A DNA stretch of 64,000 nucleotides from Mycolicibacterium baixiangningiae (GTDB taxonomy: Bacteria; Actinomycetota; Actinomycetes; Mycobacteriales; Mycobacteriaceae), in the NCBI RefSeq assembly GCF_016313185.1, contig NZ_CP066218.1, positions 1,922,001 to 1,986,000 on the forward strand, given 5' to 3'. Positions within the stretch are counted from its first letter, which is position 1. Each line of letters begins with the position of its first letter. The position numbers and the translations under genes were made by a program. Under the pieces are notes generated by a model. The model was given only the letters and a program-made list of their open reading frames with translations, searched no databases and had not been told where the DNA came from. Shown here piece after piece: positions 1-64,000 of this stretch.

Positions 1-41
1 TCACCGAGGTGCGGAAGCTGACCAGCGAGGCCGCTCAGTGA
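1..41 (+). CDS. 3' end of an upstream gene (partial)
   Basis: An open frame entering from the left edge reads TEVRKLTSEAAQ and stops at TGA 39-41. Only 12 codons are visible, so no function can be given. The 84-nt gap to the next gene on the same strand is mostly filled by a 62-bp inverted repeat. It is the only frame that ends cleanly before that repeat, which is the main reason to call it. Confidence 0.4.
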   Translation, partial: TEVRKLTSEAAQ

Positions 42-50
42 CGGTGTGTC

Positions 51-112
51 CGCCGAACGTGCGCGTACTGCGACTTTTCGGCCGATTTCTCGCACTGACC
101 GCACGTTCGGCG
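51..112. repeat. 62-bp inverted repeat, copy A
   Basis: CGCCGAACGTGC (51-62) is exactly repeated in reverse complement as GCACGTTCGGCG (101-112), around a 38-nt centre containing CGGCCGATTTC. A second element of identical length (62 bp), with the same CGCCGA...TCGGCG ends and a similar CGGTCGATTTT centre, lies at 49120-49181. The arm sequences otherwise differ, so this looks like a dispersed palindromic family and not one transposed copy. It ends 13 nt before the next start codon and could also act as a transcribed hairpin. Confidence 0.6.
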
Positions 113-125
113 AAGGAGGGCTGAC

Positions 126-1082
126 ATGAGGCTGGGCGTGATGATCGGTGCCGAACGCGGAGACATGGAGCGCAAGGTCACCAAGCTGGTGTCCGACATC
201 GAGTGGGCCGAGTCGGCGGGTATGGACACCGCGTGGATGCCCCAGGTGCCCAACGACTTCGACTGTCTGACGATGGTGGCGCTGATGGCCGCCCACACCT
301 CGCGCATCGAACTGGGCACCGCGGTGGTTCCGTTGCAGGCGCAGCATCCGATCGCGCTTGCGCGCCAGGCGCTTTCCGTGCACGCCGTGGCGGGCGGCCG
401 GCTCGCACTCGGCGTGGGCCCCTCACACCACTGGATCGTGCGGGACATGCTCGGCCTGCCGTATGAGAAGCCCGCTGCCTATACGCGGGACTACCTCGAG
501 GTGCTCAACGCCGCACTGGCCGGCCCTGGCGACGTCGACGTGGAGAACAATTCCTTCACCGTGCATAGTCCGACCGTGCTGGCGCCCACCACCCCGATGC
601 CGGTGCTGGTGGCCGCGCTCGGTCCGGTGATGTTGCAGCTCGCCGGTGAACTCGCCGACGGTACCGTGCTGTGGATGGCCGACGAGCGCGCGATCGGTGA
701 CCACATCGCGCCCAAGATCACCAAGGCGGCGGCGGACACTGGCCGCCCGGCCCCGCGCATCGTCGCGGGAATCCCGGTGTGTCTGTGCGCGAACTCCGAG
801 ATCGACGCGGCCAAGGAACGGGCCAATCGCATCCTGGCCGAGGCGGAGACCTCGCCCAACTATCAGAAGCTGCTCGACCGCGGCGACGCCCGCAACGTGG
901 GTGATCTATGTGCGGCGGGCGACATGGAAACGATCCTGCGTCGATTCCGAGACTTCGCCGATGCCGGTGTCACCGATCTCTCGGTGCGGCTGTTGCCGAT
1001 CGGCGACAACCGCGACGAGTTGATCGCGTCGAAGTACCGCACCCGTGAGGTGATCGCCGAGCTGGCCAAGCAGGTGCGATGA
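126..1082 (+). CDS. LLM-class F420-dependent oxidoreductase
   Basis: This 318-residue TIM-barrel protein belongs to the bacterial luciferase-like superfamily. It starts MRLGVMIGAERGDM, has the superfamily segment RIELGTAVVPL near residue 60 and GRLALGVGPSHHW near residues 91-103, a pattern typical of actinobacterial F420H2-using members. Such enzymes transfer hydride between F420 and an organic substrate in the cytoplasm; the substrate here is unknown. The ATG has a strong AAGGAGG at 113-119. A CoA transferase gene follows after 28 nt on the same strand, so the two are probably co-transcribed. F420 use, as opposed to FMN, is inferred from family resemblance. Confidence 0.8.
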   Translation: MRLGVMIGAERGDMERKVTKLVSDIEWAESAGMDTAWMPQVPNDFDCLTMVALMAAHTSRIELGTAVVPLQAQHPIALARQALSVHAVAGGRLALGVGPSHHWIVRDMLGLPYEKPAAYTRDYLEVLNAALAGPGDVDVENNSFTVHSPTVLAPTTPMPVLVAALGPVMLQLAGELADGTVLWMADERAIGDHIAPKITKAAADTGRPAPRIVAGIPVCLCANSEIDAAKERANRILAEAETSPNYQKLLDRGDARNVGDLCAAGDMETILRRFRDFADAGVTDLSVRLLPIGDNRDELIASKYRTREVIAELAKQVR

Positions 1083-1110
1083 GCGCCTGCGCGAAGAGCC
1101 GAGGGCCGCG

Positions 1111-2151
1111 GTGACCGGCCCGCTGGCCGGGATCCGGATCCTGGAGGTCGGCGTGATGCTGGCCGGCCCGTACGCGACGATGATGCTCGCCGACCTGGGC
1201 GCGGAGGTGACCAAGGTCGAGCCGCCCGGCGGGGAGATCTCCCGGCAGGTCAGCGAGAGCTACTTCGCCAGCCTCAATCGCAACAAGCGCAGCGTCTGTC
1301 TGGATCTGCAGTCCGAACATGGCCAGCGGAGGCTGGGTGAACTGGTCGCGGAATCCCATGCGCTGCTGGTGAACATGAAGCCGTCGGTCATCCGCCGGCT
1401 CGGCCTCACCTACGAGGCGCTGCGGCGCCACAACGAGAAGATCGTCTGCGTGGCGATGACGGGTTTCGGGTTGGACGGCGGAGACGACCCAGCGTTCGAC
1501 TATGTGATCCAGGCGGCCACCGGCGTCGCGGCGATGACCGGCGATCCCGACGGTCCACCGACGCTCCCCGGATACTCGTCGGCCGACAACTCGACGGGGC
1601 TGACCGCCGCACTCGGTCTGCTGGCGATGATCGTCGCGGGCCGGGGCGGGCAGGTCGACGTCTCGCTGCGCGATGTGATGCTCTCTCAGCTGAACTACCG
1701 GGCGGCGGCGTACCTGAACGACGGGGTGGCGCCGCGTCGCTATCCCAACGGCGCGCACTCGTTCTACGTTCCCGCGCAACTGTTTCCGACTGCCGACGGC
1801 TACCTGGCGCTGTTCGTCACCCATGACGGTTTCTGGCGGCTGTTCGCCGATGAGGCAGGCATCGAGGGCTTTTCGACGATGGCCGAGCGGGCCGCACGGC
1901 GCGAGGAGGTCCTCGCGGTCGTCACCGCGGCGCTCGCCCGGGACTCCGCGAAGGGGTGGGAGGCGCGGCTGCGGACGCTCGGCATCCCGGCAGCCGCGGT
2001 GCGGGAGCTGCCTCAGGCACTGGAGGAGACACCCGAGGCGCTCGTTACCGCGGGCGGCTTCCGGTTGGTCGGCAACCCGATCCGCATTGCCGGCTACGAG
2101 CCGGAGTACCGTCCGCCCCCGGCGCTGCCGGCCGTCGATCAGTCGTCGTAG
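1111..2151 (+). CDS. CaiB/BaiF family III CoA transferase
   Basis: Family III CoA transferases move CoA between a donor thioester and a carboxylic acid, activating acids for beta-oxidation. The N-terminus (GIRILEVGVMLAGPYA) and the LADLGAEVTKVEPPGGE segment are diagnostic. The likely catalytic Asp is in SADNSTG near residue 154. At 346 residues it is shorter than the usual 380-420, with the C-terminal part reduced. The start is GTG 1111; an earlier ATG at 1079 runs into a stop after 11 codons. It converges with the ferredoxin gene and the coding ends overlap by 13 nt. Confidence 0.85.
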   Translation: MTGPLAGIRILEVGVMLAGPYATMMLADLGAEVTKVEPPGGEISRQVSESYFASLNRNKRSVCLDLQSEHGQRRLGELVAESHALLVNMKPSVIRRLGLTYEALRRHNEKIVCVAMTGFGLDGGDDPAFDYVIQAATGVAAMTGDPDGPPTLPGYSSADNSTGLTAALGLLAMIVAGRGGQVDVSLRDVMLSQLNYRAAAYLNDGVAPRRYPNGAHSFYVPAQLFPTADGYLALFVTHDGFWRLFADEAGIEGFSTMAERAARREEVLAVVTAALARDSAKGWEARLRTLGIPAAAVRELPQALEETPEALVTAGGFRLVGNPIRIAGYEPEYRPPPALPAVDQSS

Positions 2152-2456
2152 GTGACCACCACGCGGGCGGTATCGGGAACTGCCTGGCAGGTCAGCACGT
2201 ATCCGTCCGCCACTTCGTCGTCGTCGAGCGCATCGTTGATCCGCATGGAGGCGGTGCCCTCGGTGAGTTTGGCCATGCAGGTCCCGCAATTGCCGGCCTC
2301 GCAGGAGAACGGCGGCGACATACCGGCCCTGCGGGCGCTCTCCAGGAGCGTCTCGCCGGCGACCTGCGATACCGACAGGGTCTTGCGGTCGAGCACGATG
2401 GTGACCTCGGCGCCGGCCCCGCCGTCGGGCGCCGCGGACATCGGTTCGGCCGTCAT
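2139..2456 (-). CDS. Plant-type [2Fe-2S] ferredoxin
   Basis: A 105-residue protein with the ligand pattern C-EAGN-C-GT-C and a last Cys in the LTCQ segment, as in chloroplast-type ferredoxins and the ferredoxin domain of oxygenase reductases. No FAD/NAD domain is attached, so it must take electrons from a separate reductase. The start ATG 2456 is preceded by GAAGGAG. It diverges from the CoA ligase at 2564, and the shared promoter carries the palindrome at 2491-2505, which links it to the regulon containing the Rieske oxygenase at 49519. That makes it a candidate electron donor for that enzyme, though the pairing is inferred. Confidence 0.85.
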   Translation of the reverse strand: MTAEPMSAAPDGGAGAEVTIVLDRKTLSVSQVAGETLLESARRAGMSPPFSCEAGNCGTCMAKLTEGTASMRINDALDDDEVADGYVLTCQAVPDTARVVVTYDD

Positions 2457-2490
2457 ATGACTCCTTCGGGCATCGGCATTCTGATTAACG

Positions 2491-2505
2491 GAGAACTCTA
2501 TTCTC
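2491..2505. promoter_or_regulatory. Candidate operator GAGAAC-TCT-ATTCTC
   Basis: Palindrome with one mismatch to GAGAAT-N3-RTTCTC, in the 107-bp divergent region between the ferredoxin (34 nt away) and the CoA ligase (58 nt away). Its right half, with flanking GC, is identical to that of the best copy at 43446-43464. Confidence 0.65.
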
Positions 2506-2563
2506 GCGAAATGATAGGCTCTTCTCAAGTGCAATGTACGGCGTCCAGGAGGGTCCGGCGGCG

Positions 2564-3985
2564 GTGAACGATGGCCGACACGTGACGGAGTCCGCTGCAC
2601 TCGCATTCGGGGATCGCGAGTACTCCCTGGCGCAATTGGACGCGCTGGCCAGCGGTATGGCGACGGCGCTCGAGCAGCGGGGCGTCCGCGCCGGCGACCG
2701 GGTGGCGATGATGTCGTCGAACCGGCCCGAGTTCGTGGCGGCGCTGCGCGGCATCTGGCATCTGGGCGCCGCGGCGGTCCTGATCAGCCCCGCATGGAAG
2801 CAGACCGAGGTCGCGCACGCTCTGGAGTTGACCCGCCCCAGCCACGCCGTCGGCGATCATCCCGTACTCGCCGGGTTGATGCCGATGCTGCCTCTCGACG
2901 AACCCGTCGCCCCGGGGCGGCGCGAGTTCGACGCCGTCGATCCCGACACCGATGCGTTGTTCGTGTTCAGTTCGGGGACGACCGGTATGCCGAAAGCGGT
3001 CCGGCACACGCATCGGGCGTTCGCCGTGGCGGTCCGGCACTGGCGGGCTGCGCTGGAGTTGTCGTCGGCCGACCGGATGCAGATCATGACGCCGCCGTCG
3101 CACATCCTCGGCCTGCTCAACATCGTCATGGCGCTCGAGACGGGGACCTGGATCCGGTTGCACCCGCGGTTCGACATCGACACCATGCTGCACCACATCG
3201 AGTCCGACCGGATCACCATCGAGATGGCGGTGGCGCCGATCGCGCTGGCACTGGCCGCGCACCCGAAACTGGACAGCTACGACCTGTCGTCACTGCGCTA
3301 TGTCATGTGGTGCGCCACCCCGGTCACCGCGAGCGTCGCAGACGGCGTCACCCGTCGCACCGGGGTGGAGTGGGTTGCCGCCTACGGGACCACCGAATTG
3401 CCCGTCATCGCAGCCAATCCCGTTCACGGTGCGCGGTTGGACACCGTCGGTCGGCCGGTGCCGGGGGTGCAGGTGCGGATCGTGTCCCTGGAGGACGGGA
3501 CGCCACTGGGCGCCGACGAGGTCGGGGAGATCCAGGTGCGGTCGGAGTCGGTGATGGCGGGTTACCTTCCGCGGGAGGCGACGTCGACGGCGTTCGCCGA
3601 CGGTTGGTACCGCACCGGCGACGTCGGACGTCTCGACGCCGACGGGTGGCTGCGCATCACCGACCGCTCCAAGGAAATGATCAAGGTCCGCGGGTTCCAG
3701 GTGGCGCCGGCCGAGGTCGAGGCCGTCCTGCACGGACATCCCGCGGTCGAGGACTGTGCGGTGTTCGGTGAACCCCATCCCGGTGACGGTGAGGCAGTGG
3801 TCGCCGCCGTCACCACCAACAGCGCCGTCTCCGCCGAGGAGTTGATCGACCTCGTCGCCGAGAGGCTGGCGTCCTACAAGCGGCCGAACCGGGTGATATT
3901 CGTCCCGGAGATCCCGCGCTTACCTTCCGGGAAGGTATTGCGCCGAGTGCTCAAGGAGCGGCATGGACGTACGTCTGACAGCTGA
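2564..3985 (+). CDS. Acyl-CoA synthetase (AMP-forming, FadD-like)
   Basis: An ANL-superfamily ligase that adenylates a carboxylic acid and transfers it to CoA. The P-loop-like motif SSGTTGMPK lies near residues 136-144, GWYRTGDVGRLD near 347, and the C-terminal lysine motif LPSGKVLRR near 454. I prefer GTG 2564 because AGGAGGG sits 10 nt upstream (2547-2553); an in-frame ATG at 2534 would add 10 residues without a clear ribosome site. Length is about 473 residues, normal for short bacterial members. It overlaps the acyl-CoA dehydrogenase gene by 23 nt, so it leads an activation plus beta-oxidation operon running to the crotonase at 6621. The acid substrate cannot be read. Confidence 0.85.
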   Translation: MNDGRHVTESAALAFGDREYSLAQLDALASGMATALEQRGVRAGDRVAMMSSNRPEFVAALRGIWHLGAAAVLISPAWKQTEVAHALELTRPSHAVGDHPVLAGLMPMLPLDEPVAPGRREFDAVDPDTDALFVFSSGTTGMPKAVRHTHRAFAVAVRHWRAALELSSADRMQIMTPPSHILGLLNIVMALETGTWIRLHPRFDIDTMLHHIESDRITIEMAVAPIALALAAHPKLDSYDLSSLRYVMWCATPVTASVADGVTRRTGVEWVAAYGTTELPVIAANPVHGARLDTVGRPVPGVQVRIVSLEDGTPLGADEVGEIQVRSESVMAGYLPREATSTAFADGWYRTGDVGRLDADGWLRITDRSKEMIKVRGFQVAPAEVEAVLHGHPAVEDCAVFGEPHPGDGEAVVAAVTTNSAVSAEELIDLVAERLASYKRPNRVIFVPEIPRLPSGKVLRRVLKERHGRTSDS

Positions 3986-4778
3986 GCAGCAGCAACTGCG
4001 TGACGCCGCGGCCAAACTGGCCGACGATCTCGGACCGGGTTCGGTCGCCGATCTGGCCGACTCCGTCCGGCTCGCCCGCCTGGAGAAGACGGTCAAGTCG
4101 ACAGGCTGGCGATCACTGCGCTCCGACGGGGCCTCCGGGGTCGAAGTAGCCGTGGTGGCAGAGGAATTCGGCCGCGGCCTGGTCGACGTGCCGTTCCTCG
4201 GGCCCGCCCTGTCCGACGATCTCGGCCGGCTGCTAGGCCGTGCGCCGTCCGCGGTGGCCGACGAGCCAGGAGATGTCGACCTGACGCGCAGCGGGGCCGG
4301 GGTGGTGGAGACACCCGCCGAACTCTCGGAGTTGTCACCCGAGGATGCCCAGCGGTGGCATGCGCTGGCGCTCGCCACGACGTCGGCCGACATCCTCGGC
4401 GCCGCCCGCGGAGCCCACGCCCTGGCGTGCGACTACGCGAAAGTCCGTGAGCAGTACGGTAAGTCGATCGGGTCGTACCAGGCCGTCGCGCACCTGCTCG
4501 CCGAGGGGCTCGCGCTGATCGAAGGGTCGGTGTCGATACAGCGCCATGCCGCATGGGCGGTCGACGAGCTGCCGGCCGCCGAGGCGGTGCGGGCCGGCCG
4601 GTACGCCAAGCTGTACTGCGCGCGCGCCGCGCGCACGGTCTGCGAGACCGCGATCCAGGTGCACGGCGGTATCGGCAACACCTGGGAATGCCTGGCGCAC
4701 GTGTACTTGCGGCGCGTTCTGACCTCGACCGAATTGTGGCCGGTACGTCTGGAGGACATCGATCTTGGATTTTCGTGA
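3963..4778 (+). CDS. Acyl-CoA dehydrogenase, small subunit type
   Basis: At 271 residues this is about 110 shorter than a normal acyl-CoA dehydrogenase. The N-terminal helical start (LTAEQQQLRDAAAKLADDLG) and C-terminal helical domain (YAKVREQYGKSIGSYQAVAH, then QVHGGIGNTWE) are recognisable, while the central beta domain is mostly missing. Such short proteins pair with a full-length partner in the heterotetrameric enzymes of mycobacterial steroid catabolism (FadE26/27 and FadE28/29 types). Its neighbour, overlapping by 14 nt, is such a partner. AAGGAG precedes the ATG. Pairing is inferred from size and adjacency. Confidence 0.8.
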   Translation: MDVRLTAEQQQLRDAAAKLADDLGPGSVADLADSVRLARLEKTVKSTGWRSLRSDGASGVEVAVVAEEFGRGLVDVPFLGPALSDDLGRLLGRAPSAVADEPGDVDLTRSGAGVVETPAELSELSPEDAQRWHALALATTSADILGAARGAHALACDYAKVREQYGKSIGSYQAVAHLLAEGLALIEGSVSIQRHAAWAVDELPAAEAVRAGRYAKLYCARAARTVCETAIQVHGGIGNTWECLAHVYLRRVLTSTELWPVRLEDIDLGFS

Positions 4779-5853
4779 TTCACCCGAAGAAGCCGCCTTC
4801 CGGGACCGGCTGAGGAACTGGCTGGCCGACAATGCGGGGCAGTTCGCGGTCTCCGGCGACGACTACTGGACGCGTCAGGGGGAGTGGCATCAGGCGCTGT
4901 ACTCCGCCGGGTTCTTCGGGACCTCGTGGCCGCGTGAGTTCGGCGGACAGGAACAGTCGCCGGTCTTCGACGTCATCGTCGACGAAGAACTCGCGCGTGC
5001 CGGCGCTCCGCCGCGACCGAGCCTCGGCTATCTCGTCGTCGGCCTGGGGCACCACGGCAGCAAGGAACTGCAACAACGGTTCCTGCCCGGCATGATCAAC
5101 GGCACCGAGCGCTGGTGTCAGGGATTCAGCGAACCGGGTGCCGGCTCCGATCTGGCGTCGCTGACCACCACCGCCACCCGCGACGGGGACAACTACCTCA
5201 TCCACGGCCACAAGATCTGGACCAGCTACTCCGATATCGCCGACTGGTGTCTGGTGCTCGCTCGCACGGACAAGAATGTCAAGCGACACAAGGGCATTTC
5301 GGCGTTCATCGTGGACATGCACCAGCCGGGGATCGAGCAGCGGCCGCTGAAGATGATCAACGGCGTGACCACGGAGTTCGGGCAGGTCGCCTTCGACGGC
5401 GCCGTGGTGCCCGCGGACCAGATGGTCGGCGCACCGGGGGAGGGCTGGGCGCTGGCGATGACGGTCGTCAGCCACGAGCGTGAACCGTCGACGCTGGGTT
5501 ACTCGGCACGGTACGGAAAGCTGGTGCGACAGATGGCTGCTCGCGTCGACGGCAGGCCGCCGGAGGATTTGGTGTGGGCGACGGTGAAGGCCGAGATGCT
5601 GCGCCTGCACGTGCGTCGCCGGCTGTCCGAACAGCTCGACGGCATCACCCACGGGCCGCAGGGTTCGATCGACAAGCTGCTGATGACGTGGACCGAGCAG
5701 TCCGTGGGCCACGCCGCACTGGCAGTCAGCGGCACCAAGGACCCGGACCTGCTCAGCGCGTACCTCTACAGTCGCGCGCAGAGTGTGATGGGCGGGACGT
5801 CGCAGATCCAGAAGAACATCATCGCTTCACGAATTCTCGGATTGGGAGTCTAG
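4765..5853 (+). CDS. Acyl-CoA dehydrogenase, large subunit type
   Basis: A 362-residue flavoprotein with the FAD/substrate motif FSEPGAGSDLASL and the C-terminal GGTSQIQKNIIASRILGL. The residue just before GTSQIQ is Gly, so the medium-chain type catalytic Glu is not at this place; related heteromeric enzymes keep the base elsewhere. It oxidises an acyl-CoA to the enoyl-CoA. The start is a TTG at 4765 inside the end of the small-subunit gene, with GGAGG about 10 nt upstream; no better start is in frame. Tight coupling with the preceding gene fits an alpha2beta2 enzyme. Confidence 0.85.
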   Translation: MDFRDSPEEAAFRDRLRNWLADNAGQFAVSGDDYWTRQGEWHQALYSAGFFGTSWPREFGGQEQSPVFDVIVDEELARAGAPPRPSLGYLVVGLGHHGSKELQQRFLPGMINGTERWCQGFSEPGAGSDLASLTTTATRDGDNYLIHGHKIWTSYSDIADWCLVLARTDKNVKRHKGISAFIVDMHQPGIEQRPLKMINGVTTEFGQVAFDGAVVPADQMVGAPGEGWALAMTVVSHEREPSTLGYSARYGKLVRQMAARVDGRPPEDLVWATVKAEMLRLHVRRRLSEQLDGITHGPQGSIDKLLMTWTEQSVGHAALAVSGTKDPDLLSAYLYSRAQSVMGGTSQIQKNIIASRILGLGV

Positions 5854-6621
5854 ATGTATGGCATGCCGGAGGAGATCACGGTCACCGCGGACGGTCCGCT
5901 GCGGATCATCACGCTCAACCGACCCGATGCGCTCAACGCCGTCAACGATTCCCTTCACGTCGGCCTGGCGGAGCTGTGGCCGCGACTCAACGAGGATTTC
6001 GACGCGCGTGCCGCGGTGATCACCGGTGCGGGACGGGCGTTTTCGGCCGGTGGCGACTTCGCCTACCTCGATGAACTGAGCAGGGATCCGAAGCTGCGGG
6101 CGAAGACGATCCTGCACGGCCGCGAGATCGTCCTCGGCATGACCCGCACCCGGATCCCGGTGGTGGCGGCGGTGAACGGGCCCGCTGTCGGGTTGGGCTG
6201 CAGTCTGGTGGCGTTGAGCGACATCGTCTACATGGCGCCGACGGCGTACTTCGCTGATCCGCACGTGCAGGTGGGTCTGGTGGCGGCCGACGGCGGCCCG
6301 CTGACGTGGCCGCTGCACATCAGCCTGCTGCTGGCCAAGGAATTCGCCATGACGGGCACCCGCATCCCCGCGCAGCGCGCAGCCGAGTTGGGGTTGGCCA
6401 ACCACATCGTCGAGGATCCGCTCGCCGAGGCCATCGCCTGCGCCCAGAAGATGATGCAGATGCCGCGCCAAGCGCTCGAGGCGACGAAGCGGCTGCTCAA
6501 CATCCACCTCGAGCGGGCCGTGCTGGCGAGCCTCGACTACGCCAACACCGCCGAGGAGCAGTCGTTCCAGACCGAGGACTTCCGCAACATCGTCGCGAAG
6601 CTCAACGCCAAGAACAACTGA
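5854..6621 (+). CDS. Crotonase-fold enoyl-CoA hydratase/isomerase family protein
   Basis: A 255-residue crotonase-fold protein with the oxyanion-hole segments AFSAGGDF and NGPAVGLGCSL. Aligned by eye with rat crotonase, the two catalytic glutamates fall on Ser (in GLGCSL) and His (in FADPH), so a plain hydratase mechanism is unlikely. Isomerase, ring-hydrolase or another crotonase-family reaction is possible. The ATG directly follows the stop of the dehydrogenase gene, and this is the last gene of the 2564-6621 operon. It converges with an SDR gene across 63 nt holding a weak inverted repeat. Confidence 0.8.
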   Translation: MYGMPEEITVTADGPLRIITLNRPDALNAVNDSLHVGLAELWPRLNEDFDARAAVITGAGRAFSAGGDFAYLDELSRDPKLRAKTILHGREIVLGMTRTRIPVVAAVNGPAVGLGCSLVALSDIVYMAPTAYFADPHVQVGLVAADGGPLTWPLHISLLLAKEFAMTGTRIPAQRAAELGLANHIVEDPLAEAIACAQKMMQMPRQALEATKRLLNIHLERAVLASLDYANTAEEQSFQTEDFRNIVAKLNAKNN

Positions 6622-6622
6622 C

Positions 6623-6683
6623 GTCGACTCTGCGCTCACGGCGCCCGCTACTCGGACTTCTCCACCCTGGCCGCGGAGTCAAC
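6623..6683. terminator. Imperfect inverted repeat between convergent genes
   Basis: GTCGACTCTGCGC (6623-6635) pairs imperfectly (10 of 13) with CCGCGGAGTCAAC (6671-6683). It fills the gap between the ends of a plus and a minus gene and may be a bidirectional terminator. The 61-bp span is close to that of the 62-bp elements at 51 and 49120, but the CGCCGA ends are absent. Confidence 0.3.
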
Positions 6684-6684
6684 G

Positions 6685-7425
6685 CTAGAAGGCGAGCTCT
6701 TCGGAGCGCTGAATCGTTCCGGTGATGCCGCCGGCATCCTGCCCCGCCAGCAGTACGGCGGCGCGTGCCATGGCCTCCGGCGGCTCCACCATCTCCGGCG
6801 GGACCTCCATACCCGCCCCGCCGGCCTGCCAGCCTTCGGTGAGCACGACACGTGACGGGCTGAGGCAGTTCACCGCGATGTTGTCCTCGCGCAGGTCGGC
6901 GGCCAAGCCCAGATACAAGCGCTCGGCGGCGGCCTTGGACACCCAGTACGCGTTCGACCCCTGATCGGTCATCGCCACGCCGGTGGTGGTCACGGCGATC
7001 AGCGAGCCGCCGCCGCGGGCACGCACGTGGGGGATCACCGCCTTCGTCACCAGGAAGACACCGGTGAGGTTCACGTTCAGGCAGAGCTGCCACCGCTTCA
7101 GCGGCGTCGATTCGATCGGGCCGAGCCACAGCACACCGGCGTTGGCAACCAGTATGTCGATGCCACCGAACTCCGAAACCGTCGCCGCCACAGCGGCTTC
7201 CACGGACTCTTCGTCGGTGACGTCGCACGTCACCGGCAGTGCGCGGCCGCCCGTCGCCGTGATGGCTTCGGCCACCGACCCGATGGTCCCCGGCAGCTTC
7301 CCCGGTTGTTCCGAGCGTGCCGCCACCGCGACCGATGCGCCTTCTGCGGCAAGCGCTTTGGCCACAGTCGCGCCGATCCCGCGGCTGGCACCGGCGACGA
7401 ACGCGACCTTGCCGGGGAGGGTCAC
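6685..7425 (-). CDS. Short-chain dehydrogenase/reductase (SDR)
   Basis: A classical SDR of 246 residues with GASRGIG near residue 13, VANAG near 96 and the catalytic pair YWVSK near 160. The serine position of the triad appears as Thr in a VTTTG segment. It probably oxidises or reduces a hydroxyl/keto group with NAD(P). The start is GTG 7425, overlapping the stop of the upstream SDR by 4 nt (GTGA), so the two are translationally coupled. Both are transcribed away from the palindrome at 8224. Confidence 0.85.
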   Translation of the reverse strand: MTLPGKVAFVAGASRGIGATVAKALAAEGASVAVAARSEQPGKLPGTIGSVAEAITATGGRALPVTCDVTDEESVEAAVAATVSEFGGIDILVANAGVLWLGPIESTPLKRWQLCLNVNLTGVFLVTKAVIPHVRARGGGSLIAVTTTGVAMTDQGSNAYWVSKAAAERLYLGLAADLREDNIAVNCLSPSRVVLTEGWQAGGAGMEVPPEMVEPPEAMARAAVLLAGQDAGGITGTIQRSEELAF

Positions 7426-8186
7426 TTGGGCGGGAACCGCAACGCTCCGTCGAGGCGGATGATCTCACCGTTGAGGTAGTCGTTCTCCACGATGCTCTGC
7501 GCGAGCTGTGCGTACTCCGTCGAGCGGCCCATGCGCTTGGGGAACGGCACCTGCGGAGCCCAGTACTGCTCGAGCTGGTCGGCGGCCTTGCCGTAGGCGG
7601 GGGTGTTGATCGTGCCGGGGGCGATGGTGACGACGCGGATACCGAGCGGCGAGAGGTCTCGCGCGGCCACCAGCGTGATGCCGAGCACGCCACCCTTGGC
7701 CGCCGCATAGGGGAGCTGGCCGATCTGGCCCTCGTATCCCGCGATGGATGCGGTGTTGATGATGACCCCGCGGGCTCCCTCGTCGAGCGGTTCCGACTTC
7801 GCGATCGCCGCGGCCGTCAGCCGCATCACGTTGAAGACCGCGGTCAGGTAGAACTCGATGGTCTTCTTGAACCCGTCCAGGTCGAGCGGTGTCCCGTCCT
7901 TGCCGATCAGGCGTCCGCCACTGGCCGGGCCGCCGTGGGTGTCCACCGAGATGCGCAGCGGGCCCAGTGATTCGGCCTCGGCGATCGCGGCGTTGACCGA
8001 CTCCTCGGAGGTCGCGTCGGTGCGGACGTAGCGCACGCCGAGTTCCGCTTCGAGCGCCGCGCCCTTCTCGTCGGCGAGGTCGGCGACGACCACCTTGGCG
8101 CCGGCGCCCTGCAGGCGGCGCACCGTCGCCTCGCCGAGCCCTCCTGCGCCTCCGACGACGATCGCTGAACTCCCGGCGATTTGCAT
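7422..8186 (-). CDS. SDR, 3-hydroxyacyl-CoA dehydrogenase type II-like
   Basis: A 254-residue SDR with [11 protein letters not shown] near residue 12, [10 protein letters not shown] and YAAAK. Its overall look (Asp-rich ADLADEKG after beta-2, APGTINTPA) is that of type II 3-hydroxyacyl-CoA dehydrogenases, NAD-dependent enzymes that can act on branched or ring acyl-CoAs as well as on hydroxysteroids. I chose ATG 8186, with AAGAAGGGGA upstream; an upstream in-frame extension to 8261 would run through the palindromic promoter. It diverges from the thiolase at 8265 and shares the operator at 8224-8238. Confidence 0.8.
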
Positions 8187-8223
8187 GCGCTTCCCCTTCT
8201 TGCAACTAGCACTCTCGTGCTGA

Positions 8224-8238
8224 GAGAATAACATTCTC
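8224..8238. promoter_or_regulatory. Candidate operator GAGAAT-AAC-ATTCTC
   Basis: Perfect 6-bp arms around a 3-nt centre, between the divergent SDR (8186) and thiolase (8265) genes, 26 nt before the thiolase start. A second small palindrome, AGCAC-TCTC-GTGCT, abuts it at 8208-8221. Confidence 0.7.
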
Positions 8239-8264
8239 ATACGTCGCAGAAACGGAGTCAATCA

Positions 8265-9416
8265 ATGCCCGAAGCCGTCATCGTCTCGGCGCTGCGCACG
8301 CCCATCGGGACCGCCGGGAAGGGGACGCTGCGCGACACCGACGCGCACCGGTTGGCCGAGCACGTCGTCGGTTCCGCGTCGGAAGACCTGCCCGCCCGTC
8401 AGATCGACGACGTCATCCTCGGAGAGGGCCTCTACGGCGGTGGCGTCATCGCGCGGCACGCGGCGATCACCGCCGGCCTCACCTCTGTACCCGGCCTGTC
8501 CAACAACCGCCACTGCGCGGCAGGCCAGGCTGCGGTGCAGAGCGCCGCGGCGAGTATCCGCGCGGGCATGGATCAGCTCGTGATCGCCGGCGGAGTCAAC
8601 TCGGCTTCCACCACCCCGCGCTTCACGCGCCGGGCCAGCAGCGCCAAAGACGCCGCGATGCTCGACTGGTTCCCGCCCACTCACCCCGACCGCGCGGATG
8701 CCCCGAACATGGACATGTCGATCACCGTCGGCTGGAACGCCGCCGTCCGCGCCGGCGTCAGCCGCGAGGAGATGGACCAGTGGGCGCTCGATTCCCACCG
8801 CAAGGCGGTCAGGGCCATCGACGAAGGCCGCTTCAAGGAGGAGATCGTCCCCATCGAGACGCCCTTCGGGGTGTTCGACACCGACGAGCATCCGCGCCGC
8901 GACACCAGCATGGAACGGCTTTCCGCGCTCAAACCGCTGCACCCCGAGATCGACGGCTTCTCGATCACCGCGGGCAACGCCTGCGGCGCCAACGACGGCG
9001 CCGCGGTGCTGACACTGGCCAGCGATCGCCTCGGGATGCCCGCACTCGGCGTCGTCAAGTCCTGGGCCTCGGTCGGCGTCGACCCGGCCTTCACCGGTCT
9101 CGCCCCGGTCGAGGCGATCCCGAAAGCGCTGAAGCGGGCCGGCATCTCGATCGCCGACGTCGACCTGTTCGAGATCAACGAGGCGTTCGCGGCGATGTGC
9201 GTGGCGACTGTCAAGATGCTCGACATCGACCCGGACAAGGTCAACGTCAGCGGCAGCGGGTGCTCGCTGGGTCACCCCGTGGCCGCGACCGGCGCCCGGA
9301 TGCTGGTGACGCTCGTGCACGAATTGCGCCGTCGCGGAGGGGGTATCGGCGTCGCGGCCATGTGTGCCGGTGGCGGTATGGGTTCGGCGACGGTGATCGA
9401 GGTGCCCGGGATTTAG
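8265..9416 (+). CDS. Thiolase (acetyl-CoA acyltransferase family)
   Basis: A 383-residue thiolase. The nucleophilic Cys is in NNRHCAAGQA near residue 86, the NEAFA motif near 306, the catalytic His in SLGHPVAATG near 343 and the second Cys in MCAGGG near 366, so the full catalytic set is present. It should cleave a 3-oxoacyl-CoA to acetyl- or propionyl-CoA plus the shortened acyl-CoA. GGAG lies about 9 nt before the ATG. Its place between divergent SDRs and MeaB fits the last step of a side-chain or ring beta-oxidation. Confidence 0.9.
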   Translation: MPEAVIVSALRTPIGTAGKGTLRDTDAHRLAEHVVGSASEDLPARQIDDVILGEGLYGGGVIARHAAITAGLTSVPGLSNNRHCAAGQAAVQSAAASIRAGMDQLVIAGGVNSASTTPRFTRRASSAKDAAMLDWFPPTHPDRADAPNMDMSITVGWNAAVRAGVSREEMDQWALDSHRKAVRAIDEGRFKEEIVPIETPFGVFDTDEHPRRDTSMERLSALKPLHPEIDGFSITAGNACGANDGAAVLTLASDRLGMPALGVVKSWASVGVDPAFTGLAPVEAIPKALKRAGISIADVDLFEINEAFAAMCVATVKMLDIDPDKVNVSGSGCSLGHPVAATGARMLVTLVHELRRRGGGIGVAAMCAGGGMGSATVIEVPGI

Positions 9417-9436
9417 GGCGGGACGCCTAGGGTGGG

Positions 9437-10333
9437 ATGCCCATGGATGTAGACGAGCTGATCGCCGCGGCGCGCAACGGATCGACCCGCGCCGCAGGCA
9501 GGCTGTTGAGCCTGGTCGAAGGCACCCGTCGCGACGAGGTGCTCGCGGCGCTGCTTCCACACCAGGCGCGCGTCGTCGGGCTCACCGGGCCGCCGGGAGC
9601 GGGTAAGTCGACGACGGTCGCCGCGCTGGTGACCGCCTACCGCAAGCGCGGACTGCGGGTGGCGGTGCTCGCCGTCGACCCGTCCTCGCCCTACAGCGGC
9701 GGCGCGCTGCTGGGCGACCGCATCCGGATGGCCGCCCACATCAACGATCCCGGCGTGCTGATCCGGTCGGTGGCCACCCGCGGGCATCTCGGCGGGCTGG
9801 CGGCCGCCGTCCCCGCCGCCATCCGGCTGCTCGCCGCGCTGTCGTATGACCTGATCGTCGTGGAGACGGTCGGCGTCGGCCAGTCCGAGATCGAGATCGC
9901 CGCGATCGCCGACCCCACCGTCGTGGTGCTCAACCCCGGCGCCGGTGACGCCGTGCAGGCCGCCAAGGCGGGTCTGCTCGAGGTCGCCGACATCGTGGTG
10001 GTCAACAAGGCCGACCGTGAGGGCGCCGACCAGACCGTGCGCGACCTTCGGGGTGAGGTCGACGTGCCGATCCTCAAACTCGTTGCCGCACAGGGTGAGG
10101 GAGTGCCCGAGTTGATCGACGCCATCGACACACACCATCGCTCCGACACCCCCGAGCGGCGCGCCGCGAGAGCCCGGACCCAGATCCTGTCCCTGGCGCA
10201 CGCCCTGTTGCGCACCCATCCCGAACTCGACCGCCTCGCCGGCTTCGTCGCCGAGGGCACCCACGACCCCTACACTGCGGCAGAAACGCTGTTCTCTAGT
10301 CCTCGCTGCGGCGAAGCACGGCCAAAACGGTGA
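9437..10333 (+). CDS. meaB: MeaB/ArgK-type GTPase (methylmalonyl-CoA mutase chaperone family)
   Basis: A SIMIBI-class G protein: the P-loop GPPGAGKST lies near residues 54-62, the VDPSSPYSGGALLGDR segment near 78-93, ETVGVGQSE near 144 and the guanine-specificity VNKAD near 190. Family members load and repair the B12 cofactor of acyl-CoA mutases, which process methylmalonyl-CoA from propionyl-CoA. At 298 residues it is shorter than the usual 320-335, with the C-terminal dimerisation arm curtailed. No mutase gene is in the window. ATG 9437 or ATG 9443 could be the start. Its 3' end overlaps the convergent sugar transferase by 38 nt. Confidence 0.85.
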   Translation: MPMDVDELIAAARNGSTRAAGRLLSLVEGTRRDEVLAALLPHQARVVGLTGPPGAGKSTTVAALVTAYRKRGLRVAVLAVDPSSPYSGGALLGDRIRMAAHINDPGVLIRSVATRGHLGGLAAAVPAAIRLLAALSYDLIVVETVGVGQSEIEIAAIADPTVVVLNPGAGDAVQAAKAGLLEVADIVVVNKADREGADQTVRDLRGEVDVPILKLVAAQGEGVPELIDAIDTHHRSDTPERRAARARTQILSLAHALLRTHPELDRLAGFVAEGTHDPYTAAETLFSSPRCGEARPKR

Positions 10334-11810
10334 GGGCCATGATCTTCACATCCAGCCACAAGGTCCAGTTCTCGATGTAGTAGTTGTCCCACTCGGCACG
10401 GCTGGCGATCGACGTCTGTCCGCGCAGACCGTGCACCTGCGCCCATCCGGTCACGCCCGCCTTCACCCGGTGGCGTTCGCCGTAGCGGCGGATCTGCATC
10501 TCGAACAACTCGACGAAGTCCGGCCGTTCCGGGCGGGGCCCGACCAAGCTCATCTCGCCTCGCAGCACGTTGACGAGCTGGGGCAATTCGTCGAGGGACG
10601 TCTGTCGCATCAACTTGCCGATCCACGTGCGGCGGTCGACGCCCTCGACACCGCCGGGAGCCGAGCCGGTCTGAAGCTCGAACTGCTCATCCGACGGCCG
10701 GGGCGGCCGCATCGAGCGGAATTTGAGGCAGTCGAACGGTTTCCCGTCGCGCCCGACGCGCTCCTGGCGGAAGAAGATCGGCCCGGGCGAACTCAACCGC
10801 ACCAGCAGCGCCAGCGTGAAGAACAACGGTGAGATCAGCAGCAGACCCGCCGCGGCGACCGTGTGGTCCATGGCGTGTTTGATCGCGAACTGCCAGCCGC
10901 GCGGGTTGACGTCGGGCAGCGCCATCAGCGGCAGACCGCCCACGTGCTCGACCCGGGCGCGGGCGCCGACCGCATCGAACAACCGCGGGACCACCCACAC
11001 CCGCATGCCCAGCCGGTGTGCGACGCGCACGACCGCGAGCAGTTCGGAATCGGGGAGCGGGCAGAACGAGACGACCAGGTTGGTGGCACCCGTGGCCCGG
11101 ACGACGTCGGCGAGGTCGGCCGGGGTGCCGAGCCGCGGGACGTCGACGCGGAGCAGTTCGGGTAGGTGGTCGCCACTGCCCGCCGCCGGATCGTCGAGCA
11201 AGCCGACCGGGCGCATGCCGTACTCCGGCAGCTGCTGCAGATGATCCATCAGCTGGTGGGAGATCGGGCCGTCGCCGATGACCAGGGTGGGCGCCCCGGA
11301 CCGGAAGCGGCGCCGCAGGTACCGCTGGACGACGGCCCTGACCAGGCGGACCGCGGGCACCAGCACCGCGGCGCAGAGCCAGCATCTCAGCACGAACTCA
11401 CCGACCACATAGTTCTCGGTGAACACCAGCAACGGCATCAGCAGGCCACAGGCCGCCAACGCCACCGAAGCCTCGACCGGATGGAGTTCGTCGAGAAAAT
11501 TACGCAGGAGGTGCGGGCGGTACATCCCCCGGCCGGCGAGCAGGGCGATCAGTATCGGCACGAACAACCACGGCAGCCACCCGGCGACGGATTGCGGGCC
11601 TCCGGTCGTCGACGTCTCCCAGAATCTGGCGAGCGCGACGGACGCCGAGGCGGAGATGACGTCGAGCAGCACGGTGACGGTGACGTGGACCCAGGGGACG
11701 ATCAGCAACTCGGGTATCGACCGGCGTTTCCGTTCGGCGCGCGCGGTCGGTCCAGCCGGCCCGGTTCGACCCGGAGGCGGGGCTTCCAACCGCGTTTGAC
11801 CAGTGGCCAT
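10296..11810 (-). CDS. Polyprenyl glycosylphosphotransferase (exopolysaccharide initiation)
   Basis: About 503 residues. Several hydrophobic segments in the first half (WLPWLFVPILIALLAG and others) suggest a membrane domain, followed by a nucleotide-binding-like CoA_binding region (TLVIGDGPISHQLM). The bacterial sugar transferase domain has SPGPIFFRQERVGRDGKPF, KFRSMR and QTSLDELPQLVNVLRGEMS. Such proteins put the first sugar phosphate on undecaprenyl or decaprenyl phosphate at the inner membrane. ATG 11810 is preferred; a longer frame to 11897 has no homology-like content. No other glycosyltransferase is near, so it stands alone among catabolic genes. Confidence 0.85.
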   Translation of the reverse strand: MATGQTRLEAPPPGRTGPAGPTARAERKRRSIPELLIVPWVHVTVTVLLDVISASASVALARFWETSTTGGPQSVAGWLPWLFVPILIALLAGRGMYRPHLLRNFLDELHPVEASVALAACGLLMPLLVFTENYVVGEFVLRCWLCAAVLVPAVRLVRAVVQRYLRRRFRSGAPTLVIGDGPISHQLMDHLQQLPEYGMRPVGLLDDPAAGSGDHLPELLRVDVPRLGTPADLADVVRATGATNLVVSFCPLPDSELLAVVRVAHRLGMRVWVVPRLFDAVGARARVEHVGGLPLMALPDVNPRGWQFAIKHAMDHTVAAAGLLLISPLFFTLALLVRLSSPGPIFFRQERVGRDGKPFDCLKFRSMRPPRPSDEQFELQTGSAPGGVEGVDRRTWIGKLMRQTSLDELPQLVNVLRGEMSLVGPRPERPDFVELFEMQIRRYGERHRVKAGVTGWAQVHGLRGQTSIASRAEWDNYYIENWTLWLDVKIMALTVLAVLRRSED

Positions 11811-11942
11811 CTGACGGCTCACACGTGATCTAGGTCGTTGTTTCCGGCACGGGCATACGGTACCCAACTGCATCCCCGAGCAAACTGGCGGTGCCATCGA
11901 ACGATGGCGCAGTCGGGCGCCGGCTGCCCGGGTGTGCCCCGG

Positions 11943-13556
11943 TCAGTGCGGCAGCGACCGGCCCGTCGCCGCGGCATGACCGGCCCGGACCCCGAAAACC
12001 ATTGCGGGACCCAGGGTTCCGCCTGCACCCCCGTACGCCTTACCGGTCGCACCTGCCATGGCGTTGCCCGCCGCGTACAGCCCGGGGATGGGCTCACCGC
12101 TGACATGCAGGACCCGCCCGTCGCGGTCGGTGCGGGGACCGCCCTTGGTGCCCATCGCTCCGATCCCCACCGGGACCGCATAGTACGGCGGGGTGTCGAC
12201 CGGTCCCAGGGTCTGCAACGCGGGGGTGGGCGCATGGGGGTCGCCCCAGTAGCCGTCGTACACGCTTGCACCCCTGCCGAATTCGGGATCGCGTTCCTCG
12301 GCGACGTGGTGGTTCCAGTCATCCAGCGTGCGCGAGAGGCCGTCCGCGTCGATCCCGGTCTTCTCGCCGAGTTCGGCCACATCGGCCGACTTCGAATACC
12401 AGTCCGGGGCGGGGCCGTCGGGTTCCACCGCGAGGAAGCCGTACTTCTTGAGGTGCAGTGAGTCGAACACGATCCAGGCCGGGTCGTTGACGTAACCGTG
12501 TCTGGGGTCGAGGTACTGGAACGCCCCGGCCATCGAGTTGTACTCGCCGGCCTCGTTGACGAACCGCTTGCCGGACCGGTTGACGATGATGCTGCGGGGC
12601 CGGGTGCGCTCCAACCGGACGCTGCGGCTTCGGGGGTGGCCGTCGATGGTGTCGCCCGGGATCTGCACGATCGGCACCCACCAGGCCTCGCCCATGTTGG
12701 CCAGATCCGCGCCGTGCGCCATGGCCATCCGCAGACCGTCGCCGGTGTTGTTCGGCGGGGAGACCGCACCGCGCATCGGACCGCGCAGGAACGCCTCGGT
12801 GAGCGCGGTGTCCCATTCGAACCCGCCGGTGCCCAGGACCACGCCACGTCGGGCGTGCACCCGGATCTCGTTGTCGCCCTTATGGATCCGCACGCCGGTG
12901 ATCCGCCCGCCGTCGGAGATCAGCTCGACGGCGCGGTATCCGGTGTGCGGGGTGACGCCGGCGTCGAGCAGCCCCCTGAGCAGGCCGGCGATCAGTGCCG
13001 TGCCGGCCACGCACGGATCTTCCAGCGTCTCGTCCACCGAGGCGTGGATGCGGGCGCGGGTCTCGGCGTCGATCCCCACGTTGCTGAAATCCGCGGGGAA
13101 CGAGGTGATCCGCTCACGCCACGGCCCCAGCCTCGCGAGGTCGAACGGCGCAGCGGACAGCGAACGGCCGCCGCCCGGGCGGCCGCCCGGCAGTTCGGGT
13201 TTGTAGTCCGGGAAACCCTCGGCGACGGCGAAACGCAGTTCACTGTGGGCCTCGATGAAGTCGAGCATCCGAGGTCCGGTGTGCACGAAGGTCTCGACCA
13301 GGTCGTCGTCCATGACGCCGAGTGACTGCGCGCGCAGGTAGGCCAGGGCGTCGTCGACGGTCAACTCGTCAGCGGCCCTGTCGTGTGCGGGGATCCAGAC
13401 GATGCCTCCGGACACCGCCGTGGTCCCGCCGACGGTCGGGGCCTTCTCGTACACCTCCACCGCGGCGCCGTGCACGGCGGCGGTCAGTGCAGCGGCCAGA
13501 CCCGCGCCCCCGCTGCCCAGTACGACGACGTCGGTCTCGTGGTCCCAAACGCTCAC
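11943..13556 (-). CDS. FAD-binding dehydrogenase, 3-ketosteroid delta1-dehydrogenase-like
   Basis: A 537-residue flavoprotein of the fumarate reductase/KstD superfamily. The FAD site VVVLGSGGAGLAAAL is at residues 10-24, EKAPTVGGTTAVSGGI near 38 and the C-terminal YGGAGGTLGPAM near 505, matching the family's last FAD-binding motif. KstD enzymes introduce a C=C bond next to a ring ketone. The start is GTG 13556, with AGGAGG 5 nt before it; the nearby ATG 13561 hits a stop. It lies 30 nt downstream of the IclR gene, so they probably form one transcript. A second family member is at 17888. The steroid substrate is not proven. Confidence 0.8.
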   Translation of the reverse strand: MSVWDHETDVVVLGSGGAGLAAALTAAVHGAAVEVYEKAPTVGGTTAVSGGIVWIPAHDRAADELTVDDALAYLRAQSLGVMDDDLVETFVHTGPRMLDFIEAHSELRFAVAEGFPDYKPELPGGRPGGGRSLSAAPFDLARLGPWRERITSFPADFSNVGIDAETRARIHASVDETLEDPCVAGTALIAGLLRGLLDAGVTPHTGYRAVELISDGGRITGVRIHKGDNEIRVHARRGVVLGTGGFEWDTALTEAFLRGPMRGAVSPPNNTGDGLRMAMAHGADLANMGEAWWVPIVQIPGDTIDGHPRSRSVRLERTRPRSIIVNRSGKRFVNEAGEYNSMAGAFQYLDPRHGYVNDPAWIVFDSLHLKKYGFLAVEPDGPAPDWYSKSADVAELGEKTGIDADGLSRTLDDWNHHVAEERDPEFGRGASVYDGYWGDPHAPTPALQTLGPVDTPPYYAVPVGIGAMGTKGGPRTDRDGRVLHVSGEPIPGLYAAGNAMAGATGKAYGGAGGTLGPAMVFGVRAGHAAATGRSLPH

Positions 13557-13586
13557 TGCATCCTCCTGTCCGGGTGCCGTTCCTCG

Positions 13587-14312
13587 CTAGAGGACGGCGG
13601 CGAGTTCCTTGGCGGCGGTGATCACGGCGTCCTTCCCTCCCAGCACGACGTCCTCGCGGTGCGAGATGAGGTTGATGCACGTCGGCGGCGAGGGCGGCCG
13701 CCGGCGCACCGGCACCGCGAGGCCGTAGGTGTTGGGCTCGACCTCGCCGTGGGTGATCACCCAGCCGCGCTCGCGGGCATGGGGCACCAGCTCACGTTCG
13801 CCGGGACGCGGCGGCATGCTCGCCAGCAGCGCGATCCCCGCGGCGCCGCGATCGAGCGGATACCGGCTGCCCTCGTGGAAGGACAAGTGGTAGTAGACGT
13901 TCGTCGGGACGATGACCGCCACCGCCACCTGCTGATCGCCCTCGGCCACGAGCAGCGAGACCGTGGTGCCCAGCTCGTCGGCGAGCCCGCGCAGCACCGG
14001 CACGCTCAACGCGCGCACGTTGTTGTCGAACGACGAGCCGAGCAGCGCCAGGCCGGCCGCCGGGCGGTACCGGCCGTCCTCACCCTTGGCGACGTAGCGG
14101 AACTGGGTCAGCGTGCCGAGTAGTCGATAAGCGATCGTGCGGTGCACGCCAACGTATTCGGCAACCTGCTGCACCGTGAGGCCGGCGGGCGCGGTGGCCA
14201 CCGCCTGCAGCGCCGACAACCCCCTCGCGAGGGTCTGGGATCCAGCCGCGAGTTTGTCGGGCACGTTTCCTTTGGTATCAGGGCCTTTGGTCTCAGCGCC
14301 TTTCGCTTCCAT
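13587..14312 (-). CDS. IclR-family transcriptional regulator
   Basis: About 242 residues: an N-terminal winged helix (LARGLSALQAVATAPAGLT, then VQQVAEYVGVHRTIAYRLL near residues 50-70) and a C-terminal effector domain (ELGTTVSLLVAEGDQQV; YPLDRGAAGIALLA). IclR proteins such as MhpR control aromatic-acid catabolic operons, and this gene faces an MhpC/A/B-like operon. I chose ATG 14312, preceded by AAGGGA at 9 nt; an ATG at 14339 is also in frame. The shared promoter region contains an inverted repeat TAGTGA-N16-TCACTA (14372-14399) and the TetR-type palindrome at 14409, so two regulators may act here. Confidence 0.85.
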   Translation of the reverse strand: MEAKGAETKGPDTKGNVPDKLAAGSQTLARGLSALQAVATAPAGLTVQQVAEYVGVHRTIAYRLLGTLTQFRYVAKGEDGRYRPAAGLALLGSSFDNNVRALSVPVLRGLADELGTTVSLLVAEGDQQVAVAVIVPTNVYYHLSFHEGSRYPLDRGAAGIALLASMPPRPGERELVPHARERGWVITHGEVEPNTYGLAVPVRRRPPSPPTCINLISHREDVVLGGKDAVITAAKELAAVL

Positions 14313-14371
14313 GCCGCCCGTTCCCTTGACAGACGTCATCGCGAGAGTGATGCTCTTAACATAGTGCACAT

Positions 14372-14399
14372 TAGTGAGCGATATTAGCACTCGTCACTA
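14372..14399. promoter_or_regulatory. Inverted repeat TAGTGA-N16-TCACTA, possible IclR site
   Basis: Two perfect 6-bp arms (14372-14377 and 14394-14399) about two helical turns apart, between the IclR gene and the MhpC-like gene. Assignment to IclR rests only on position. Confidence 0.35.
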
Positions 14400-14406
14400 C
14401 CGGATA

Positions 14407-14425
14407 GCGAGAATGCGATTTCCGC
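14407..14425. promoter_or_regulatory. Candidate operator GCGAGAAT-GCG-ATTTCCGC
   Basis: The left arm matches the best site at 43446 over 8 bases and the right arm over 6 of 8. It ends 22 nt before the GTG of the meta-cleavage operon. This is the weakest of the six regulon-type sites. Confidence 0.5.
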
Positions 14426-14447
14426 AGCGAGGGGAGAGCGAGGCTCC

Positions 14448-15311
14448 GTGGCTGAGCACGAAAGTGTGTGGAGCGACCTGCAGGGTGTGGCCTTCTCGCA
14501 GGGGTATCTCGACGCCGGCGCGGTGCGCACGCGGTACCTGCACGCCGGAGAAACCGACAAACCGACGCTGGTCTTCCTGCACGGTTCCGGCGGGCACGCC
14601 GAGGCCTACGTGCGCAACCTCGAGGCGCACGCCGAACACTTCTCCACCTGGTCGATCGACATGCTGGGACACGGCTACACCGACAAACCCGGCCATCCCC
14701 TCGAGATCCGCCACTACGTCGAGCACCTGCTGGCCTTCCTCGATGCCATCGGGGCCGAGCAGGCCCACATCAGCGGTGAATCGCTGGGCGGCTGGGTCGC
14801 GGCCCGGTTGGCCGCCGACCACGGTGACCGTGTGGAGCGGTTGGTGCTCAACACCGCGGGCGGGTCCCAGGCGGATCCAGAGGTCATGAAGCGCATCGTC
14901 ACGCTGTCCATGGCCGCTGCCGAGGACCCCAGCTGGGAGACCGTGCAGGCCCGCATCACATGGTTGATGGCGGACAAGAGCAAGGGTTACGACGACATCG
15001 TCGCCAGCCGCCAACGGGTATACCGCCAACCGGGATTCGTCACCGCGATGCGCGACATCATGGCGCTGCAGGATCCTGAGATCCGCGCCCGTAACCTCCT
15101 CGGCCCCACGGAGTACGGCGCCATCGCCGCGCCGACGCTCGTGGTGTGGACCAGTGACGACCCGACCGCCGACGTCGAGGAGGGCCGGCGCATCGCGTCG
15201 ATGATCCCCGGCGCCCGGTTCGAGGTCATGCCCGGCTGCGGACACTGGCCCCAGTACGAGGATCCCAAGACCTTCAACCGCTTACATCTCGACTTCCTGC
15301 TGGGGCGCTGA
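14448..15311 (+). CDS. Alpha/beta hydrolase, MhpC/HsaD-like C-C bond hydrolase
   Basis: A 287-residue alpha/beta hydrolase. The nucleophile is in SGESLGGW near residue 108, the acid probably in the [10 protein letters not shown] segment near 240 and the His in GCGHWPQ near 265. This arrangement is that of meta-cleavage-product hydrolases, which split the dienoic acid made by an extradiol dioxygenase. The flavin hydroxylase and the dioxygenase follow directly, which supports that role. The start is GTG 14448, with purine-rich GGGGAGAG upstream. Its stop overlaps the next ATG (ATGA). Confidence 0.85.
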
Positions 15312-17026
15312 TGGCCGACCTCGCTGGACAAGACGGTGCCGGGCCGGACGGTACGGATGCCGACGTCGTCATCGTCGGCGCCGGGCCGGTGGGCCTGACG
15401 CTGGCGAACATCCTCGGACTGCAGGGCGTGCGCACCGTGATCGTCGAGGAACGGTCGACGCTCATCGACTATCCGCGCGGGGTCGGACTCGACGACGAGG
15501 CGCTGCGGACCTTCCAGGGCATCGGCCTGGTCGACAAGGTCCTGCCGCACACCGTGCCCAACCAGATCCTGCGGTTCTTCGACGGCAACCGCCGGCTGCT
15601 CGCGGAGATGGCCCCGCCCGACGCGCGATTCGGGTGGCCCAAGCGCAACGGCTTCGTCCAACCGATGGTGGACGCCGAACTCCTCGGCGGATTGTCCCGG
15701 TTCCACCACGTCGAGGTGCGATGGGGGCAGAGGATGGCGGGATGCCGCGAGACGCCGGACGGCGTGACGGTGGAGTTGCCCGGCGAGACCGTGCGCGCCC
15801 GCTATGTCGTCGGTTGCGACGGCGGGCGCAGTGCGACGCGCCGGCTGATGGGGGTGTCGTTCGACGGCACCACCTCGCCGACGCGCTGGCTGGTCGTCGA
15901 CATCGCCAACGATCCGCTCGGCCACCCCAACAGCGAGGTCGGCGCGGACCCGGCCCGGCCGTACGCCTCGATCTCCATCGCGCACGGAATCCGGCGGTTC
16001 GAGTTCATGATCCACGCCGACGAAACCGACGAGCAGGCCGAGGATCCGGCGTTCATCAGTTCGATGCTGAGCCGCCTCGTGCCGCACCCCGAGCGCGTCG
16101 ACATCATCCGGCACCGGCTCTACACCCACCACTCCCGCATCGCAGGCACGTTCCGCGAGGGCCGGATGTTCCTCGCCGGCGACGCCGCGCATCTCATGCC
16201 GGTCTGGCAGGGCCAGGGTTACAACAGCGGCATCCGCGACGCGACCAACCTCGGCTGGAAGCTTGCCGCGGTGGTCAACGGTCAGGCCGGTGACGCCCTG
16301 CTCGACACCTATGACGTCGAACGCCGCAAGCATGCCCGCGCCATGATCGACCTGTCGACGCTGGTCGGCCGCGTCATCTCGCCGACCAACCGCCACGTTG
16401 CGGGCCTGCGGGACAGGTTGATTCGCGGCGCATCGGTGGTGCCCACTCTCAAGCGTTACGTGCTGGAGATGCGGTTCAAGCCGATGCCCCGCTACGAGCA
16501 GGGCGCGGTCTTCCATCCTGAGCCGCCGTCGGCCACCTCACCGACGGGGACGCTGTTCGTCCAACCGCGAGTCGACACCCGCGATCAGCAGAATGTGCTG
16601 CTCGACGAGGTGCTGGGCACCGGCTTCGCGGTGTTGTGCTGGAACAACAATCCGCGTGCGCTGCTGGGTGCCGACATCTTCGACCGGTGGAAAGCGTTGG
16701 GCGCGCGCTTCATCACCGCGCGTCCGTCGACGCAACTGCACTGGACCGGTCACGACGACCCCGACGTCCGCGTGATCGGTGACCGCACCGGCGCGTTGAA
16801 GGGCTGGTTCGACGCGCACACCGAATCGGTGCTGTTTCTGCGCCCCGACCGCTGTATCGCGGGCGCCTGCATCGCCCAACGGGCGCCCGACGTGAGCACC
16901 GCACTGTTCGACGTGCTCCATCTCACCCAGGGAGGAGGCAATGGTCACCATGGCGCAGATCGCCCTGTGCTGCATGTCGCACAGTCCGCTACTGAACCTT
17001 CCGGGACCGTCGCGGGAACTTCTTGA
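15311..17026 (+). CDS. mhpA: FAD-dependent aromatic hydroxylase, MhpA-like
   Basis: A 571-residue class A flavin monooxygenase. The FAD motif [14 protein letters not shown] is at residues 17-30, the DG motif [10 protein letters not shown] near 172 and the GD motif [16 protein letters not shown] near 288, with a thioredoxin-like C-terminal part. MhpA hydroxylates 3-hydroxyphenylpropionate ortho to its phenol with NADH and O2, giving the catechol for MhpB. The gene order MhpC-MhpA-MhpB supports the family call, not necessarily that substrate. Its last 86 nt overlap the dioxygenase gene in another frame, longer than the usual 4-nt overlap in this operon. Confidence 0.85.
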
Positions 17027-17891
17027 CGACATCGACGCGGCGCTCACCGGCGCCCGTGATTTCGTCGCCGAGTTCGATCCGGAGTTGGTGGTCACCTTCT
17101 CCCCGGACCACTACAACGGGTTCTTCTACAAGGTCATGCCGCCGTTCTGTGTCGGCACGTCGGCCCAGGGCGTCGGTGACTACGGCACCCACGCCGGTCC
17201 GCTCGACGTGCCGAAGAACCTCGCCGACGAGTTGGCCGCGGCGGTGCTCGAAGCCGATGTCGACATCGCGATCTCGGCGAGCATGGATGTCGACCACGGC
17301 ACCGTGCAGCCGCTGCAGAACCTGTTCGGCGACCCGACCACCCGGCCCGTCATCCCCGTGTTCATCAACTCCGTCGCCACGCCGTTGGGCCCGCTGCGCC
17401 GATCGCGGTTGCTGGGCGCGGCGATCGGCGGCTACCTCGCGACGCTCGACAAGCGCGTCCTGGTGGTCGGTTCGGGCGGGCTGTCCCACGACCCTCCGGT
17501 GCCCACGCTGGCCACCGCCCCACCCGCTGCGCTCGAACGGATCGTGCACGGCGCCCCGATGAGCACTGAGGCGCGGATGGCCCGGCAGTCCGCGGTCATC
17601 GACGCCGCGCGCGCGTTCGCACACGGTGAGAGCACTCTGCAACCGCTGAACCCGGTGTGGGACCGCACGTTCCTGGAGATCCTCGACCAGGGCTGGCTGT
17701 CCGATCTCGACGGGTGGTCGAATCCCTTCATCGCCCGCGAGGGCGGTAACTCCGCCCACGAGATCCGCACCTGGGTGGCCGCGTTCGCGGCGCTGGCGGC
17801 CAGCGGCGAATACCGCACCGCGCAGCGGTTCTACCGGGACGCACCGGAACTGATCGCCGGTTTCGGCATCCGGACGGCGGTGCTTGCGTGA
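16941..17891 (+). CDS. mhpB: Extradiol ring-cleavage dioxygenase, MhpB/LigB type
   Basis: A 316-residue class III (LigB superfamily) dioxygenase. An early His-bearing segment, [12 protein letters not shown], gives a likely iron ligand near residue 14; SPDHYNGFF near 55 and the central [11 protein letters not shown] near 118 follow, then SGGLSHDPP near 180, all as in MhpB. It opens catechol-type rings at the meta position using Fe(II). The ATG has a strong GGAGGAGG. It differs in family from HsaC of the cholesterol pathway, a type I extradiol enzyme. The stop overlaps the next GTG (GTGA). Confidence 0.85.
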
Positions 17892-19648
17892 ACTTCGACA
17901 GACAGGTCGACGTGCTGGTGGTGGGCTCCGGGGGCGGCGGTATGACGGCCGCGCTGACCGCGCAGTCCTGTGGGCTGGACACCTTGGTGGTCGAGAAGGC
18001 CGCGCATTTCGGCGGATCCACCGCGCTCTCGGGCGGCGGCATCTGGGTGCCGGGCGCCCCGTCGCAGCGCAAAGCCGGTTACACACCGGACCCCGAGAGC
18101 GTCTTCGGCTACCTCAAACAGATCACCGGCGGTCTGGTCAGCGATGCGCGTCTGCGCACGTACGTCGACGCCGCCCCGCAGATGATGGAATTCCTCGAGG
18201 ACCTCAGCCCGTGGTTCGAATTCGTGTGGAAACCCGGCTACGCCGACTACTACCCGGAGCTGCCCGGCGGATCAGAACTCGGCAGCACGATCAACGTGCC
18301 GGCCATCGATCTGCGTGAACTCGGCGAGGAGGAGCAGCACCTGCTGCAGCCGCTCGCGTTGGCGCCCAAGGGAATCTGGTTCGCGCCCAAAGACCTTCGC
18401 CTCTTCTACCAGGTACGCCAGAACTGGCGGGGTAAGGCCGTCCTGGTCAAGCTGATCTGGCGGATGGTCAGGGCGCGGGTGTTCGGCGACCGGATGGCCG
18501 CCATCGGCCAGTCGCTGGCCGCGCGGATGCGCCTGGCCATGAAACAACAGGACATCCCGCTGTGGCTGGACACCCCGATGACCGAACTCATCACCGGTCC
18601 CGACGGTGAGGTGGTCGGTGCGGTCATCGAGAAGGACGGGCGTGCGGTCCATATCGGCGCGCGCCGCGGAGTGATCCTGGCCGCCGGCGGATTCGACCAC
18701 GACATGGCGTGGCGCAAGCAGCACCTGCCCCTCCTGGAGAAGGACTGGAGCTTCGGGAACCCGGCCAACGTGGGCGACGGTATCCGTGCCGGCGAGAGGG
18801 TCGGCGCTGCAAGCGAACTGCTCGACGAGGCCTGGTGGTTCCCGGCGATGTGCTGGCCCGACGGCCGGTTGCAGTTCATGCTCAACGAACGCATGATGCC
18901 CGCCCAGTTCGTCGTCAACGGCGACGGCAGGCGCTTCATCAACGAGGCGGCGCCCTACATGGACTTCGCGCACGCGATGATCGACGGGCAGCGCTCCGGT
19001 GTCACGCACATCCCGTGCTGGCTGATCACCGACATCGCATCGTTCCACCGCTACGTCGTCGGCGGCCATCTACCCATCCCGAAGATCCCGTTCGCGCCCG
19101 TGCCCACCGGCTGGAAAGTGCCCAAGGCGTGGCTGGAGTCCGGGGTGGTCCACGAGGCGCGCACATGGGAGGAGATGGCGGGCAAGATCGGGGTGCCGCC
19201 GGAGCACCTGCGCCGGACCGCCGAGCGGTTCAACGAACTGGCGCACAAGGGCCACGACGACGACTTCAATCGCGGCGACAGCGCCTACGACAACTACTAC
19301 GGCGACCCCACACTGCCCAACCCCAACCTGCACCCGCTGGGCAAACCGCCGTACTACGCGTTCCAGATCATCCTCGGCGACCTCGGCACCTCCGGCGGGC
19401 TGCGCACCGACGAACACGCCAGGGTGCTGCGCGCCGACGATTCGGTCGTGCCCGGCTTGTACGCGGTGGGCAACAACTCCGCGGCGGTGATGGGCCGCAG
19501 TTACGCCGGGGCGGGCGCGACGATCGGCCCCGCGATGACCTTCGGCTACGTCGCCGCCAAACACATTGCCGCACAACCCGTTGCCAGTGCGCCACCACAC
19601 CAAGCTCAACCCAGTCCAGGGCCGTCACCCATCGGAGGAAGCACATGA
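17888..19648 (+). CDS. FAD-binding dehydrogenase, KstD-like (second copy)
   Basis: A 586-residue flavoprotein. The FAD motif [15 protein letters not shown] is at residues 9-23, [18 protein letters not shown] near 38, and the C-terminal [16 protein letters not shown] near 540. Like KstD it should desaturate a ring ketone, which would prepare a ring for aromatisation before hydroxylation and cleavage by the neighbours. It is only distantly similar to the copy at 11943, so it is not a recent duplicate. The C-terminal 20 residues are low-complexity, rich in Pro, Ser, Ala and Gln. It starts GTG 17888 and overlaps the next gene by ATGA. Confidence 0.8.
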
Positions 19649-20964
19649 AGATCTCGCTGTTCTACGAATTCCCGCTGCCGCGGCCGTGGTCGGAGGACGA
19701 CGAGCATCAGCTGTTCCAGCACGGCCTGGACGAGGTCGAGGCTGCCGACAAGGCCGGTTTCTCGACGGTCTGGCTCACCGAGCACCACTTCCTCGAGGAG
19801 TACTGTCACTCGACCGCGCCGGAGATGTTCCTGGCTGCGGCGAGCCAGCGCACCAAGGACATCCGGCTGGGCTTCGGGGTCATGCACCTGCCGCCGTCGA
19901 TCAACCATCCGGCGCGCATCGCCGAGCGGGTGTCGACGCTGGACCACCTCTCGAACGGCCGCGTCGAATTCGGCACCGGTGAAGGCTCGTCGGTCGCCGA
20001 ACTCGGCGGCTTCAACATCGACCCCGCCGACAAGCGCGCCCAGTGGGAGGAGGCGCTCGAGGTGACTATCCGCTCGATGGTCGAGGCGCCCTTCACCGGG
20101 TTCAAGGGTGAGCACATCGAAATGCCGGCTCGCAACGTCATCCCCAAGCCGTTGCAGAAGCCGCACCCGCCGGTCTGGGTGGCGTGCACCCGCCCCTCGT
20201 CGGTCCAGATGGCGGCCCAGAAGGCCATCGGCGCACTGAGTTTCGCCTACACCGGTCCTGAGGCGCTCAAGGAGCGCGTGGACGGCTACTACAAGGAATT
20301 CGAGGCCAACGGCACGCCGGTCACCCCGGCCATCAACCCGAACCTGCTGGCCATCGGCGGTGACCTGTCGATGATGGTGGCCAAGACCGACGACGAGGCG
20401 CTCAAACGCCTCGGCATCGGCGGCGGGTTCTTCTCGTTCGGGATCATGCACTACTACCTGACCGGTATGCACACCCCCGGACGCACCGGGGTGTGGGAGC
20501 TCTACGAGCAGGCGGTCAAAGAGGATCCGACGCTCGCCTACGGCCCCGGGCGCGGTGCGATCGGCTCACCGGACACGGTGCGCGAGTTTCTGCGCGGCTA
20601 CGAAGCCAGCGGCGTCGACGAGATCATCCTGCTGCTCAACCCCCGCAGCCATGAGGGCACCATGGAGTCCATCGAGATCATGGGCAAGGAGATCCTGCCC
20701 GAGTTCATCGAACGCGACGAGAAGGCGGTCAGGGACAAGGCGACGCGGCTCGCGCCGGTCGTCGAGAAGGTCGAGGGGCGCCGTCAGCACTCCGATGCGC
20801 CGCTCTTCGACGAGACGTACTCGTTCGGTGGCCTGCCCACCGGGCGCGGCGGCAAGTTCACCGCGGGTGAGATTCCCGAGGCGATGGCCGAGATCAACGA
20901 GGGCCGGGTCAAAGCTGCGGAACAAGAGAAGCAGGCCAGGGCAGTCAAGGAAGCGTCGGGCTAG
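19645..20964 (+). CDS. LLM-class flavin-dependent monooxygenase
   Basis: A 439-residue luciferase-fold protein beginning [15 protein letters not shown], with VWLTEHHFLEEY near residue 40 and GVMHLPPSINHPARIAERV near 78, the features of FMN-type LLM monooxygenases. A C-terminal extension of about 90 residues ends in a charged helix (EQEKQARAVKEAS). It probably uses FMNH2 from the flavin reductase at 22811 to put an oxygen atom into a substrate, as a hydroxylation or Baeyer-Villiger step. The ATG 19645 has CGGAGGAA upstream and overlaps the preceding stop. Confidence 0.8.
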   Translation: MKISLFYEFPLPRPWSEDDEHQLFQHGLDEVEAADKAGFSTVWLTEHHFLEEYCHSTAPEMFLAAASQRTKDIRLGFGVMHLPPSINHPARIAERVSTLDHLSNGRVEFGTGEGSSVAELGGFNIDPADKRAQWEEALEVTIRSMVEAPFTGFKGEHIEMPARNVIPKPLQKPHPPVWVACTRPSSVQMAAQKAIGALSFAYTGPEALKERVDGYYKEFEANGTPVTPAINPNLLAIGGDLSMMVAKTDDEALKRLGIGGGFFSFGIMHYYLTGMHTPGRTGVWELYEQAVKEDPTLAYGPGRGAIGSPDTVREFLRGYEASGVDEIILLLNPRSHEGTMESIEIMGKEILPEFIERDEKAVRDKATRLAPVVEKVEGRRQHSDAPLFDETYSFGGLPTGRGGKFTAGEIPEAMAEINEGRVKAAEQEKQARAVKEASG

Positions 20965-20974
20965 GCCGACTCGC

Positions 20975-21793
20975 GTGGGCGACATCGATCAGCTGTGGCG
21001 CTACGACGGTAAGCGGGTCGTCGTCACCGGGTGCGCATCGGGTATCGGCGCGCACCTCGTACGGCAGCTGAGCGGTCTCGGCGCGAAGGTGGTGGGGCTC
21101 GACATGCGTCGTCCCGCCGTCGATCTCGATGAGTTCGTCGAGATCGACCTGTCCGAACAGGCGTCGGTCGAACACGCCGCGGCGACGGTCGGCGGCCAGG
21201 TCGACGCGTTGTTCAACGTCGCGGGGGTGTCGTCGGGCATCGGCGATCCGTTACGGGTGGTGACCATCAACTTCCTGGGCACCCGGTTGTTCACCGAGGC
21301 GCTGGTGTCGTCGATGCCACCGGGGTCGGCGATCGCCAACGTGTCTTCGCTCGCCGCATCGTCCTACCGGGAGAACGCCGCGGTCACGGCCGGGCTGCTC
21401 GACACCGCCACCGTCGACGAGGGCATCGAGTGGTGCCGGGGCAATCCTGAGGCACTCGCCGACGGGGGCGGGTACCGGCTGTCCAAGGAGGCGATCATCC
21501 TCTACGGCATGGCCCACGTCGCAGCGTTGGGCGCCAAGGGAATCCGGATCAACTGCACCGCACCCGGGGTCACCGACACCCCGATTCTCGACCAGTTGCG
21601 CACGGCCTACGGGCAGGAGTTCCTCGACTCCTTCCGAACACCCCTCGGCCGCGTCGCCGGTCCCGACGAGCAGGCCAGCGTGCTGGTCTTCTTGAACAGT
21701 CCGGCCGCCAGTTACCTCACCGGACAGGTGATCTGGGTGGACGGCGGCACCATGGGCGAGACGGACCTCGCGGATGCGGTGCCCCGACGATGA
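20975..21793 (+). CDS. SDR, coniferyl-alcohol-dehydrogenase-like
   Basis: A 272-residue SDR with VTGCASGIG near residue 18, FNVAGVSSG near 75 and YRLSK near 168, plus an insertion (residues about 115-165) before the Tyr. This build is shared by 3-alpha-hydroxysteroid dehydrogenase/carbonyl reductases and coniferyl alcohol dehydrogenases. It should interconvert an alcohol and a carbonyl in the same pathway as the surrounding ring-cleavage enzymes. GTG 20975 is chosen as the first start after the upstream stop; the ribosome site is weak. Confidence 0.75.
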   Translation: MGDIDQLWRYDGKRVVVTGCASGIGAHLVRQLSGLGAKVVGLDMRRPAVDLDEFVEIDLSEQASVEHAAATVGGQVDALFNVAGVSSGIGDPLRVVTINFLGTRLFTEALVSSMPPGSAIANVSSLAASSYRENAAVTAGLLDTATVDEGIEWCRGNPEALADGGGYRLSKEAIILYGMAHVAALGAKGIRINCTAPGVTDTPILDQLRTAYGQEFLDSFRTPLGRVAGPDEQASVLVFLNSPAASYLTGQVIWVDGGTMGETDLADAVPRR

Positions 21794-21809
21794 GACGGAG
21801 AAACCACAC

Positions 21810-22799
21810 ATGGCCACACTCGACGAGTTCCGCCGCGCGGGCGACGCCGTGCGCAACTGGGGGCGCTGGGGTGACGCCGACGAACTCGGCACGCTGAACT
21901 TCATCACCGCCGACAAGGTGGCCGAAGGCGCGGGCCTGGTCCGCCACGGCAAGGTGTTTGCGCTCGGCGTCGACTTCGGTTCGGCGGGCCCCCAGGGCGC
22001 ATTCCAGTACCGGCCGAACCCGATGCACGTGATGACCGTCGACGGCGGCGACGCCCACACCCTGGTGCAGTACGGCCCGCAGTGGCTGAAGAACACTGTC
22101 GCCCAGCAGCTTGCCGGTTACTTCGTCGACAACCCGTTCCGGTTCAACGATGACATGATCATCATGCCGCTGCAGGCCGCCACCCAGTGGGATGCGTTGT
22201 CGCACGTCTACTACGACGACAAGCTGTACAACGGATTCCCGGCCGATTCGGTGACCAGCCAGGGCGCCTTCCACTGCGGCATCGACAAAGTCGACAGCAA
22301 GGGCATCACCTCCCGTGCCGTCCTGCTCGACCTCGTGCGCCATCGCGGGGCGGATGTGTACCTCGAACACGGTGAGCCGATCACCCCCGACGAACTCGAC
22401 GAGGTGGCGCGCGCCCAAGGGGTATCGGTGGGCAGCGGGGACATCGTGCTGATCCGGACCGGTTGGTGGGACCGGTTCCTCGAGGCCGGTGACGGCACCG
22501 AACCGTACGCCGGGCTGGACTGGCGCTGCGCATCGTGGCTGCACGAGCGTGAGGTGGCGGCGATCGCCGCCGACAATCTCATGGTCGAGGATCCGGTGTC
22601 CGGCGTCGAGGGCACGATCCTGCCGATGCACATGCTGTGCCTGCGGGATATGGGCCTGATGCTCGGCGAGTACTGGGATCTCGGTGCCCTGGCCGCCGAC
22701 TGTGCCGCCGACGGCGTCTACGAATTCCAGCTCATCGCACCGCCTTTGCGCGTGACCGGTGCGGTGGGCGCACCGCTGAACCCGATCGCGATCAAGTGA
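21810..22799 (+). CDS. Cyclase-family metal-dependent hydrolase
   Basis: A 329-residue member of the cyclase/kynurenine-formamidase family. The metal-site region reads QWDALSHVYYDD near residue 130, the form seen in the long actinobacterial branch. Family members hydrolyse amides, lactones or esters. In this operon a lactone made by the LLM monooxygenase would be a sensible substrate, but that is inference. ATG 21810 is chosen over an upstream in-frame start because the preceding SDR ends at 21793. It is followed after 11 nt by the flavin reductase. Confidence 0.75.
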   Translation: MATLDEFRRAGDAVRNWGRWGDADELGTLNFITADKVAEGAGLVRHGKVFALGVDFGSAGPQGAFQYRPNPMHVMTVDGGDAHTLVQYGPQWLKNTVAQQLAGYFVDNPFRFNDDMIIMPLQAATQWDALSHVYYDDKLYNGFPADSVTSQGAFHCGIDKVDSKGITSRAVLLDLVRHRGADVYLEHGEPITPDELDEVARAQGVSVGSGDIVLIRTGWWDRFLEAGDGTEPYAGLDWRCASWLHEREVAAIAADNLMVEDPVSGVEGTILPMHMLCLRDMGLMLGEYWDLGALAADCAADGVYEFQLIAPPLRVTGAVGAPLNPIAIK

Positions 22800-22810
22800 C
22801 GGGGGAGGAC

Positions 22811-23392
22811 ATGACCGCACCGGATGATGCGCCATTGGTCGTCGGGCTGGGTGGCACGCTGCGGGCGAGCTCCTCGACCGAGCGGGCGGTGCGGTACTGC
22901 CTGGAGGCCGTCGAACGTCAGGGCGGCCGGACCCGGATGTTCGCGGGTCCGGACCTCGATATGCCGATGTACGCGCCGCATCAACTCGAGCGCACTCCGG
23001 GGGCACTGGAACTCGTTGCGGCGCTTCGGGATGCCGACGCGGTGGTGGTCGGCTCGCCGGGATACCACGGTGCGATCTCCGGACTGGTCAAGAACGCGCT
23101 CGACTACATCGAGGATCTGCGGGAGGACCCGCGGGTGTACCTCGACAACACCCCGTGGGGCTGTATCAGCTGCGCGTACGGGTGGCAGGCCGCGGTCAAC
23201 ACGCTCGGGCAGCTGCGTTCGATCGGGCATGCGCTGCGGGCCTGGCCGACCCCGCTCGGCGTCGCGATCAACTCCGCCGAGCCCATCTGGGATGACGGCG
23301 GTCAGCTGGTCGACGAATCGGTGCGCAACCAGCTCGACCTGCTCGCGAACCAGGTGCTGACGTTTGCCGCGGCGCACCGGACGGCGAAGTAA
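22811..23392 (+). CDS. NAD(P)H-dependent FMN reductase (flavodoxin-like)
   Basis: A 193-residue flavodoxin-fold protein with GLGGTLRASSSTERAV near residue 13 and GSPGYHGAISGLVKNALDY near 85, the phosphate- and flavin-binding loops of the NADPH:FMN oxidoreductase family. As last gene of the operon it most likely supplies reduced flavin to the LLM monooxygenase at 19645, forming a two-component system. GGGGGAGG precedes the ATG. It ends just before the 3' end of the opposite-strand HNH gene. Confidence 0.8.
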   Translation: MTAPDDAPLVVGLGGTLRASSSTERAVRYCLEAVERQGGRTRMFAGPDLDMPMYAPHQLERTPGALELVAALRDADAVVVGSPGYHGAISGLVKNALDYIEDLREDPRVYLDNTPWGCISCAYGWQAAVNTLGQLRSIGHALRAWPTPLGVAINSAEPIWDDGGQLVDESVRNQLDLLANQVLTFAAAHRTAK

Positions 23393-23406
23393 ACTTGACT
23401 GGTCGC

Positions 23407-23437
23407 CTGTGCGCCAACGTATAGCGCTGTGCGCCAA
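23407..23437. repeat. Two direct repeats CTGTGCGCCAA, 20-bp period
   Basis: CTGTGCGCCAA occurs at 23407-23417 and 23427-23437, immediately 3' of the HNH gene. It may mark the edge of the 13E12-type unit or be part of a terminator. I see no matching pair at the other side of that gene. Confidence 0.4.
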
Positions 23438-23442
23438 GGTGC

Positions 23443-24723
23443 CTAGTTGTTGGTTGCGGGTGGTGGTTGGAAGGGTGTGTACCACCACCAGTCGGCGCGT
23501 TCGCCGCTGGTTCCGGGGTAGGGCGCGACCGCCGGTGGAGGTTGGGTGGGTGGACGCGCCAGCGATCCGTTGTGGAGTTGTTGGCCATGGCTGTCGGTGA
23601 CGATGAGGTGGCCGGCGGGTCCGGTGATGGTGATGATGCCTTTGTGGTGTGCCCGGTGGTGGTACGGGCAGAGCAGCACGAGGTTGTCGAGGTTGGTGGG
23701 GCCGCCGTGTTCCCAGTGCCGGATGTGGTGGGCGTGGAGTCCGCGGGTGGCATCACACCCGGGGACTGCGCAGGTGCGGTCGCGGTGCTCCAGGGCGCGG
23801 CGTAGGCGGCGGTTGATCAGCCGGGTGGTGCGTCCGGCGCCGATGACATGGCCGTCGCGTTCGAACCACACCTCGCACGTGGCATCACAGGTGAGGTACT
23901 GCCGGTCGCCCTCAGGCAGCAGCGGGCCGAGATGCAGGGCGGCGATGCGGTCTTTGACGTCGACGTGCACGACGACGGTGGTGTGCTGGCTGTGCGGGCG
24001 GCGGACGGCGTCGGTGTCCCAGGCGGTGTCGATGATGTCGAGGAACGCATCGACGGTGGTGGGCATCGGGGGCCGATTCCCGGAGGGGGTGTCGCCGTGG
24101 TCGCGTTCCCATTGGGCGACCATGCCCTCGCGGCGGCTCGTCAGGGCGGCGTCGACTTTCGCTGACTCGGCGTGGGGGAGTGTGATGTGCCAGGTGGTGT
24201 GCTGGTCATCGGAGGTCGTGGTGATCGAGGACTCCGCCTCCGGCGGCGGATGCGGATCGTCTTCGTCTTGTTGGGGTTCGGGAGCGGGAGGAGGTTCGGG
24301 GCGGGGTGCGAGTTTGAGCGCGGTGCGTAGCTGGTTGACGCTGGCGTGTTTGGCCAATTCAGCGTAGTGCTCGTCGGATCCGGGGGCAGCCTTCTCGGCG
24401 ATCAGCCCGACCTGATCCAGGGACAGTCGGCCCTCGCGCAGCTCTTGGACGCAGCGCGGGAATTCCTCGATCCGCTCGGCCACGGCGGTGATCGTCTTGG
24501 CGTTGGCCGTCGAGCATCCGGTCTTCCACGCCACCAGCGCGGAAATCGATCGCGCGCCGGTGATGCCCCCTAACCCCTCGCGGTCGATCTCGGCGGCGAT
24601 CTCCACCATGCGGCCGTCGATCGCGTTGCGTTGGCCCGCCAGCTCCGCCACCTCCTCGAACAACACCTCGAGCCGCGCAGCGCGAGGCGCGCTGGGGACG
24701 AAAGACGGTGCGCTCGAGGGCAT
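23443..24723 (-). CDS. DUF222 / HNH endonuclease domain protein (13E12 repeat family type)
   Basis: About 426 residues. The N-terminal half is the DUF222 helical domain (GRMVEIAAEIDREG; ALVAWKTGCSTANAK), a Pro/Glu-rich linker follows near residues 160-190, and the C-terminus holds the HNH core CAVPGCDATRGLHAHHI followed by LVLLCPYHHRAHH. Multi-copy proteins of this type are characteristic of mycobacteria (REP13E12) and their role is unsettled; a nuclease within a selfish or phage-target repeat is often suggested. I take ATG 24723; a TTG at 24768 would add 15 residues. It interrupts two catabolic operons and probably is not part of the pathway. Confidence 0.85.
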   Translation of the reverse strand: MPSSAPSFVPSAPRAARLEVLFEEVAELAGQRNAIDGRMVEIAAEIDREGLGGITGARSISALVAWKTGCSTANAKTITAVAERIEEFPRCVQELREGRLSLDQVGLIAEKAAPGSDEHYAELAKHASVNQLRTALKLAPRPEPPPAPEPQQDEDDPHPPPEAESSITTTSDDQHTTWHITLPHAESAKVDAALTSRREGMVAQWERDHGDTPSGNRPPMPTTVDAFLDIIDTAWDTDAVRRPHSQHTTVVVHVDVKDRIAALHLGPLLPEGDRQYLTCDATCEVWFERDGHVIGAGRTTRLINRRLRRALEHRDRTCAVPGCDATRGLHAHHIRHWEHGGPTNLDNLVLLCPYHHRAHHKGIITITGPAGHLIVTDSHGQQLHNGSLARPPTQPPPAVAPYPGTSGERADWWWYTPFQPPPATNN

Positions 24724-24817
24724 GACCCCATTCTGGCAGCGGGGTATGACAAATCTCGGGCCGCGCAAAGTCCGGCCGACAAGCGCACATTAAGCACTTC
24801 GGTCATTCCGGGCGTTA

Positions 24818-24832
24818 GAGAATCAGGTTCTC
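24818..24832. promoter_or_regulatory. Candidate operator GAGAAT-CAG-GTTCTC
   Basis: Full match to GAGAAT-N3-RTTCTC, 31 nt before the GTG of the hydrolase at 24864 and on the far side of the divergent HNH gene start. It should control the 24864 operon. Confidence 0.7.
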
Positions 24833-24863
24833 CTGGAGCGGGAACAACAGTATCGTGTGAGCC

Positions 24864-25706
24864 GTGACGTTTCAGCGCAAATCGGTCGCGGTCGACGGAC
24901 TGACCACCGGCTATCTCGAAGCCGGACAAGGCGATCCGATGGTGCTCCTGCACGGTGGTGAGTTCGGGGCGAGCGCCGAACTCGGCTGGGAACGGACGAT
25001 CGACGTGCTGGCGCAGCGCTACCACGTCCTCGCCCCCGACATGCTCGGATTCGGCCGGTCGGCGAAGGTCGTGGACTTCACCGACGGCCGCGGGATGCGG
25101 ATCCGCCACATCGCGCGTTTCTGCGAAGTCCTCGGCGTACGGACCGCACACTTCGTCGGCAACTCGATGGGAGCGATCAACCTGCTCGTCGACGCCACCT
25201 CCGGGGCTCCCGCGCTGCCCGTCCGCAGCCTCGTCGCACTCTGCGGCGGCGGGACCATCCAGCGCAACGAACACGCGAACGCCCTCTACGACTACGACGC
25301 CACGCTCGACGGGATGCGCCGTATCGTCACCGCGCTGTTCGCCGACCCGTCGTATCCGTCCGATGACGGATACGTCCGCAGGCGCTACGAGTCGTCCATC
25401 GCCCCCGGGGCTTGGGAGTCGTTGGCAGCAGCCCGTTTTCGCCGTCCCGGCTTGGAACCGCCGCCCCCACCGTCGGCCACCCGACCTTATGAGCGCATCA
25501 CGGTGCCCGCGCTCATCGTCGAGGGGGAGCGGGACAAGCTGCTCCCTCCGGGGTGGGCCGCCGAGATCGCCGGTCAGATCTCCGGTGCGCGTTCGGCCGT
25601 CATCCCGGCCGCCGGCCACTGCCCGCAGATCGAGCAGCCCGCCGCCGTCGCCGATCTGCTTCTCGACTTCTTCGCCGATGTGCCCCAACGAAAGGTGTCT
25701 GCCTGA
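24864..25706 (+). CDS. Alpha/beta hydrolase (MhpC-like, second)
   Basis: A 280-residue alpha/beta hydrolase with HGGEFGAS near residue 31 (oxyanion loop), nucleophile GNSMGA near 100, an acid in the GERDKLLPPG segment near 218 and His in AAGHCPQIE near 250. It resembles carbon-carbon bond hydrolases of meta-cleavage pathways, as does the protein at 14448, but esters are possible. It is the first gene after the operator at 24818 and starts with GTG. The SDR gene begins inside its stop (TGATG). Confidence 0.8.
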   Translation: MTFQRKSVAVDGLTTGYLEAGQGDPMVLLHGGEFGASAELGWERTIDVLAQRYHVLAPDMLGFGRSAKVVDFTDGRGMRIRHIARFCEVLGVRTAHFVGNSMGAINLLVDATSGAPALPVRSLVALCGGGTIQRNEHANALYDYDATLDGMRRIVTALFADPSYPSDDGYVRRRYESSIAPGAWESLAAARFRRPGLEPPPPPSATRPYERITVPALIVEGERDKLLPPGWAAEIAGQISGARSAVIPAAGHCPQIEQPAAVADLLLDFFADVPQRKVSA

Positions 25707-26542
25707 TGGCCAATGAACTGGACGGGCGAGTCGCCGTCGTCACCGGCGGGGCGTCGGGAATCGGGCGCGGCATCGTCGAACGGTTCGCCGCCGAGGGAGC
25801 CAAGGTCGTCATCGCCGACGTCCAGGACGAGCTCGGCGAGGCGCTGGCGTCGCAGGCCGGCCCCGATGCGCTGTTCCACCACACCGATGTGGGCGACCAG
25901 GAGCAGATCGGCGAGCTGGTTGCCACCGCGGTGGAGCGGTTCGGCGCCCTCGACGTGATGGTGAACAACGCCGGGATCTCCAGCCCGCTGCGGCGCGGCC
26001 TGTTCACCGAAGACCTGACGGAGTTCGACCGGGTGATGCGGGTGAACCTGCTCAGCGTCATGGCGGGCACCCGGGACGCGGGCCGGTACATGGCCGAACA
26101 CGGCGGCGGGTCGATCATCAACCTGTCGTCGATCGGCGGTATCCAGGCCGGTGGCGGGGTTCCGGTGTACCGGGCGTCGAAGGCGGCCATCCTGCACTTC
26201 ACCAAATGCGCGGCGATCGAGTTGGCGCACTACGACATCCGCGTGAACTGCATTGCGCCGGGCAACATCCCGACGCCGATCCTGCAGTCCTCGGCCACGG
26301 GAGAGGACCGCGAACGGCTCGAACGTTTCGAGGCCAGGATCCGGGCCCAGATGCGCGACGACCGGCCACTCAAACGCGACGGCACCCCCGAGGACGTCGC
26401 AGAGGCGGCGCTGTACCTGGCCACCGAACGGTCCCGGTACGTCACCGGCATCGTGCTGCCGGTCGAGGGCGGCACCATCGCCGGCAAGGTCATGGCGCGA
26501 AAGGCCGGTTCGGAGATCCCGGCCAACGGCGCACCGTCGTGA
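25706..26542 (+). CDS. Short-chain dehydrogenase/reductase
   Basis: A 278-residue classical SDR: VTGGASGIGRG near residue 11, NNAGIS near 86, NLSSIGG near 137 and YRASK near 156. The C-terminal tail of about 20 residues after the typical VEGGTIAG end is charged and probably disordered. It should act on an alcohol/ketone, perhaps with the hydrolase and P450 of the same operon. ATG 25706 overlaps the hydrolase stop. A TetR gene follows after 44 nt holding a separate palindrome. Confidence 0.85.
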   Translation: MANELDGRVAVVTGGASGIGRGIVERFAAEGAKVVIADVQDELGEALASQAGPDALFHHTDVGDQEQIGELVATAVERFGALDVMVNNAGISSPLRRGLFTEDLTEFDRVMRVNLLSVMAGTRDAGRYMAEHGGGSIINLSSIGGIQAGGGVPVYRASKAAILHFTKCAAIELAHYDIRVNCIAPGNIPTPILQSSATGEDRERLERFEARIRAQMRDDRPLKRDGTPEDVAEAALYLATERSRYVTGIVLPVEGGTIAGKVMARKAGSEIPANGAPS

Positions 26543-26545
26543 GTT

Positions 26546-26565
26546 TAAATCAGTCACTTGACTTA
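26546..26565. promoter_or_regulatory. Palindrome TAAATCA-N6-TGACTTA, likely TetR operator
   Basis: Arms of 7 bp with one mismatch, unusually AT-rich for this DNA, in the 44-nt gap just before the TetR gene at 26587. It is unlike the GAGAAT-type sites, so this TetR probably has its own operator here. Confidence 0.55.
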
Positions 26566-26586
26566 AGACCTGGGGCCGAGTTGACT

Positions 26587-27246
26587 GTGAGCGTGACCAC
26601 AGCGAGGACCGCGCGGGCCGAGCGTGCCAACAGCACCCAGGAGGCGATCCTGCGGGCCGCCGAACGTCTCTACGCCGAACACGGCGTGTTCGCGGTCTCC
26701 AACCGCCAGGTCAGCGAGGCGGCGGGGCAGGGCAACAACGCCGCGGTCGGCTACCACTTCGGCACCAAGACCGACCTGGTCCGGGCCATCGAGTTCAAGC
26801 ACCGCGGCCCCATCGAACGGCTCCGCGAGAAGCTGGTGGCCGATCTGGGGCCCGCACCCGATATGCGCGACTGGGTGGGGTGCCTGGTCCGGCCGCTCAC
26901 CGAGCACCTGGCCGAACTCGGCAACCCCAGCTGGTACGCGCGATTCGCCGCGCAGGTGATGACCGATCCCGCCTACCACAGCATGATCGTGCGCGACGCA
27001 CTGTCGTCGCCGTCGCTCGTCGAGGTCATCAACGGAATCGGCGCCTGCCTGCCCGACCTGCCGCCGGACGTCCGCGCGGAGCGCAACGTCATGGGCCGGA
27101 ACCTGTTGATGCACAGCTGCGCCGAACGGGAACGCGGTCTCGCCGAGGGCATCGCGGTGCCGCGCGCCTCGTGGGCCGCCGCGGCGTCCGGGCTCATCGA
27201 CGCGATCGTCGGTCTGTGGCAGGCCCCCGTCACCGAGGTGCCCTGA
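26587..27246 (+). CDS. TetR-family regulator
   Basis: About 219 residues: an N-terminal helix-turn-helix (TQEAILRAAERLYAEHG; VSNRQVSEAAGQGNNAAVGY; HFGTKTDLVRAIE) and a helical ligand-binding domain ending in a possible redox- or ligand-relevant HSCAERERG near residue 180. The start may be TTG 26581, GTG 26587 or GTG 26593; GTG 26587 is used here. It sits inside an operon, right before a ferredoxin and P450, so it may sense the P450 substrate and act at the palindrome at 26546. Its stop overlaps the ferredoxin ATG. Confidence 0.8.
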   Translation: MSVTTARTARAERANSTQEAILRAAERLYAEHGVFAVSNRQVSEAAGQGNNAAVGYHFGTKTDLVRAIEFKHRGPIERLREKLVADLGPAPDMRDWVGCLVRPLTEHLAELGNPSWYARFAAQVMTDPAYHSMIVRDALSSPSLVEVINGIGACLPDLPPDVRAERNVMGRNLLMHSCAERERGLAEGIAVPRASWAAAASGLIDAIVGLWQAPVTEVP

Positions 27247-27440
27247 TGAGGATCACCGTGGACCAGGACAAATGCGTGTCGTCGGGCCAGTGCGTGCTCA
27301 ACGCCGCCGACATCTTCGACCAGCGTGACGACGACGGGGTCGTCGAAGTGCTCATCGACAGCCCAGCCCCAGAACAGAAGTCGGACGCCCACCGGGCGGC
27401 AGCCGCCTGCCCAGCCCTTGCCATCCACCTCGAGGAGTGA
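27246..27440 (+). CDS. [3Fe-4S]-type ferredoxin of a P450 system
   Basis: A 64-residue ferredoxin. The Cys pattern C-VSSGQ-C near residues 10-16 and a late ACPALAI gives three ligands, the usual form of mycobacterial P450 partner ferredoxins with a 3Fe-4S cluster. It is cytoplasmic and passes electrons from a ferredoxin reductase, not encoded nearby, to the P450 whose gene begins 1 nt after its stop. The ATG overlaps the TetR stop (TGATG). Confidence 0.9.
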   Translation: MRITVDQDKCVSSGQCVLNAADIFDQRDDDGVVEVLIDSPAPEQKSDAHRAAAACPALAIHLEE

Positions 27441-27441
27441 T

Positions 27442-28680
27442 GTGTCGGACACGTTGACCGGAACCGCCGAAGTCTCCGCTGACATCCCCGACTATCCGAT
27501 GGAGCGCTCCGCGGCCTGCCCGTTCGCGCCCCCGCAGCAGATGCTCGAGATGGGCGCCACCAAACCCCTATCGCGGGTGCGTATCTGGGACGGCAGCACC
27601 CCGTGGCTCATCACCGGCCACGCGGTGGCGCGTGAGCTGTTCGCCGACTCGCGCGTCAGCGTCGACGATCGCCTGTCCGGGTTCCCGCACTGGAACGAGC
27701 ACATGCTCTCGACGGTCAACAAGCGCCCCCGGTCGGTGTTCACCTCCGACGCCGAGGAGCACACCCGGTTCCGCCGGATGCTGTCCAAGCCATTCACGTT
27801 CAAGCGCGTCGAGGGTCTGCGCCCAGTCATCCAGCAGGTCACCGACGAATGCATCGACGCGGTCCTCGCCGGTCCCCAGCCCGCCGACATGGTCGCGAAA
27901 CTGGCTCTGCCGGTGCCCACCCGGGTGATCAGCGACATGCTCGGCGTGCCGTACGAAGACCACGAGTTCTTCCAGCACCACGCCAACGTCGGGCTGGCGC
28001 GCTACGCGTCCGCCGCGGACGGTCAGAAGGGTGCGATGAGCCTGCACCAGTACCTGATCGACCTCGTCGAGAAGAAGAGGGAGCACCCGGCCGAGGATGC
28101 GGTCTCCGACCTCGCCGAGCGGGTCAACGCCGGCGAGATCAGCGTCAAGGAGGCCGCGCAGTTGGGCACCGGACTGCTCATCGCCGGACACGAGACCACC
28201 GCCAACATGATCGGCATCGGCATCCTGGCGCTGCTCGAGAACCCCGCACAGGCCGAATTCCTACGCGACACCGACGATCCGAAGGCCATCGCCAACGCCG
28301 CCGAGGAGTTGATGCGCTACCTGTCGATCATCCAGAACGGCCAGCGACGCGTCGCCACCGACGACATCGAGATCGCCGGTGAGACCATCCGCGCCGGTGA
28401 GGGCATCATCATCGACCTGGCCCCGGCGAACTGGGATGCGGCCGCCTATCCCGCACCCGACAAGCTCGACCTGCGCCGTGATGCCGGCCAGCAGCTGGGT
28501 TTCGGCTACGGCCGTCACCAGTGCGTCGGCCAGCAACTCGCCCGCGCCGAACTCCAGATCGTCTTCCACACACTGCTGCGGCGTATCCCCACGATGCGCC
28601 TGGCCATCCCGTTCGACGAGGTGCCGTTCAAACACGACCGCCTTGCCTACGGCGTCTACGAACTTCCCGTGACCTGGTAA
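27442..28680 (+). CDS. Cytochrome P450
   Basis: A 412-residue soluble bacterial P450. The I-helix oxygen-activation motif AGHETTAN is near residue 250, the K-helix ExxR (ELMR) near 291 and the heme loop FGYGRHQCVGQQLAR near 353-367, with Cys as the thiolate ligand. It hydroxylates an organic substrate using the adjacent ferredoxin. The CYP family cannot be set by eye. The start is GTG 27442 with GAGGAG upstream. Within the regulon it could start attack on an unactivated C-H bond. Confidence 0.9.
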   Translation: MSDTLTGTAEVSADIPDYPMERSAACPFAPPQQMLEMGATKPLSRVRIWDGSTPWLITGHAVARELFADSRVSVDDRLSGFPHWNEHMLSTVNKRPRSVFTSDAEEHTRFRRMLSKPFTFKRVEGLRPVIQQVTDECIDAVLAGPQPADMVAKLALPVPTRVISDMLGVPYEDHEFFQHHANVGLARYASAADGQKGAMSLHQYLIDLVEKKREHPAEDAVSDLAERVNAGEISVKEAAQLGTGLLIAGHETTANMIGIGILALLENPAQAEFLRDTDDPKAIANAAEELMRYLSIIQNGQRRVATDDIEIAGETIRAGEGIIIDLAPANWDAAAYPAPDKLDLRRDAGQQLGFGYGRHQCVGQQLARAELQIVFHTLLRRIPTMRLAIPFDEVPFKHDRLAYGVYELPVTW

Positions 28681-28714
28681 CAGGTTCTCTCACAGCCCGA
28701 TTGGAGTGCGAACA

Positions 28715-29884
28715 GTGTCAGCCCCCAGCACCACCCTCTATCCCCCCGAAGGCTTCGGTGCCCCGAAGCACCGGCACGGCCACTCCACCGGGGCGGTGAC
28801 CGGTCTGCCCGCCGACATCGAGATCTTCTCGGCCGACAACCACATCTCGGTGGCCGACGACATCTTCTACGAACGCTTCCCCGAAGAGCTCAAGGGAGCC
28901 GCCCCGCGTATCTGGTACGAGGACGGCGCATACATGGTCGGTATGAAGGGCAAGGCTTGGACCGGAGGTGATTTCGGGCGCGTCCTCATGCAGTACGACG
29001 ATCTGGCCGGCGCCGCGTCGAACAACATCGAGGCCCGCATCCGGGAACTCAAAGAGGACGGCATCGACAAGGAGCTTGCTTTCCCGAACGCTGTGCTCGC
29101 ACTGTTCCACTACCCCGACAAGAGCCTGCGCGAGCGCGTGTTCCGGATCTACAACGAGCACATCGCCGACCTGCAGGAGCGCTCCGGCGGCCACTTCCAT
29201 GGCGTCGGGCTGATCAACTGGTGGGACCCGAAAGGCACGCGCAGCACCCTCGAAGAGCTGAGGTCCCTGGGTCTCAAGACGTTTCTGTTGCCGCTGAATC
29301 CCGGCAAGGACGACGAGGGCAACATCTACGACTACGGCAGCACCTCGATGGACGCCGTCTGGGACGAGATCGAAGCCGCCGGGATCCCGGTGAGTCACCA
29401 CATCGGCGAGACGCCGCCGAAGACGCCGTGCCAGAACAACAGCGTCGTCGTCGGCATGATGGTCAACGTCGACTCGTTCCGCGAACAGTTCGCCAAGTAC
29501 GTGTTCTCCGGCATCCTGGACCGGCACCCGTCACTGAAGATCGGCTGGTTCGAAGGCGGGATCGCCTGGGTGCCAACCGCACTGCAGGACGCCGAGCACA
29601 TGCTGGCCTCCTACCGGCACATGTTCAACCACGAACTCGCACACGATGTTCGGCACTATTGGAGCAACCACATGAGTGCGTCGTTCATGGTCGACCCGCT
29701 CGGCCTGGCGCTGATCGACCGCATCGGCGTCGACAACGTGATGTGGTCCAGCGACTACCCGCACAACGAGTCCACCTTCGGATACTCGGAGAAGTCGCTG
29801 GCCACCGTCGTGGAGGCGGTCGGTCCCGAGAACGCCGTCAAGATCGTGTCCACGAATGTGCAGAAATTCCTGGGACTGCAATGA
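28715..29884 (+). CDS. Amidohydrolase-2 family TIM-barrel protein
   Basis: About 389 residues of the ACMSD/amidohydrolase_2 family (PF04909 type). A DNHIS segment near residue 35 stands at the usual D-x-H metal position, HHIGE near 227 and SSDYPHNEST near 345 carry further His/Asp ligands. Family members decarboxylate or hydrolyse ring-cleavage products and related acids. GTG 28715 is chosen, with TTGGAG 9 nt upstream; an in-frame GTG at 28706 is possible. The 34-nt gap from the P450 holds a GTTCTC half-site. A relative is at 51631. The ATG of the M24 gene overlaps its stop. Confidence 0.8.
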   Translation: MSAPSTTLYPPEGFGAPKHRHGHSTGAVTGLPADIEIFSADNHISVADDIFYERFPEELKGAAPRIWYEDGAYMVGMKGKAWTGGDFGRVLMQYDDLAGAASNNIEARIRELKEDGIDKELAFPNAVLALFHYPDKSLRERVFRIYNEHIADLQERSGGHFHGVGLINWWDPKGTRSTLEELRSLGLKTFLLPLNPGKDDEGNIYDYGSTSMDAVWDEIEAAGIPVSHHIGETPPKTPCQNNSVVVGMMVNVDSFREQFAKYVFSGILDRHPSLKIGWFEGGIAWVPTALQDAEHMLASYRHMFNHELAHDVRHYWSNHMSASFMVDPLGLALIDRIGVDNVMWSSDYPHNESTFGYSEKSLATVVEAVGPENAVKIVSTNVQKFLGLQ

Positions 29885-31149
29885 CGACGTCTACTCAATC
29901 CGGCGTCACCCAGATCGCCCGGACCGGGTACACGTGGCTGGACATCCCCGCGGAGCCGGATTTCGCCCGGATGCGCAGGGAGGTCGCTGCGCGTCTGCAC
30001 GCCGCGATGACCGAACAGGGTGTGAATGCGCTGGTGCTGCTGGGCAACAGCAACGTCATGTACGCCACCGGTATCAGCTGGCCGCTGGCCGACGCCGGCC
30101 TGTCACATGTCGAGCGGCCGGTGGCGGTCGTGCTGGCCGACGACGAGCACCCGCATCTTTTCCTGCCCTTCCGCGAGGGTGCCGCCATGGAGTCGGACCT
30201 GCCCGATGACCACCTGCACGGCCCGGTCTATCTCGAATTCGACGAAGGTGTCGCCCAATTCGCGACGATCCTGGCCGACCTGATCCCGGCCGGCGCGACA
30301 ATCGCGACCGACGAGCTGACCGGGGCGATGCGGCGGGCAGGCACTGCGCTGTTCCCCAGCGCACCGGCAGATGCGGCCCCGGTGGTTGGGGCGGCGAAGC
30401 TGGTCAAGACGATCGATCAGATCGCGTGTGTCCGGCGCGCCTGCCAGATCACCGAAGAAGCGGTCGCCGAGGTCCAGAAGTCGCTCACCCCGGGTGCGCG
30501 TCAGATCGACCTGTCCGCCGAATTCGTGCGCCGCACGTTCGAACTCGGAGCCACCACGAACATGTTCGACTCGATCTGGCAGGTCATGCCGACGTCGAAG
30601 GCCGAGGGCACCTGGACTACGACCGGTGATCTGGCTCTGCCTCTGCTGACCACCGAGCGTGAGCTGGCACAGGGCGACGTCCTGTGGACCGACGTGTCGA
30701 TCGCCTACCAGGGCTACTGCTCCGACCATGGCCGCACCTGGATCGTCGGTCAGGATCCGACGCCGGCACAGCAGACCCAGTTCGACAGATGGGCCCGGAT
30801 CGTGGACGCGGTGCTCTCGGTGACCAAGGCCGGTGCCACCTGCGGTGACCTCGGGCGCGCGGCGACCGCGGCCGCCGGCGGGAAGAAGCCGTGGCTGCCG
30901 CATTTCTACCTGGGCCACGGCATCGGAACGAGCGCTGCCGAAATGCCGATGATCGGAACGGATCTCGGCCAGGAATGGGATGACAAGTTCGTCTTCCCGG
31001 CCGGCATGCTGCTGGTGTTCGAGCCGGTGGTCTGGGAGGACGGTACCGGTGGCTATCGCGGCGAGGAGATCGTGGTGGTGACCGAGGGCGGCTGGATGCC
31101 GCTGACTGCGTATCCGTACAACCCGTATGAGGTGTCCAGTGGGAATTGA
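29881..31149 (+). CDS. M24-family (creatinase/prolidase fold) metalloenzyme
   Basis: A 422-residue pita-bread-fold protein with an N-terminal creatinase domain and a C-terminal catalytic domain. All five metal ligands look intact: Asp in LWTDVS near 271, Asp in CSDHGRT near 282, His in LGHGIGT near 346, Glu in FEPVV near 381 and Glu in GEEIVVV near 395. The family includes aminopeptidases, creatinase and the DMSP lyase DddP, so peptide cleavage should not be assumed. It is coupled to the amidohydrolase (ATGA) and to a degenerate paralogue downstream. Confidence 0.85.
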   Translation: MTTSTQSGVTQIARTGYTWLDIPAEPDFARMRREVAARLHAAMTEQGVNALVLLGNSNVMYATGISWPLADAGLSHVERPVAVVLADDEHPHLFLPFREGAAMESDLPDDHLHGPVYLEFDEGVAQFATILADLIPAGATIATDELTGAMRRAGTALFPSAPADAAPVVGAAKLVKTIDQIACVRRACQITEEAVAEVQKSLTPGARQIDLSAEFVRRTFELGATTNMFDSIWQVMPTSKAEGTWTTTGDLALPLLTTERELAQGDVLWTDVSIAYQGYCSDHGRTWIVGQDPTPAQQTQFDRWARIVDAVLSVTKAGATCGDLGRAATAAAGGKKPWLPHFYLGHGIGTSAAEMPMIGTDLGQEWDDKFVFPAGMLLVFEPVVWEDGTGGYRGEEIVVVTEGGWMPLTAYPYNPYEVSSGN

Positions 31150-32272
31150 GATCGAGGCCGACGGCCGGGCTCTGCGTTACAGCCGTCGGGAGCGTGCCCT
31201 CGCGCAGATGGAGATCCACGACCTCGACATGCTGGTGCTCGGCCGTCAGGCCAACGTCCGCTACATCTCCGGCGCCCCGCAGCTGTGGGTGGTGGGCACC
31301 CGCCCGTTCGGGCCGATCTGCGAGTTCGTGCGTGCCACCGGTGAGATCCACCTCAACAACACGTGGGACGAGGGCATCCCCGAGGAGATCCCGCACGAGA
31401 ATCTGTACGGGTTCGCGTGGAACCCGATGACATTGGTCGGCATCCTGCAGAACATCAAGGGCGCCGACAGCTTCCGTCGAGTCGGAACCGATGCTCTGAC
31501 ACCGACGTTCGCCAAGCTGCTGCCGATGGCCTTCCCGAACGCGGAGCTGATCGACGCCGAGCAGGCCATGCAGGCTGCCCGCCGGATCAAGACCCCCGAG
31601 GAAGTGCAGGCGTTGCGTCGCGCGCTGGCGGTTGCCGAGGAGGGCCTGGCCGCGGGTGTTGCCGCCCTCGGTCCGGGCACCACGGAGAAGGCGCTCGCCG
31701 GTGCCGTGCTCGAGGCCGAGGCCGCCGGTGGGGTGAGTACCCCGGCGACCCAGGATGCCGCCTGGGTGACGTCGAAGGAGCATCCGTGGCGCCGCGCCGA
31801 CGGTGACGGTCTGGTGCGGGACGGTGACCTGGTGGCGTTGTCGGCCGGGGTACTGGCGGACGGCTATGTCGCCGAGGTCGCCCGCACGCTCTATGTCGGT
31901 GAGCCGACCGACGCCGTGCGCGCGCTCTACCGGCGCCGAGACGACCTGTGGGACCGGTTGCTCGAGGCCTGCCGGCCCGGCATGACCGCAAGCGCGTTGC
32001 TCGATGCCTACCAGCAGGCCGGTGAGCGTCTGCCGGCGATGCCGGTGGCGCACGGTCTCGGACTGGGTTTCGACCCACCGGTGGTATCACCGACTCTGCG
32101 GGCGACCGCGGAGGCCGACATTCTCGAGGAGGGCATGGTGCTTGCGGTCACCGCATACGTGTGGGAACAGGGTGTCGGTGCGGTGTTCACCCGTGACGCG
32201 GTCTTGATCACCGCCGACGGTGCCGAAATCCTCTCGGCCGTTCCGGCTTACGGTGAGGCCGTTCATGGCTGA
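31139..32272 (+). CDS. M24-fold protein with degenerate metal site
   Basis: A 377-residue protein of the same fold as its upstream neighbour. By eye alignment the five metal ligands read Ser (ALSAG), Glu (VAEVART), His (AHGLGLG), Thr (AVTAYVW) and Asp (TRDAVLI), so only the His is kept. It is probably not a standard dinuclear metalloenzyme; a non-catalytic subunit of the intact enzyme or a metal-free enzyme are alternatives. The start GTG 31139 overlaps the upstream gene by 11 nt; an ATG at 31127 is also possible. The frame is intact and codon use normal, so it is not a pseudogene. Confidence 0.75.
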   Translation: MGIEIEADGRALRYSRRERALAQMEIHDLDMLVLGRQANVRYISGAPQLWVVGTRPFGPICEFVRATGEIHLNNTWDEGIPEEIPHENLYGFAWNPMTLVGILQNIKGADSFRRVGTDALTPTFAKLLPMAFPNAELIDAEQAMQAARRIKTPEEVQALRRALAVAEEGLAAGVAALGPGTTEKALAGAVLEAEAAGGVSTPATQDAAWVTSKEHPWRRADGDGLVRDGDLVALSAGVLADGYVAEVARTLYVGEPTDAVRALYRRRDDLWDRLLEACRPGMTASALLDAYQQAGERLPAMPVAHGLGLGFDPPVVSPTLRATAEADILEEGMVLAVTAYVWEQGVGAVFTRDAVLITADGAEILSAVPAYGEAVHG

Positions 32273-33224
32273 CCGGCCGTCGCCCGAGGAGATCATCCTC
32301 TACGAGAAGGACCCGAAGACCAAGATCGCGACGATCACGTTCAACCGTCCGGAGTTCCTCAACGCGCCGACCTCATTGGCAAGGCTGCGGTACGCCGACG
32401 TGTTGCGGGCGGCCAACGCCGACAACGACGTGAAGGTGGTGATCATCCGCGGCGTCGGGGACAACCTGGGCAGCGGAGCGGATCTGCCGGAGTTCATGGA
32501 GGGCAACGACAATCCTACGGTGCGGCTCGCGGAACTGAGGCTGGAGGACGACGGGGTCGGCGAGGTGACGTACCCCCCGAAGGGGACGTTCCGCAACGGG
32601 GCCACCATCAGCGCCTGGTACGCCAACTCTCAGGCCGGCAACCGCGCGCTGCAGGATTTCAAGAAGATCAGCATCGTCGAAGCCAAGGGGTACTGCTACG
32701 GCTGGCACTTCTACCAATGTGCCGACGCCGATCTGGTGATCTCGTCCGATGACGCGCTGTTCGGTCACCCGTCTTTCCGCTACCACGGCTGGGGTCCGCG
32801 GATGTGGACGTGGGTACAGATGATGGGGTTGCGCAAGTTCCAGGAGATGGTTTTCACCGGCCGCCCGTTCACCGCCGCCGAGATGTATGACTGCAACTTC
32901 CTCAACAAGGTGGTGGCGCGCGACGAGCTGGAGGCCGAGACCCAGAAATACGCGCTGGCGTGCGCAAGGAACCGCCCGGTGGACACCGTCTTTCAGCAGA
33001 AGATGTTCTTCGAGATCTTCAAGCAGCAGCAGGGCGAATACATGGGCAGCCTGCTCAGCGCCTTCTTCGAGTCGATGGGCAACGGTGTCGCCAACGACAG
33101 CGATGACGACCTGGACATGTTCGAGTCGATCGATTCCGGGCTGTCCGCCGCGGTCAACGACAACGACAGCAAGTTCCCGCCCGAATTCCGGTTGAGCAAG
33201 CGCAACCGGGCCAAGCCGGACTAG
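32265..33224 (+). CDS. Crotonase-superfamily protein, atypical
   Basis: A 319-residue crotonase-fold protein, about 60 longer than usual owing to an insertion near residues 90-125 and a C-terminal tail rich in Asp and Asn. The CoA-binding start (ATITFNRPEFLNAP) is clear, but the catalytic Glu positions fall on Tyr (GWHFYQ) and Ser (FGHPSF). Hydration by the standard mechanism is unlikely; ring opening, as done by other crotonase-fold enzymes, is possible. The ATG overlaps the preceding gene by 8 nt and the CoA transferase follows within 2 nt. Confidence 0.7.
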   Translation: MADRPSPEEIILYEKDPKTKIATITFNRPEFLNAPTSLARLRYADVLRAANADNDVKVVIIRGVGDNLGSGADLPEFMEGNDNPTVRLAELRLEDDGVGEVTYPPKGTFRNGATISAWYANSQAGNRALQDFKKISIVEAKGYCYGWHFYQCADADLVISSDDALFGHPSFRYHGWGPRMWTWVQMMGLRKFQEMVFTGRPFTAAEMYDCNFLNKVVARDELEAETQKYALACARNRPVDTVFQQKMFFEIFKQQQGEYMGSLLSAFFESMGNGVANDSDDDLDMFESIDSGLSAAVNDNDSKFPPEFRLSKRNRAKPD

Positions 33225-33226
33225 TG

Positions 33227-35614
33227 ATGACCACACCGCCACTCGACGGATTTCGCGTCGTCGACCTGTCGACCGGGATCGCGGGTGCCTACTGCACGAA
33301 GTTGCTCGCCGACGGCGGTGCCGAGGTGGTCAAAGTCGAACCACCCGAGGGCGATCCGCTGCGCGGGTGGTCGGCGTCGGGTGCCGGTACCGGCGGTGAC
33401 GGGGCACTGTTCTCGTATCTGGCCTGTTCGAAACACAGCGTGGTGGCCGGTCCGTCGGACACTTCGTTCGCCGACGACCTGCTCGCGTCCGCCGACGCGG
33501 TGGTGTGGTCTCGAGGATCGTCGATCGCCGAGCACCCCGACCTCGCGCCGCAGACGATCCACCGGCGGCATCCGGGCCTGATCGTCACGGCGATCACGCC
33601 GTTCGGGCTGGACGGCCCGTGGACCGATTGTCCGGCAACCGAATTCACCCTGCAGGCGTGGTCGGGCGGGATCGTCGGGCTGGGCCGGGGCGCCCCGGAC
33701 CGGGCACCGGTGTACGTGGGCGGACAGATCGGTGACTACCTCGCCGGTGCGTACGCCAGCGTGGCCACGCTCGCCAGCCGGGTCCGCGGCGTCGGCGAGC
33801 TGATCGACCTGTCGATGCTCGAGACCCAGATCGCCGGGCTGACCTACTACCCGGTGACCTACCACCGGATGCTGGACCGGCCGTGGCGCGACGCCCGCAA
33901 GCTCACCGTGCCCGGTATCGCCCGCGCCAAGGACGGCCTGGTCGACATCGGCTGCGGCACCGCTCAGCAGTGGTTCGACCTGTGCGCGATGACCGGACAC
34001 GACGAGTGGATCGACGAGGACTCACCGCTGTCGATCACCGTGCAGGCCAACGAGAAGGCCGAGGAGCTCTACGCCTGGGTGGCCGAGCAGACCGTCGAGG
34101 AGGTCCGCGATCTCGCGTCGGCGTTCCGCATACCCAACGCGCCGGTGGCCAACGGCGAGAACATCACCGCGCTCGACCATTACGTGGAGCGGGGGTCGTT
34201 CACGACCAATCCCCGCGACGGGTTCACCCAGCCCGGCCACCCCTACCGGCTGAGCCCCGCGGTGCTGCGCGCGCCGCAGCCCGCACCCCGGCTGGGGGAG
34301 CACACCGAGGCCTACCGCCGAAACGGCATTCCCGGTCGTCGCGGCGACGCCTCAACGGCCGGGAACGCGGTTTCGCGAGCGCTGCCCTTCGAGGGGTTGC
34401 GGGTGCTGGACATGACGACGTTCTGGGCGGGCCCGTCGTGCACTCACATCCTCGCGCTGCTGGGCGCCGAGGTCATCCACGTCGAGTCGACGCGTCGTCC
34501 CGACGGCACCCGCCTGATCGCCGGCATCCCCGCCACCGAGGACCAGTGGTGGGAGCGGTCGCCGATCTTCTCCGGCCTGAACACCAACAAGAAGGGCCTG
34601 ACGCTAGACCTGCACACCTCGCGCGGGCGGGAACTGCTGAACCGCCTGATCGCGACGGCCGACGTGGTGGTGGAGAACTTCACCCCCCGGGTGCTCGACC
34701 ATCTCGGCCTCGACTTCGCCGCCGTGCAGGCGCTGCGGCCCGACGCGATCATGCTGCGGATGCCGGGCTTCGGCCTCGACGGGCCGTGGCGGGACAACCC
34801 GGCGTTCGCCTACGTGATCGAGGCGGCGGCCGGAATCAGCTGGCTCACCGGCTATCCCGACCGCAACCCCAACGAGCCCTATTCCGTGGGCGACCCCAAT
34901 GCGGGTATCCATGCGCTCAACGGGCTGCTGCTGGCGCTCGAGCACCGCCGCCGCACCGGAAAGGGAGTGCTGGTGGAGGCCGCGATGGTGGACGCCGCAC
35001 TCAACGTCGCCGCCGAACAGGTCATCGAATACACCGCCTACGGCGCGCTGCTGGGCCGATCGGGTAACCGCGGCCCCGTCTCCGCGCCCCAGAACCTGTA
35101 CCGCAGCAACAACATCGACGAGTTCGGCCGTTCCGACAGCTGGGTCGCGATCGCGGTGAGCACCGATGCGCAGTGGGCCGCCCTGTGCACGGCCGTCGGT
35201 GCCGCGGACTGGGCGGCCGACCCGGCGCTGGATTGCGCCGACGGCCGTCGCGCCGCACACGACCACATCGACGAACGTCTCTCACAGTGGTGCGTGGAGC
35301 GCAGCGCCGATGACATCGTCGGCTGCCTGTGGGACGCCGGCGTCCCGGTGGCCAAGGTCATGCAGCCGCACCGGCAAATCGAACTGCCGCAGCTCGCCCA
35401 CCGCGGCTTCTTCGAAGAGGTCGGGCACCCGGTGAACCGTCCCACGCCGCACAGCTCGTTACCCTTCCGGATGTCGGCCGGGCCGCAACGCTTCCACCGC
35501 CATCCGGCGCCGCTGCTCGGACAGCACACCGAAGAGCTACTCGCCGAACTCGGGCTCAGCGCGGACGAGATCGCCCAACTCGCCGCCGACAACGTGATCG
35601 GCCACACCGTCTGA
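33227..35614 (+). CDS. Double-length CaiB/BaiF CoA transferase (two fused domains)
   Basis: A 795-residue protein made of two family III CoA transferase units. The first starts GFRVVDLSTGIAGAY near residue 9 with KVEPPEGDPLRGW. The second starts GLRVLDMTTFWAGPS near residue 390 with VIHVESTRRPDGTR. Each has a candidate catalytic Asp (GGQIGDYLAG; SVGDPNAG). Family enzymes are interlaced dimers, so one chain may form the whole pseudo-dimer. The two halves differ clearly in sequence, so the fusion is old. ATG 33227 is preferred over the overlapping GTG 33224. Confidence 0.85.
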   Translation: MTTPPLDGFRVVDLSTGIAGAYCTKLLADGGAEVVKVEPPEGDPLRGWSASGAGTGGDGALFSYLACSKHSVVAGPSDTSFADDLLASADAVVWSRGSSIAEHPDLAPQTIHRRHPGLIVTAITPFGLDGPWTDCPATEFTLQAWSGGIVGLGRGAPDRAPVYVGGQIGDYLAGAYASVATLASRVRGVGELIDLSMLETQIAGLTYYPVTYHRMLDRPWRDARKLTVPGIARAKDGLVDIGCGTAQQWFDLCAMTGHDEWIDEDSPLSITVQANEKAEELYAWVAEQTVEEVRDLASAFRIPNAPVANGENITALDHYVERGSFTTNPRDGFTQPGHPYRLSPAVLRAPQPAPRLGEHTEAYRRNGIPGRRGDASTAGNAVSRALPFEGLRVLDMTTFWAGPSCTHILALLGAEVIHVESTRRPDGTRLIAGIPATEDQWWERSPIFSGLNTNKKGLTLDLHTSRGRELLNRLIATADVVVENFTPRVLDHLGLDFAAVQALRPDAIMLRMPGFGLDGPWRDNPAFAYVIEAAAGISWLTGYPDRNPNEPYSVGDPNAGIHALNGLLLALEHRRRTGKGVLVEAAMVDAALNVAAEQVIEYTAYGALLGRSGNRGPVSAPQNLYRSNNIDEFGRSDSWVAIAVSTDAQWAALCTAVGAADWAADPALDCADGRRAAHDHIDERLSQWCVERSADDIVGCLWDAGVPVAKVMQPHRQIELPQLAHRGFFEEVGHPVNRPTPHSSLPFRMSAGPQRFHRHPAPLLGQHTEELLAELGLSADEIAQLAADNVIGHTV

Positions 35615-35630
35615 CTGGTTGACTGACGCC

Positions 35631-36341
35631 ATGGCCATCGACCCCTCCGGCATCCTGCTCACCGGCCGCGTCGCCGTGGTCACCGGCGGCGGCGCCGGTA
35701 TCGGCCTCGGCATCGCCTCGGGTCTGGCCGCGTTCGGTGCAGCGGTGGCGGCGGCCCTCGACCGGACCGCCGCCGAACTCGGCACCGTGACCGTCCTGGT
35801 CAACAACGCGGGCGGCACGTTCTCCTCGCCGCTGCAGGACACCTCCGAAAACGCCTGGGACGCACTGTACAAGGCGAACCTGCGGCACGTCCTGCTGTGC
35901 ACCCAGCGGGTGGCCGGGCAAATGGTCGACACCGGCGTCGGCGGCAGCGTGATCTCCGTGACGTCCATAGAAGGCGTGCGGGCCGCACCCGGTTACGCGG
36001 CGTACGCGGCGGCCAAAGCCGGCGTCATCAACTACACCAGAACCGCGGCGTTCGAGCTGGCGCCGCACGGAATCCGGGTGAACGCACTGGCCCCTGACGT
36101 CATCGTCACCGAGGGGCTGATGGCCTTGTCGCCGGCCGGCCCACCCGCGGGCATCGGCGATGCGATACCGATGGGCCGCCCCGGCAGCGACGACGAGATG
36201 GCGGGCGCGGCAGTGTTTCTCGCATCAGATCTGGCCAGTTACATCACGGGGCAGACGCTGCACGTCGACGGCGGGACGCACGCGGCGGGCGGCTGGTACC
36301 GGCACCCGCGGACGGGTGCGGCCACCCTGGGCCCTGGTTAA
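35631..36341 (+). CDS. SDR lacking part of the Rossmann fold
   Basis: A 236-residue SDR with GGGAGIGLGI near residue 17, NNAGG near 62 and YAAAK near 126. Between FGAAVA and AALDRTAAELG about 40-45 residues normally present are missing, that is beta-2, alpha-C, beta-3 and the Asp of the DV motif that holds adenine. The frame is kept. An in-frame deletion that inactivates or alters the enzyme is the simplest reading. A C-terminal tail (WYRHPRTGAATLGPG) extends beyond the usual end. It overlaps the convergent epimerase gene by 4 nt. Confidence 0.75.
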   Translation: MAIDPSGILLTGRVAVVTGGGAGIGLGIASGLAAFGAAVAAALDRTAAELGTVTVLVNNAGGTFSSPLQDTSENAWDALYKANLRHVLLCTQRVAGQMVDTGVGGSVISVTSIEGVRAAPGYAAYAAAKAGVINYTRTAAFELAPHGIRVNALAPDVIVTEGLMALSPAGPPAGIGDAIPMGRPGSDDEMAGAAVFLASDLASYITGQTLHVDGGTHAAGGWYRHPRTGAATLGPG

Positions 36342-37405
36342 TGCGGCCGGTCGAGTCCGGGTTCACCGAGCCGGGAGCGGATCGCGGTCCACGGATCGGC
36401 GTACTTACCGGGAGCGTTCCGGTAGGCGGACTGGCGCGCGACGAACAGCCGCGCAAGCGGGGCGAGCAACCGCATCGGGTAGCGCATCACACCGGCCTGG
36501 CTGCTCATCTCGGCGAGCATGTCTGGCCACGAATGGTGTTGGAACGACAGGGCTTCCTGCGCTCGGGTGGCGTCCATCCAGTCGGTGATGAACCACGCGT
36601 CGTCGCGGTCGGGGTCACCGGGGCGCCCAGGCGGCAGCACGCCGGCCATTCCCCGCGCCCCGGCGAGCGCAGGCCCGACCTCACCCTGGCGCAGCTTGTG
36701 GGTGTCGTCGCCGGCGATCAGCAGGATCTCCCCGACGACGTCGGCGGTGGTGGCGGCCGCGAATGCCCACGCGACGTCGCGCACGTCGACGCTGTGGAGT
36801 CTGCCGTCGGTGGGCAGCGCGCTCTCGAAGAACAAAGCATCGGTGGTGAACGGCATCGCTTTCGGATCGACGCTCAACACACCGCCCAGGCGCAGGACCA
36901 CCCATTCGAGGCTCGACGCGCGCACGAGTTCCTCGGCTTCGAGTTTGTGTCCGCCGTACAGGTCGGTCGGGTTCGGCGGGGTGTCGGTGGTGACCGGTGC
37001 GGGGAGCCGGTGCGGGTTGCGCGCGCCGTACACCGCATTGCTCGAGGCCTGGACGAACCGCGGGGGCGCGGGTAGCGCCTCGGCGGCGTGCACGAGCGTG
37101 GCGGTGGCGTCCACGTTGACCTTGCGGGCCAGCGCGGCGTTGCGGTAGATCGGCGGCGGAATCACCGCGGCGAGGTGGATGATCTCCGCCGGAGCCACCT
37201 CGGTGAGCAGGTGCTGGACCTGGGTGGCGTCGGTCAGATCCGCCCAACGCGCCTGGACCCCGTCCGGTAGCGCCGTCGCGGCCTTGCGGTTGGCGTCGGT
37301 CTGCAGATCGGTGGCCACCACGTGCCGACCGAGTTCGGCCAGGCGCCGCACCGTCTGTGAACCGACCAGCCCAAAACCGCCGGTTACGAGCACCGCGTCT
37401 GACAT
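36338..37405 (-). CDS. NAD-dependent epimerase/dehydratase-like protein (extended SDR)
   Basis: A 355-residue extended SDR with the NAD motif GGFGLVGS near residue 9 and catalytic YGGHK near 150. It may be a sugar-nucleotide epimerase or, as with many mycobacterial members, a 3-beta-hydroxysteroid dehydrogenase-like enzyme; sequence by eye does not decide. TAGGAGA precedes ATG 37405. It diverges from the acyltransferase operon at 37517 across a 111-nt region containing a weak GATTAC-GGA-GTTCTC site (37441-37455). Confidence 0.75.
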   Translation of the reverse strand: MSDAVLVTGGFGLVGSQTVRRLAELGRHVVATDLQTDANRKAATALPDGVQARWADLTDATQVQHLLTEVAPAEIIHLAAVIPPPIYRNAALARKVNVDATATLVHAAEALPAPPRFVQASSNAVYGARNPHRLPAPVTTDTPPNPTDLYGGHKLEAEELVRASSLEWVVLRLGGVLSVDPKAMPFTTDALFFESALPTDGRLHSVDVRDVAWAFAAATTADVVGEILLIAGDDTHKLRQGEVGPALAGARGMAGVLPPGRPGDPDRDDAWFITDWMDATRAQEALSFQHHSWPDMLAEMSSQAGVMRYPMRLLAPLARLFVARQSAYRNAPGKYADPWTAIRSRLGEPGLDRPH

Positions 37406-37516
37406 TGTTCTCCTAGGAGGTCGGTGCGCGAGGACATCGCGATTACGGAGTTCTCCTTTAGCGAGAGTAACTTATTCACCGTTCTGCGACGTAGCAGCAG
37501 CCACCAAGGGGAGCCG

Positions 37517-38347
37517 ATGACGGACGAGGACAAGCACGGCGACGAGCGGGTGCCGCCCGACCGGCCGGAGGTCGCGAAGTGGGATCCGGAGTTCACCGCC
37601 CTGATCGCGAAGACGGCCGGGGCTGCCATCAGGCGGTACTTTCGCTCGGAGGTGCGCGGTCTGGAGAGCGTTCCCTCCGTAGGAGGCGCACTCGTCGTGG
37701 CGAACCACTCCGGCGGCATGCTCACGCCGGACGTCCTCATCTTCGCACCGGCGTTCTATCAGGAATTCGGATACGACCGGCCGCTGTACACCCTCGCCCA
37801 CTACGGCGTGTTCGTGCCGCCGCTGGGCAGCCTGCTGCGCCGGGCCGGAGTGATCGAGGCCAGCCGCGAGAACGCAGGCAAGGCGCTGCGCTCCGGCGCG
37901 GTGGTGCTGGTGTTCCCGGGCGGCGACTACGACTCCTATCGACCCACGTTCTCGGAGAACAAGATCGACTTCGCGGGCCGGACCGGCTATGTCCGCACCG
38001 CCATCGAAGCCGGGGTGCCGATCGTGCCGATGGTGTCGACCGGGGGCCAGGAGACTCAGCTGTTCCTCGCCCGCGGCGACTCGCTGGCCAGGCGCCTCGG
38101 GCTCAAGCGGGCCCGGGTGGAGATCCTGCCGGTCAGCATCGGCTTCCCGTTCGGTCTCTCGCTGTTCTTCCCGCCGAACCTGCCACTGCCGTCGAAGGTC
38201 GTGACCCGGGTGCTCGAACCGATCGACATCGCCGCACAGTTCGGTGAGGATCCCGATGTGGACGAAGTCGATGCGCACGTGCGCGCGGTGATGCAGAAGG
38301 CGCTCGACGAGCTCGCGCGCGAACGCCGCTTCCCGGTGCTGGGGTGA
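37517..38347 (+). CDS. PlsC/DGAT-like acyltransferase, Rv1428c-like
   Basis: About 276 residues with NHSGGMLTPD near residue 60 in the place of the HX4D acyltransferase motif, and FPGGDYDSYR near 134 as in lysophospholipid and diacylglycerol acyltransferases. It probably esterifies a glycerolipid at the membrane using an acyl-CoA. ATG 37517 with AAGGGGA upstream is chosen over an upstream in-frame start at 37424. The following FadD12-like ligase and the WS/DGAT gene match the M. tuberculosis Rv1425-Rv1428c set in content. The ligase GTG overlaps its stop. Confidence 0.75.
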   Translation: MTDEDKHGDERVPPDRPEVAKWDPEFTALIAKTAGAAIRRYFRSEVRGLESVPSVGGALVVANHSGGMLTPDVLIFAPAFYQEFGYDRPLYTLAHYGVFVPPLGSLLRRAGVIEASRENAGKALRSGAVVLVFPGGDYDSYRPTFSENKIDFAGRTGYVRTAIEAGVPIVPMVSTGGQETQLFLARGDSLARRLGLKRARVEILPVSIGFPFGLSLFFPPNLPLPSKVVTRVLEPIDIAAQFGEDPDVDEVDAHVRAVMQKALDELARERRFPVLG

Positions 38348-39987
38348 TCGCGGTGCTCAGTGAATCCGCCGCGAAGGTGGGCGCGAGCGCCGGGTTGATG
38401 CAGACCCTGTGGCGCGCCCGGCTCATCGCCCCGATGCGTCCGGACCGCTATCTGCGGATGGGCACCGCCGTGCGCAGAGTGGGGATGACCGCGACAGTCG
38501 GCTTCGCCATCGCGGCACAGCGCTGCCCCGACCGGCCCGGGTTGATCGACGAGCGCGGCACGTTGACGTTTCGGGAACTCGACGACGACTCGGATGCGCT
38601 CGCCACGGCGCTGCAACAACTTCCGGGTGGAACACCCGGCACGGTGGCGATCATGTGCCGCAACCATCGCGGGTTCGTCGAGGCGCTGCTGGCGGCCAAC
38701 CGCATCGGCGCCGACGCGCTGCTGCTGAACACCTCGTTCGCCGGACCCGCACTGGCCGAGGTCGCCGAGCGGGAGGGCGCCGACGTCGTGATCTACGACG
38801 AGGAGTTCAGCGAGACCGTCGACCGGGCGCTGACCGGACTGCCCGACGCAGTGCGCATCGTCGCCTGGACCGACGCGTCCGCAGGCACCCGGACCACAGT
38901 GGATGCGCTGGTCGACGCGCACCGGGGGCAACGGCCCCGCCCCGCCGAGCGCAGCAGCGAGATCATCCTGCTCACCTCCGGTACCACCGGAACCCCCAAG
39001 GGTGCCAAGCGTTCCGCGGGCAGCGGCGGCGCCGGTGACCTCAAGGCCGTTCTGGACCGCACGCCGTGGCGCGCCGAGGAGACCACCGTCATCGTCGCGC
39101 CGATGTTCCACGCGTGGGGCTTCTCCCAGCTGTTGTTCGCCGGGCTGCTGGCATGCACGATCGTCACCCGGCGCCGCTTCGATCCCGAGGCCACCCTGGC
39201 CCTGGTCGACGAGCACCGGGCCACCGGCCTGGTGGTCGTCCCGGTGATGTTCGACCGGATCATGGATCTGCCCGACGAGGTCCGCTCCCGCTACAGCGGG
39301 AGGTCGCTGCGCTTCGCCACCGCCTCGGGATCGCGGATGCGGCCCGACGTCGTCACCGCGTTCATGGACCAGTTCGGCGACGTCATCTACAACAACTACA
39401 ACGCCACCGAGGCCGGCATGATCGCCACCGCGACGCCGACCGACCTGCGCGCCGCACCCGACACCGCCGGAAAAGCCGCCGACGGCACCGAGATCCGCAT
39501 CTTCGATCCCGACTTCCGTGAGCTACCCGCCGGTGAGACCGGAAGCATCTTCGTGCGCAGCGGAACATTGTTCGACGGGTACACCTCGGGGGCGACCAAG
39601 GACTTCCACGACGGCTTCATGGCCTCCGGGGATGTGGGCTATCTCGACGAGGCCGGCCGGCTGTTCGTGGTCGGGCGCGACGACGAGATGATCGTCTCGG
39701 GCGGTGAGAACGTCTACCCGATCGAGATCGAGAAGACGCTCGCCGCGCATCCGGGGGTGGCCGAGGCCACGGTGCTCGGTGTGGACGATGAACAGTACGG
39801 TCAGCGCCTGGCGGCGTTCGTGGTGCCCGCTGACGGGGCGTCGGTCACCGCCGAGGAACTCAAGGAGCACGTTCGCGGCAACCTCGCGAATTACAAAGTG
39901 CCACGAGAGATCCGGGTACTCGACGAGCTCCCGCGGGGCGGTACCGGCAAGGTGCTGCGCAACGAACTGCTCGCGCAGCTCGACTAA
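38344..39987 (+). CDS. fadD12: Long-chain acyl-CoA/AMP ligase, FadD12-like
   Basis: A 547-residue ANL ligase with LLTSGTTGTPKGAKR near residue 210, YNNYNATEAGMI near 349, SGDVGYLDEAG near 430 and the C-terminal lysine in GGTGKVLR near 537. The N-terminal region (RLIAPMRPDRYLRMG) is typical of the FadD12/FadD2 branch. It activates a fatty acid to its CoA ester, probably for the acyltransferase next door. It starts with GTG in an overlap GTGA. The symbol rests on neighbourhood plus look of the N-terminus. Confidence 0.7.
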   Translation: MIAVLSESAAKVGASAGLMQTLWRARLIAPMRPDRYLRMGTAVRRVGMTATVGFAIAAQRCPDRPGLIDERGTLTFRELDDDSDALATALQQLPGGTPGTVAIMCRNHRGFVEALLAANRIGADALLLNTSFAGPALAEVAEREGADVVIYDEEFSETVDRALTGLPDAVRIVAWTDASAGTRTTVDALVDAHRGQRPRPAERSSEIILLTSGTTGTPKGAKRSAGSGGAGDLKAVLDRTPWRAEETTVIVAPMFHAWGFSQLLFAGLLACTIVTRRRFDPEATLALVDEHRATGLVVVPVMFDRIMDLPDEVRSRYSGRSLRFATASGSRMRPDVVTAFMDQFGDVIYNNYNATEAGMIATATPTDLRAAPDTAGKAADGTEIRIFDPDFRELPAGETGSIFVRSGTLFDGYTSGATKDFHDGFMASGDVGYLDEAGRLFVVGRDDEMIVSGGENVYPIEIEKTLAAHPGVAEATVLGVDDEQYGQRLAAFVVPADGASVTAEELKEHVRGNLANYKVPREIRVLDELPRGGTGKVLRNELLAQLD

Positions 39988-41435
39988 AGGGTCGCAGCGG
40001 TGGCGGGAGCCATCGCGCTCTCGACCGCACGGAGTTCGGCGGGCAGCCCCGCCGACTCGCGGATCTCGGCCAGCCCGTGCAGCATCGCGTCGGTGGCCTC
40101 GTGGATGTCGCCGAACGTGCAGTCGTCGGAGAGCACGGAGATGTCGACCTGGTCGACGTAACTCCACACCGTCATGTTGAACGCGCTGGCCGCCGAGAGC
40201 ACCCCGACGGAGTAGATCTCCGTGACGTCGGCGCCGCCGATGTGCCCACGCTCGCGCGGTCCGGGCACGCTGGACACCGCGACGTTCATGATCCGGTTGT
40301 GCGCGGCGTGCTGCGATTGCCAGCGGAACGCGGTGGGCGCGACCTGCGGCGGCAGGTACTCCATCATCCGGCCCTGCAGGCGCGGGCCCATCAGATCCGA
40401 AACTTCCTTGGCGCGCTTGGTGGCCAGCGCGGTCAGCCGGACCCGGCGCAGCGGATCGTCGATGTGGACGGGCAGCGACACCGCGAGCCCGCTGATCTGG
40501 TTACCGGTCACCCGGTCGGGGGAGCGGTCGGTGGACACGGGTACCGACGCCAGCAGGGGTCGGTCGGCGCGACCGTCGTAGCGCAGCAACAGCTCCCGCA
40601 ACCCGCCCGCGGCGACCGACAGCACCACGTCGTTGAACGTGACACCGAGGTGTTTGGCGGTCTCCTTCAGATCCGTCAGCGACACCGAGGCGGTGGCGAA
40701 GGTGCGCCCCGGCGACACCACGTGGTTGAGGAACGTCGGCGGCGTGTGGAACATCTTCGCCATCTCGTCGGCGCCGCGCCGATCCCGCGTGCGCCGCCGG
40801 ACCCGGGCCGCCCCGCGCACCGCCTGGCCGACCAGGCCCGGGATTTCGACGGCCTTCTGCAGGTGGTCGCGGCTGGCTTCGGCCAGCAATTGCGGTTTCG
40901 TCGGCGGCGCACACGTGGTGTAGTCGTCTTTTTCGTCGGCGTCCGAGCCGGCCAGATCCATCAGGCGGGCCAACAGGTTCGCCGAGGCGACGCCGTCGGC
41001 CAGGGTGTGGTGCACCTTGCCGATCATCGCGAACCGGTTGTCAGCCATCCCTTCTGCGAAGTAGAACTCCCACAGCGGCTTGCTGCGGTCCAGCGGGGTG
41101 CTGGCGATGCGCCCGATGACCTCGTCGAGTTCCCGGCGGCCACCGGGGGAGGGCACCGATACGGTGCGCACGTGGTAGTCGAGGTCGATGTCGCAGTTCT
41201 CCAGCCACATCGGATGGTGGAACCGCAGCGGGATGTCGATCAGCCGGTAGCGCAACGGCTCGAGCAGGTGCATCCGGCGGGCAATGGTGCGGCGGAAAAC
41301 CTCGAAGGCGTACGGAGTGTCGTGCGTGGCGTCATAGGAGGTGGCGTCGATGACCGCCACCTTGAGGGTGTGGGTGTGCAGGTTGGGCGTCTCGCTGTAC
41401 AGCAGCATGGCGTCCATGCCGTTGAGTCGCTTCAC
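39984..41435 (-). CDS. Wax ester synthase/diacylglycerol acyltransferase (WS/DGAT)
   Basis: About 483 residues. The catalytic HHxxxDG appears as KVHHTLADG near residue 145, and the typical opening KRLNGMDAMLLYSETP follows the chosen GTG 41435, with GAGGTGGG upstream. An in-frame ATG at 41471 would add 12 residues. These enzymes make triacylglycerol or wax esters from acyl-CoA at the membrane. It converges with the FadD12-like ligase and the stops overlap. Storage-lipid synthesis is a sensible sink for fatty acids here and is unlikely to be part of the catabolic regulon. Confidence 0.85.
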   Translation of the reverse strand: MKRLNGMDAMLLYSETPNLHTHTLKVAVIDATSYDATHDTPYAFEVFRRTIARRMHLLEPLRYRLIDIPLRFHHPMWLENCDIDLDYHVRTVSVPSPGGRRELDEVIGRIASTPLDRSKPLWEFYFAEGMADNRFAMIGKVHHTLADGVASANLLARLMDLAGSDADEKDDYTTCAPPTKPQLLAEASRDHLQKAVEIPGLVGQAVRGAARVRRRTRDRRGADEMAKMFHTPPTFLNHVVSPGRTFATASVSLTDLKETAKHLGVTFNDVVLSVAAGGLRELLLRYDGRADRPLLASVPVSTDRSPDRVTGNQISGLAVSLPVHIDDPLRRVRLTALATKRAKEVSDLMGPRLQGRMMEYLPPQVAPTAFRWQSQHAAHNRIMNVAVSSVPGPRERGHIGGADVTEIYSVGVLSAASAFNMTVWSYVDQVDISVLSDDCTFGDIHEATDAMLHGLAEIRESAGLPAELRAVESAMAPATAATL

Positions 41436-41558
41436 GCCCACCTCGATCCTCGTCGCCCGTAGAGGAGCCATCCCCGCGAGTGCGTGACTTCATGCAACCA
41501 CCCGGGCACCGGGGCGGCGGTCGGTTTCGCTGGAATGGGCGCTCGGCGTACGACGCGA

Positions 41559-41590
41559 ACCGGGGACCCACCCGTGGTGAGGTCCCCGGT
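41559..41590 (-). terminator. 10-bp stem hairpin 3' of the mycofactocin-type SDR
   Basis: ACCGGGGACC (41559-41568) and GGTCCCCGGT (41581-41590) form a perfect stem around a 12-nt loop, 16 nt past the stop of the minus-strand SDR. No T-tract follows, which is common for mycobacterial terminators. Confidence 0.6.
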
Positions 41591-41606
41591 CGGCGGAGAG
41601 CGCGGG

Positions 41607-42443
41607 CTACTTCAGGCAGCTGCCGCCGTCGACAGGCAGTGTGACACCGGTGATGTAGCGGGCCTCGTCAGAGGCCAGGAACAGCACCGCGTTGGCGATG
41701 TCCTCCGGCTCGACCCAGCCGATCGGCAGGGTGTGCATCATTTCTCCGACGACCTTCATATCGTCGGGGCCCGGGTTCTCCAGATCGGGACGGAAGAGCC
41801 TCATGGTGCCGTCGTTCATGAACAACGGCGTGTTCACGTTGGTCGGATGCACGGAGTTCACGCGGATGTTCTGGGCGCCCAACTCGACGGCGAACGTCCG
41901 CATGAGACCCACCACACCATGTTTTGCTGCCACGTAGTGACCGGTGTGCGGGTAGGCCTTGAGTCCGCCGACCGAGCTGGTGAGGATGATCGAGCCGCCA
42001 CGCCCGCCCGCCAGAAGGTGCGGCACACCGGCCTTGACGGTCTTCCACACGCCGCCCAGGTTGACGTCGATCATGTCTTCCCAGTCGCCTTCGCTGGTCT
42101 TGTCCAGCGTCTCGCCGCCGTTGCCGATTCCGGCGTTGGCCACGATGATGTCGAGCCGGCCGAACTGCTCGACGCCGGCGTCGACCGCGGCCTTGAGCCC
42201 CTCGAAGTCGCGGGTGTCGACCTCGGCGGTATAGATGCGGCGATCGAGGTTCTTGACCATGTCCGCGGTCTCGGCCAGATCCTCCGGCGTCGCGAGCGGG
42301 ATCCGGACGCTGTCGATCTGCTTGCAGATGTCGACGGCGATGATGTCGGCACCCTCTTGTGCCAGCCGCACCGCGTGTGCCCGGCCCTGTCCGCGGGCCG
42401 CGCCCGTGATGAATGCGACCTTGCCTTCTACGCGTCCTGCCAT
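41607..42443 (-). CDS. Mycofactocin-coupled SDR (carveol-dehydrogenase-like)
   Basis: A 278-residue SDR whose start GKVAFITGAARGQGRAHAV and long insertion after AVDIC (containing ATPEDLAETADMVKNLDRR) are the marks of the mycofactocin-associated SDR subfamily. These enzymes hold NAD tightly and hand electrons to the peptide cofactor mycofactocin. Catalytic YVAAK is near residue 162. Carveol and other terpenoid or steroid alcohols are known or suggested substrates. No mft gene is in the window. A 228-nt gap separates it from the TetR gene upstream, so it has its own promoter. Confidence 0.85.
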   Translation of the reverse strand: MAGRVEGKVAFITGAARGQGRAHAVRLAQEGADIIAVDICKQIDSVRIPLATPEDLAETADMVKNLDRRIYTAEVDTRDFEGLKAAVDAGVEQFGRLDIIVANAGIGNGGETLDKTSEGDWEDMIDVNLGGVWKTVKAGVPHLLAGGRGGSIILTSSVGGLKAYPHTGHYVAAKHGVVGLMRTFAVELGAQNIRVNSVHPTNVNTPLFMNDGTMRLFRPDLENPGPDDMKVVGEMMHTLPIGWVEPEDIANAVLFLASDEARYITGVTLPVDGGSCLK

Positions 42444-42671
42444 CGGTTCCTCGATTCTCGTTCGTCACGTCTGGATCGGTCGCGCTGCGTGTCCGACCGG
42501 TCCGCTGGGCACCTGCTCAGCACTTTCTCACCGGCATACCATTGTGTCAATGTCACACTCGGATCGGGCAATTTGTACTATCCGCTTAGAAGAACGGCAT
42601 TTCCGGGGAGAATGCACAAAGCACCGCGACGCCGATGAGGAAGGGTGGCGCGCGGGCGGTGGCGAGGCTTG

Positions 42672-43325
42672 TTAGATCCGGGCGAAACCGTGGGCGACGA
42701 AGTCCCAGACCTCGTCGGCGCTGATCGGATGGACGGATACGTCGTCGGCGCCGCCACTGGACTGGGCGACGAACATGACCGTCTGCATCGTCATCGCGGC
42801 CATCCGCTTCGGGTTGATGCCGTCGCGGAGCTCACCGGCGGCGCTGGCGTCCTCCATCAACTCGGCCAGCAGTACGAGGAGCGGGGCGTGGGCCACCTTC
42901 ACCTCGGTGGGATGCGAGACCAGCAGGCGCGGGGCGAAGTCTGTGAACAGCGGCCGCTTGGCGGCGGGATCGGGGCGCGAGGTCTCGAAAAGCAGCTGGA
43001 CGGCCACTTTGAGCCGCTCGATCGGATCGGTGTGGCTGGCGGTGGCCGCGCGGATCTGGTCGGCCGAGCGGCTCAGCGCATCCTCGAACAGCGCCAGAAG
43101 CAGTTCGTGCTTACCGTCGAACTGCAGGTAGAAACTGCGAAGCGACTGACGTGACCGGTCGACGACCTCCTGCACGGTGAAATCCGTGCTGCCCTTTTCG
43201 ATGATGATCGCCTGGGCGGCATCGAGGAAACGCTGAACACGTTGCGCCGCGCGCAGTTTGGCGGTCTTGATCGACCGCTCGACAGCCCGCTGCTTCCAGG
43301 CCGGCTCTTCGCTGGGGGTGCTCAC
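42672..43325 (-). CDS. TetR-family regulator, candidate master regulator of the cluster
   Basis: About 217 residues: a helix-turn-helix (RVQRFLDAAQAIIIEKG; FTVQEVVDRSRQSLRSFYLQ; FDGKHELLLALFEDAL) and a helical effector domain. GTG 43325 (start of VSTPSEEPAW) is chosen; an upstream frame to 43466 would cross the operator and has no TetR-like content. The 187-bp divergent region to the acyl-CoA dehydrogenase carries the most symmetric copy (19 bp) of the palindrome found at six places. Autoregulation with control of the other sites is inferred; the likely ligand is a CoA ester or ring intermediate. Confidence 0.8.
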   Translation of the reverse strand: MSTPSEEPAWKQRAVERSIKTAKLRAAQRVQRFLDAAQAIIIEKGSTDFTVQEVVDRSRQSLRSFYLQFDGKHELLLALFEDALSRSADQIRAATASHTDPIERLKVAVQLLFETSRPDPAAKRPLFTDFAPRLLVSHPTEVKVAHAPLLVLLAELMEDASAAGELRDGINPKRMAAMTMQTVMFVAQSSGGADDVSVHPISADEVWDFVAHGFARI

Positions 43326-43445
43326 CGGCAGCTCGTGACCTGGCCGGGTAGGGAGAACATGAATGAACTGTACCGGAGAACGCCTTGGCATTGCGGTCCT
43401 AGCCCCCCTCGCGACCAACGTGCCTGAGATTGTGCCTTCCTCATG

Positions 43446-43464
43446 GCGAGAATAGTATTCTCGC
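43446..43464. promoter_or_regulatory. Best candidate operator GCGAGAAT-AGT-ATTCTCGC
   Basis: Perfect 8-bp arms around 3 nt, between the divergent TetR and acyl-CoA dehydrogenase genes, 48 nt before the latter. The core is 43448-43462. It serves as the reference for the motif family. Confidence 0.75.
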
Positions 43465-43512
43465 ATTGGGCATTAGAGAAGCGTTTCCCCAGAGAGTAAA
43501 CCCGGGAGTGCC

Positions 43513-44694
43513 GTGCAGCTGACTTTCGACGCCGACGTCGAAGCGTTCCGGGCCGAGTTCGTCGCATTCCTGGACGCCCATCAGCCTGACGAGACCGAGG
43601 CGGCGCAGCGCCCGCGGTCCTCCGCCGACGTCCCGGACTGGGCCCGCGGCTGGCAGCGCCTGCTGTTCGACAACGGCTGGCTGCTGCCCGGCCACCCGCC
43701 CGAATTCGGCGGCAGGAACGCCACCGTCCTGCAGCAGTACGTCCACCAACTCGAACTGTCGCGGCGGCGCATCTACCACAGCTTCAACCCCCAGGGCGTG
43801 GGGATCATCGCGGCGTCGCTGATCTCCTTCGGCACGCCCGAACAACAGCAGAAGTGGGCGGTGCCGATCCTGCGCGCGGAGATCACCGCCGCCCTGGGGA
43901 TGAGCGAACCGGGCGCCGGATCCGACCTCGCGTCGCTGCGCACCCGGGCCGTGCGCGCCCCTGGCTCCGGGCACTTCATGGTCGACGGTCAGAAGGTCTG
44001 GACGTCGGGGGCGAACGAGGCGGACGTGATCCTGACGTTCGTGCGCACCGATCCGGACGCGGCCAAACACCGCGGCATCAGCGTGCTGATGATCCCCACC
44101 GATTCCCCCGGTGTCGTCCGCCGTCCGTTCGCGTCGATCTGTGACGCGGAGGAACTCGATTTCAACGAGGTGTTCTTCACCGACGTCGAGGTGCCGGCGG
44201 AGAACCTGATCGGTCCGGAGAACGACGGCTGGCGGGTGGCGAACGGATCACTCGGGCACGAACGCACGATGCTGTGGCTGAGCTACGCCGATCGCCTGCA
44301 GGATCTGCTCGACGACTTCCCGGTCCGCACCCCGCTGGACCGTGACCACTACGCCACCATGGTCATGGACTCGATGGCGTTGCGGCTGCTCGGTTCGGTC
44401 GCGCTCGCCCGGGCCGCCAGGGGCGCCGAGGACGCGGCGGCACTGTCGGTACTCAAGCTGCTCGGGTCCGAAACCGGGCAGACGGCCACCGAACACGCAC
44501 TGGCCGCGGCCGGGACGGACGGCCTGCCCCACCCCACCACCGTCGGGCCGTGGACCCCGCTCAACCTCGACGCCTACTCGTGCGGTTGGTTCGAGCGCTA
44601 CACCCGCAGCTTCGCCGGCACCATCGCCGGCGGCACGTCAGAAATCCAGCGCAACATCATCGCCCAGCGACTGCTCGGGTTACCCAGGAGCTAG
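43513..44694 (+). CDS. Acyl-CoA dehydrogenase
   Basis: A 393-residue full-length acyl-CoA dehydrogenase with MSEPGAGSDLASLRTRA near residue 133, KVWTSGANEADV near 160 and the C-terminal GGTSEIQRNIIAQRLLGL. The medium-chain Glu position is Gly. It starts with GTG preceded by a weak CGGGAG site. It forms an operon with the crotonase that follows after 9 nt and is directly under the strongest operator, next to the TetR. It oxidises an acyl-CoA at C2-C3; the chain or ring substrate is unknown. Confidence 0.85.
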   Translation: MQLTFDADVEAFRAEFVAFLDAHQPDETEAAQRPRSSADVPDWARGWQRLLFDNGWLLPGHPPEFGGRNATVLQQYVHQLELSRRRIYHSFNPQGVGIIAASLISFGTPEQQQKWAVPILRAEITAALGMSEPGAGSDLASLRTRAVRAPGSGHFMVDGQKVWTSGANEADVILTFVRTDPDAAKHRGISVLMIPTDSPGVVRRPFASICDAEELDFNEVFFTDVEVPAENLIGPENDGWRVANGSLGHERTMLWLSYADRLQDLLDDFPVRTPLDRDHYATMVMDSMALRLLGSVALARAARGAEDAAALSVLKLLGSETGQTATEHALAAAGTDGLPHPTTVGPWTPLNLDAYSCGWFERYTRSFAGTIAGGTSEIQRNIIAQRLLGLPRS

Positions 44695-44703
44695 AGGAGA
44701 CAC

Positions 44704-45486
44704 GTGTACATCGACTACGAGGTCGCCGACCGGATCGCGACCATCTCGCTGAACCGGCCCGAGGTCGCCAACGCCCAGAACACCGAACTGCTCGACGAAC
44801 TCGACGCGGCGTGGACCCGCGCCGCCGAGGACCCTGACGTGGTGGTGATCGTCTTGCGCGCCAACGGGAAACACTTCTCGGCGGGTCACGATCTGCGGGG
44901 TGGCGGCCCGGTGCCGGACAAGATCACGCTCGAATTCATCATCGCCCACGAGTCGAAGCGGTACCTCGAGTACACGCTGCGGTGGCGCAACGTGCCGAAG
45001 CCGTCGATCGCCGCGGTGCAGGGCCGCTGCATCTCCGGTGGGCTGATGCTGTGCTGGCCGTGCGACCTGATACTGGCCGCCGACGACGCCCTGTTCTCCG
45101 ATCCGGTCGCGCTGATGGGCATCGGCGGCGTCGAATACCACGGGCACACTTGGGAATTAGGGGCGCGCAAGGCCAAGGAGATCCTGTTCACCGGGCGGCC
45201 GCTGACCGCCGAGGAGGCCGAACGCACCGGCATGGTCAACCGCGTGGTGCCCCGCGACGACCTCGACGCCGAGACCCGCGCGCTGGCCGAGCAGATCGCC
45301 GCGATGCCGCCGTTCGCGCTGCGGCAGGCCAAACGCGCGGTCAACCAGACCCTCGACGTGCAGGGTTTCTACGCCGCGATCCAGTCGGTGTTCGACATCC
45401 ACCAGACCGGGCACGGCAACGCGCTGAGCGTGGGCGGATGGCCGGTGCTGGTCAACCTCGAGCAGATGAAGAGCACCGTCAAGTAG
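44704..45486 (+). CDS. Crotonase-fold enoyl-CoA hydratase/isomerase family protein
   Basis: A 260-residue crotonase-fold protein with HFSAGHDL near residue 60 and a second oxyanion segment QGRCISGGLML near 107. The two hydratase glutamates are replaced by Met (GGLML) and Val (FSDPV), so it is not a standard hydratase. GAGGAGA precedes GTG 44704. It is co-transcribed with the dehydrogenase and converges with the small dehydrogenase subunit at 45516; a hairpin spans the junction. Confidence 0.8.
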   Translation: MYIDYEVADRIATISLNRPEVANAQNTELLDELDAAWTRAAEDPDVVVIVLRANGKHFSAGHDLRGGGPVPDKITLEFIIAHESKRYLEYTLRWRNVPKPSIAAVQGRCISGGLMLCWPCDLILAADDALFSDPVALMGIGGVEYHGHTWELGARKAKEILFTGRPLTAEEAERTGMVNRVVPRDDLDAETRALAEQIAAMPPFALRQAKRAVNQTLDVQGFYAAIQSVFDIHQTGHGNALSVGGWPVLVNLEQMKSTVK

Positions 45487-45515
45487 CGGGTCACCTCGCC
45501 GAGCGGCGACTACTT
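45481..45515. terminator. Hairpin between convergent genes
   Basis: AAGTAG (45481-45486) pairs with CTACTT (45510-45515), and TCGCC (45496-45500) with GGCGA (45505-45509), giving a bulged stem between the crotonase and dehydrogenase 3' ends. It may end transcription in both directions. Confidence 0.45.
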
Positions 45516-46325
45516 CTAGAGGTTCGCCAACCGGGGCGTCGAGCCTCGCGCCCGCAGCCCCGCTCCGGCCCTACGGGAGAGTTCCCTCGAGCTGCCCAGC
45601 AATCCGTCGAGCACCAGGGCTCGCTTCACATGCACATGGAGTTCGTGCTCGGCGGTGAATCCGATTCCGGCGAGCACCTGCTGGCAGTTCTTCGCCGCCG
45701 TCAGTGCCGCTTTCCCCGCGGCGGCCTTCGCCAGCAGCGCGGTCAGGTCGGGGTTCTCCGAGCCGGGCAGCTCCAGGGTCGCCTCGGCACCCTCGATCGC
45801 CACCAACGTCTCGGCCAGCCGGTGCCGCACCGCCTGGAACTGTGCGATCGGCCGGCCGAACTGCACCCGGTCCTGTGCGTGCCGGCAGGCCAGCGTCAGC
45901 ATGGCCCGGGCGGATCCGACCAGCCACCACCCCACGGCGCGACGGGCATCGGGGAGGCGAGGATGCCCACCCTCCTCGACCCGGCGCAGCGGCAGCCCGC
46001 CGAGCGCCGTGCTGTCGTCCGCCGCGGCGTAATCCCATACGACCCATCCGCCTCCCGCGTACGGTAGCGCCGGGGTGCCGCCGGGCTCGCCGCTTGCGGT
46101 CAACATCACCACGTCGTTGAGAATCGATGCGTGCGAGCCGGTCTCGCCCAGTAGCCGGAAGACCAGCGGTATCGACTGCTCGGACATGTCCGACAGCATG
46201 TCCGCCCAGCCCATGTCGGCCAGCGCCGCGTCCAGCTCGGCGCCCGAGAGTGACAGCATGGTCTTGCGCAGGCCGTCCTCGAGCAATCCGATCGAGTCCG
46301 AATCCATTCCGGGGGCCATCGTCAT
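45516..46325 (-). CDS. Acyl-CoA dehydrogenase, small subunit type
   Basis: A 269-residue short acyl-CoA dehydrogenase. The C-terminal helical domain is clear (CRHAQDRVQFGRPIAQFQAV near residue 165, then NCQQVLAGIGFTAEHELH near 222), while the middle beta domain is largely missing. As with the pair at 3963/4765, it is coupled by ATGA to a full-length partner, so an alpha2beta2 enzyme is likely. It is the last gene of the minus-strand operon that begins at 51393. The start ATG 46325 is set by the overlap. Confidence 0.8.
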   Translation of the reverse strand: MTMAPGMDSDSIGLLEDGLRKTMLSLSGAELDAALADMGWADMLSDMSEQSIPLVFRLLGETGSHASILNDVVMLTASGEPGGTPALPYAGGGWVVWDYAAADDSTALGGLPLRRVEEGGHPRLPDARRAVGWWLVGSARAMLTLACRHAQDRVQFGRPIAQFQAVRHRLAETLVAIEGAEATLELPGSENPDLTALLAKAAAGKAALTAAKNCQQVLAGIGFTAEHELHVHVKRALVLDGLLGSSRELSRRAGAGLRARGSTPRLANL

Positions 46326-47461
46326 TCCTTCCCGAGGTTCAGCAGGCGCCGGGCGATGATGTTCCGCTGCACTTCCGCGGTACCGCCGTAGATGGTCGCC
46401 GCCCGCGAGTACAGGTACTCGGTGCGCCAATCGGTGTCGTCCAGTTCGACGGTGCCGGGCATCAGATCACGTGCGACGTCGTAGAGCCGCTGTTCGGCTC
46501 CGGCGAGCAGCACCTTGTCGATGGAGGTCTCCGGCCCCAGCTTGTGCCCCTCGGCCAGCCGGAGCTGAGTGGCCCGGGAACGGCAGCGCAACGTGTGCAA
46601 TGCCAGATACGCCTCGCCCACATCCGAATCCGCGGCCTGGCCGATTCCCTTGACATCCTGGACCAGCGCGTCGAGCCGCGAGTACAAATAGGCGATGCGC
46701 TGCCAGAAGCACGTCGAGCGTTCGTAGGGCAGCAGATCCATGGCCAGCCGCCAGCCGTCGCCGGGCCTGCCGAGCATGCGGTTCGCATCGACCGCCACGT
46801 CGTCGAAGTACACCTCGCAGAACTCGTCGACGCCGTGCATGGTGTGCAACGGGCGCACCGTGATTCCCGGCGTGTCGAGATCGACGAAGAACGCCGTGAT
46901 CGCCTCGTGGTCTGGGGTGTCCGCATCGCCGGTGCGGGCGAGCAGGATGCAGCGGTGCGAGTACTGGGCGAAGCTGGTCCACACCTTCTGCCCATTGATG
47001 ATGTAGCGCTCACCCTCCGCATCCTGTACTGCCCGGGTGCTCAGCGATGCCAGGTCGCTGCCGGCGCCCGGCTCTGAAAAGCCCTGACACCACTGCTCTT
47101 CGCCGCTGAGCAGTTTCGGCACCATCTCGGCGGCCAGTTCGTCTGACGCGTAGTCGATCATCGTCGGCGCCAGGACCTCGAGCATCGAATACGGGCCCGG
47201 CTCGGCCAGGCGGCGGCCAACCACCTCCTCGCCGACGATGGCGCGCAGAATCTCCGGCCCGCCGAGTCCGCCGGCCCGCTCGGGCCAGCCGTAGCGCATC
47301 CAGCCGGCGTCGTAGAGCGCCCGCTGCACCCGGGCGAACTGGCGCATGTGGCCGTGCAGCGAGTGGTCGGCGGGAGGGGAGGGCTCGACCATGTCCGAGT
47401 TCTCCTCGAGCCAGGTCCGAAGTGCCGTGCGGAATGCGGCCGGCTCCAACAGGTCTGTCAT
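46322..47461 (-). CDS. Acyl-CoA dehydrogenase, large subunit type
   Basis: A 379-residue acyl-CoA dehydrogenase with FSEPGAGSDLASLSTRA near residue 130, QKVWTSFAQYSHRC near 158 and the C-terminal IYGGTAEVQRNIIARRLLNL. ATG 47461 overlaps the stop of the NTF2-like gene and has GAGGCGGG upstream; the longer upstream frame is not protein-like. With the small partner it probably desaturates a bulky acyl-CoA. Its operon also contains the Rieske oxygenase. Confidence 0.85.
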   Translation of the reverse strand: MTDLLEPAAFRTALRTWLEENSDMVEPSPPADHSLHGHMRQFARVQRALYDAGWMRYGWPERAGGLGGPEILRAIVGEEVVGRRLAEPGPYSMLEVLAPTMIDYASDELAAEMVPKLLSGEEQWCQGFSEPGAGSDLASLSTRAVQDAEGERYIINGQKVWTSFAQYSHRCILLARTGDADTPDHEAITAFFVDLDTPGITVRPLHTMHGVDEFCEVYFDDVAVDANRMLGRPGDGWRLAMDLLPYERSTCFWQRIAYLYSRLDALVQDVKGIGQAADSDVGEAYLALHTLRCRSRATQLRLAEGHKLGPETSIDKVLLAGAEQRLYDVARDLMPGTVELDDTDWRTEYLYSRAATIYGGTAEVQRNIIARRLLNLGKE

Positions 47462-47904
47462 CCCGCCTCGGGCCTTCCTATTGCGTGGGGGCGGCCGGAG
47501 TCGTGGTCGCCGTTGCGCCGGATGAACGTCATCGCGCGGGTCCGCAGCCGCCAGCCGTCCTCGGTCCGGAGATAGGTGTCGTTGTAATAGCCGATGCGCA
47601 TATCGTGTTGGGAGTGCTCGATGAAGCACAACGGTTGGGTGCCGGTCGCCTTGTCGGGGTCGTCGGTGTCGAGGTGTACCAGCGACGTCCCGGTCATGAA
47701 CAGCCCCTTGGGCGCGGCGTCGACGAGTTCGGGGAAGCGGGCCAGCGTGTAGGTGGAGCCGAACGCGCTGTAGGTGCCGTCGGGGGTGAACACCGATACC
47801 AGGCCGTCGACGTCGCCCTGGGTGATGGTGACGGCGTACTTCGCCAGCACCTGCTGGATCTCGACGAGGTCTGCGATGCGTGACTCGCTAGTGTGCACTG
47901 TCAT
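47458..47904 (-). CDS. SnoaL/NTF2-like fold protein
   Basis: A 148-residue protein with the look of the SnoaL-like/NTF2 superfamily: helical start (SRIADLVEIQQVLAKYAVTI), a DVDGLVSVFTPDGTY segment and beta-strand-rich C-terminus ending in WRLRTRAMTFIRR. The family covers ketosteroid isomerase, scytalone dehydratase, small oxygenase beta subunits and proteins without activity. Near a Rieske alpha subunit, a beta-subunit-like role is worth considering, although three genes lie between. It overlaps both neighbours. Confidence 0.7.
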   Translation of the reverse strand: MTVHTSESRIADLVEIQQVLAKYAVTITQGDVDGLVSVFTPDGTYSAFGSTYTLARFPELVDAAPKGLFMTGTSLVHLDTDDPDKATGTQPLCFIEHSQHDMRIGYYNDTYLRTEDGWRLRTRAMTFIRRNGDHDSGRPHAIGRPEAG

Positions 47905-49114
47905 TCTTGAAGACCTTCCCGCCTTTCATGACGAAGTTGACGTTCTGCGTGACGGTGATGTCCGACAACGGATCTCCCGGTACGGCGATGATGTCGGCGA
48001 GCAGGCCCTCCGCCAGCCGGCCGCGGTCGGTTACGTTGATCAGGTCGGCGGCCACGACCGTCGCAGCCCGCAGCACCGCCGCGGGCGTCATACCCCACTC
48101 CACGAGGGTGACGAGTTCGTCGGCGTTGCGGCCGTGGGGGATCGCGGGCGCATCGGTGCCGACGGCGATCTTCACCCCGGCCTCATAGGCGGCCTTGATC
48201 GACGTCTTCGCCTTCGGGAACATCTCGGCGGCCTTGTCCTGCAGCACCTTCGGAGCCTTCGAGACGTCCATCGCCTGGGCCAGGCGGCGGGTGGTCACCA
48301 GGAAGCGGTCGTTGTCGACGAGCATCTGGATGGCCTCGTCATCCATCAGGAAGCCGTGTTCGATGCAGTCGATGCCGCACGCGACCGCATGCTTGACGGC
48401 TTCGGCGCCGTGGGTGTGGGCGGCGACGCGGAGCCCGCGCCGGTGCGCCTCGTCGACGATGGCCCGTAGTTCCTCGTCCGAATAGTGTTGAGCGCCTGCT
48501 TCTCCGGTCAACGACATCACCCCGCCGGATACGCAGACCTTGATCAGCTGCGCGCCGTGTTTGATCTGGTAACGCACCGCCTTGCGGACCTCGTCGACGC
48601 CGTTGGCGATGCCCTCCTCGACCGTCAACTCGAGTGCCCCGGGCATGAACGCGGCGAACATCGTCGGGTCGAGGTGTCCGCCGGTGGGGGTGATGGCGTG
48701 GCCGGCCGGAACCACCCGGGGCCCGTCGATCCAGCCGGCGTCGATGGCCTTGCCCAGCGCGACGTCGAGCAGGTATCCGCCGGTCTTGACGAACAACCCG
48801 AGGTTGCGCACGGTGGTGAATCCGGCGCGCAGGGTGCGCCGGGCATTGCCGACCGCCCGCAGCACCCGGGTCGGCGGATCGTCCTGCACCTGCGACAGAC
48901 CCGGATTCTCCCCGCGTCCGCCCATCAGGAGGTTGACCTCCATGTCCATCAGGCCGGGCAGCAGAACCGAGTCGCCGAGGTCGATGACCTCGGCGCCGTC
49001 GGGCACATCGCCGCCCACGGACACGATCCGGTCGCCGTCGACGGTGACGACACCGGGCCGCACGATCTCGCCGGCGTCGACGTCGACGTATCCGGCTGCC
49101 TTGAGCGTCAGCAT
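47888..49114 (-). CDS. Amidohydrolase-superfamily protein (imidazolonepropionase/prolidase-like)
   Basis: A 408-residue protein with the composite beta-sandwich and TIM barrel of D-aminoacylase/prolidase-like amidohydrolases. The carboxylated Lys is probably in QLIKVCVSGG near residue 194, later His ligands in AAHTHG near 230 and CIEHGF near 250, and Asp in GTDAPA near 320. The first metal motif, normally HxH, reads DMEVNL near 57, so two His are replaced by Glu and Asn; other mycobacterial relatives may share this. The ATG lies 5 nt from the 62-bp inverted repeat, which thus sits in its leader. Confidence 0.75.
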   Translation of the reverse strand: MLTLKAAGYVDVDAGEIVRPGVVTVDGDRIVSVGGDVPDGAEVIDLGDSVLLPGLMDMEVNLLMGGRGENPGLSQVQDDPPTRVLRAVGNARRTLRAGFTTVRNLGLFVKTGGYLLDVALGKAIDAGWIDGPRVVPAGHAITPTGGHLDPTMFAAFMPGALELTVEEGIANGVDEVRKAVRYQIKHGAQLIKVCVSGGVMSLTGEAGAQHYSDEELRAIVDEAHRRGLRVAAHTHGAEAVKHAVACGIDCIEHGFLMDDEAIQMLVDNDRFLVTTRRLAQAMDVSKAPKVLQDKAAEMFPKAKTSIKAAYEAGVKIAVGTDAPAIPHGRNADELVTLVEWGMTPAAVLRAATVVAADLINVTDRGRLAEGLLADIIAVPGDPLSDITVTQNVNFVMKGGKVFKNDSAH

Positions 49115-49119
49115 GTTCG

Positions 49120-49181
49120 CGCCGAGACTACGGTTGTTGACGCATTCCGGTCGATTTTCCTCAGAAACCGTAGTCTCGGCG
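49120..49181. repeat. 62-bp inverted repeat, copy B
   Basis: CGCCGAGACTACGGTT (49120-49135) and its exact reverse complement (49166-49181) flank a 30-nt centre with CGGTCGATTTTCC. Length, ends and centre match the element at 51-112. It separates two genes of one minus-strand operon and may form an RNA hairpin that alters downstream expression. Confidence 0.65.
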
Positions 49182-49196
49182 ATGCGGTGCGCACCT

Positions 49197-49526
49197 CTAG
49201 ACCACCGGCTCCTTGATCAGCTTGATGTACGAGGCGCCGCTGTCGAGTACGCGCGGCTGCTTCCACACCTCGACGGGGAAGCTGACCATGACGATCGACT
49301 GGCCCAGATGCACCAGCGCCTTCGCGTCCTCCGGCATCCCCTTGAGCGGGAATCGCGCGTCGACGTAGACCATGATGTCCTCGAGACGCGCCATGCCTGC
49401 GTCGTACAGCTCCTGCATCTCGTCCATCGTCGAGGCCAGGCGCTTGGCGTACCGCTCCTCCTCGGTCGGCAGACACCAGTCGGCGAAGCGCTCCAGATCG
49501 GCGAACTCTTCGGGCAACTTAGACAT
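49197..49526 (-). CDS. Uncharacterised 109-residue protein next to the Rieske oxygenase
   Basis: I do not recognise this family. It is 109 residues, acidic, without Cys clusters or membrane segments (one Cys, in DWCLP). It looks helical in the first half (PTEEERYAKRLASTMDEMQ) and mixed later (FPVEVWKQPRVL). It overlaps the end of the Rieske gene by 8 nt, which suggests a subunit, chaperone or accessory protein of that oxygenase. ATG 49526 is chosen over an upstream frame because the longer form is basic and overlaps the oxygenase deeply. Confidence 0.7.
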   Translation of the reverse strand: MSKLPEEFADLERFADWCLPTEEERYAKRLASTMDEMQELYDAGMARLEDIMVYVDARFPLKGMPEDAKALVHLGQSIVMVSFPVEVWKQPRVLDSGASYIKLIKEPVV

Positions 49527-50856
49527 GCGCTTCGTCCTTCGCTTCGGTCGCGGCGTGCTGTCCGTTCGTGACACTGCCGTTGGCCAGCGACGCCTTGTAG
49601 CGATCCACGTACTGGTGAGCCGTCATGTGCAGGTGACGCAGCAGGATCTCCTGGTCGCACAGCGGGAAGTCCATGACCACCCTGGTGCCGATCTGCGTCT
49701 GCGTGGCCTCGAGGGTGTTGGCGTCCTGGAACGCGTACTCCTTGAACGTCACCGCGGCGAGTTCCTGGGACAGCCGCTCACGGAGGTTCTTCGGCGGCAC
49801 GAAGTAGAGGTCGGCCTCGAAGATGTGCTTGTCCACCGCGGTCGGCCAGTAGTTGTAGGTGAGGTACCAGCCCGGCGCCCAGAACAGCAGCGTGAAGTTG
49901 GGGAAGAACTCGAACGAGTCTGTGCCCCAGGTCTTGTGGCGGCCCGGATTGATCGCCGGCGGCAACTCTTCTGGCAGGATGCCCTTGATGTCGGGGCGGT
50001 CCCACGGACCGAACAGACCGCTGTGCAGGATCCGCTCGATGGGCTTGACCATGTTCAGATCCTTGGGTGGGCTCATCCCGCCCCACGACGAGACCATCGA
50101 ATGGTCGCCCTTGATGTCGTAGGCCAGTGCCTCGAAGCCCCACTCCGCGAGCTTCTCGGCTTCCTCCTTCGCCGCCTGCTTCATGTGCAGGATCGGCGCG
50201 TGGTAGAACTCGGTGAACGCGTCGATGAACAGCTTCCAGTTCGCGTTGATCTCCGAGCGGTAGCTGTAATGCTCGGTCATCTCGTGGAACGGGTAGCCCT
50301 CGAGGCCCTCGGCGAAATCGCCCAGGTGCTCACGCAACGGCGCCGCGTCTTTGTCGAAGTTGATGAAGATGAAGCCTTCCCACACCTCGCAGCGGACAGG
50401 GACCAGACCGTACTGCGACTTGTCGAGGTCGAAGAACTCCCCTTCCTGCTGGACGAACGTCAGGTCACCTTTGAGGTCGTAGCGCCACGCGTGGTACTTG
50501 CACACGAACTGACGGCATGAGCCGGCCACCTCCTCGCCCGGGAAGTCCGACCACACCAGCTTGTTGCCGCGGTGCCGGCAGAAGTTGTAGAACGCCCGCA
50601 CCTCGTTGTCGGTGCCCTTGACGATGACCACCGAGGTGCCAGGCCCGGCGCACGGCATTTCGCGGGTGAAGTAGCTGCCCTTCTTGGGGAGTTGCTCAAC
50701 GCGGCCCACCTTGAGCCAGGTTTTCTTGAAGATCGCCTGCTGCTCGAGCTTGAAGTGCTCCGGGTCGACGGAGTCCTCGTAGTTCACCGGCGCGGTGCCG
50801 AGTTCCGGCCAATTCTCTGTCCAGCTACCGGCGGCCGGCTTCGGAAAATGTGCCAC
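49519..50856 (-). CDS. Rieske non-heme iron oxygenase, alpha subunit
   Basis: A 445-residue ring-hydroxylating oxygenase component. The Rieske [2Fe-2S] ligands are in CRHRGN near residue 92 and CKYHAW near 112. The mononuclear iron site reads TEFYHAPILH near 215, with the last Asp expected in the C-terminal part. It activates O2 to hydroxylate a ring or aliphatic C-H. No reductase or ferredoxin is adjacent; the orphan ferredoxin at 2139 has the same type of operator. The start is GTG 50856, with AGGAGAGG upstream. Confidence 0.9.
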   Translation of the reverse strand: MAHFPKPAAGSWTENWPELGTAPVNYEDSVDPEHFKLEQQAIFKKTWLKVGRVEQLPKKGSYFTREMPCAGPGTSVVIVKGTDNEVRAFYNFCRHRGNKLVWSDFPGEEVAGSCRQFVCKYHAWRYDLKGDLTFVQQEGEFFDLDKSQYGLVPVRCEVWEGFIFINFDKDAAPLREHLGDFAEGLEGYPFHEMTEHYSYRSEINANWKLFIDAFTEFYHAPILHMKQAAKEEAEKLAEWGFEALAYDIKGDHSMVSSWGGMSPPKDLNMVKPIERILHSGLFGPWDRPDIKGILPEELPPAINPGRHKTWGTDSFEFFPNFTLLFWAPGWYLTYNYWPTAVDKHIFEADLYFVPPKNLRERLSQELAAVTFKEYAFQDANTLEATQTQIGTRVVMDFPLCDQEILLRHLHMTAHQYVDRYKASLANGSVTNGQHAATEAKDEAHV

Positions 50857-50862
50857 GGTTCG

Positions 50863-51393
50863 TTACCTCTCCTGGTCGGGTTCTACGCCGAATGTGTTGA
50901 TCGCCATGGCGAGCGCGCCATAGCAGCCGATGGTGAAGACGAGATCCATGCGCTGGCGCTCGTCGAGATGGGCACTGAGTTCGGCCCACGTCTGATCGGA
51001 GATGTTCGCCTTCTGCTGCAGTTGGTCCACCGCGTCGAGAACCGCCTGGTCGAGTTCGTCGGCGCCGTGGCCGCCGGCGGCACCGGCGATGGCGGTGTCG
51101 GTCAGCCCGACCTCCTTGCCCATCGCGACGTGGTGTGCCCACTCGTACTCGGACCCGAGGAGGTGGGCGACGCGCAGGATCGCCAGTTCACGTAGGCGGG
51201 GCGGAAGCGTCGAACGGAACAGCAGGTGGACGTTGAAGCGCAGGAACGCACGGGTCAGGCTGGGGTGACGGGCGAGCGTCGACAACAGGTTCCCCGCGCC
51301 CGCCGGGTTGAGCCGCTCCTCGGGAAGCATCACCGACAGCGCGCGCCGCACGTCGTCATCCCACTGATCCGCCGGCAACGGGGCCAGGCGCAC
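50863..51393 (-). CDS. Carboxymuconolactone decarboxylase (CMD/AhpD-like) family protein
   Basis: A 176-residue helical protein with the CMD core (LRELAILRVAHLLGSEYEWAHH near residues 67-86). The AhpD-type CxxC pair is absent, so peroxidase-partner activity is unlikely; the EWAHH form is common in actinobacterial members of unknown activity. It is the first gene of the minus operon leading to the Rieske oxygenase, and its GTG lies 20 nt from the palindrome at 51414-51428. It may act on a ring-cleavage or lactone intermediate, which is inference. Confidence 0.8.
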   Translation of the reverse strand: MRLAPLPADQWDDDVRRALSVMLPEERLNPAGAGNLLSTLARHPSLTRAFLRFNVHLLFRSTLPPRLRELAILRVAHLLGSEYEWAHHVAMGKEVGLTDTAIAGAAGGHGADELDQAVLDAVDQLQQKANISDQTWAELSAHLDERQRMDLVFTIGCYGALAMAINTFGVEPDQER

Positions 51394-51413
51394 GGGCGTC
51401 TCCTCTCCCAGGT

Positions 51414-51428
51414 GAGAATCGGGTTCTC
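51414..51428. promoter_or_regulatory. Candidate operator GAGAAT-CGG-GTTCTC
   Basis: Full match to the motif, extended to TGAGAAT...GTTCTCA, 20 nt before the CMD gene start. A further half-site cluster lies at 51548-51588 on the other side of the 237-bp divergent region. Confidence 0.7.
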
Positions 51429-51547
51429 ATTTCTGCCTAACAGGTTTTCACATCGGGCGTAGGATGGTCAATAGACCGGCTCTCGCCTGCCGTGGGTAGA
51501 CGGTCGCGCCATCCGCCGCGGACTGCGGCAATTGTCCACCGACATTG

Positions 51548-51588
51548 ATTCTCCTGCAGTGAGAAGATAGTTTTCTGAGCAGGAGAAC
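51548..51588. promoter_or_regulatory. Half-site cluster with 9-bp inverted repeat before the amidohydrolase
   Basis: TTCTCCTGC (51549-51557) and GCAGGAGAA (51579-51587) are perfect inverted arms. Half-sites ATTCTC (51548), GAGAAG (51561), TTTTCT (51571) and GAGAAC (51583) lie inside. It ends 42 nt before GTG 51631. It may be a degenerate double operator or an RNA hairpin. Confidence 0.45.
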
Positions 51589-51630
51589 GCTCGAGCACCG
51601 GGGTCGCCGCCCCAACGGAAGGACACCGCC

Positions 51631-52929
51631 GTGAAGCACGACGACATGATTCTCATCAGCGTTGACGATCACATCATCGAACCGCCGGGCATGTTCAAGA
51701 ATCACCTGCCCGAGAAGTACGTCAACGACGCGCCGCGGCTGGTGCACAACCCCGACGGCTCCGACACCTGGCAGTTCCGCGACACCGTGATCCCCAACGT
51801 CGCGCTGAACGCGGTGGCCGGCCGGCCGAAGGAGGAGTACGGCCTCGAACCCCAGGGCCTCGACGAGATCCGCAAGGGCTGCTACGACCCGAACGAACGG
51901 GTCAAGGACATGAACGCCGGTGGCGTGCTGGCGACGATGAACTTCCCGTCGTTCCCCGGATTCGCCGCGCGGTTGTTCGCCACCGAAGACCCCGAATTCT
52001 CGTTGGCTCTGGTGCAGGCCTACAACGACTGGCACATCGACGAGTGGTGCGGCAGCAATCCCGGCCGGTTCATCCCGATGGCGATCCCGGCGATCTGGGA
52101 TCCCGAACTGTGCGCCAAGGAAGTGCGGCGGGTTTCGGAGAAAGGGGTGCACTCGCTGACGTTCACCGAGAACCCCTCGACGCTGGGCTACCCGAGCTTC
52201 CACGATCTGGAGCACTGGAAGCCGTTGTGGGACGCGCTGGTCGACACCGACACCGTGATGAACGTCCACATCGGGTCATCGGGCAAGCTCGCGATCACCG
52301 CACCGGACGCACCGATGGACGTGATGATCACCCTGCAGCCGATGAACATCGTGCAGGCCGCGGCGGATCTGCTGTGGTCCGCGCCGATCAAGGCCTATCC
52401 GGATCTGAAGATCGCGTTGAGTGAGGGTGGCACGGGGTGGATTCCGTACTTCCTCGACCGGGTGGACCGCACCTACGAGATGCACTCGACGTGGACGCAT
52501 CAGAACTTCGGCGACAAGAAGCCCTCCGAGGTGTTCCGCGACCACTTCCTGACGTGCTTCATCTCCGATCCGGTCGGAGTGAAGAACCGCCACATGATCG
52601 GTATCGACAACATCTGCTGGGAGATGGACTACCCGCACAGCGATTCGATGTGGCCCGGTGCGCCGGAGGAATTGATGGCCGTCTTCGACACCTACGAGGT
52701 CCCCGACGACGAGATCAACAAGATCACCCACGAGAACGCGATGCGGTGGTACCACTTCGAGCCTCACCAGCACGTCCCCAAGGAGCAGGCCACCGTCGGC
52801 GCCCTGCGTAAGGCCGCGGAAGGTCACGACGTCGCCGTCCGGGCACTGAGTCACCACCGTGATGGCGAGAAGACCAGCTTCGCCGACTTCCAGGCCAACG
52901 CCAAGGCGGTCAGCGGCGCCCGCGACTGA
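51631..52929 (+). CDS. Amidohydrolase-2 family TIM-barrel protein
   Basis: A 432-residue protein of the ACMSD/amidohydrolase_2 family. The first metal motif reads VDDHIIEP near residue 10, a barrel His lies in NVHIGSS near 211 and the last Asp in EMDYPHSDS near 331. It is distantly similar to the protein at 28715, so two such enzymes work in the regulon. Decarboxylation or hydrolysis of a ring-derived acid is likely. GTG 51631 has GGAAGGA upstream. A strong hairpin follows the stop. Confidence 0.8.
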   Translation: MKHDDMILISVDDHIIEPPGMFKNHLPEKYVNDAPRLVHNPDGSDTWQFRDTVIPNVALNAVAGRPKEEYGLEPQGLDEIRKGCYDPNERVKDMNAGGVLATMNFPSFPGFAARLFATEDPEFSLALVQAYNDWHIDEWCGSNPGRFIPMAIPAIWDPELCAKEVRRVSEKGVHSLTFTENPSTLGYPSFHDLEHWKPLWDALVDTDTVMNVHIGSSGKLAITAPDAPMDVMITLQPMNIVQAAADLLWSAPIKAYPDLKIALSEGGTGWIPYFLDRVDRTYEMHSTWTHQNFGDKKPSEVFRDHFLTCFISDPVGVKNRHMIGIDNICWEMDYPHSDSMWPGAPEELMAVFDTYEVPDDEINKITHENAMRWYHFEPHQHVPKEQATVGALRKAAEGHDVAVRALSHHRDGEKTSFADFQANAKAVSGARD

Positions 52930-52941
52930 CTCGCGGGTGCG

Positions 52942-52977
52942 TTCACCGGTGCGACCAGAACTGGCCGTGCCGGTGAA
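52942..52977 (+). terminator. Long hairpin after the amidohydrolase
   Basis: Two 17-nt arms (52942-52958 and 52961-52977) pair with two G-U wobbles and one mismatch, beginning TTCACCGG and ending CCGGTGAA. It lies 12 nt past the stop, has no T-tract, and separates the 51631 gene from the 53020 operon. Confidence 0.65.
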
Positions 52978-53019
52978 TCGCTGTGCAGCAGTGCTCATCT
53001 GACGACAGAGGAGAATCAC

Positions 53020-54198
53020 GTGTCGGGCGGTATGAATTTCGAACTGACCGAGGACCAGCAACTGATCTACAAATCGGTCAGCGAGCTCGCCGCGAGGTTC
53101 GACGACCAGTACTGGATGGAGAAGGACTCCAACCACGAGTTCCCCACCGAGTTCTACGACGCTGTCGCCGGTGGCGGCTGGCTCGGCATGACGATTCCCG
53201 AGGAGTGCGGCGGGCACGGCCTCGGCATCACCGAGGCCACACTGCTCGCCGAAGCGGTCGCGCGCTCCGGCGGCGGGATGAACGCGGCCAGCTCCATCCA
53301 CATGTCGATCTTCGGCATGCACCCGGTGGTCAAACACGGTTCCGACGAGCTCAAGGCCCGCACCCTGCCCCGCATCGTCGCCGGCGATCTGCACGTGTGC
53401 TTCGGCGTCACCGAACCCGGTGCCGGACTGGACACTTCGAGGATCACCACCTTCGCGAAGCGCGACGGCGATCATTACATCGTCAACGGCCGCAAGGTGT
53501 GGATCTCCAAGGCGCTCGAGTCCGAGAAGATCCTGCTGCTCACCCGCACGACGCCGTACGACGAGGTCACCAAGAAGACCGACGGTATGACGCTGTTCAT
53601 GACCGACCTCGACCGCGCGCACGTCGACATCCGGCCCATCGCGAAGATGGGCCGCAACGCGGTCAGCTCGAACGAACTGTTCATCGACGATCTGCGGATT
53701 CCGGTCGAGGACCGCGTCGGCGAAGAGGGCAAGGGGTTCTTCTACATTCTCGACGGGCTCAACCCAGAACGCATGCTGATCGCCGCCGAGGCCCTCGGTA
53801 TCGGCCGGGTGGCACTCGACAGGGCCGTGCGTTACGCGAACGACCGGCACGTCTTCGACCGGCCGATCGGGATGAACCAGGGCATCCAGTTCCCGCTGGC
53901 CGACTCGCTGGCCCGGCTGGATGCCGCGGAGTTGATGCTGCGCAAGGCCACCTGGCTCTACGACAACGGCAAATCCTGCGGGCGCGAGGCCAATACGGCC
54001 AAATACCTGTGCGCGGACGCGGGGTTCACCGCGGCGGACCGCGCGCTGCAAACCCACGGCGGTATGGGTTACGCCGAGGAGTATCACGTCGCGCGCTTCT
54101 TCCGCGAGGCCCGGCTGATGAAGATCGCGCCGGTCAGCCAGGAGATGATCCTGAACTTCCTCGGTTCCCACGTCCTCGGCCTACCCAGGAGCTACTGA
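53020..54198 (+). CDS. Acyl-CoA dehydrogenase
   Basis: A 392-residue acyl-CoA dehydrogenase with FGVTEPGAGLDTSRITT near residue 126, GRKVWISKALESEK near 156 and the C-terminal QTHGGMGYAEEYHVARFFREAR near 342. The usual GTSEIQR segment is replaced by APVSQEMI. This matches a branch of enzymes that often act on short or branched acyl-CoAs. GTG 53020 follows GAGGAGA. It begins an operon of dehydrogenase, SDR, CoA transferase, thiolase and dehydrogenase. Confidence 0.85.
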   Translation: MSGGMNFELTEDQQLIYKSVSELAARFDDQYWMEKDSNHEFPTEFYDAVAGGGWLGMTIPEECGGHGLGITEATLLAEAVARSGGGMNAASSIHMSIFGMHPVVKHGSDELKARTLPRIVAGDLHVCFGVTEPGAGLDTSRITTFAKRDGDHYIVNGRKVWISKALESEKILLLTRTTPYDEVTKKTDGMTLFMTDLDRAHVDIRPIAKMGRNAVSSNELFIDDLRIPVEDRVGEEGKGFFYILDGLNPERMLIAAEALGIGRVALDRAVRYANDRHVFDRPIGMNQGIQFPLADSLARLDAAELMLRKATWLYDNGKSCGREANTAKYLCADAGFTAADRALQTHGGMGYAEEYHVARFFREARLMKIAPVSQEMILNFLGSHVLGLPRSY

Positions 54199-54199
54199 C

Positions 54200-54967
54200 A
54201 TGAGCAGCGGTTACTTCGACCTGACCGGACGCGCGGCGTTGGTCACCGGTGCGGGCGCGAGTGGCGGTATCGGCGCCGCCGTCGCCGCCGCCCTCGCGCA
54301 GGCCGGGGCGGCGGTCCTGGTCACCGACATCGCTGAGGACGCCGCCGCGGCGGTCGCCGAGCGCATCCGTGCCGAGGGTGGCAAGGCGGACTCGTGTGCA
54401 CTCGACGTCGGCGACCGTGCCGCCGCGGACGCGGCCGCCGCACAGGCCGCGGGCCTCGGCGGCGGGGCGCTGCACATCCTGGTCAACAACGCCGGCGTCA
54501 CCGCGCCGGCGATGTTCCCGAAGCTGACCGACGAGACCTTCCGCCTCACCTTCGACGTGCACGTGATGGGCACGTTCCACTGCACGCAGGCGGCGCTGCC
54601 GCACATCCCCACCGACGGCACGGGTCGCATCATCAACGTGACCTCGGCGGCGGGCCTCACCGGAACCCTCGGCCAGGTCAACTATTCGGCGGCCAAGGCC
54701 GGGCTCATCGGCTTCACGAAATCGCTGGCCCGCGAGCTGGCGCCGAAGAACATCATGGTGAACGCGCTGGCGCCGCTCGCCGCCACACCGATGACGGAGA
54801 CCATCCGGACCAACGAGAAGTTCGCGGCCAACATGATGAACCGCATCCCGCTCAAACGCTGGGCCGGCCCCGAAGAGGTCGCCGGTGCGTTCGTTTTCAT
54901 GGCGTCCGACGCCGCGTCCTACATCACCGGTCAGGTGCTTCCGGTCGATGGTGGCATGGTGATGTGA
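54200..54967 (+). CDS. Short-chain dehydrogenase/reductase
   Basis: A 255-residue SDR with the cofactor motif as GAGASGGIG near residue 15 (one residue longer than usual), NNAGVT near 96, NVTSAAG near 147 and YSAAK near 162. The ending ITGQVLPVDGGMVM is standard. It resembles 3-oxoacyl-ACP/3-hydroxyacyl-CoA reductases and probably carries out the 3-hydroxyacyl-CoA oxidation of this operon. AGGAG precedes the ATG; the stop overlaps the CoA transferase ATG. Confidence 0.85.
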   Translation: MSSGYFDLTGRAALVTGAGASGGIGAAVAAALAQAGAAVLVTDIAEDAAAAVAERIRAEGGKADSCALDVGDRAAADAAAAQAAGLGGGALHILVNNAGVTAPAMFPKLTDETFRLTFDVHVMGTFHCTQAALPHIPTDGTGRIINVTSAAGLTGTLGQVNYSAAKAGLIGFTKSLARELAPKNIMVNALAPLAATPMTETIRTNEKFAANMMNRIPLKRWAGPEEVAGAFVFMASDAASYITGQVLPVDGGMVM

Positions 54968-56184
54968 TGGCTCAAGAGGCGCCGCTGCGCGGCATCACCG
55001 TCGTGGCGCTCGAACAGGCGGTGTCCGCACCGATGTGCACGCGCGTGCTCGCGGACTTCGGTGCGCGGGTGATCAAGGTGGAGAACCCGACCGGTGGTGA
55101 CTTCGCCCGCCACTACGACGACGTGGTCAAGGGGCAGGCCGCCCATTTCGTCTGGGCCAACCGCGGCAAGGAATCGCTGACGCTCGACCTCAAATCCCCT
55201 GCGGGTATGGCCGTCCTGCACCGGTTGCTCGACGGCGCCGACGTGTTGGTGTCCAACCTCGCGCCGGGCGCGACGGCGCGCATGGGCATCGGTGCCACGG
55301 ACCTCAAACACCGCCATCCGCACGTCATTCCGGTCGAGATCGACGGCTACGGCGCGGGCGGACCACTCTCGCACAAACGCGCCTACGATCTGCTGATCCA
55401 GGCCGAGGCGGGAGCCTGTGCGGTCACCGGATACCCCGACATGCCGGCCAAACCGGGTCCGCCCGTGGCGGACATCTCCACCGGGCTGTACTCGGCGCTG
55501 TCGATCCTGGCGGTGCTCTACGCGCGCAAGGGTGCGGCTGAACCGGGCGCCGGGCCCGCCCCTGCCGTCGCGGTGAGCCTGTTCGACACCATGACCGACA
55601 TCATGGGCTACCAACTGGCCTACACCCAGCACTCCGGAATCGACCAGCAACCGCTGGGCATGAGCTCACCGGCCGTCGCGCCGTACGGGGCCTATCCCAC
55701 CCGTGACGAGCAGACGGTGGTGCTCGGCACCACCAACGACCGGGAGTGGCAGCGGCTGGCCCGCGAGATCATCGAACGCCCGGACCTGGCCGGCGACCCC
55801 GCGTTCGCGACCAACGCCGAGCGGGTCGCGCACCGAGACATCCTCAACGATGCGATCGGATCCTGGTGTGCCCGGCACGATCTCGCGCACATCCAGAAGA
55901 AGGCCGACGATGCGGGCATCGGCAATTCCCGCTACAACCGGCCCAGTGAAGTCGTCGCCCATCCGCATCTGAGCGCGCGGGACCGTTGGCGTGCGGTCGA
56001 GACTCCGAACGGCGAGATCTCCGCACTGCTGCCGCCCCCGGTGATCGAGGGTTTCGAACAGTCCATGGGTGCGGTGCCCGGTCTGGGGCAGCACACGGAC
56101 GCGATACTGGGCGGGCTGGGATTGTCCGTCGACGACATCTCCGCGCTGCGCGAGCAGGGCGCCATCGGCCCGGCGTATTCATAG
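54967..56184 (+). CDS. CaiB/BaiF family III CoA transferase
   Basis: A 405-residue CoA transferase of normal family length. The opening GITVVALEQAVSAPMCTR and RVIKVENPTGGDFAR are typical, and the catalytic Asp is in PVADISTGLY near residue 168. It should activate a carboxylic acid by CoA exchange without ATP, perhaps for the thiolase products or an itaconate- or mesaconate-like acid; this is inference. Three such genes in the window (with 1111 and 33227) suggest several acid intermediates. It is coupled to the SDR by an overlap. Confidence 0.85.
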   Translation: MAQEAPLRGITVVALEQAVSAPMCTRVLADFGARVIKVENPTGGDFARHYDDVVKGQAAHFVWANRGKESLTLDLKSPAGMAVLHRLLDGADVLVSNLAPGATARMGIGATDLKHRHPHVIPVEIDGYGAGGPLSHKRAYDLLIQAEAGACAVTGYPDMPAKPGPPVADISTGLYSALSILAVLYARKGAAEPGAGPAPAVAVSLFDTMTDIMGYQLAYTQHSGIDQQPLGMSSPAVAPYGAYPTRDEQTVVLGTTNDREWQRLAREIIERPDLAGDPAFATNAERVAHRDILNDAIGSWCARHDLAHIQKKADDAGIGNSRYNRPSEVVAHPHLSARDRWRAVETPNGEISALLPPPVIEGFEQSMGAVPGLGQHTDAILGGLGLSVDDISALREQGAIGPAYS

Positions 56185-56229
56185 TCGCCCCGCGTGAACG
56201 AATAACGCACGACGAACCAGGAGCACCCC

Positions 56230-57378
56230 ATGCGCGAGACCGTGATCGTCGAAGCCGTCCGCACGCCCGTCGGCAAGCGCAACGGCGGCCTGTCCGATAT
56301 GCACGCCGCCGACCTGTCCGCCGTCGTGCTCAACGAACTGCTCCTGCGGGCCGGTGTCGACCCCGATGTCGTCGACGACGTGATCTGGGGGTGTGTGTCC
56401 CAGGTCGGCGACCAGTCCAGCAACATCGGTCGGTTCGCGGTCCTGGCCGCGGGCTGGCCCGAGCACATCCCTGGTACCACGGTGAACCGGGCCTGCGGTT
56501 CCAGTCAGCAGGCGCTGGACTTCGCCGTGCACGCGGTCATGTCGGGACAGCAGGACATCGTGGTCGCCGGCGGGGTCGAGGTGATGAGCCGGGTGCCGCT
56601 GGGTTCCGCCCGCGCCACCGGCATGCCCTACGGGCCCAAGGTGCTCGAGCGGTACCGGGATTTCAGCTTCAACCAAGGTATTTCGGCCGAGTTGATCGCC
56701 GAGAAGTGGGGGTTCTCGCGGACCCGCCTCGACGAATACTCCGCACGGTCGCACGCCCTTGCCGCGGCGGCCCAGGACGACAAGGCCTTCAGCGCCCAGA
56801 TCGTGCCGGTCTTCCCCGGCGACGGTGCGCCGGTGACCGCCGACGAAGGAGTACGCCGCGGGACGTCGGTGGAGAAGCTGGCCGGCCTCAAGCCGGCGTT
56901 CCGCGACGACGGCGTGATCCACGCGGGCAACTCGTCCCAGATCTCCGACGGTGCGGCGGCGCTGTTGGTGATGACCGCGGAGAACGCCGTGCAGTTGGGG
57001 TTGACGCCGATCGTGCGCTACCGCGCGGGAGCGGTGGCCGGCGCCGACCCGGTGCTCATGCTCACCGGGCCCATCCCGGCGACGGAGAAGGTACTGCACA
57101 AGGCGGGCGTCGGCGTCGACGAGATCGGTGCGTTCGAAGTGAACGAGGCGTTCGCGCCGGTGCCGCTGGCATGGCTCGCGGAGACCGGTGCGGCCGAGGA
57201 GCGGCTCAACCCGCTGGGCGGGGCGATCGCGCTCGGCCACCCGCTCGGCGCCTCGGGTGCGGTGCTGATGACCCGGATGGTGCATCACATGCGGGACAAC
57301 AGCATTCGGTACGGACTGCAGACCATGTGCGAGGGCGGCGGCACAGCCAACGCGACCCTCGTCGAGCTCATCGCCTGA
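56230..57378 (+). CDS. Thiolase (acetyl-CoA acyltransferase)
   Basis: A 382-residue thiolase with catalytic Cys in VNRACGSSQQA near residue 89, NEAFAP near 305, His in ALGHPLGASG near 339 and Cys in MCEGGG near 369. The catalytic set is complete. It probably releases acetyl- or propionyl-CoA from a 3-oxoacyl-CoA. It differs clearly from the thiolase at 8265 and looks closer to FadA-type enzymes of fatty-acid oxidation. AGGAG precedes the ATG. Confidence 0.9.
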   Translation: MRETVIVEAVRTPVGKRNGGLSDMHAADLSAVVLNELLLRAGVDPDVVDDVIWGCVSQVGDQSSNIGRFAVLAAGWPEHIPGTTVNRACGSSQQALDFAVHAVMSGQQDIVVAGGVEVMSRVPLGSARATGMPYGPKVLERYRDFSFNQGISAELIAEKWGFSRTRLDEYSARSHALAAAAQDDKAFSAQIVPVFPGDGAPVTADEGVRRGTSVEKLAGLKPAFRDDGVIHAGNSSQISDGAAALLVMTAENAVQLGLTPIVRYRAGAVAGADPVLMLTGPIPATEKVLHKAGVGVDEIGAFEVNEAFAPVPLAWLAETGAAEERLNPLGGAIALGHPLGASGAVLMTRMVHHMRDNSIRYGLQTMCEGGGTANATLVELIA

Positions 57379-57406
57379 ACATTTCCGACGACCAGGAGGA
57401 CACCGC

Positions 57407-58567
57407 GTGCGCCGAGATCTGTTCACCGACGACCACGACGCCTTCCGGCAACTGGCCCGCGACTTCGTCGAGAAGGAGGTGGTCCCGCAGTACCCGCAGT
57501 GGGAGAAGGCCGGCCGCATGCCGCGCGACGTCTTCAAGCAGATGGGCGCACTGGGCATGCTCGGCATGGCGATCCCCGAGGAGTACGGGGGCGCCGGGAT
57601 CGACGACTACCGCTACAACGTGGTGCTGCAGGAGGAGGCTGCCCGCGCGCTGGTGACACTATCGACGGTGCGCACCCAGCTCGAGGTGATCCTGCCGTAC
57701 TTCCTGCACTACGCGAACGACGAGCAGCGGCGGCGGTGGTTTCCGGGGCTGGCCGACGGCACGCTGTTGACCGCGATCGCGATGACCGAGCCGGGCACCG
57801 GGTCGGACCTCGCCGGGGTGCGCACCACCGCGGTGCGGGACGGCTCCGGACAAGACGCGGACTACATCGTCAACGGCGCCAAGACCTTCATCACCGGCGG
57901 CATCCAGGCCGACCTCGTCGTCGTGGTGGCGCGCACCTCGACCGATCCCGAGAACCGGCGCAAGGGCCTGTCGCTGATCGTCGTCGAGGACGGGATGCCC
58001 GGCTTCGCCCGCGGCCGGGAGCTCGAGAAGATGGGGTGCAAGGTCCAGGACACCGCGGAGCTGTCGTTCACCGATGTGCGGGTCCCCGCGGCCAACCTGC
58101 TGGGGGCCGACGGCGAGGCCTTCAGCTACCTCGGCCACAACCTGGCTCAGGAGCGGCTGACGGTCGCAGTGGGCTCGGTGGCCCAGGCCCGCTCGGCACT
58201 GCACGCCACGATCGACTACGTCAAGAACCGCAAGGCGTTCGGCACACCGGTGGCCTCGTTCCAGAACACCAAGTTCGAACTGGCCGCGGTGTCCACCGAG
58301 ATCGAGGCCGCGCAGACGATGCTCGACCGCGCCGTACTCGACCACGTCGACGGGGTGCTGTCGCGGGAGGACGCCGCCCGCGTGAAGCTGTTCTGCACCG
58401 AGATGCAGGCCCGCGCCGTCGACCGCTGCCTGCAGTTGTTCGGCGGCTACGGCTACATGATGGAGTATCCGATCGCCCGCCTCTACAACGACGCCCGGGT
58501 GGCGCGTATCTACGCGGGCACCAGTGAGGTCATGAAGGTCATCATCGCCAAGTCGCTCGGACTTTAA
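57407..58567 (+). CDS. Acyl-CoA dehydrogenase
   Basis: A 386-residue acyl-CoA dehydrogenase with AMTEPGTGSDLAGVRTTA near residue 126, GAKTFITGGIQADL near 158 and the C-terminal GGYGYMMEYPIARLYNDAR followed by IYAGTSEVMKVIIAKSL. This is the long-chain/citronellyl-like branch. The medium-chain Glu position is Ala in YAGTSEV. GTG 57407 has AGGAGG upstream. It ends its operon; a TetR gene with its own palindrome follows. Confidence 0.85.
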   Translation: MRRDLFTDDHDAFRQLARDFVEKEVVPQYPQWEKAGRMPRDVFKQMGALGMLGMAIPEEYGGAGIDDYRYNVVLQEEAARALVTLSTVRTQLEVILPYFLHYANDEQRRRWFPGLADGTLLTAIAMTEPGTGSDLAGVRTTAVRDGSGQDADYIVNGAKTFITGGIQADLVVVVARTSTDPENRRKGLSLIVVEDGMPGFARGRELEKMGCKVQDTAELSFTDVRVPAANLLGADGEAFSYLGHNLAQERLTVAVGSVAQARSALHATIDYVKNRKAFGTPVASFQNTKFELAAVSTEIEAAQTMLDRAVLDHVDGVLSREDAARVKLFCTEMQARAVDRCLQLFGGYGYMMEYPIARLYNDARVARIYAGTSEVMKVIIAKSLGL

Positions 58568-58645
58568 GCACTCTGCTGAGCGCCTGACCAGCAGTGTGAC
58601 GCCGGTCTAAACCCAGTTGTAGTGAGACCCTTGTCACACTGGGAA

Positions 58646-58677
58646 AACCTACCTACTGTGTGTTCACTAGGTTGGTT
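58646..58677. promoter_or_regulatory. Inverted repeat AACCTACCTA-N12-TAGGTTGGTT, likely TetR operator
   Basis: Ten-bp arms with one mismatch (58646-58655 and 58668-58677), ending 16 nt before the TetR GTG. The arms differ from all other palindromes in the window, so it fits autoregulation of this TetR. Confidence 0.6.
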
Positions 58678-58693
58678 TGAACGAAGGAGTTCG

Positions 58694-59329
58694 GTGTCCG
58701 CCCTGGAGTCTGCGAGGCCCTACGCCACACTGCTGGCAAAGGGCGAGGACCGCCGGCAGCGGATACTCGCGGTCGCCGAACGGTTGCTGGCCCGCAACGG
58801 ATGGCGCAACACCTCGCTCGCCCAGATCGCCAGGGAGGCGGGCGTCACCCCGGCCGGGCTCCTGCACCACTTCGAGTCCAAGGAGCAACTGCTCAACGCG
58901 GTGCTCGACGCCCGCGACATGGACGACGCCACCCACGCCGACTACCGCACCGGTGACCTCTCCGAGCAGATCACCAGGGTCGCCCAGCGGTTCCAGCGCG
59001 CACCCGAACTCGTCGGGACGTTCACCGTGCTGCTGATCGAGAACATCGCGCCGGACGCCCCGCTGCACGACCGTCTGCTCGAACGCCAGAGGGCCGCCGC
59101 AGCCATCGTCGCCGACATCATCCGGCGCGGCCAGCGTGCCGGCTGCTACCGCCAAGACCTGAACCCGGTCACCAAGGCCGTGGAGATTCTCGCCTTCGTC
59201 AGCGGAATGGAGACCTCATGGTTACTCGACCCTTCGATACCGCTGGCCGAGGTGTTCCAGGAATACGCCGAGATGTTGGCCCGCGACTTCAGCCCCGAAC
59301 CGACGCCGCACGAGGAGATCACCAGATGA
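58694..59329 (+). CDS. TetR-family regulator
   Basis: A 211-residue TetR protein with a clear DNA-binding domain (RRQRILAVAERLLARNG; TSLAQIAREAGVTPAGLLHH; FESKEQLLNAVL) and a C-terminal helical domain with a Trp-bearing METSWLLDPS near residue 175. GTG 58694 with AAGGAG upstream is preferred to an upstream in-frame GTG at 58622, which would read through the palindrome at 58646. Its partner gene overlaps by ATGA, so the likely targets are itself and that gene. Confidence 0.85.
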   Translation: MSALESARPYATLLAKGEDRRQRILAVAERLLARNGWRNTSLAQIAREAGVTPAGLLHHFESKEQLLNAVLDARDMDDATHADYRTGDLSEQITRVAQRFQRAPELVGTFTVLLIENIAPDAPLHDRLLERQRAAAAIVADIIRRGQRAGCYRQDLNPVTKAVEILAFVSGMETSWLLDPSIPLAEVFQEYAEMLARDFSPEPTPHEEITR

Positions 59330-59856
59330 CCGAACAGCCCGATATGCGCTACCGCCTCGACATCGTCTCTCCCAACGTGCGGGATGCCGTGCGGTTCGCG
59401 GGCGGATGGCTTTACGACCGGTCGATGGCGGGGTGGGATGTCACCGTGCTGCTCGACAGCGAGGGGGAGGACGAGCGGCCGTTGGAGATCCTCGGGGCTA
59501 CCGTGCTGCCGCTGCAACCGGTGCTCGAGTCGTGGGCCGACCGTCCGCATCCCCAGACCGTCGCGGTGGCGGCCGACCTCATCGAGGGCGACGAGCGGGT
59601 CCGTGCGCACGTGCGCATCGCGCTCGATCACGGCATGACCGAGGTGACGCTGTGGGGTGAGCGCTGTCCGGCCGACCTCGACAACGACGTGGACGCCGTC
59701 TGTCATGAACTGAGCGCGGCCGCAAGGGCATTCAAGGCCCAGGCGCTCGCCGCGGTCAACGACAACGAGGCCCACTTCGTCGGCCGCACCGAGACCTTCC
59801 GCTGCGGCATGATGACCTGCCCGTCGGTGGCGGCAGACCTCATTCCCGCCAGTTAG
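59326..59856 (+). CDS. Uncharacterised protein coupled to TetR
   Basis: I do not recognise a named family. It has 176 residues, is soluble and acidic, and starts MTEQPDMRYRLDIVSPN. The first half (AGGWLYDRSMAGWDVTVLL; LEILGATVLPLQPVLESW) and the second (CHELSAAARAFKAQAL) suggest an alpha/beta fold. A C-terminal CGMMTCPS has two Cys. It overlaps the TetR stop by 4 nt and is co-translated with it. A small effector or modulator of the TetR is conceivable but unsupported. Confidence 0.65.
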   Translation: MTEQPDMRYRLDIVSPNVRDAVRFAGGWLYDRSMAGWDVTVLLDSEGEDERPLEILGATVLPLQPVLESWADRPHPQTVAVAADLIEGDERVRAHVRIALDHGMTEVTLWGERCPADLDNDVDAVCHELSAAARAFKAQALAAVNDNEAHFVGRTETFRCGMMTCPSVAADLIPAS

Positions 59857-60701
59857 ACCTGCGCTGACGCGAGCGACCAGCTGATCAACAGGTTCATCGC
59901 CTCGCGGGACGCCGTTCCCGCCCCTGTGGTGAACAGGAACAACGTCTGGTCGGCGTCGCCGGGCATCATGAACGTCTCGTAATCGACGGTGAATTCGCCG
60001 ACGACGGGGTGGGACAGCCGTTTGGATCCGTTGGTGCGCTGGTACACCCTGTGCTCACCCCACCAGCTCCGGAACTCCTCACTCGCCGCGCTGAGCTCGT
60101 CGACGAGCGCGCGGGTGGTCGCATCGCCGGGGGAGTTCCCCATCTCGAGCCGCAGGTTCTCCACCGCCGCGCGGGCCTGAACATCCCAGTCCACGAACAG
60201 GTTTCGCGCTTCTGCGGTCAGGAACATCCAGCGGGCGTAGTTGCGGTCACGCGGTCGCATCCGGTCGAAGTCGGCGATCAGCGCCCGCCCGAGTCTGTTG
60301 GTGGCCAGCACATCGGTGTAGCGGCCGAGGATCATCGCCGGCGTCCCGTCCAGCGAGTCCAGCAGCTGGTAGAGGCCGGGCCGGACGCGCTGCACGGTCG
60401 GGGCGACACGACGGCTCAGCGGTGCGCCGACGAGGTGTCCCAGATGCGCGCGGCCCGTGGAGTCGAGATCCAGGGCGCGGGCGATCGCGTCGAGCACACC
60501 GGGCGAGGGTGTGATGCGCCGACCTTGTTCGAGTCGCGTGTAGTAGTCGGTGGACACACCCGCGAGCAGCGCGACCTCCTCGCGCCGCAGGCCCGCGACG
60601 CGCCGGATCCTGCCGTCGGCGGGGAGGCCGGCCCGCGCAGGGTCGACGGCGCCGCGCGCGTGTTTGAGAAAGTCCGCGAGTTCGCGATTGCGGGTGGACA
60701 C
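59853..60701 (-). CDS. XRE-type regulator with MmyB-like ligand-binding domain
   Basis: A 282-residue regulator. The N-terminal helix-turn-helix is LRREEVALLAGVSTDYYTRLEQGRR near residues 40-64, read in two pieces, and the C-terminal half is the MmyB-like domain (DGTPAMILGRYTDVLATN near 120; EFRSWWGEHRV near 215). Such proteins often repress an adjacent divergent oxidoreductase gene, here the SDR at 60876. GTG 60701 is chosen as the start because the upstream frame lacks domain content. It converges with the unknown gene at 59326 with a 4-nt overlap. Confidence 0.85.
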   Translation of the reverse strand: MSTRNRELADFLKHARGAVDPARAGLPADGRIRRVAGLRREEVALLAGVSTDYYTRLEQGRRITPSPGVLDAIARALDLDSTGRAHLGHLVGAPLSRRVAPTVQRVRPGLYQLLDSLDGTPAMILGRYTDVLATNRLGRALIADFDRMRPRDRNYARWMFLTAEARNLFVDWDVQARAAVENLRLEMGNSPGDATTRALVDELSAASEEFRSWWGEHRVYQRTNGSKRLSHPVVGEFTVDYETFMMPGDADQTLFLFTTGAGTASREAMNLLISWSLASAQV

Positions 60702-60875
60702 GGTGTGATCTTCCCAGAATCTGTGGTGATTGCGCGTGGTCCTGTCAGTCCTACGTTCCCGCGACCGGGGACCCGCAGGGCAGGTCGTGGGCCGTTTCCG
60801 GCCTTCTGAGCGAGCGAGACTGGGTTCAGTCGGTGGGTTCACGCCGACTCGCCCACCCACTCACGAGGAGAGATC

Positions 60876-61727
60876 ATGCCGTACCCCACTGCCACACCGG
60901 CCACCTGGTTCGTCACCGGAGCTTCCCGCGGCCTCGGCCTCGAACTGGTCCGTCAGCTGCTCGAGCGCGGCGAGAACGTCGCTGCCACAAGCCGTTCGAC
61001 CGAACGACTCTTGGCCGGTCTCACCGACGTGAGCACCGAGAATCTGGAGCCGCTGGAACTGGACCTGGTGGACGGCGCCGCTGTCGATTCCGCGGTCGCC
61101 CGCACGCTGGAACGGTTCGGCAGTCTCGACGTGGTGGTCAACAACGCCGGATACGGCTACCTGGCGTCGGTCGAGGAGACGTCCGACGACGACGTGCGTC
61201 AGATGCTCGACGTCCAGGTCGTCGGTGCGTGGAACGTGCTTCGCGCGGCGATCCCGCACCTGCGCACCGCCCGCAGCGGGCACATCATCAATGTCTCGTC
61301 GATCCTCGGTCTGACCACCCTGCCCGGATGGGGTCTCTACAGCGCGGGCAAGTTCGCCCTCAACGGGATGAGCGAAGCGCTTGCCGGTGAGATGGCCGAG
61401 TTCGGTGTACACGTGAGCATCGTGGAGCCCGGATACTTCCGAACCAGCTTCCTGAATGCGGATTCACTCGTCCTGCCCGCGGCGACGGTCGACGCCTATC
61501 CGGCGATCCGGGAGATGACACGCAACCACCTCGACCTGCAGGGCCATCAGCTCGGCGACCCGGTCAAGGGCGCGGACGCGATCATCGGGATCGCTCTCGC
61601 GGGCAAGGGCCCGCTCAATCAGCTGCTCGGCTCGGATTCCTACCAGTACGCGCAGGCGCGGATCGCCGCGCTGACCGCTGATGTGGAAGACGGCCGCGCA
61701 CTGGCGATGACCACCGACCACACGTGA
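60876..61727 (+). CDS. Short-chain dehydrogenase/reductase
   Basis: A 283-residue SDR with VTGASRGLG near residue 13, NNAGYGYL near 89, NVSSILG near 139 and YSAGK near 154. The long C-terminal region after YFRT fits the branch often annotated as oxidoreductases under MmyB-type regulators. Its substrate may be a reactive carbonyl or quinone; this is inference from context. GAGGAGAG precedes the ATG. The 174-nt divergent region to the regulator shows no clear palindrome to me. Confidence 0.85.
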   Translation: MPYPTATPATWFVTGASRGLGLELVRQLLERGENVAATSRSTERLLAGLTDVSTENLEPLELDLVDGAAVDSAVARTLERFGSLDVVVNNAGYGYLASVEETSDDDVRQMLDVQVVGAWNVLRAAIPHLRTARSGHIINVSSILGLTTLPGWGLYSAGKFALNGMSEALAGEMAEFGVHVSIVEPGYFRTSFLNADSLVLPAATVDAYPAIREMTRNHLDLQGHQLGDPVKGADAIIGIALAGKGPLNQLLGSDSYQYAQARIAALTADVEDGRALAMTTDHT

Positions 61728-61737
61728 CGGGTGCTGC

Positions 61738-62706
61738 TCAGCGCGAGACGTCGACCACCACCTTGCCGACGGCGCGGCCGTCCGCCACTTGCCGCAGGGC
61801 GGCGGCCACGTCGTCGAGAGGGTAGACCCCGCCGATGTGCGGCCGTATCTCGTTGGTGGCCAAGAGATCGCGTAACTCGCGCTCGTTGCGGTCGAATTCG
61901 CCTGCCGAAATGTCGCCGAACTGGAAGCCCTGCACGGTCACACCCTTGATCAGCACCAGGTTCAACGGGATCCGCGGGATGACATCGGAGGCGAAGCCGA
62001 CGGTGACGAAACGCCCGCCCCGGCGCAGCGAACGCAGCGCCGGTTCGCTCAACTCGCCGCCCACCGGGTCGATCACCGCCGCCGCTCCGTCGGGCACCGC
62101 GTCACGCAACGCGTCGCGCAGCGGCCGCAGCCGGTGGTTGATCACGTGGTGAGCACCGTTTTCCGTAGCGGCATCGAGCTTTTCGGACGAGGACGCCACC
62201 GCGATGACACGGGCGCCGAGGTGCGCCGCGAGCTGGACCGCGGCCAGGCCCACGCCGCCGCCGGCACCGAGAACGACGACGTCGTCACCGGGTTCGACCC
62301 GCACCACCGAGCGCAGCGTGTGGTGGGCCGTGCGGTGGGCCACTCCGAATGCCGCGGCCGTGCGATCGTCGATACCCTCGGGCACCCGCGTCAACCCGGC
62401 GGCGGGGACCGCCACCTCCTCGGCGAACGCGCCGTACATCCCGGTGCCGGCCACTCGGTCACCGACGGTGAATCCCGCTGTGTGTGGACCGATTCCGATG
62501 ACCGTGCCGGCGAATTCGCTGCCCGGGACGAACGGGGTGGGCACGCTCACCTGGTAGCGGCCCGCGATCAGGAGGACGTCGGGGAAGTTCACCGCCGCCG
62601 CCCCGACCCGCACGGCGACCTCACCGGGCCCGGGCTCCGGTGACGGTAGTTCGCCGATCCGCACCGTCTCCGGCGGACCGTGGGCGGCGCAGACCGCGGC
62701 CCTCAC
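61738..62706 (-). CDS. NADPH:quinone oxidoreductase-like MDR protein
   Basis: A 322-residue medium-chain dehydrogenase/reductase without the catalytic zinc Cys set, as in quinone oxidoreductases. The nucleotide motif is VLGAGGGVGLAAVQLA near residue 147, and the N-terminal GroES-like part has VRVGAAAVNFPDVLLIAGRY near 32. It probably reduces quinones or enones with NADPH. GTG 62706 overlaps the stop of the phosphotransferase (GTGA), so the last three minus-strand genes form one unit entering from the right edge. Confidence 0.85.
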   Translation of the reverse strand: MRAAVCAAHGPPETVRIGELPSPEPGPGEVAVRVGAAAVNFPDVLLIAGRYQVSVPTPFVPGSEFAGTVIGIGPHTAGFTVGDRVAGTGMYGAFAEEVAVPAAGLTRVPEGIDDRTAAAFGVAHRTAHHTLRSVVRVEPGDDVVVLGAGGGVGLAAVQLAAHLGARVIAVASSSEKLDAATENGAHHVINHRLRPLRDALRDAVPDGAAAVIDPVGGELSEPALRSLRRGGRFVTVGFASDVIPRIPLNLVLIKGVTVQGFQFGDISAGEFDRNERELRDLLATNEIRPHIGGVYPLDDVAAALRQVADGRAVGKVVVDVSR

Positions 62707-63722
62707 CGATAGTCGCTGGACTCGGCGAGTTCGGCGGCAGAGGCCATCAGGCCGGTCACCACCGGCCCGAAGGCCAGCAGCTTCTCGTCGTCACCGGCGC
62801 GCTGGAAGCCCTGCTCCAACACGATCGCAAGCTTCCATTTGGCCAGCACCAGGTAGTAGTCCAAATCGTCGACCTGTCGTCCCGACACCTCGGCGTAGTG
62901 CGCCACCACGTCGTCGCGCGACGGCATCCCGCGCATATCGACGTAACTCATCTCGGATTCGGTGGCGTCACCGGTCGGCCAGCTCTGCACCATCCACGCC
63001 AGATCCAGCTTCGGGTCGCCGACAGTGCCCATCTCCCAGTCGACGATCGCGGCCATCGCCGCGGGCGCGCCGTGGTGGTACATGACGTTGGCGAACTGGT
63101 AGTCGCCGTGCATCAGACCGGGGATGAAGTCGAGGGGTTCGTGCGCGCGCAGCCACGCCGTCGCGGTGTCGAGCCCGGGCAGGTCACGCCGCTTGATCCG
63201 CGCGAGGAATCCGGTCCACCGGTCCACCTGCCGCTCGTGGAAGCCGTCGGGGCGGCCCAGATCCGCCAATCCTCGTGCGCGCCAGTCCACCTTGGACAGC
63301 AGCGCAATGCCCTCTGCCAACTGATAGCTCAGACCGGGGCGGGCGGACAGATCGCTGTCGAACGGTTCGGGCCATCGGCCGTGGGTGTCCATCGGCGACC
63401 AGCCGTCGACGAACCCCATGAGGTAGAACGGCCGCCCGAGCACGTCCGGGTCGGCGCACACCCCCACCGCGGCGGTGTGCGGGACGTCGGTGCCGTCGAG
63501 TGCCTCGATGATCCGCCATTCGCGCAGGATTCCCTTGTCCCGGTCCGGTGGCGCGCCGGGCGGCGGCATGCGCAGGACGCACCGGTGTTCGCCGCGGCGG
63601 ATCTCGTAGATGACGTTCTGCGTACCGCCCGACAGGAACCGGGTCTGCAGCGGTTCCCCCTTGCCCGGCAACGCCGCCTCGTCCATCCACGCGGCGAGCC
63701 GGGCGGTGTCGATCGCACTCAT
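62703..63722 (-). CDS. Aminoglycoside-phosphotransferase-like kinase (ACAD10/11 kinase type)
   Basis: A 339-residue APH-fold protein with the catalytic loop MHGDYQFANV near residue 215 and the Mg-binding IVDWEMGTVGDP near 236. In ACAD10/ACAD11-type pathways such kinases phosphorylate 4-hydroxyacyl-CoAs so that a partner dehydrogenase can remove the phosphate. The neighbour here, overlapping by ATGA, is an acyl-CoA dehydrogenase of that look, which supports this role. Drug resistance is unlikely. ATG 63722 is set by the overlap. Confidence 0.8.
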   Translation of the reverse strand: MSAIDTARLAAWMDEAALPGKGEPLQTRFLSGGTQNVIYEIRRGEHRCVLRMPPPGAPPDRDKGILREWRIIEALDGTDVPHTAAVGVCADPDVLGRPFYLMGFVDGWSPMDTHGRWPEPFDSDLSARPGLSYQLAEGIALLSKVDWRARGLADLGRPDGFHERQVDRWTGFLARIKRRDLPGLDTATAWLRAHEPLDFIPGLMHGDYQFANVMYHHGAPAAMAAIVDWEMGTVGDPKLDLAWMVQSWPTGDATESEMSYVDMRGMPSRDDVVAHYAEVSGRQVDDLDYYLVLAKWKLAIVLEQGFQRAGDDEKLLAFGPVVTGLMASAAELAESSDYR

Positions 63723-64000
63723 AGATTGCCCACCTGGGCTTCGAGGTATTGCGCGTACTTCTGTTGTGCCGCCTCGCGTTTGCGGGGTATCCACTCGGTG
63801 GGCCAGGTGTCGGTGGTCGGCTGGTGGTCACGCAGCACCTGTTTGGCCACGGTGGTCTTGTGTACCTCGGTGGGCCCGTCGGCGAGTCCCATCACCGCCG
63901 CGCCGGTGACCATGCCGAGGAACGGCATCTCATTGGTCACGCCGAGCGCTCCGTGCACCTGCATCGCCCGCCACGCGATGTCGTGCAGCACCGTCGGCAT
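63719..64000 (-). CDS. Acyl-CoA dehydrogenase, C-terminal part (cut by window edge)
   Basis: The visible 93 residues are the C-terminal domain of an acyl-CoA dehydrogenase: MQVHGALGVTNEMPF, then MGLADGPTEVHKTTVAKQVL, the ACAD11-like ending in which GPTEVHK replaces GTSEIQR. The rest lies beyond 64000. With the kinase it may form the split version of the fused kinase-dehydrogenase ACAD11, acting on 4-hydroxy acids. The first codon shown is an internal Met, not a start. Confidence 0.8.
   Translation of the reverse strand: MPTVLHDIAWRAMQVHGALGVTNEMPFLGMVTGAAVMGLADGPTEVHKTTVAKQVLRDHQPTTDTWPTEWIPRKREAAQQKYAQYLEAQVGNL

Follow-up and report, generated by a model that had tools for sequence, protein, structure and literature searches.

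The following genes lie in the window, by which we mean the whole 64-kb stretch of DNA analysed (coordinates within the window, strand, description):

2139..2606, minus: 2Fe-2S ferredoxin ORF (PF00111), true start probably internal, below the site
2534..3985, plus: acyl-CoA ligase family protein (models below cut-offs)
7422..8261, minus: short-chain dehydrogenase (SDR) ORF (PF00106), true start probably internal, below the site
8265..9416, plus: thiolase (TIGR01930 above cut-off)
13587..14390, minus: IclR-family regulator (PF09339, PF01614), local rival reader
14448..15311, plus: meta-cleavage-product-hydrolase-like protein, HsaD-like (below cut-off)
15311..17026, plus: flavin hydroxylase, 3-(3-hydroxyphenyl)propionate family (NF004828 above cut-off)
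16941..17891, plus: extradiol dioxygenase, 3-carboxyethylcatechol family (NF009910 above cut-off; PDB 8k04, E 1.2e-100)
17888..19648, plus: FAD protein related to 3-ketosteroid dehydrogenases (NF009473 above cut-off; ketosteroid models below theirs)
24864..25706, plus: alpha/beta hydrolase
26605..27246, plus: second TetR-family protein, rival reader
27325..28680, plus: cytochrome P450 (PF00067)
28706..29884, plus: PF04909 protein, dinuclear-type ligand pattern kept in the alignment
42672..43391, minus: TetR-family candidate regulator, 239 aa from ATG (PF00440, E 2.6e-7, above gathering cut-off)
43513..44694, plus: acyl-CoA dehydrogenase, divergent candidate target (all models below cut-off, pimC-like best)
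44704..45486, plus: enoyl-CoA hydratase family protein (NF006140 above cut-off)
49519..50856, minus: Rieske oxygenase alpha subunit (PF00848/PF00355)
50863..51393, minus: carboxymuconolactone-decarboxylase-family (CMD) protein (PF02627)
51631..52929, plus: PF04909 protein like DitZ (PDB 8uyr, E 5e-107) and PtmU3, dinuclear-type ligand pattern
58694..59326, plus: third TetR-family protein, rival reader

PF04909 proteins were compared in an alignment of five. The ligands DxH, H, E and D..H together with the second-metal acid are kept in three of them (51631, 28706 and L018:7607), and the extra acid is absent from the other two, L017:6686 and L017:5496. The first three thus retain the metal-ligand pattern, extra acid included, of PtmU3 and AibH2, as given in excerpts of PMC10811679 and PMC7782822, and of DitZ (PDB 8uyr), from which L017:6686 and L017:5496 differ. 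By this ligand pattern, 51631, 28706 and L018:7607 are candidate amidohydrolase-related dinuclear oxygenases.

Six palindromic sites are spread among these genes:

2491..2505: predicted operator GAGAACTCTATTCTC between ferredoxin (minus) and CoA ligase (plus), full match
8224..8238: predicted operator GAGAATAACATTCTC between SDR (minus) and thiolase (plus), full match
14409..14423: weak predicted operator GAGAATGCGATTTCC between IclR (minus) and hydrolase (plus), 2 mismatches
24818..24832: predicted operator GAGAATCAGGTTCTC between DUF222/HNH gene (minus) and alpha/beta hydrolase (plus), full match
43448..43462: predicted operator GAGAATAGTATTCTC between TetR gene (minus) and acyl-CoA dehydrogenase (plus), full match
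51414..51428: predicted operator GAGAATCGGGTTCTC between CMD-Rieske genes (minus) and DitZ-like protein (plus), full match

The preliminary description of this DNA had reported these six sites as marking divergent promoters over about 49 kb, and all were reproduced in the window at the same positions and with the same letters. Scored against GAGAAY-N3-RTTCTC, five are full matches rather than the four counted before, since 2491 (C at position 6) is included, and the two mismatches of 14409 stand. Tolerating up to two mismatches gave 17 matches in the window, compared with a mean of 4.25 and a maximum of 9 in 100 shuffles, so part of the two-mismatch matches is at chance level. From base composition, about 0.004 full matches are expected per window and about 0.35 per genome, and the earlier chance figure (0.01-0.02 per 64 kb) is therefore conservative.

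A genome-wide scan, proposed earlier as a check, recovered 10 full copies in the 6.18-Mb genome against the 0.35 expected, with no match to the reversed control. Nine of the ten fall at 1,924,491-2,166,622 (242 kb) and the tenth is distant; the six sites are real, but 49 kb is the limit of the window and the cluster spans 242 kb. One-mismatch matches are looser, at 25 places, 5 of them inside the 242-kb stretch. Divergent gene pairs, called with a simple GC3 script that missed some genes, flank all six window sites but only two of the five full sites elsewhere (L017 and L020), the genes flanking L016, L018 and L019 sharing one direction. The L018 site overlaps the final two bases of the preceding gene, and the longest ORF, through its 5′ extension, takes in several full sites of this genome. 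The motif might have been equally common inside genes, a case the preliminary description had named against itself; by the same gene calls, all ten full sites are outside gene bodies.

To follow the motif through the genus, 37 genomes were surveyed, our own included. The 29 genomes carrying an orthologue of TetR 42672-43391 hold 1-12 full sites each (5-12 in 28 of them), compared with 0-2 in the eight without one, and reversed-control matches number 0-1 per genome across all 37. In 80 loci with the TetR (the best 80 of 375), 218 full sites and no reversed controls were counted in 1.55 Mb. Computation shows the sites themselves, where they lie and how well they are conserved, as well as their phyletic link to this TetR. 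In five relatives, 42 of 45 sites adjoin a homologue of a gene from the window or fetched from elsewhere in our genome, and a site is present in 5/5 at the CoA ligase, TetR, CMD/DitZ-like, L017 dehydrogenase and L018 genes. The sites recur at orthologous promoters, contrary to the other adverse case raised earlier, a lack of conservation in relatives.

Conservation differs from site to site. A full counterpart of 2491 adjoins the CoA ligase homologue in 5/5 relatives, with the ferredoxin opposite in 4, and that of 51414 lies in the identical place in 5/5. The 8224 counterpart adjoins the SDR or thiolase in 3/5; in G031 it adjoins the orthologue of 9437, the next gene after the thiolase. Upstream of IclR, the best place is a full site at 7 of 28 loci, and 19 of the other 21 keep one intact RTTCTC half; locus L144 has two mismatches and one half intact. 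From this pattern, 14409 looks like a conserved, imperfect operator. Site 24818 matches fully in its own genome, as described before, and its standing is weaker than was claimed: a full counterpart lies upstream of the orthologous hydrolase in just 1 of 26 testable relatives (G021; 27 were searched, and G008, which has no upstream sequence, was left out).

The protein at 42672-43391 is the candidate reader of the palindrome. Its relatives of 217 or 239 aa are named TetR/AcrR regulators (among the 120 of 4931 matches listed), and an alternative GTG start at about 43325 would give 217 aa. Mycolicibacterium species with an orthologue include M. vaccae and M. litorale. All 81 copies of the TetR gene examined are preceded by a full site, which stands at -140 in 69 of them. 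Downstream of it the consensus reads TACAAT (roughly -112 to -107, with every base in >75% of rows), which would place the site over the -35 region. The -10 of the window's own TetR promoter reads CACAAT, and a sigma-70 scan of 43250-43550 returned no promoter. No close relative emerged from the search of solved structures (best E 7.6e-8). A structural model of mean pLDDT 73, from a shallow alignment (31 rows, 84-94% identical), found weak matches to generic TetR/FadR folds (TM to the model about 0.5-0.65), with acyl-CoA-binding FadR proteins among the closest. TetR geometry accommodates a 15-bp palindrome, according to an excerpt of PMC4482099. Three features of an autoregulated TetR regulon were found in the sequence, namely an N-terminal HTH, a palindrome in the own promoter and the same operator at further conserved promoters. 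Exceptions to operator conservation at targets are the 24818 and korA sites.

Phyletic profiling alone was rejected as a means of choosing the regulator, since IclR 13587-14390 and the TetRs 26605-27246 and 58694-59326 accompany the sites in 28 genomes; their profiles are near-identical, each in 28/37 genomes. G026 has an orthologue of TetR 42672-43391 (80%) and no match at E 1e-30 to any of the other three. Its one full site lies about 20-30 bp ahead of a gene for a PF01636 phosphotransferase; the orthologues of this gene in G031 and G016 (74-78% identical) have sites too, and so has a homologue in G029. The promoter of the TetR gene in G026 holds a degenerate site and none better. It is G026 alone, by one site, that separates TetR 42672-43391 from IclR and the other TetRs.

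Alternatively, IclR rather than TetR 42672-43391 could read the palindrome and activate or repress the regulon. An IclR dimer would also suit a palindrome of about 15 bp, and the gene, which shares the site profile, faces away from the meta-cleavage operon on the other side of 14409. We nevertheless regard this reading as improbable: a full site stands at the IclR promoter in 7/28 loci versus 81/81 rows for the TetR, and, while IclR is present in 28 site-bearing genomes, G026 keeps one regulon-type site with no IclR match at E 1e-30. That another TetR of the cluster is the reader is very unlikely. Both have the same phyletic profile as the sites and 26605-27246 is situated behind 24818; that site is the one found in 1/26 relatives, the nearest window site to 58694-59326 is about 7 kb off, and neither protein is matched in G026 at E 1e-30.

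Two further observations concern the TetR 42672-43391 lineage and its sites. In G016 and G022 a second copy of this TetR, whose HTH is only a few residues different from that of the first, is paired with an altered predicted operator, GAGAAG-N3-CTTCTC, in the corresponding position; this represents one evolutionary event. Among 11 genomes searched, this variant occurs once each in G016 and G022 and in none of the other nine; its reversed control has one match in 4/11, so its mere presence means little and only its place counts. The korA gene is found in all 30 genomes searched, and its promoter has a full site in 9 of 21 TetR-bearing relatives tested. Among nine other genomes (eight without the TetR, plus G026), eight have no korA site and G009, which lacks the TetR, has one; with this mixed outcome, the promoter was discarded as a clean test of the link.

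The comparisons with published regulons that follow draw on excerpts of the papers cited. Like the system proposed here, the KstR (Rv3574) regulon has an autoregulated TetR repressor, a short palindrome over promoters and many divergent targets with genes for lipid or ring catabolism (PMC1995591). Its operator is the 14-bp TnnAACnnGTTnnA with a 2-nt centre, unlike the N3 centre here, and has no match in the 64-kb window, in keeping with the earlier statement that the two motifs are distinct. KstR2 is likewise a TetR repressor with divergent promoters and few sites near its own gene, and its 14-bp operator AnCAAGnnCTTGnT is unlike the present motif (PMC3068626); with up to one mismatch it has no match in the window. 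A variant KstR or KstR2 regulon, that is, ordinary sterol catabolism, would account for the relatives of ketosteroid dehydrogenases, HsaD and thiolases. We give it slightly less credence still than the other TetRs, as neither operator occurs in the window and TetR 42672-43391 resembles KstR only distantly, matching solved KstR chains weakly (E about 0.0015).

Motif X of Mycobacterium sp. VKM Ac-1817D is a palindrome near TetR gene G155_05115 (the Rv0767c orthologue) and 14 operons, 12 of which rise >3-fold with phytosterol (PMC6593523). Its gene list is unlike the present targets, and Rv0767c-bound regions are reported as GAC/GTC-enriched, unlike GAGAAT/ATTCTC (PMC10312376). From the published text, identity of the two motifs is unlikely. 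Within open-licence literature, the motif letters had no match, the regulon was not found by topic among the matches listed, and searches on DitZ or its relatives did not return DitZ among those listed; within that scope, the regulon is, as first described, previously hidden.

A matrix of 52 sites (10 of our own and 42 from five relatives, with those of L194, L185, L187 and L180 left out), whose core positions are fixed by construction because sites were chosen by exact pattern, showed no sharing beyond the 15-bp core. That the sites are repeat or transposon-borne copies without a regulator would suit their concentration in one region and is negligible, since flank homology is absent, the centre varies, and the sites stand at orthologous promoters genus-wide and are scarce in genomes without TetR 42672-43391.

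We consider it likely that TetR 42672-43391 represses a multi-operon catabolic regulon as well as its own gene, and that the palindrome is its operator. The claim that one palindrome defines such a regulon is supported, at a larger size than first seen (10 full sites, nine over 242 kb and one distant); that it ties distant operons into one pathway is a reading of gene content and is weaker than was stated. We infer binding, repression and effector as follows. A TetR dimer would occupy GAGAAY-N3-RTTCTC in the promoter regions of some ten transcription units, among them its own, and keep them shut off until it is released by an intermediate of the pathway, probably a CoA thioester. These units would encode an oxygenase-rich catabolism with CoA ligase, acyl-CoA dehydrogenases, hydratase, thiolase and SDRs, and would also supply a ferredoxin, oxygenases of the Rieske and P450 types and DitZ/PtmU3-like PF04909 proteins; the meta-cleavage operon, which has an IclR regulator of its own, would be controlled through a weaker site. 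With CoA ligase, acyl-CoA dehydrogenases, oxygenases of both types and DitZ/PtmU3-like proteins among the targets, the substrate is most likely a polycyclic isoprenoid-like acid. More tentatively, this TetR may govern an undescribed mycobacterial pathway in which several dinuclear oxygenases of the amidohydrolase fold, beside Rieske and P450 enzymes, degrade a polycyclic isoprenoid (a diterpenoid- or steroid-like acid), KorAB being recruited for reduced ferredoxin in some species. KorAB is a housekeeping 2-oxoacid:ferredoxin oxidoreductase.

For a large oxygenase cluster of environmental mycobacteria, this provides a candidate regulator together with a predicted operator and a list of targets, all directly testable. 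Deletion of the TetR with an RNA readout would reveal which of dozens of genes work jointly, and the compound releasing the repressor would point to the substrate. The regulon would extend the KstR/KstR2 picture of mycobacterial ring catabolism by another widespread operator type.

All six palindromes reported in the preliminary description were found at their claimed positions, five of them fitting GAGAAY-N3-RTTCTC fully and that at 14409 carrying two mismatches; about 0.004 full matches would be expected in the window from base composition. A genome-wide pattern search revealed ten full sites in the entire 6.18-Mb genome, nine of which fall within 1,924,491-2,166,622, and the reversed control pattern had 0 matches in the same genome. 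One-mismatch matches were less confined (25 places, five inside this interval). The full sites outside the window lie in the fetched genome pieces L016-L020 and are listed together with the occurrence of sites in five relatives (G011, G016, G020, G029 and G031; 45 sites in total). The L019 gene encodes POR domains; korA is a label of our own.

Palindromes of the genome, adjoining genes and sites at the corresponding genes in five relatives
2491, ferredoxin/CoA ligase: at the CoA ligase in 5/5
43448, TetR/dehydrogenase: at the TetR promoter in 5/5
51414, CMD-Rieske/DitZ-like: at the CMD/DitZ-like promoter in 5/5
L017, between a PF04909 (amidohydrolase-related) protein and an acyl-CoA dehydrogenase: at the dehydrogenase in 5/5
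L018, 5' of a PF04909 protein: at the L018 gene in 5/5
8224, SDR/thiolase: at the SDR or thiolase in 3/5; in G031 beside the following gene
14409, IclR/hydrolase: full site in 2/5
L016, 5' of a P450: 2/5
L019:7608-7622 (genome 2,166,608), upstream of a 2-oxoacid:ferredoxin oxidoreductase (korA): 1/5
L020, between two luciferase-like monooxygenases: 0/5

Two further features were seen in these pieces. A one-mismatch site at L018:10355-10369 (GAAAATGCCGTTCTC) stands directly 5' of an uncharacterised gene without a Pfam match, itself behind a CoA ligase-like gene, and two weaker palindromes at L017:14611 and L017:14764 (scores 17.0 and 12.5), upstream of an SDR gene, are possible extra operators.

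Conservation was assessed in 61 genomes, 37 of the same genus (own included) and 24 from other families. Site counts were bimodally distributed among the 37, with 0-1 matches per genome for the reversed control, and amounted to 0-2 in each of the 24. Around the orthologue of the TetR-family gene at 42672-43391 (minus strand), the best 80 of 375 loci, all titled Mycobacterium or Mycolicibacterium, held 218 full sites in 1.55 Mb and no match to the reversed control. In the five relatives, 42 of the 45 sites adjoin a homologue of a gene from the window or the fetched pieces; those at L194, L185 and L187 have no such neighbour or a weak one. The opposite-side partner is variable: the ferredoxin lies across from the CoA ligase site in 4/5 relatives, and the gene facing TetR is not identical throughout the five. 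A further site occurs 3' of the TetR gene in 4/5 and another 5' of a phosphotransferase homologue in 3/5, positions taken by 0/10 sites of the own genome.

Four candidate regulators are encoded in the window (IclR 13587 and TetRs 26605, 42672 and 58694), and in occurrence across genomes all four track the sites. Three results favour TetR 42672 as the candidate reader. Firstly, a full site lies upstream of its gene in 81/81 rows (69 at exactly -140, the others at -139 to -152), as against 7/28 loci for IclR. Secondly, G026 retains TetR 42672 alone, with no match at E 1e-30 to the other three. It has a single full site, which precedes a PF01636 phosphotransferase gene by about 20-30 bp; sites are likewise present at orthologues of this gene in G016 and G031 (74-78% identity) and at a homologue in G029. 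The TetR promoter of G026 itself has no more than a degenerate site, which counts against this assignment. Thirdly, G016 and G022 possess a second copy of TetR 42672; a further hydratase gene adjoins it in both, as does a dehydrogenase gene in G016. This copy faces a changed symmetric predicted operator, GAGAAG-N3-CTTCTC, at the matching place (G016:C1:715934-715948 and G022:C1:839602-839616). The variant occurs once in each and in none of nine other genomes searched; since its reversed control gave one match in each of 4/11 genomes, its place alone is informative, and it is a single event. The HTH of the second copies differs from the first at few positions.

Two more GTTCTC half-sites, in GGCGTTCTCCGGTA and CATGTTCTCCCC, are well conserved near the start of the TetR coding sequence (43325-43391) and may reflect coding or operator constraint.

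At 14409 and its counterparts, 21/28 loci lack a full site, yet 19 of these retain one intact half (RTTCTC) beside a changed one (e.g. GGAAAT, GAAAAT or GATAAT), and 14409 looks like a predicted low-affinity operator that has been conserved, not like a site decayed in a single genome. It stands 5' of the meta-cleavage operon, two proteins of which exceed NCBIfam cut-offs (3-(3-hydroxyphenyl)propionate-type hydroxylase and 3-carboxyethylcatechol dioxygenase). Two other sites count against TetR 42672 as reader. The korA site is present in 9/21 TetR-bearing relatives tested and also in TetR-less G009, and G002 has a remnant with two mismatches; korA may therefore have another reader or retain a relic. 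For site 24818, 1/26 testable relatives has a counterpart and 25 lack one. Adjoining it is a DUF222/HNH gene (23443-24768), which may be an insertion that cut the hydrolase genes off from their former promoter.

A TetR dimer would occupy the 15-bp palindrome, a standard arrangement (PMC4482099), probably acting by repression. The TetR upstream consensus has TACAAT after the site, at about -112 to -107 (CACAAT in the window), so the predicted operator would cover the -35 region; the CACAAT of the window and a sigma-70 promoter scan that called none near 43448 speak against this. KstR is likewise described as positioned over its own promoter (PMC1995591). Weak fold matches to FadR and the precedent of KstR2, with HIP-CoA as effector (PMC6593523), suggest that the effector may be a CoA thioester. 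KstR and KstR2 operators were absent from the window. The closest precedent in the literature is motif X from Mycobacterium sp. VKM Ac-1817D, which has been attributed to the orthologue of Rv0767c (PMC6593523) and was compared here through its description in the text; Rv0767c sites are reported as GAC/GTC-enriched (PMC10312376). Searches of open-licence literature with exact motif strings and with topics found no publication with the present motif among those listed.

The PF04909 protein 51631 resembles DitZ (PDB 8uyr, E 5e-107) and PtmU3, a diiron hydroxylase of diterpenoid biosynthesis described as accepting CoA-linked substrates (PMC7782822). In alignment, 51631, 28706 and L018:7607 keep the dinuclear oxygenase residue pattern, and L017:6686 and L017:5496 lack its extra acid. 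That DitZ implies diterpenoids is a reading of the name, a literature search on DitZ having found no publication. Together with the CoA ligase, acyl-CoA dehydrogenase, thiolase, Rieske and P450 genes, the DitZ/PtmU3-like proteins point to a polycyclic isoprenoid-like acid as the pathway substrate. We class the predicted regulon as a TetR-autoregulated catabolic one with an operator of its own.
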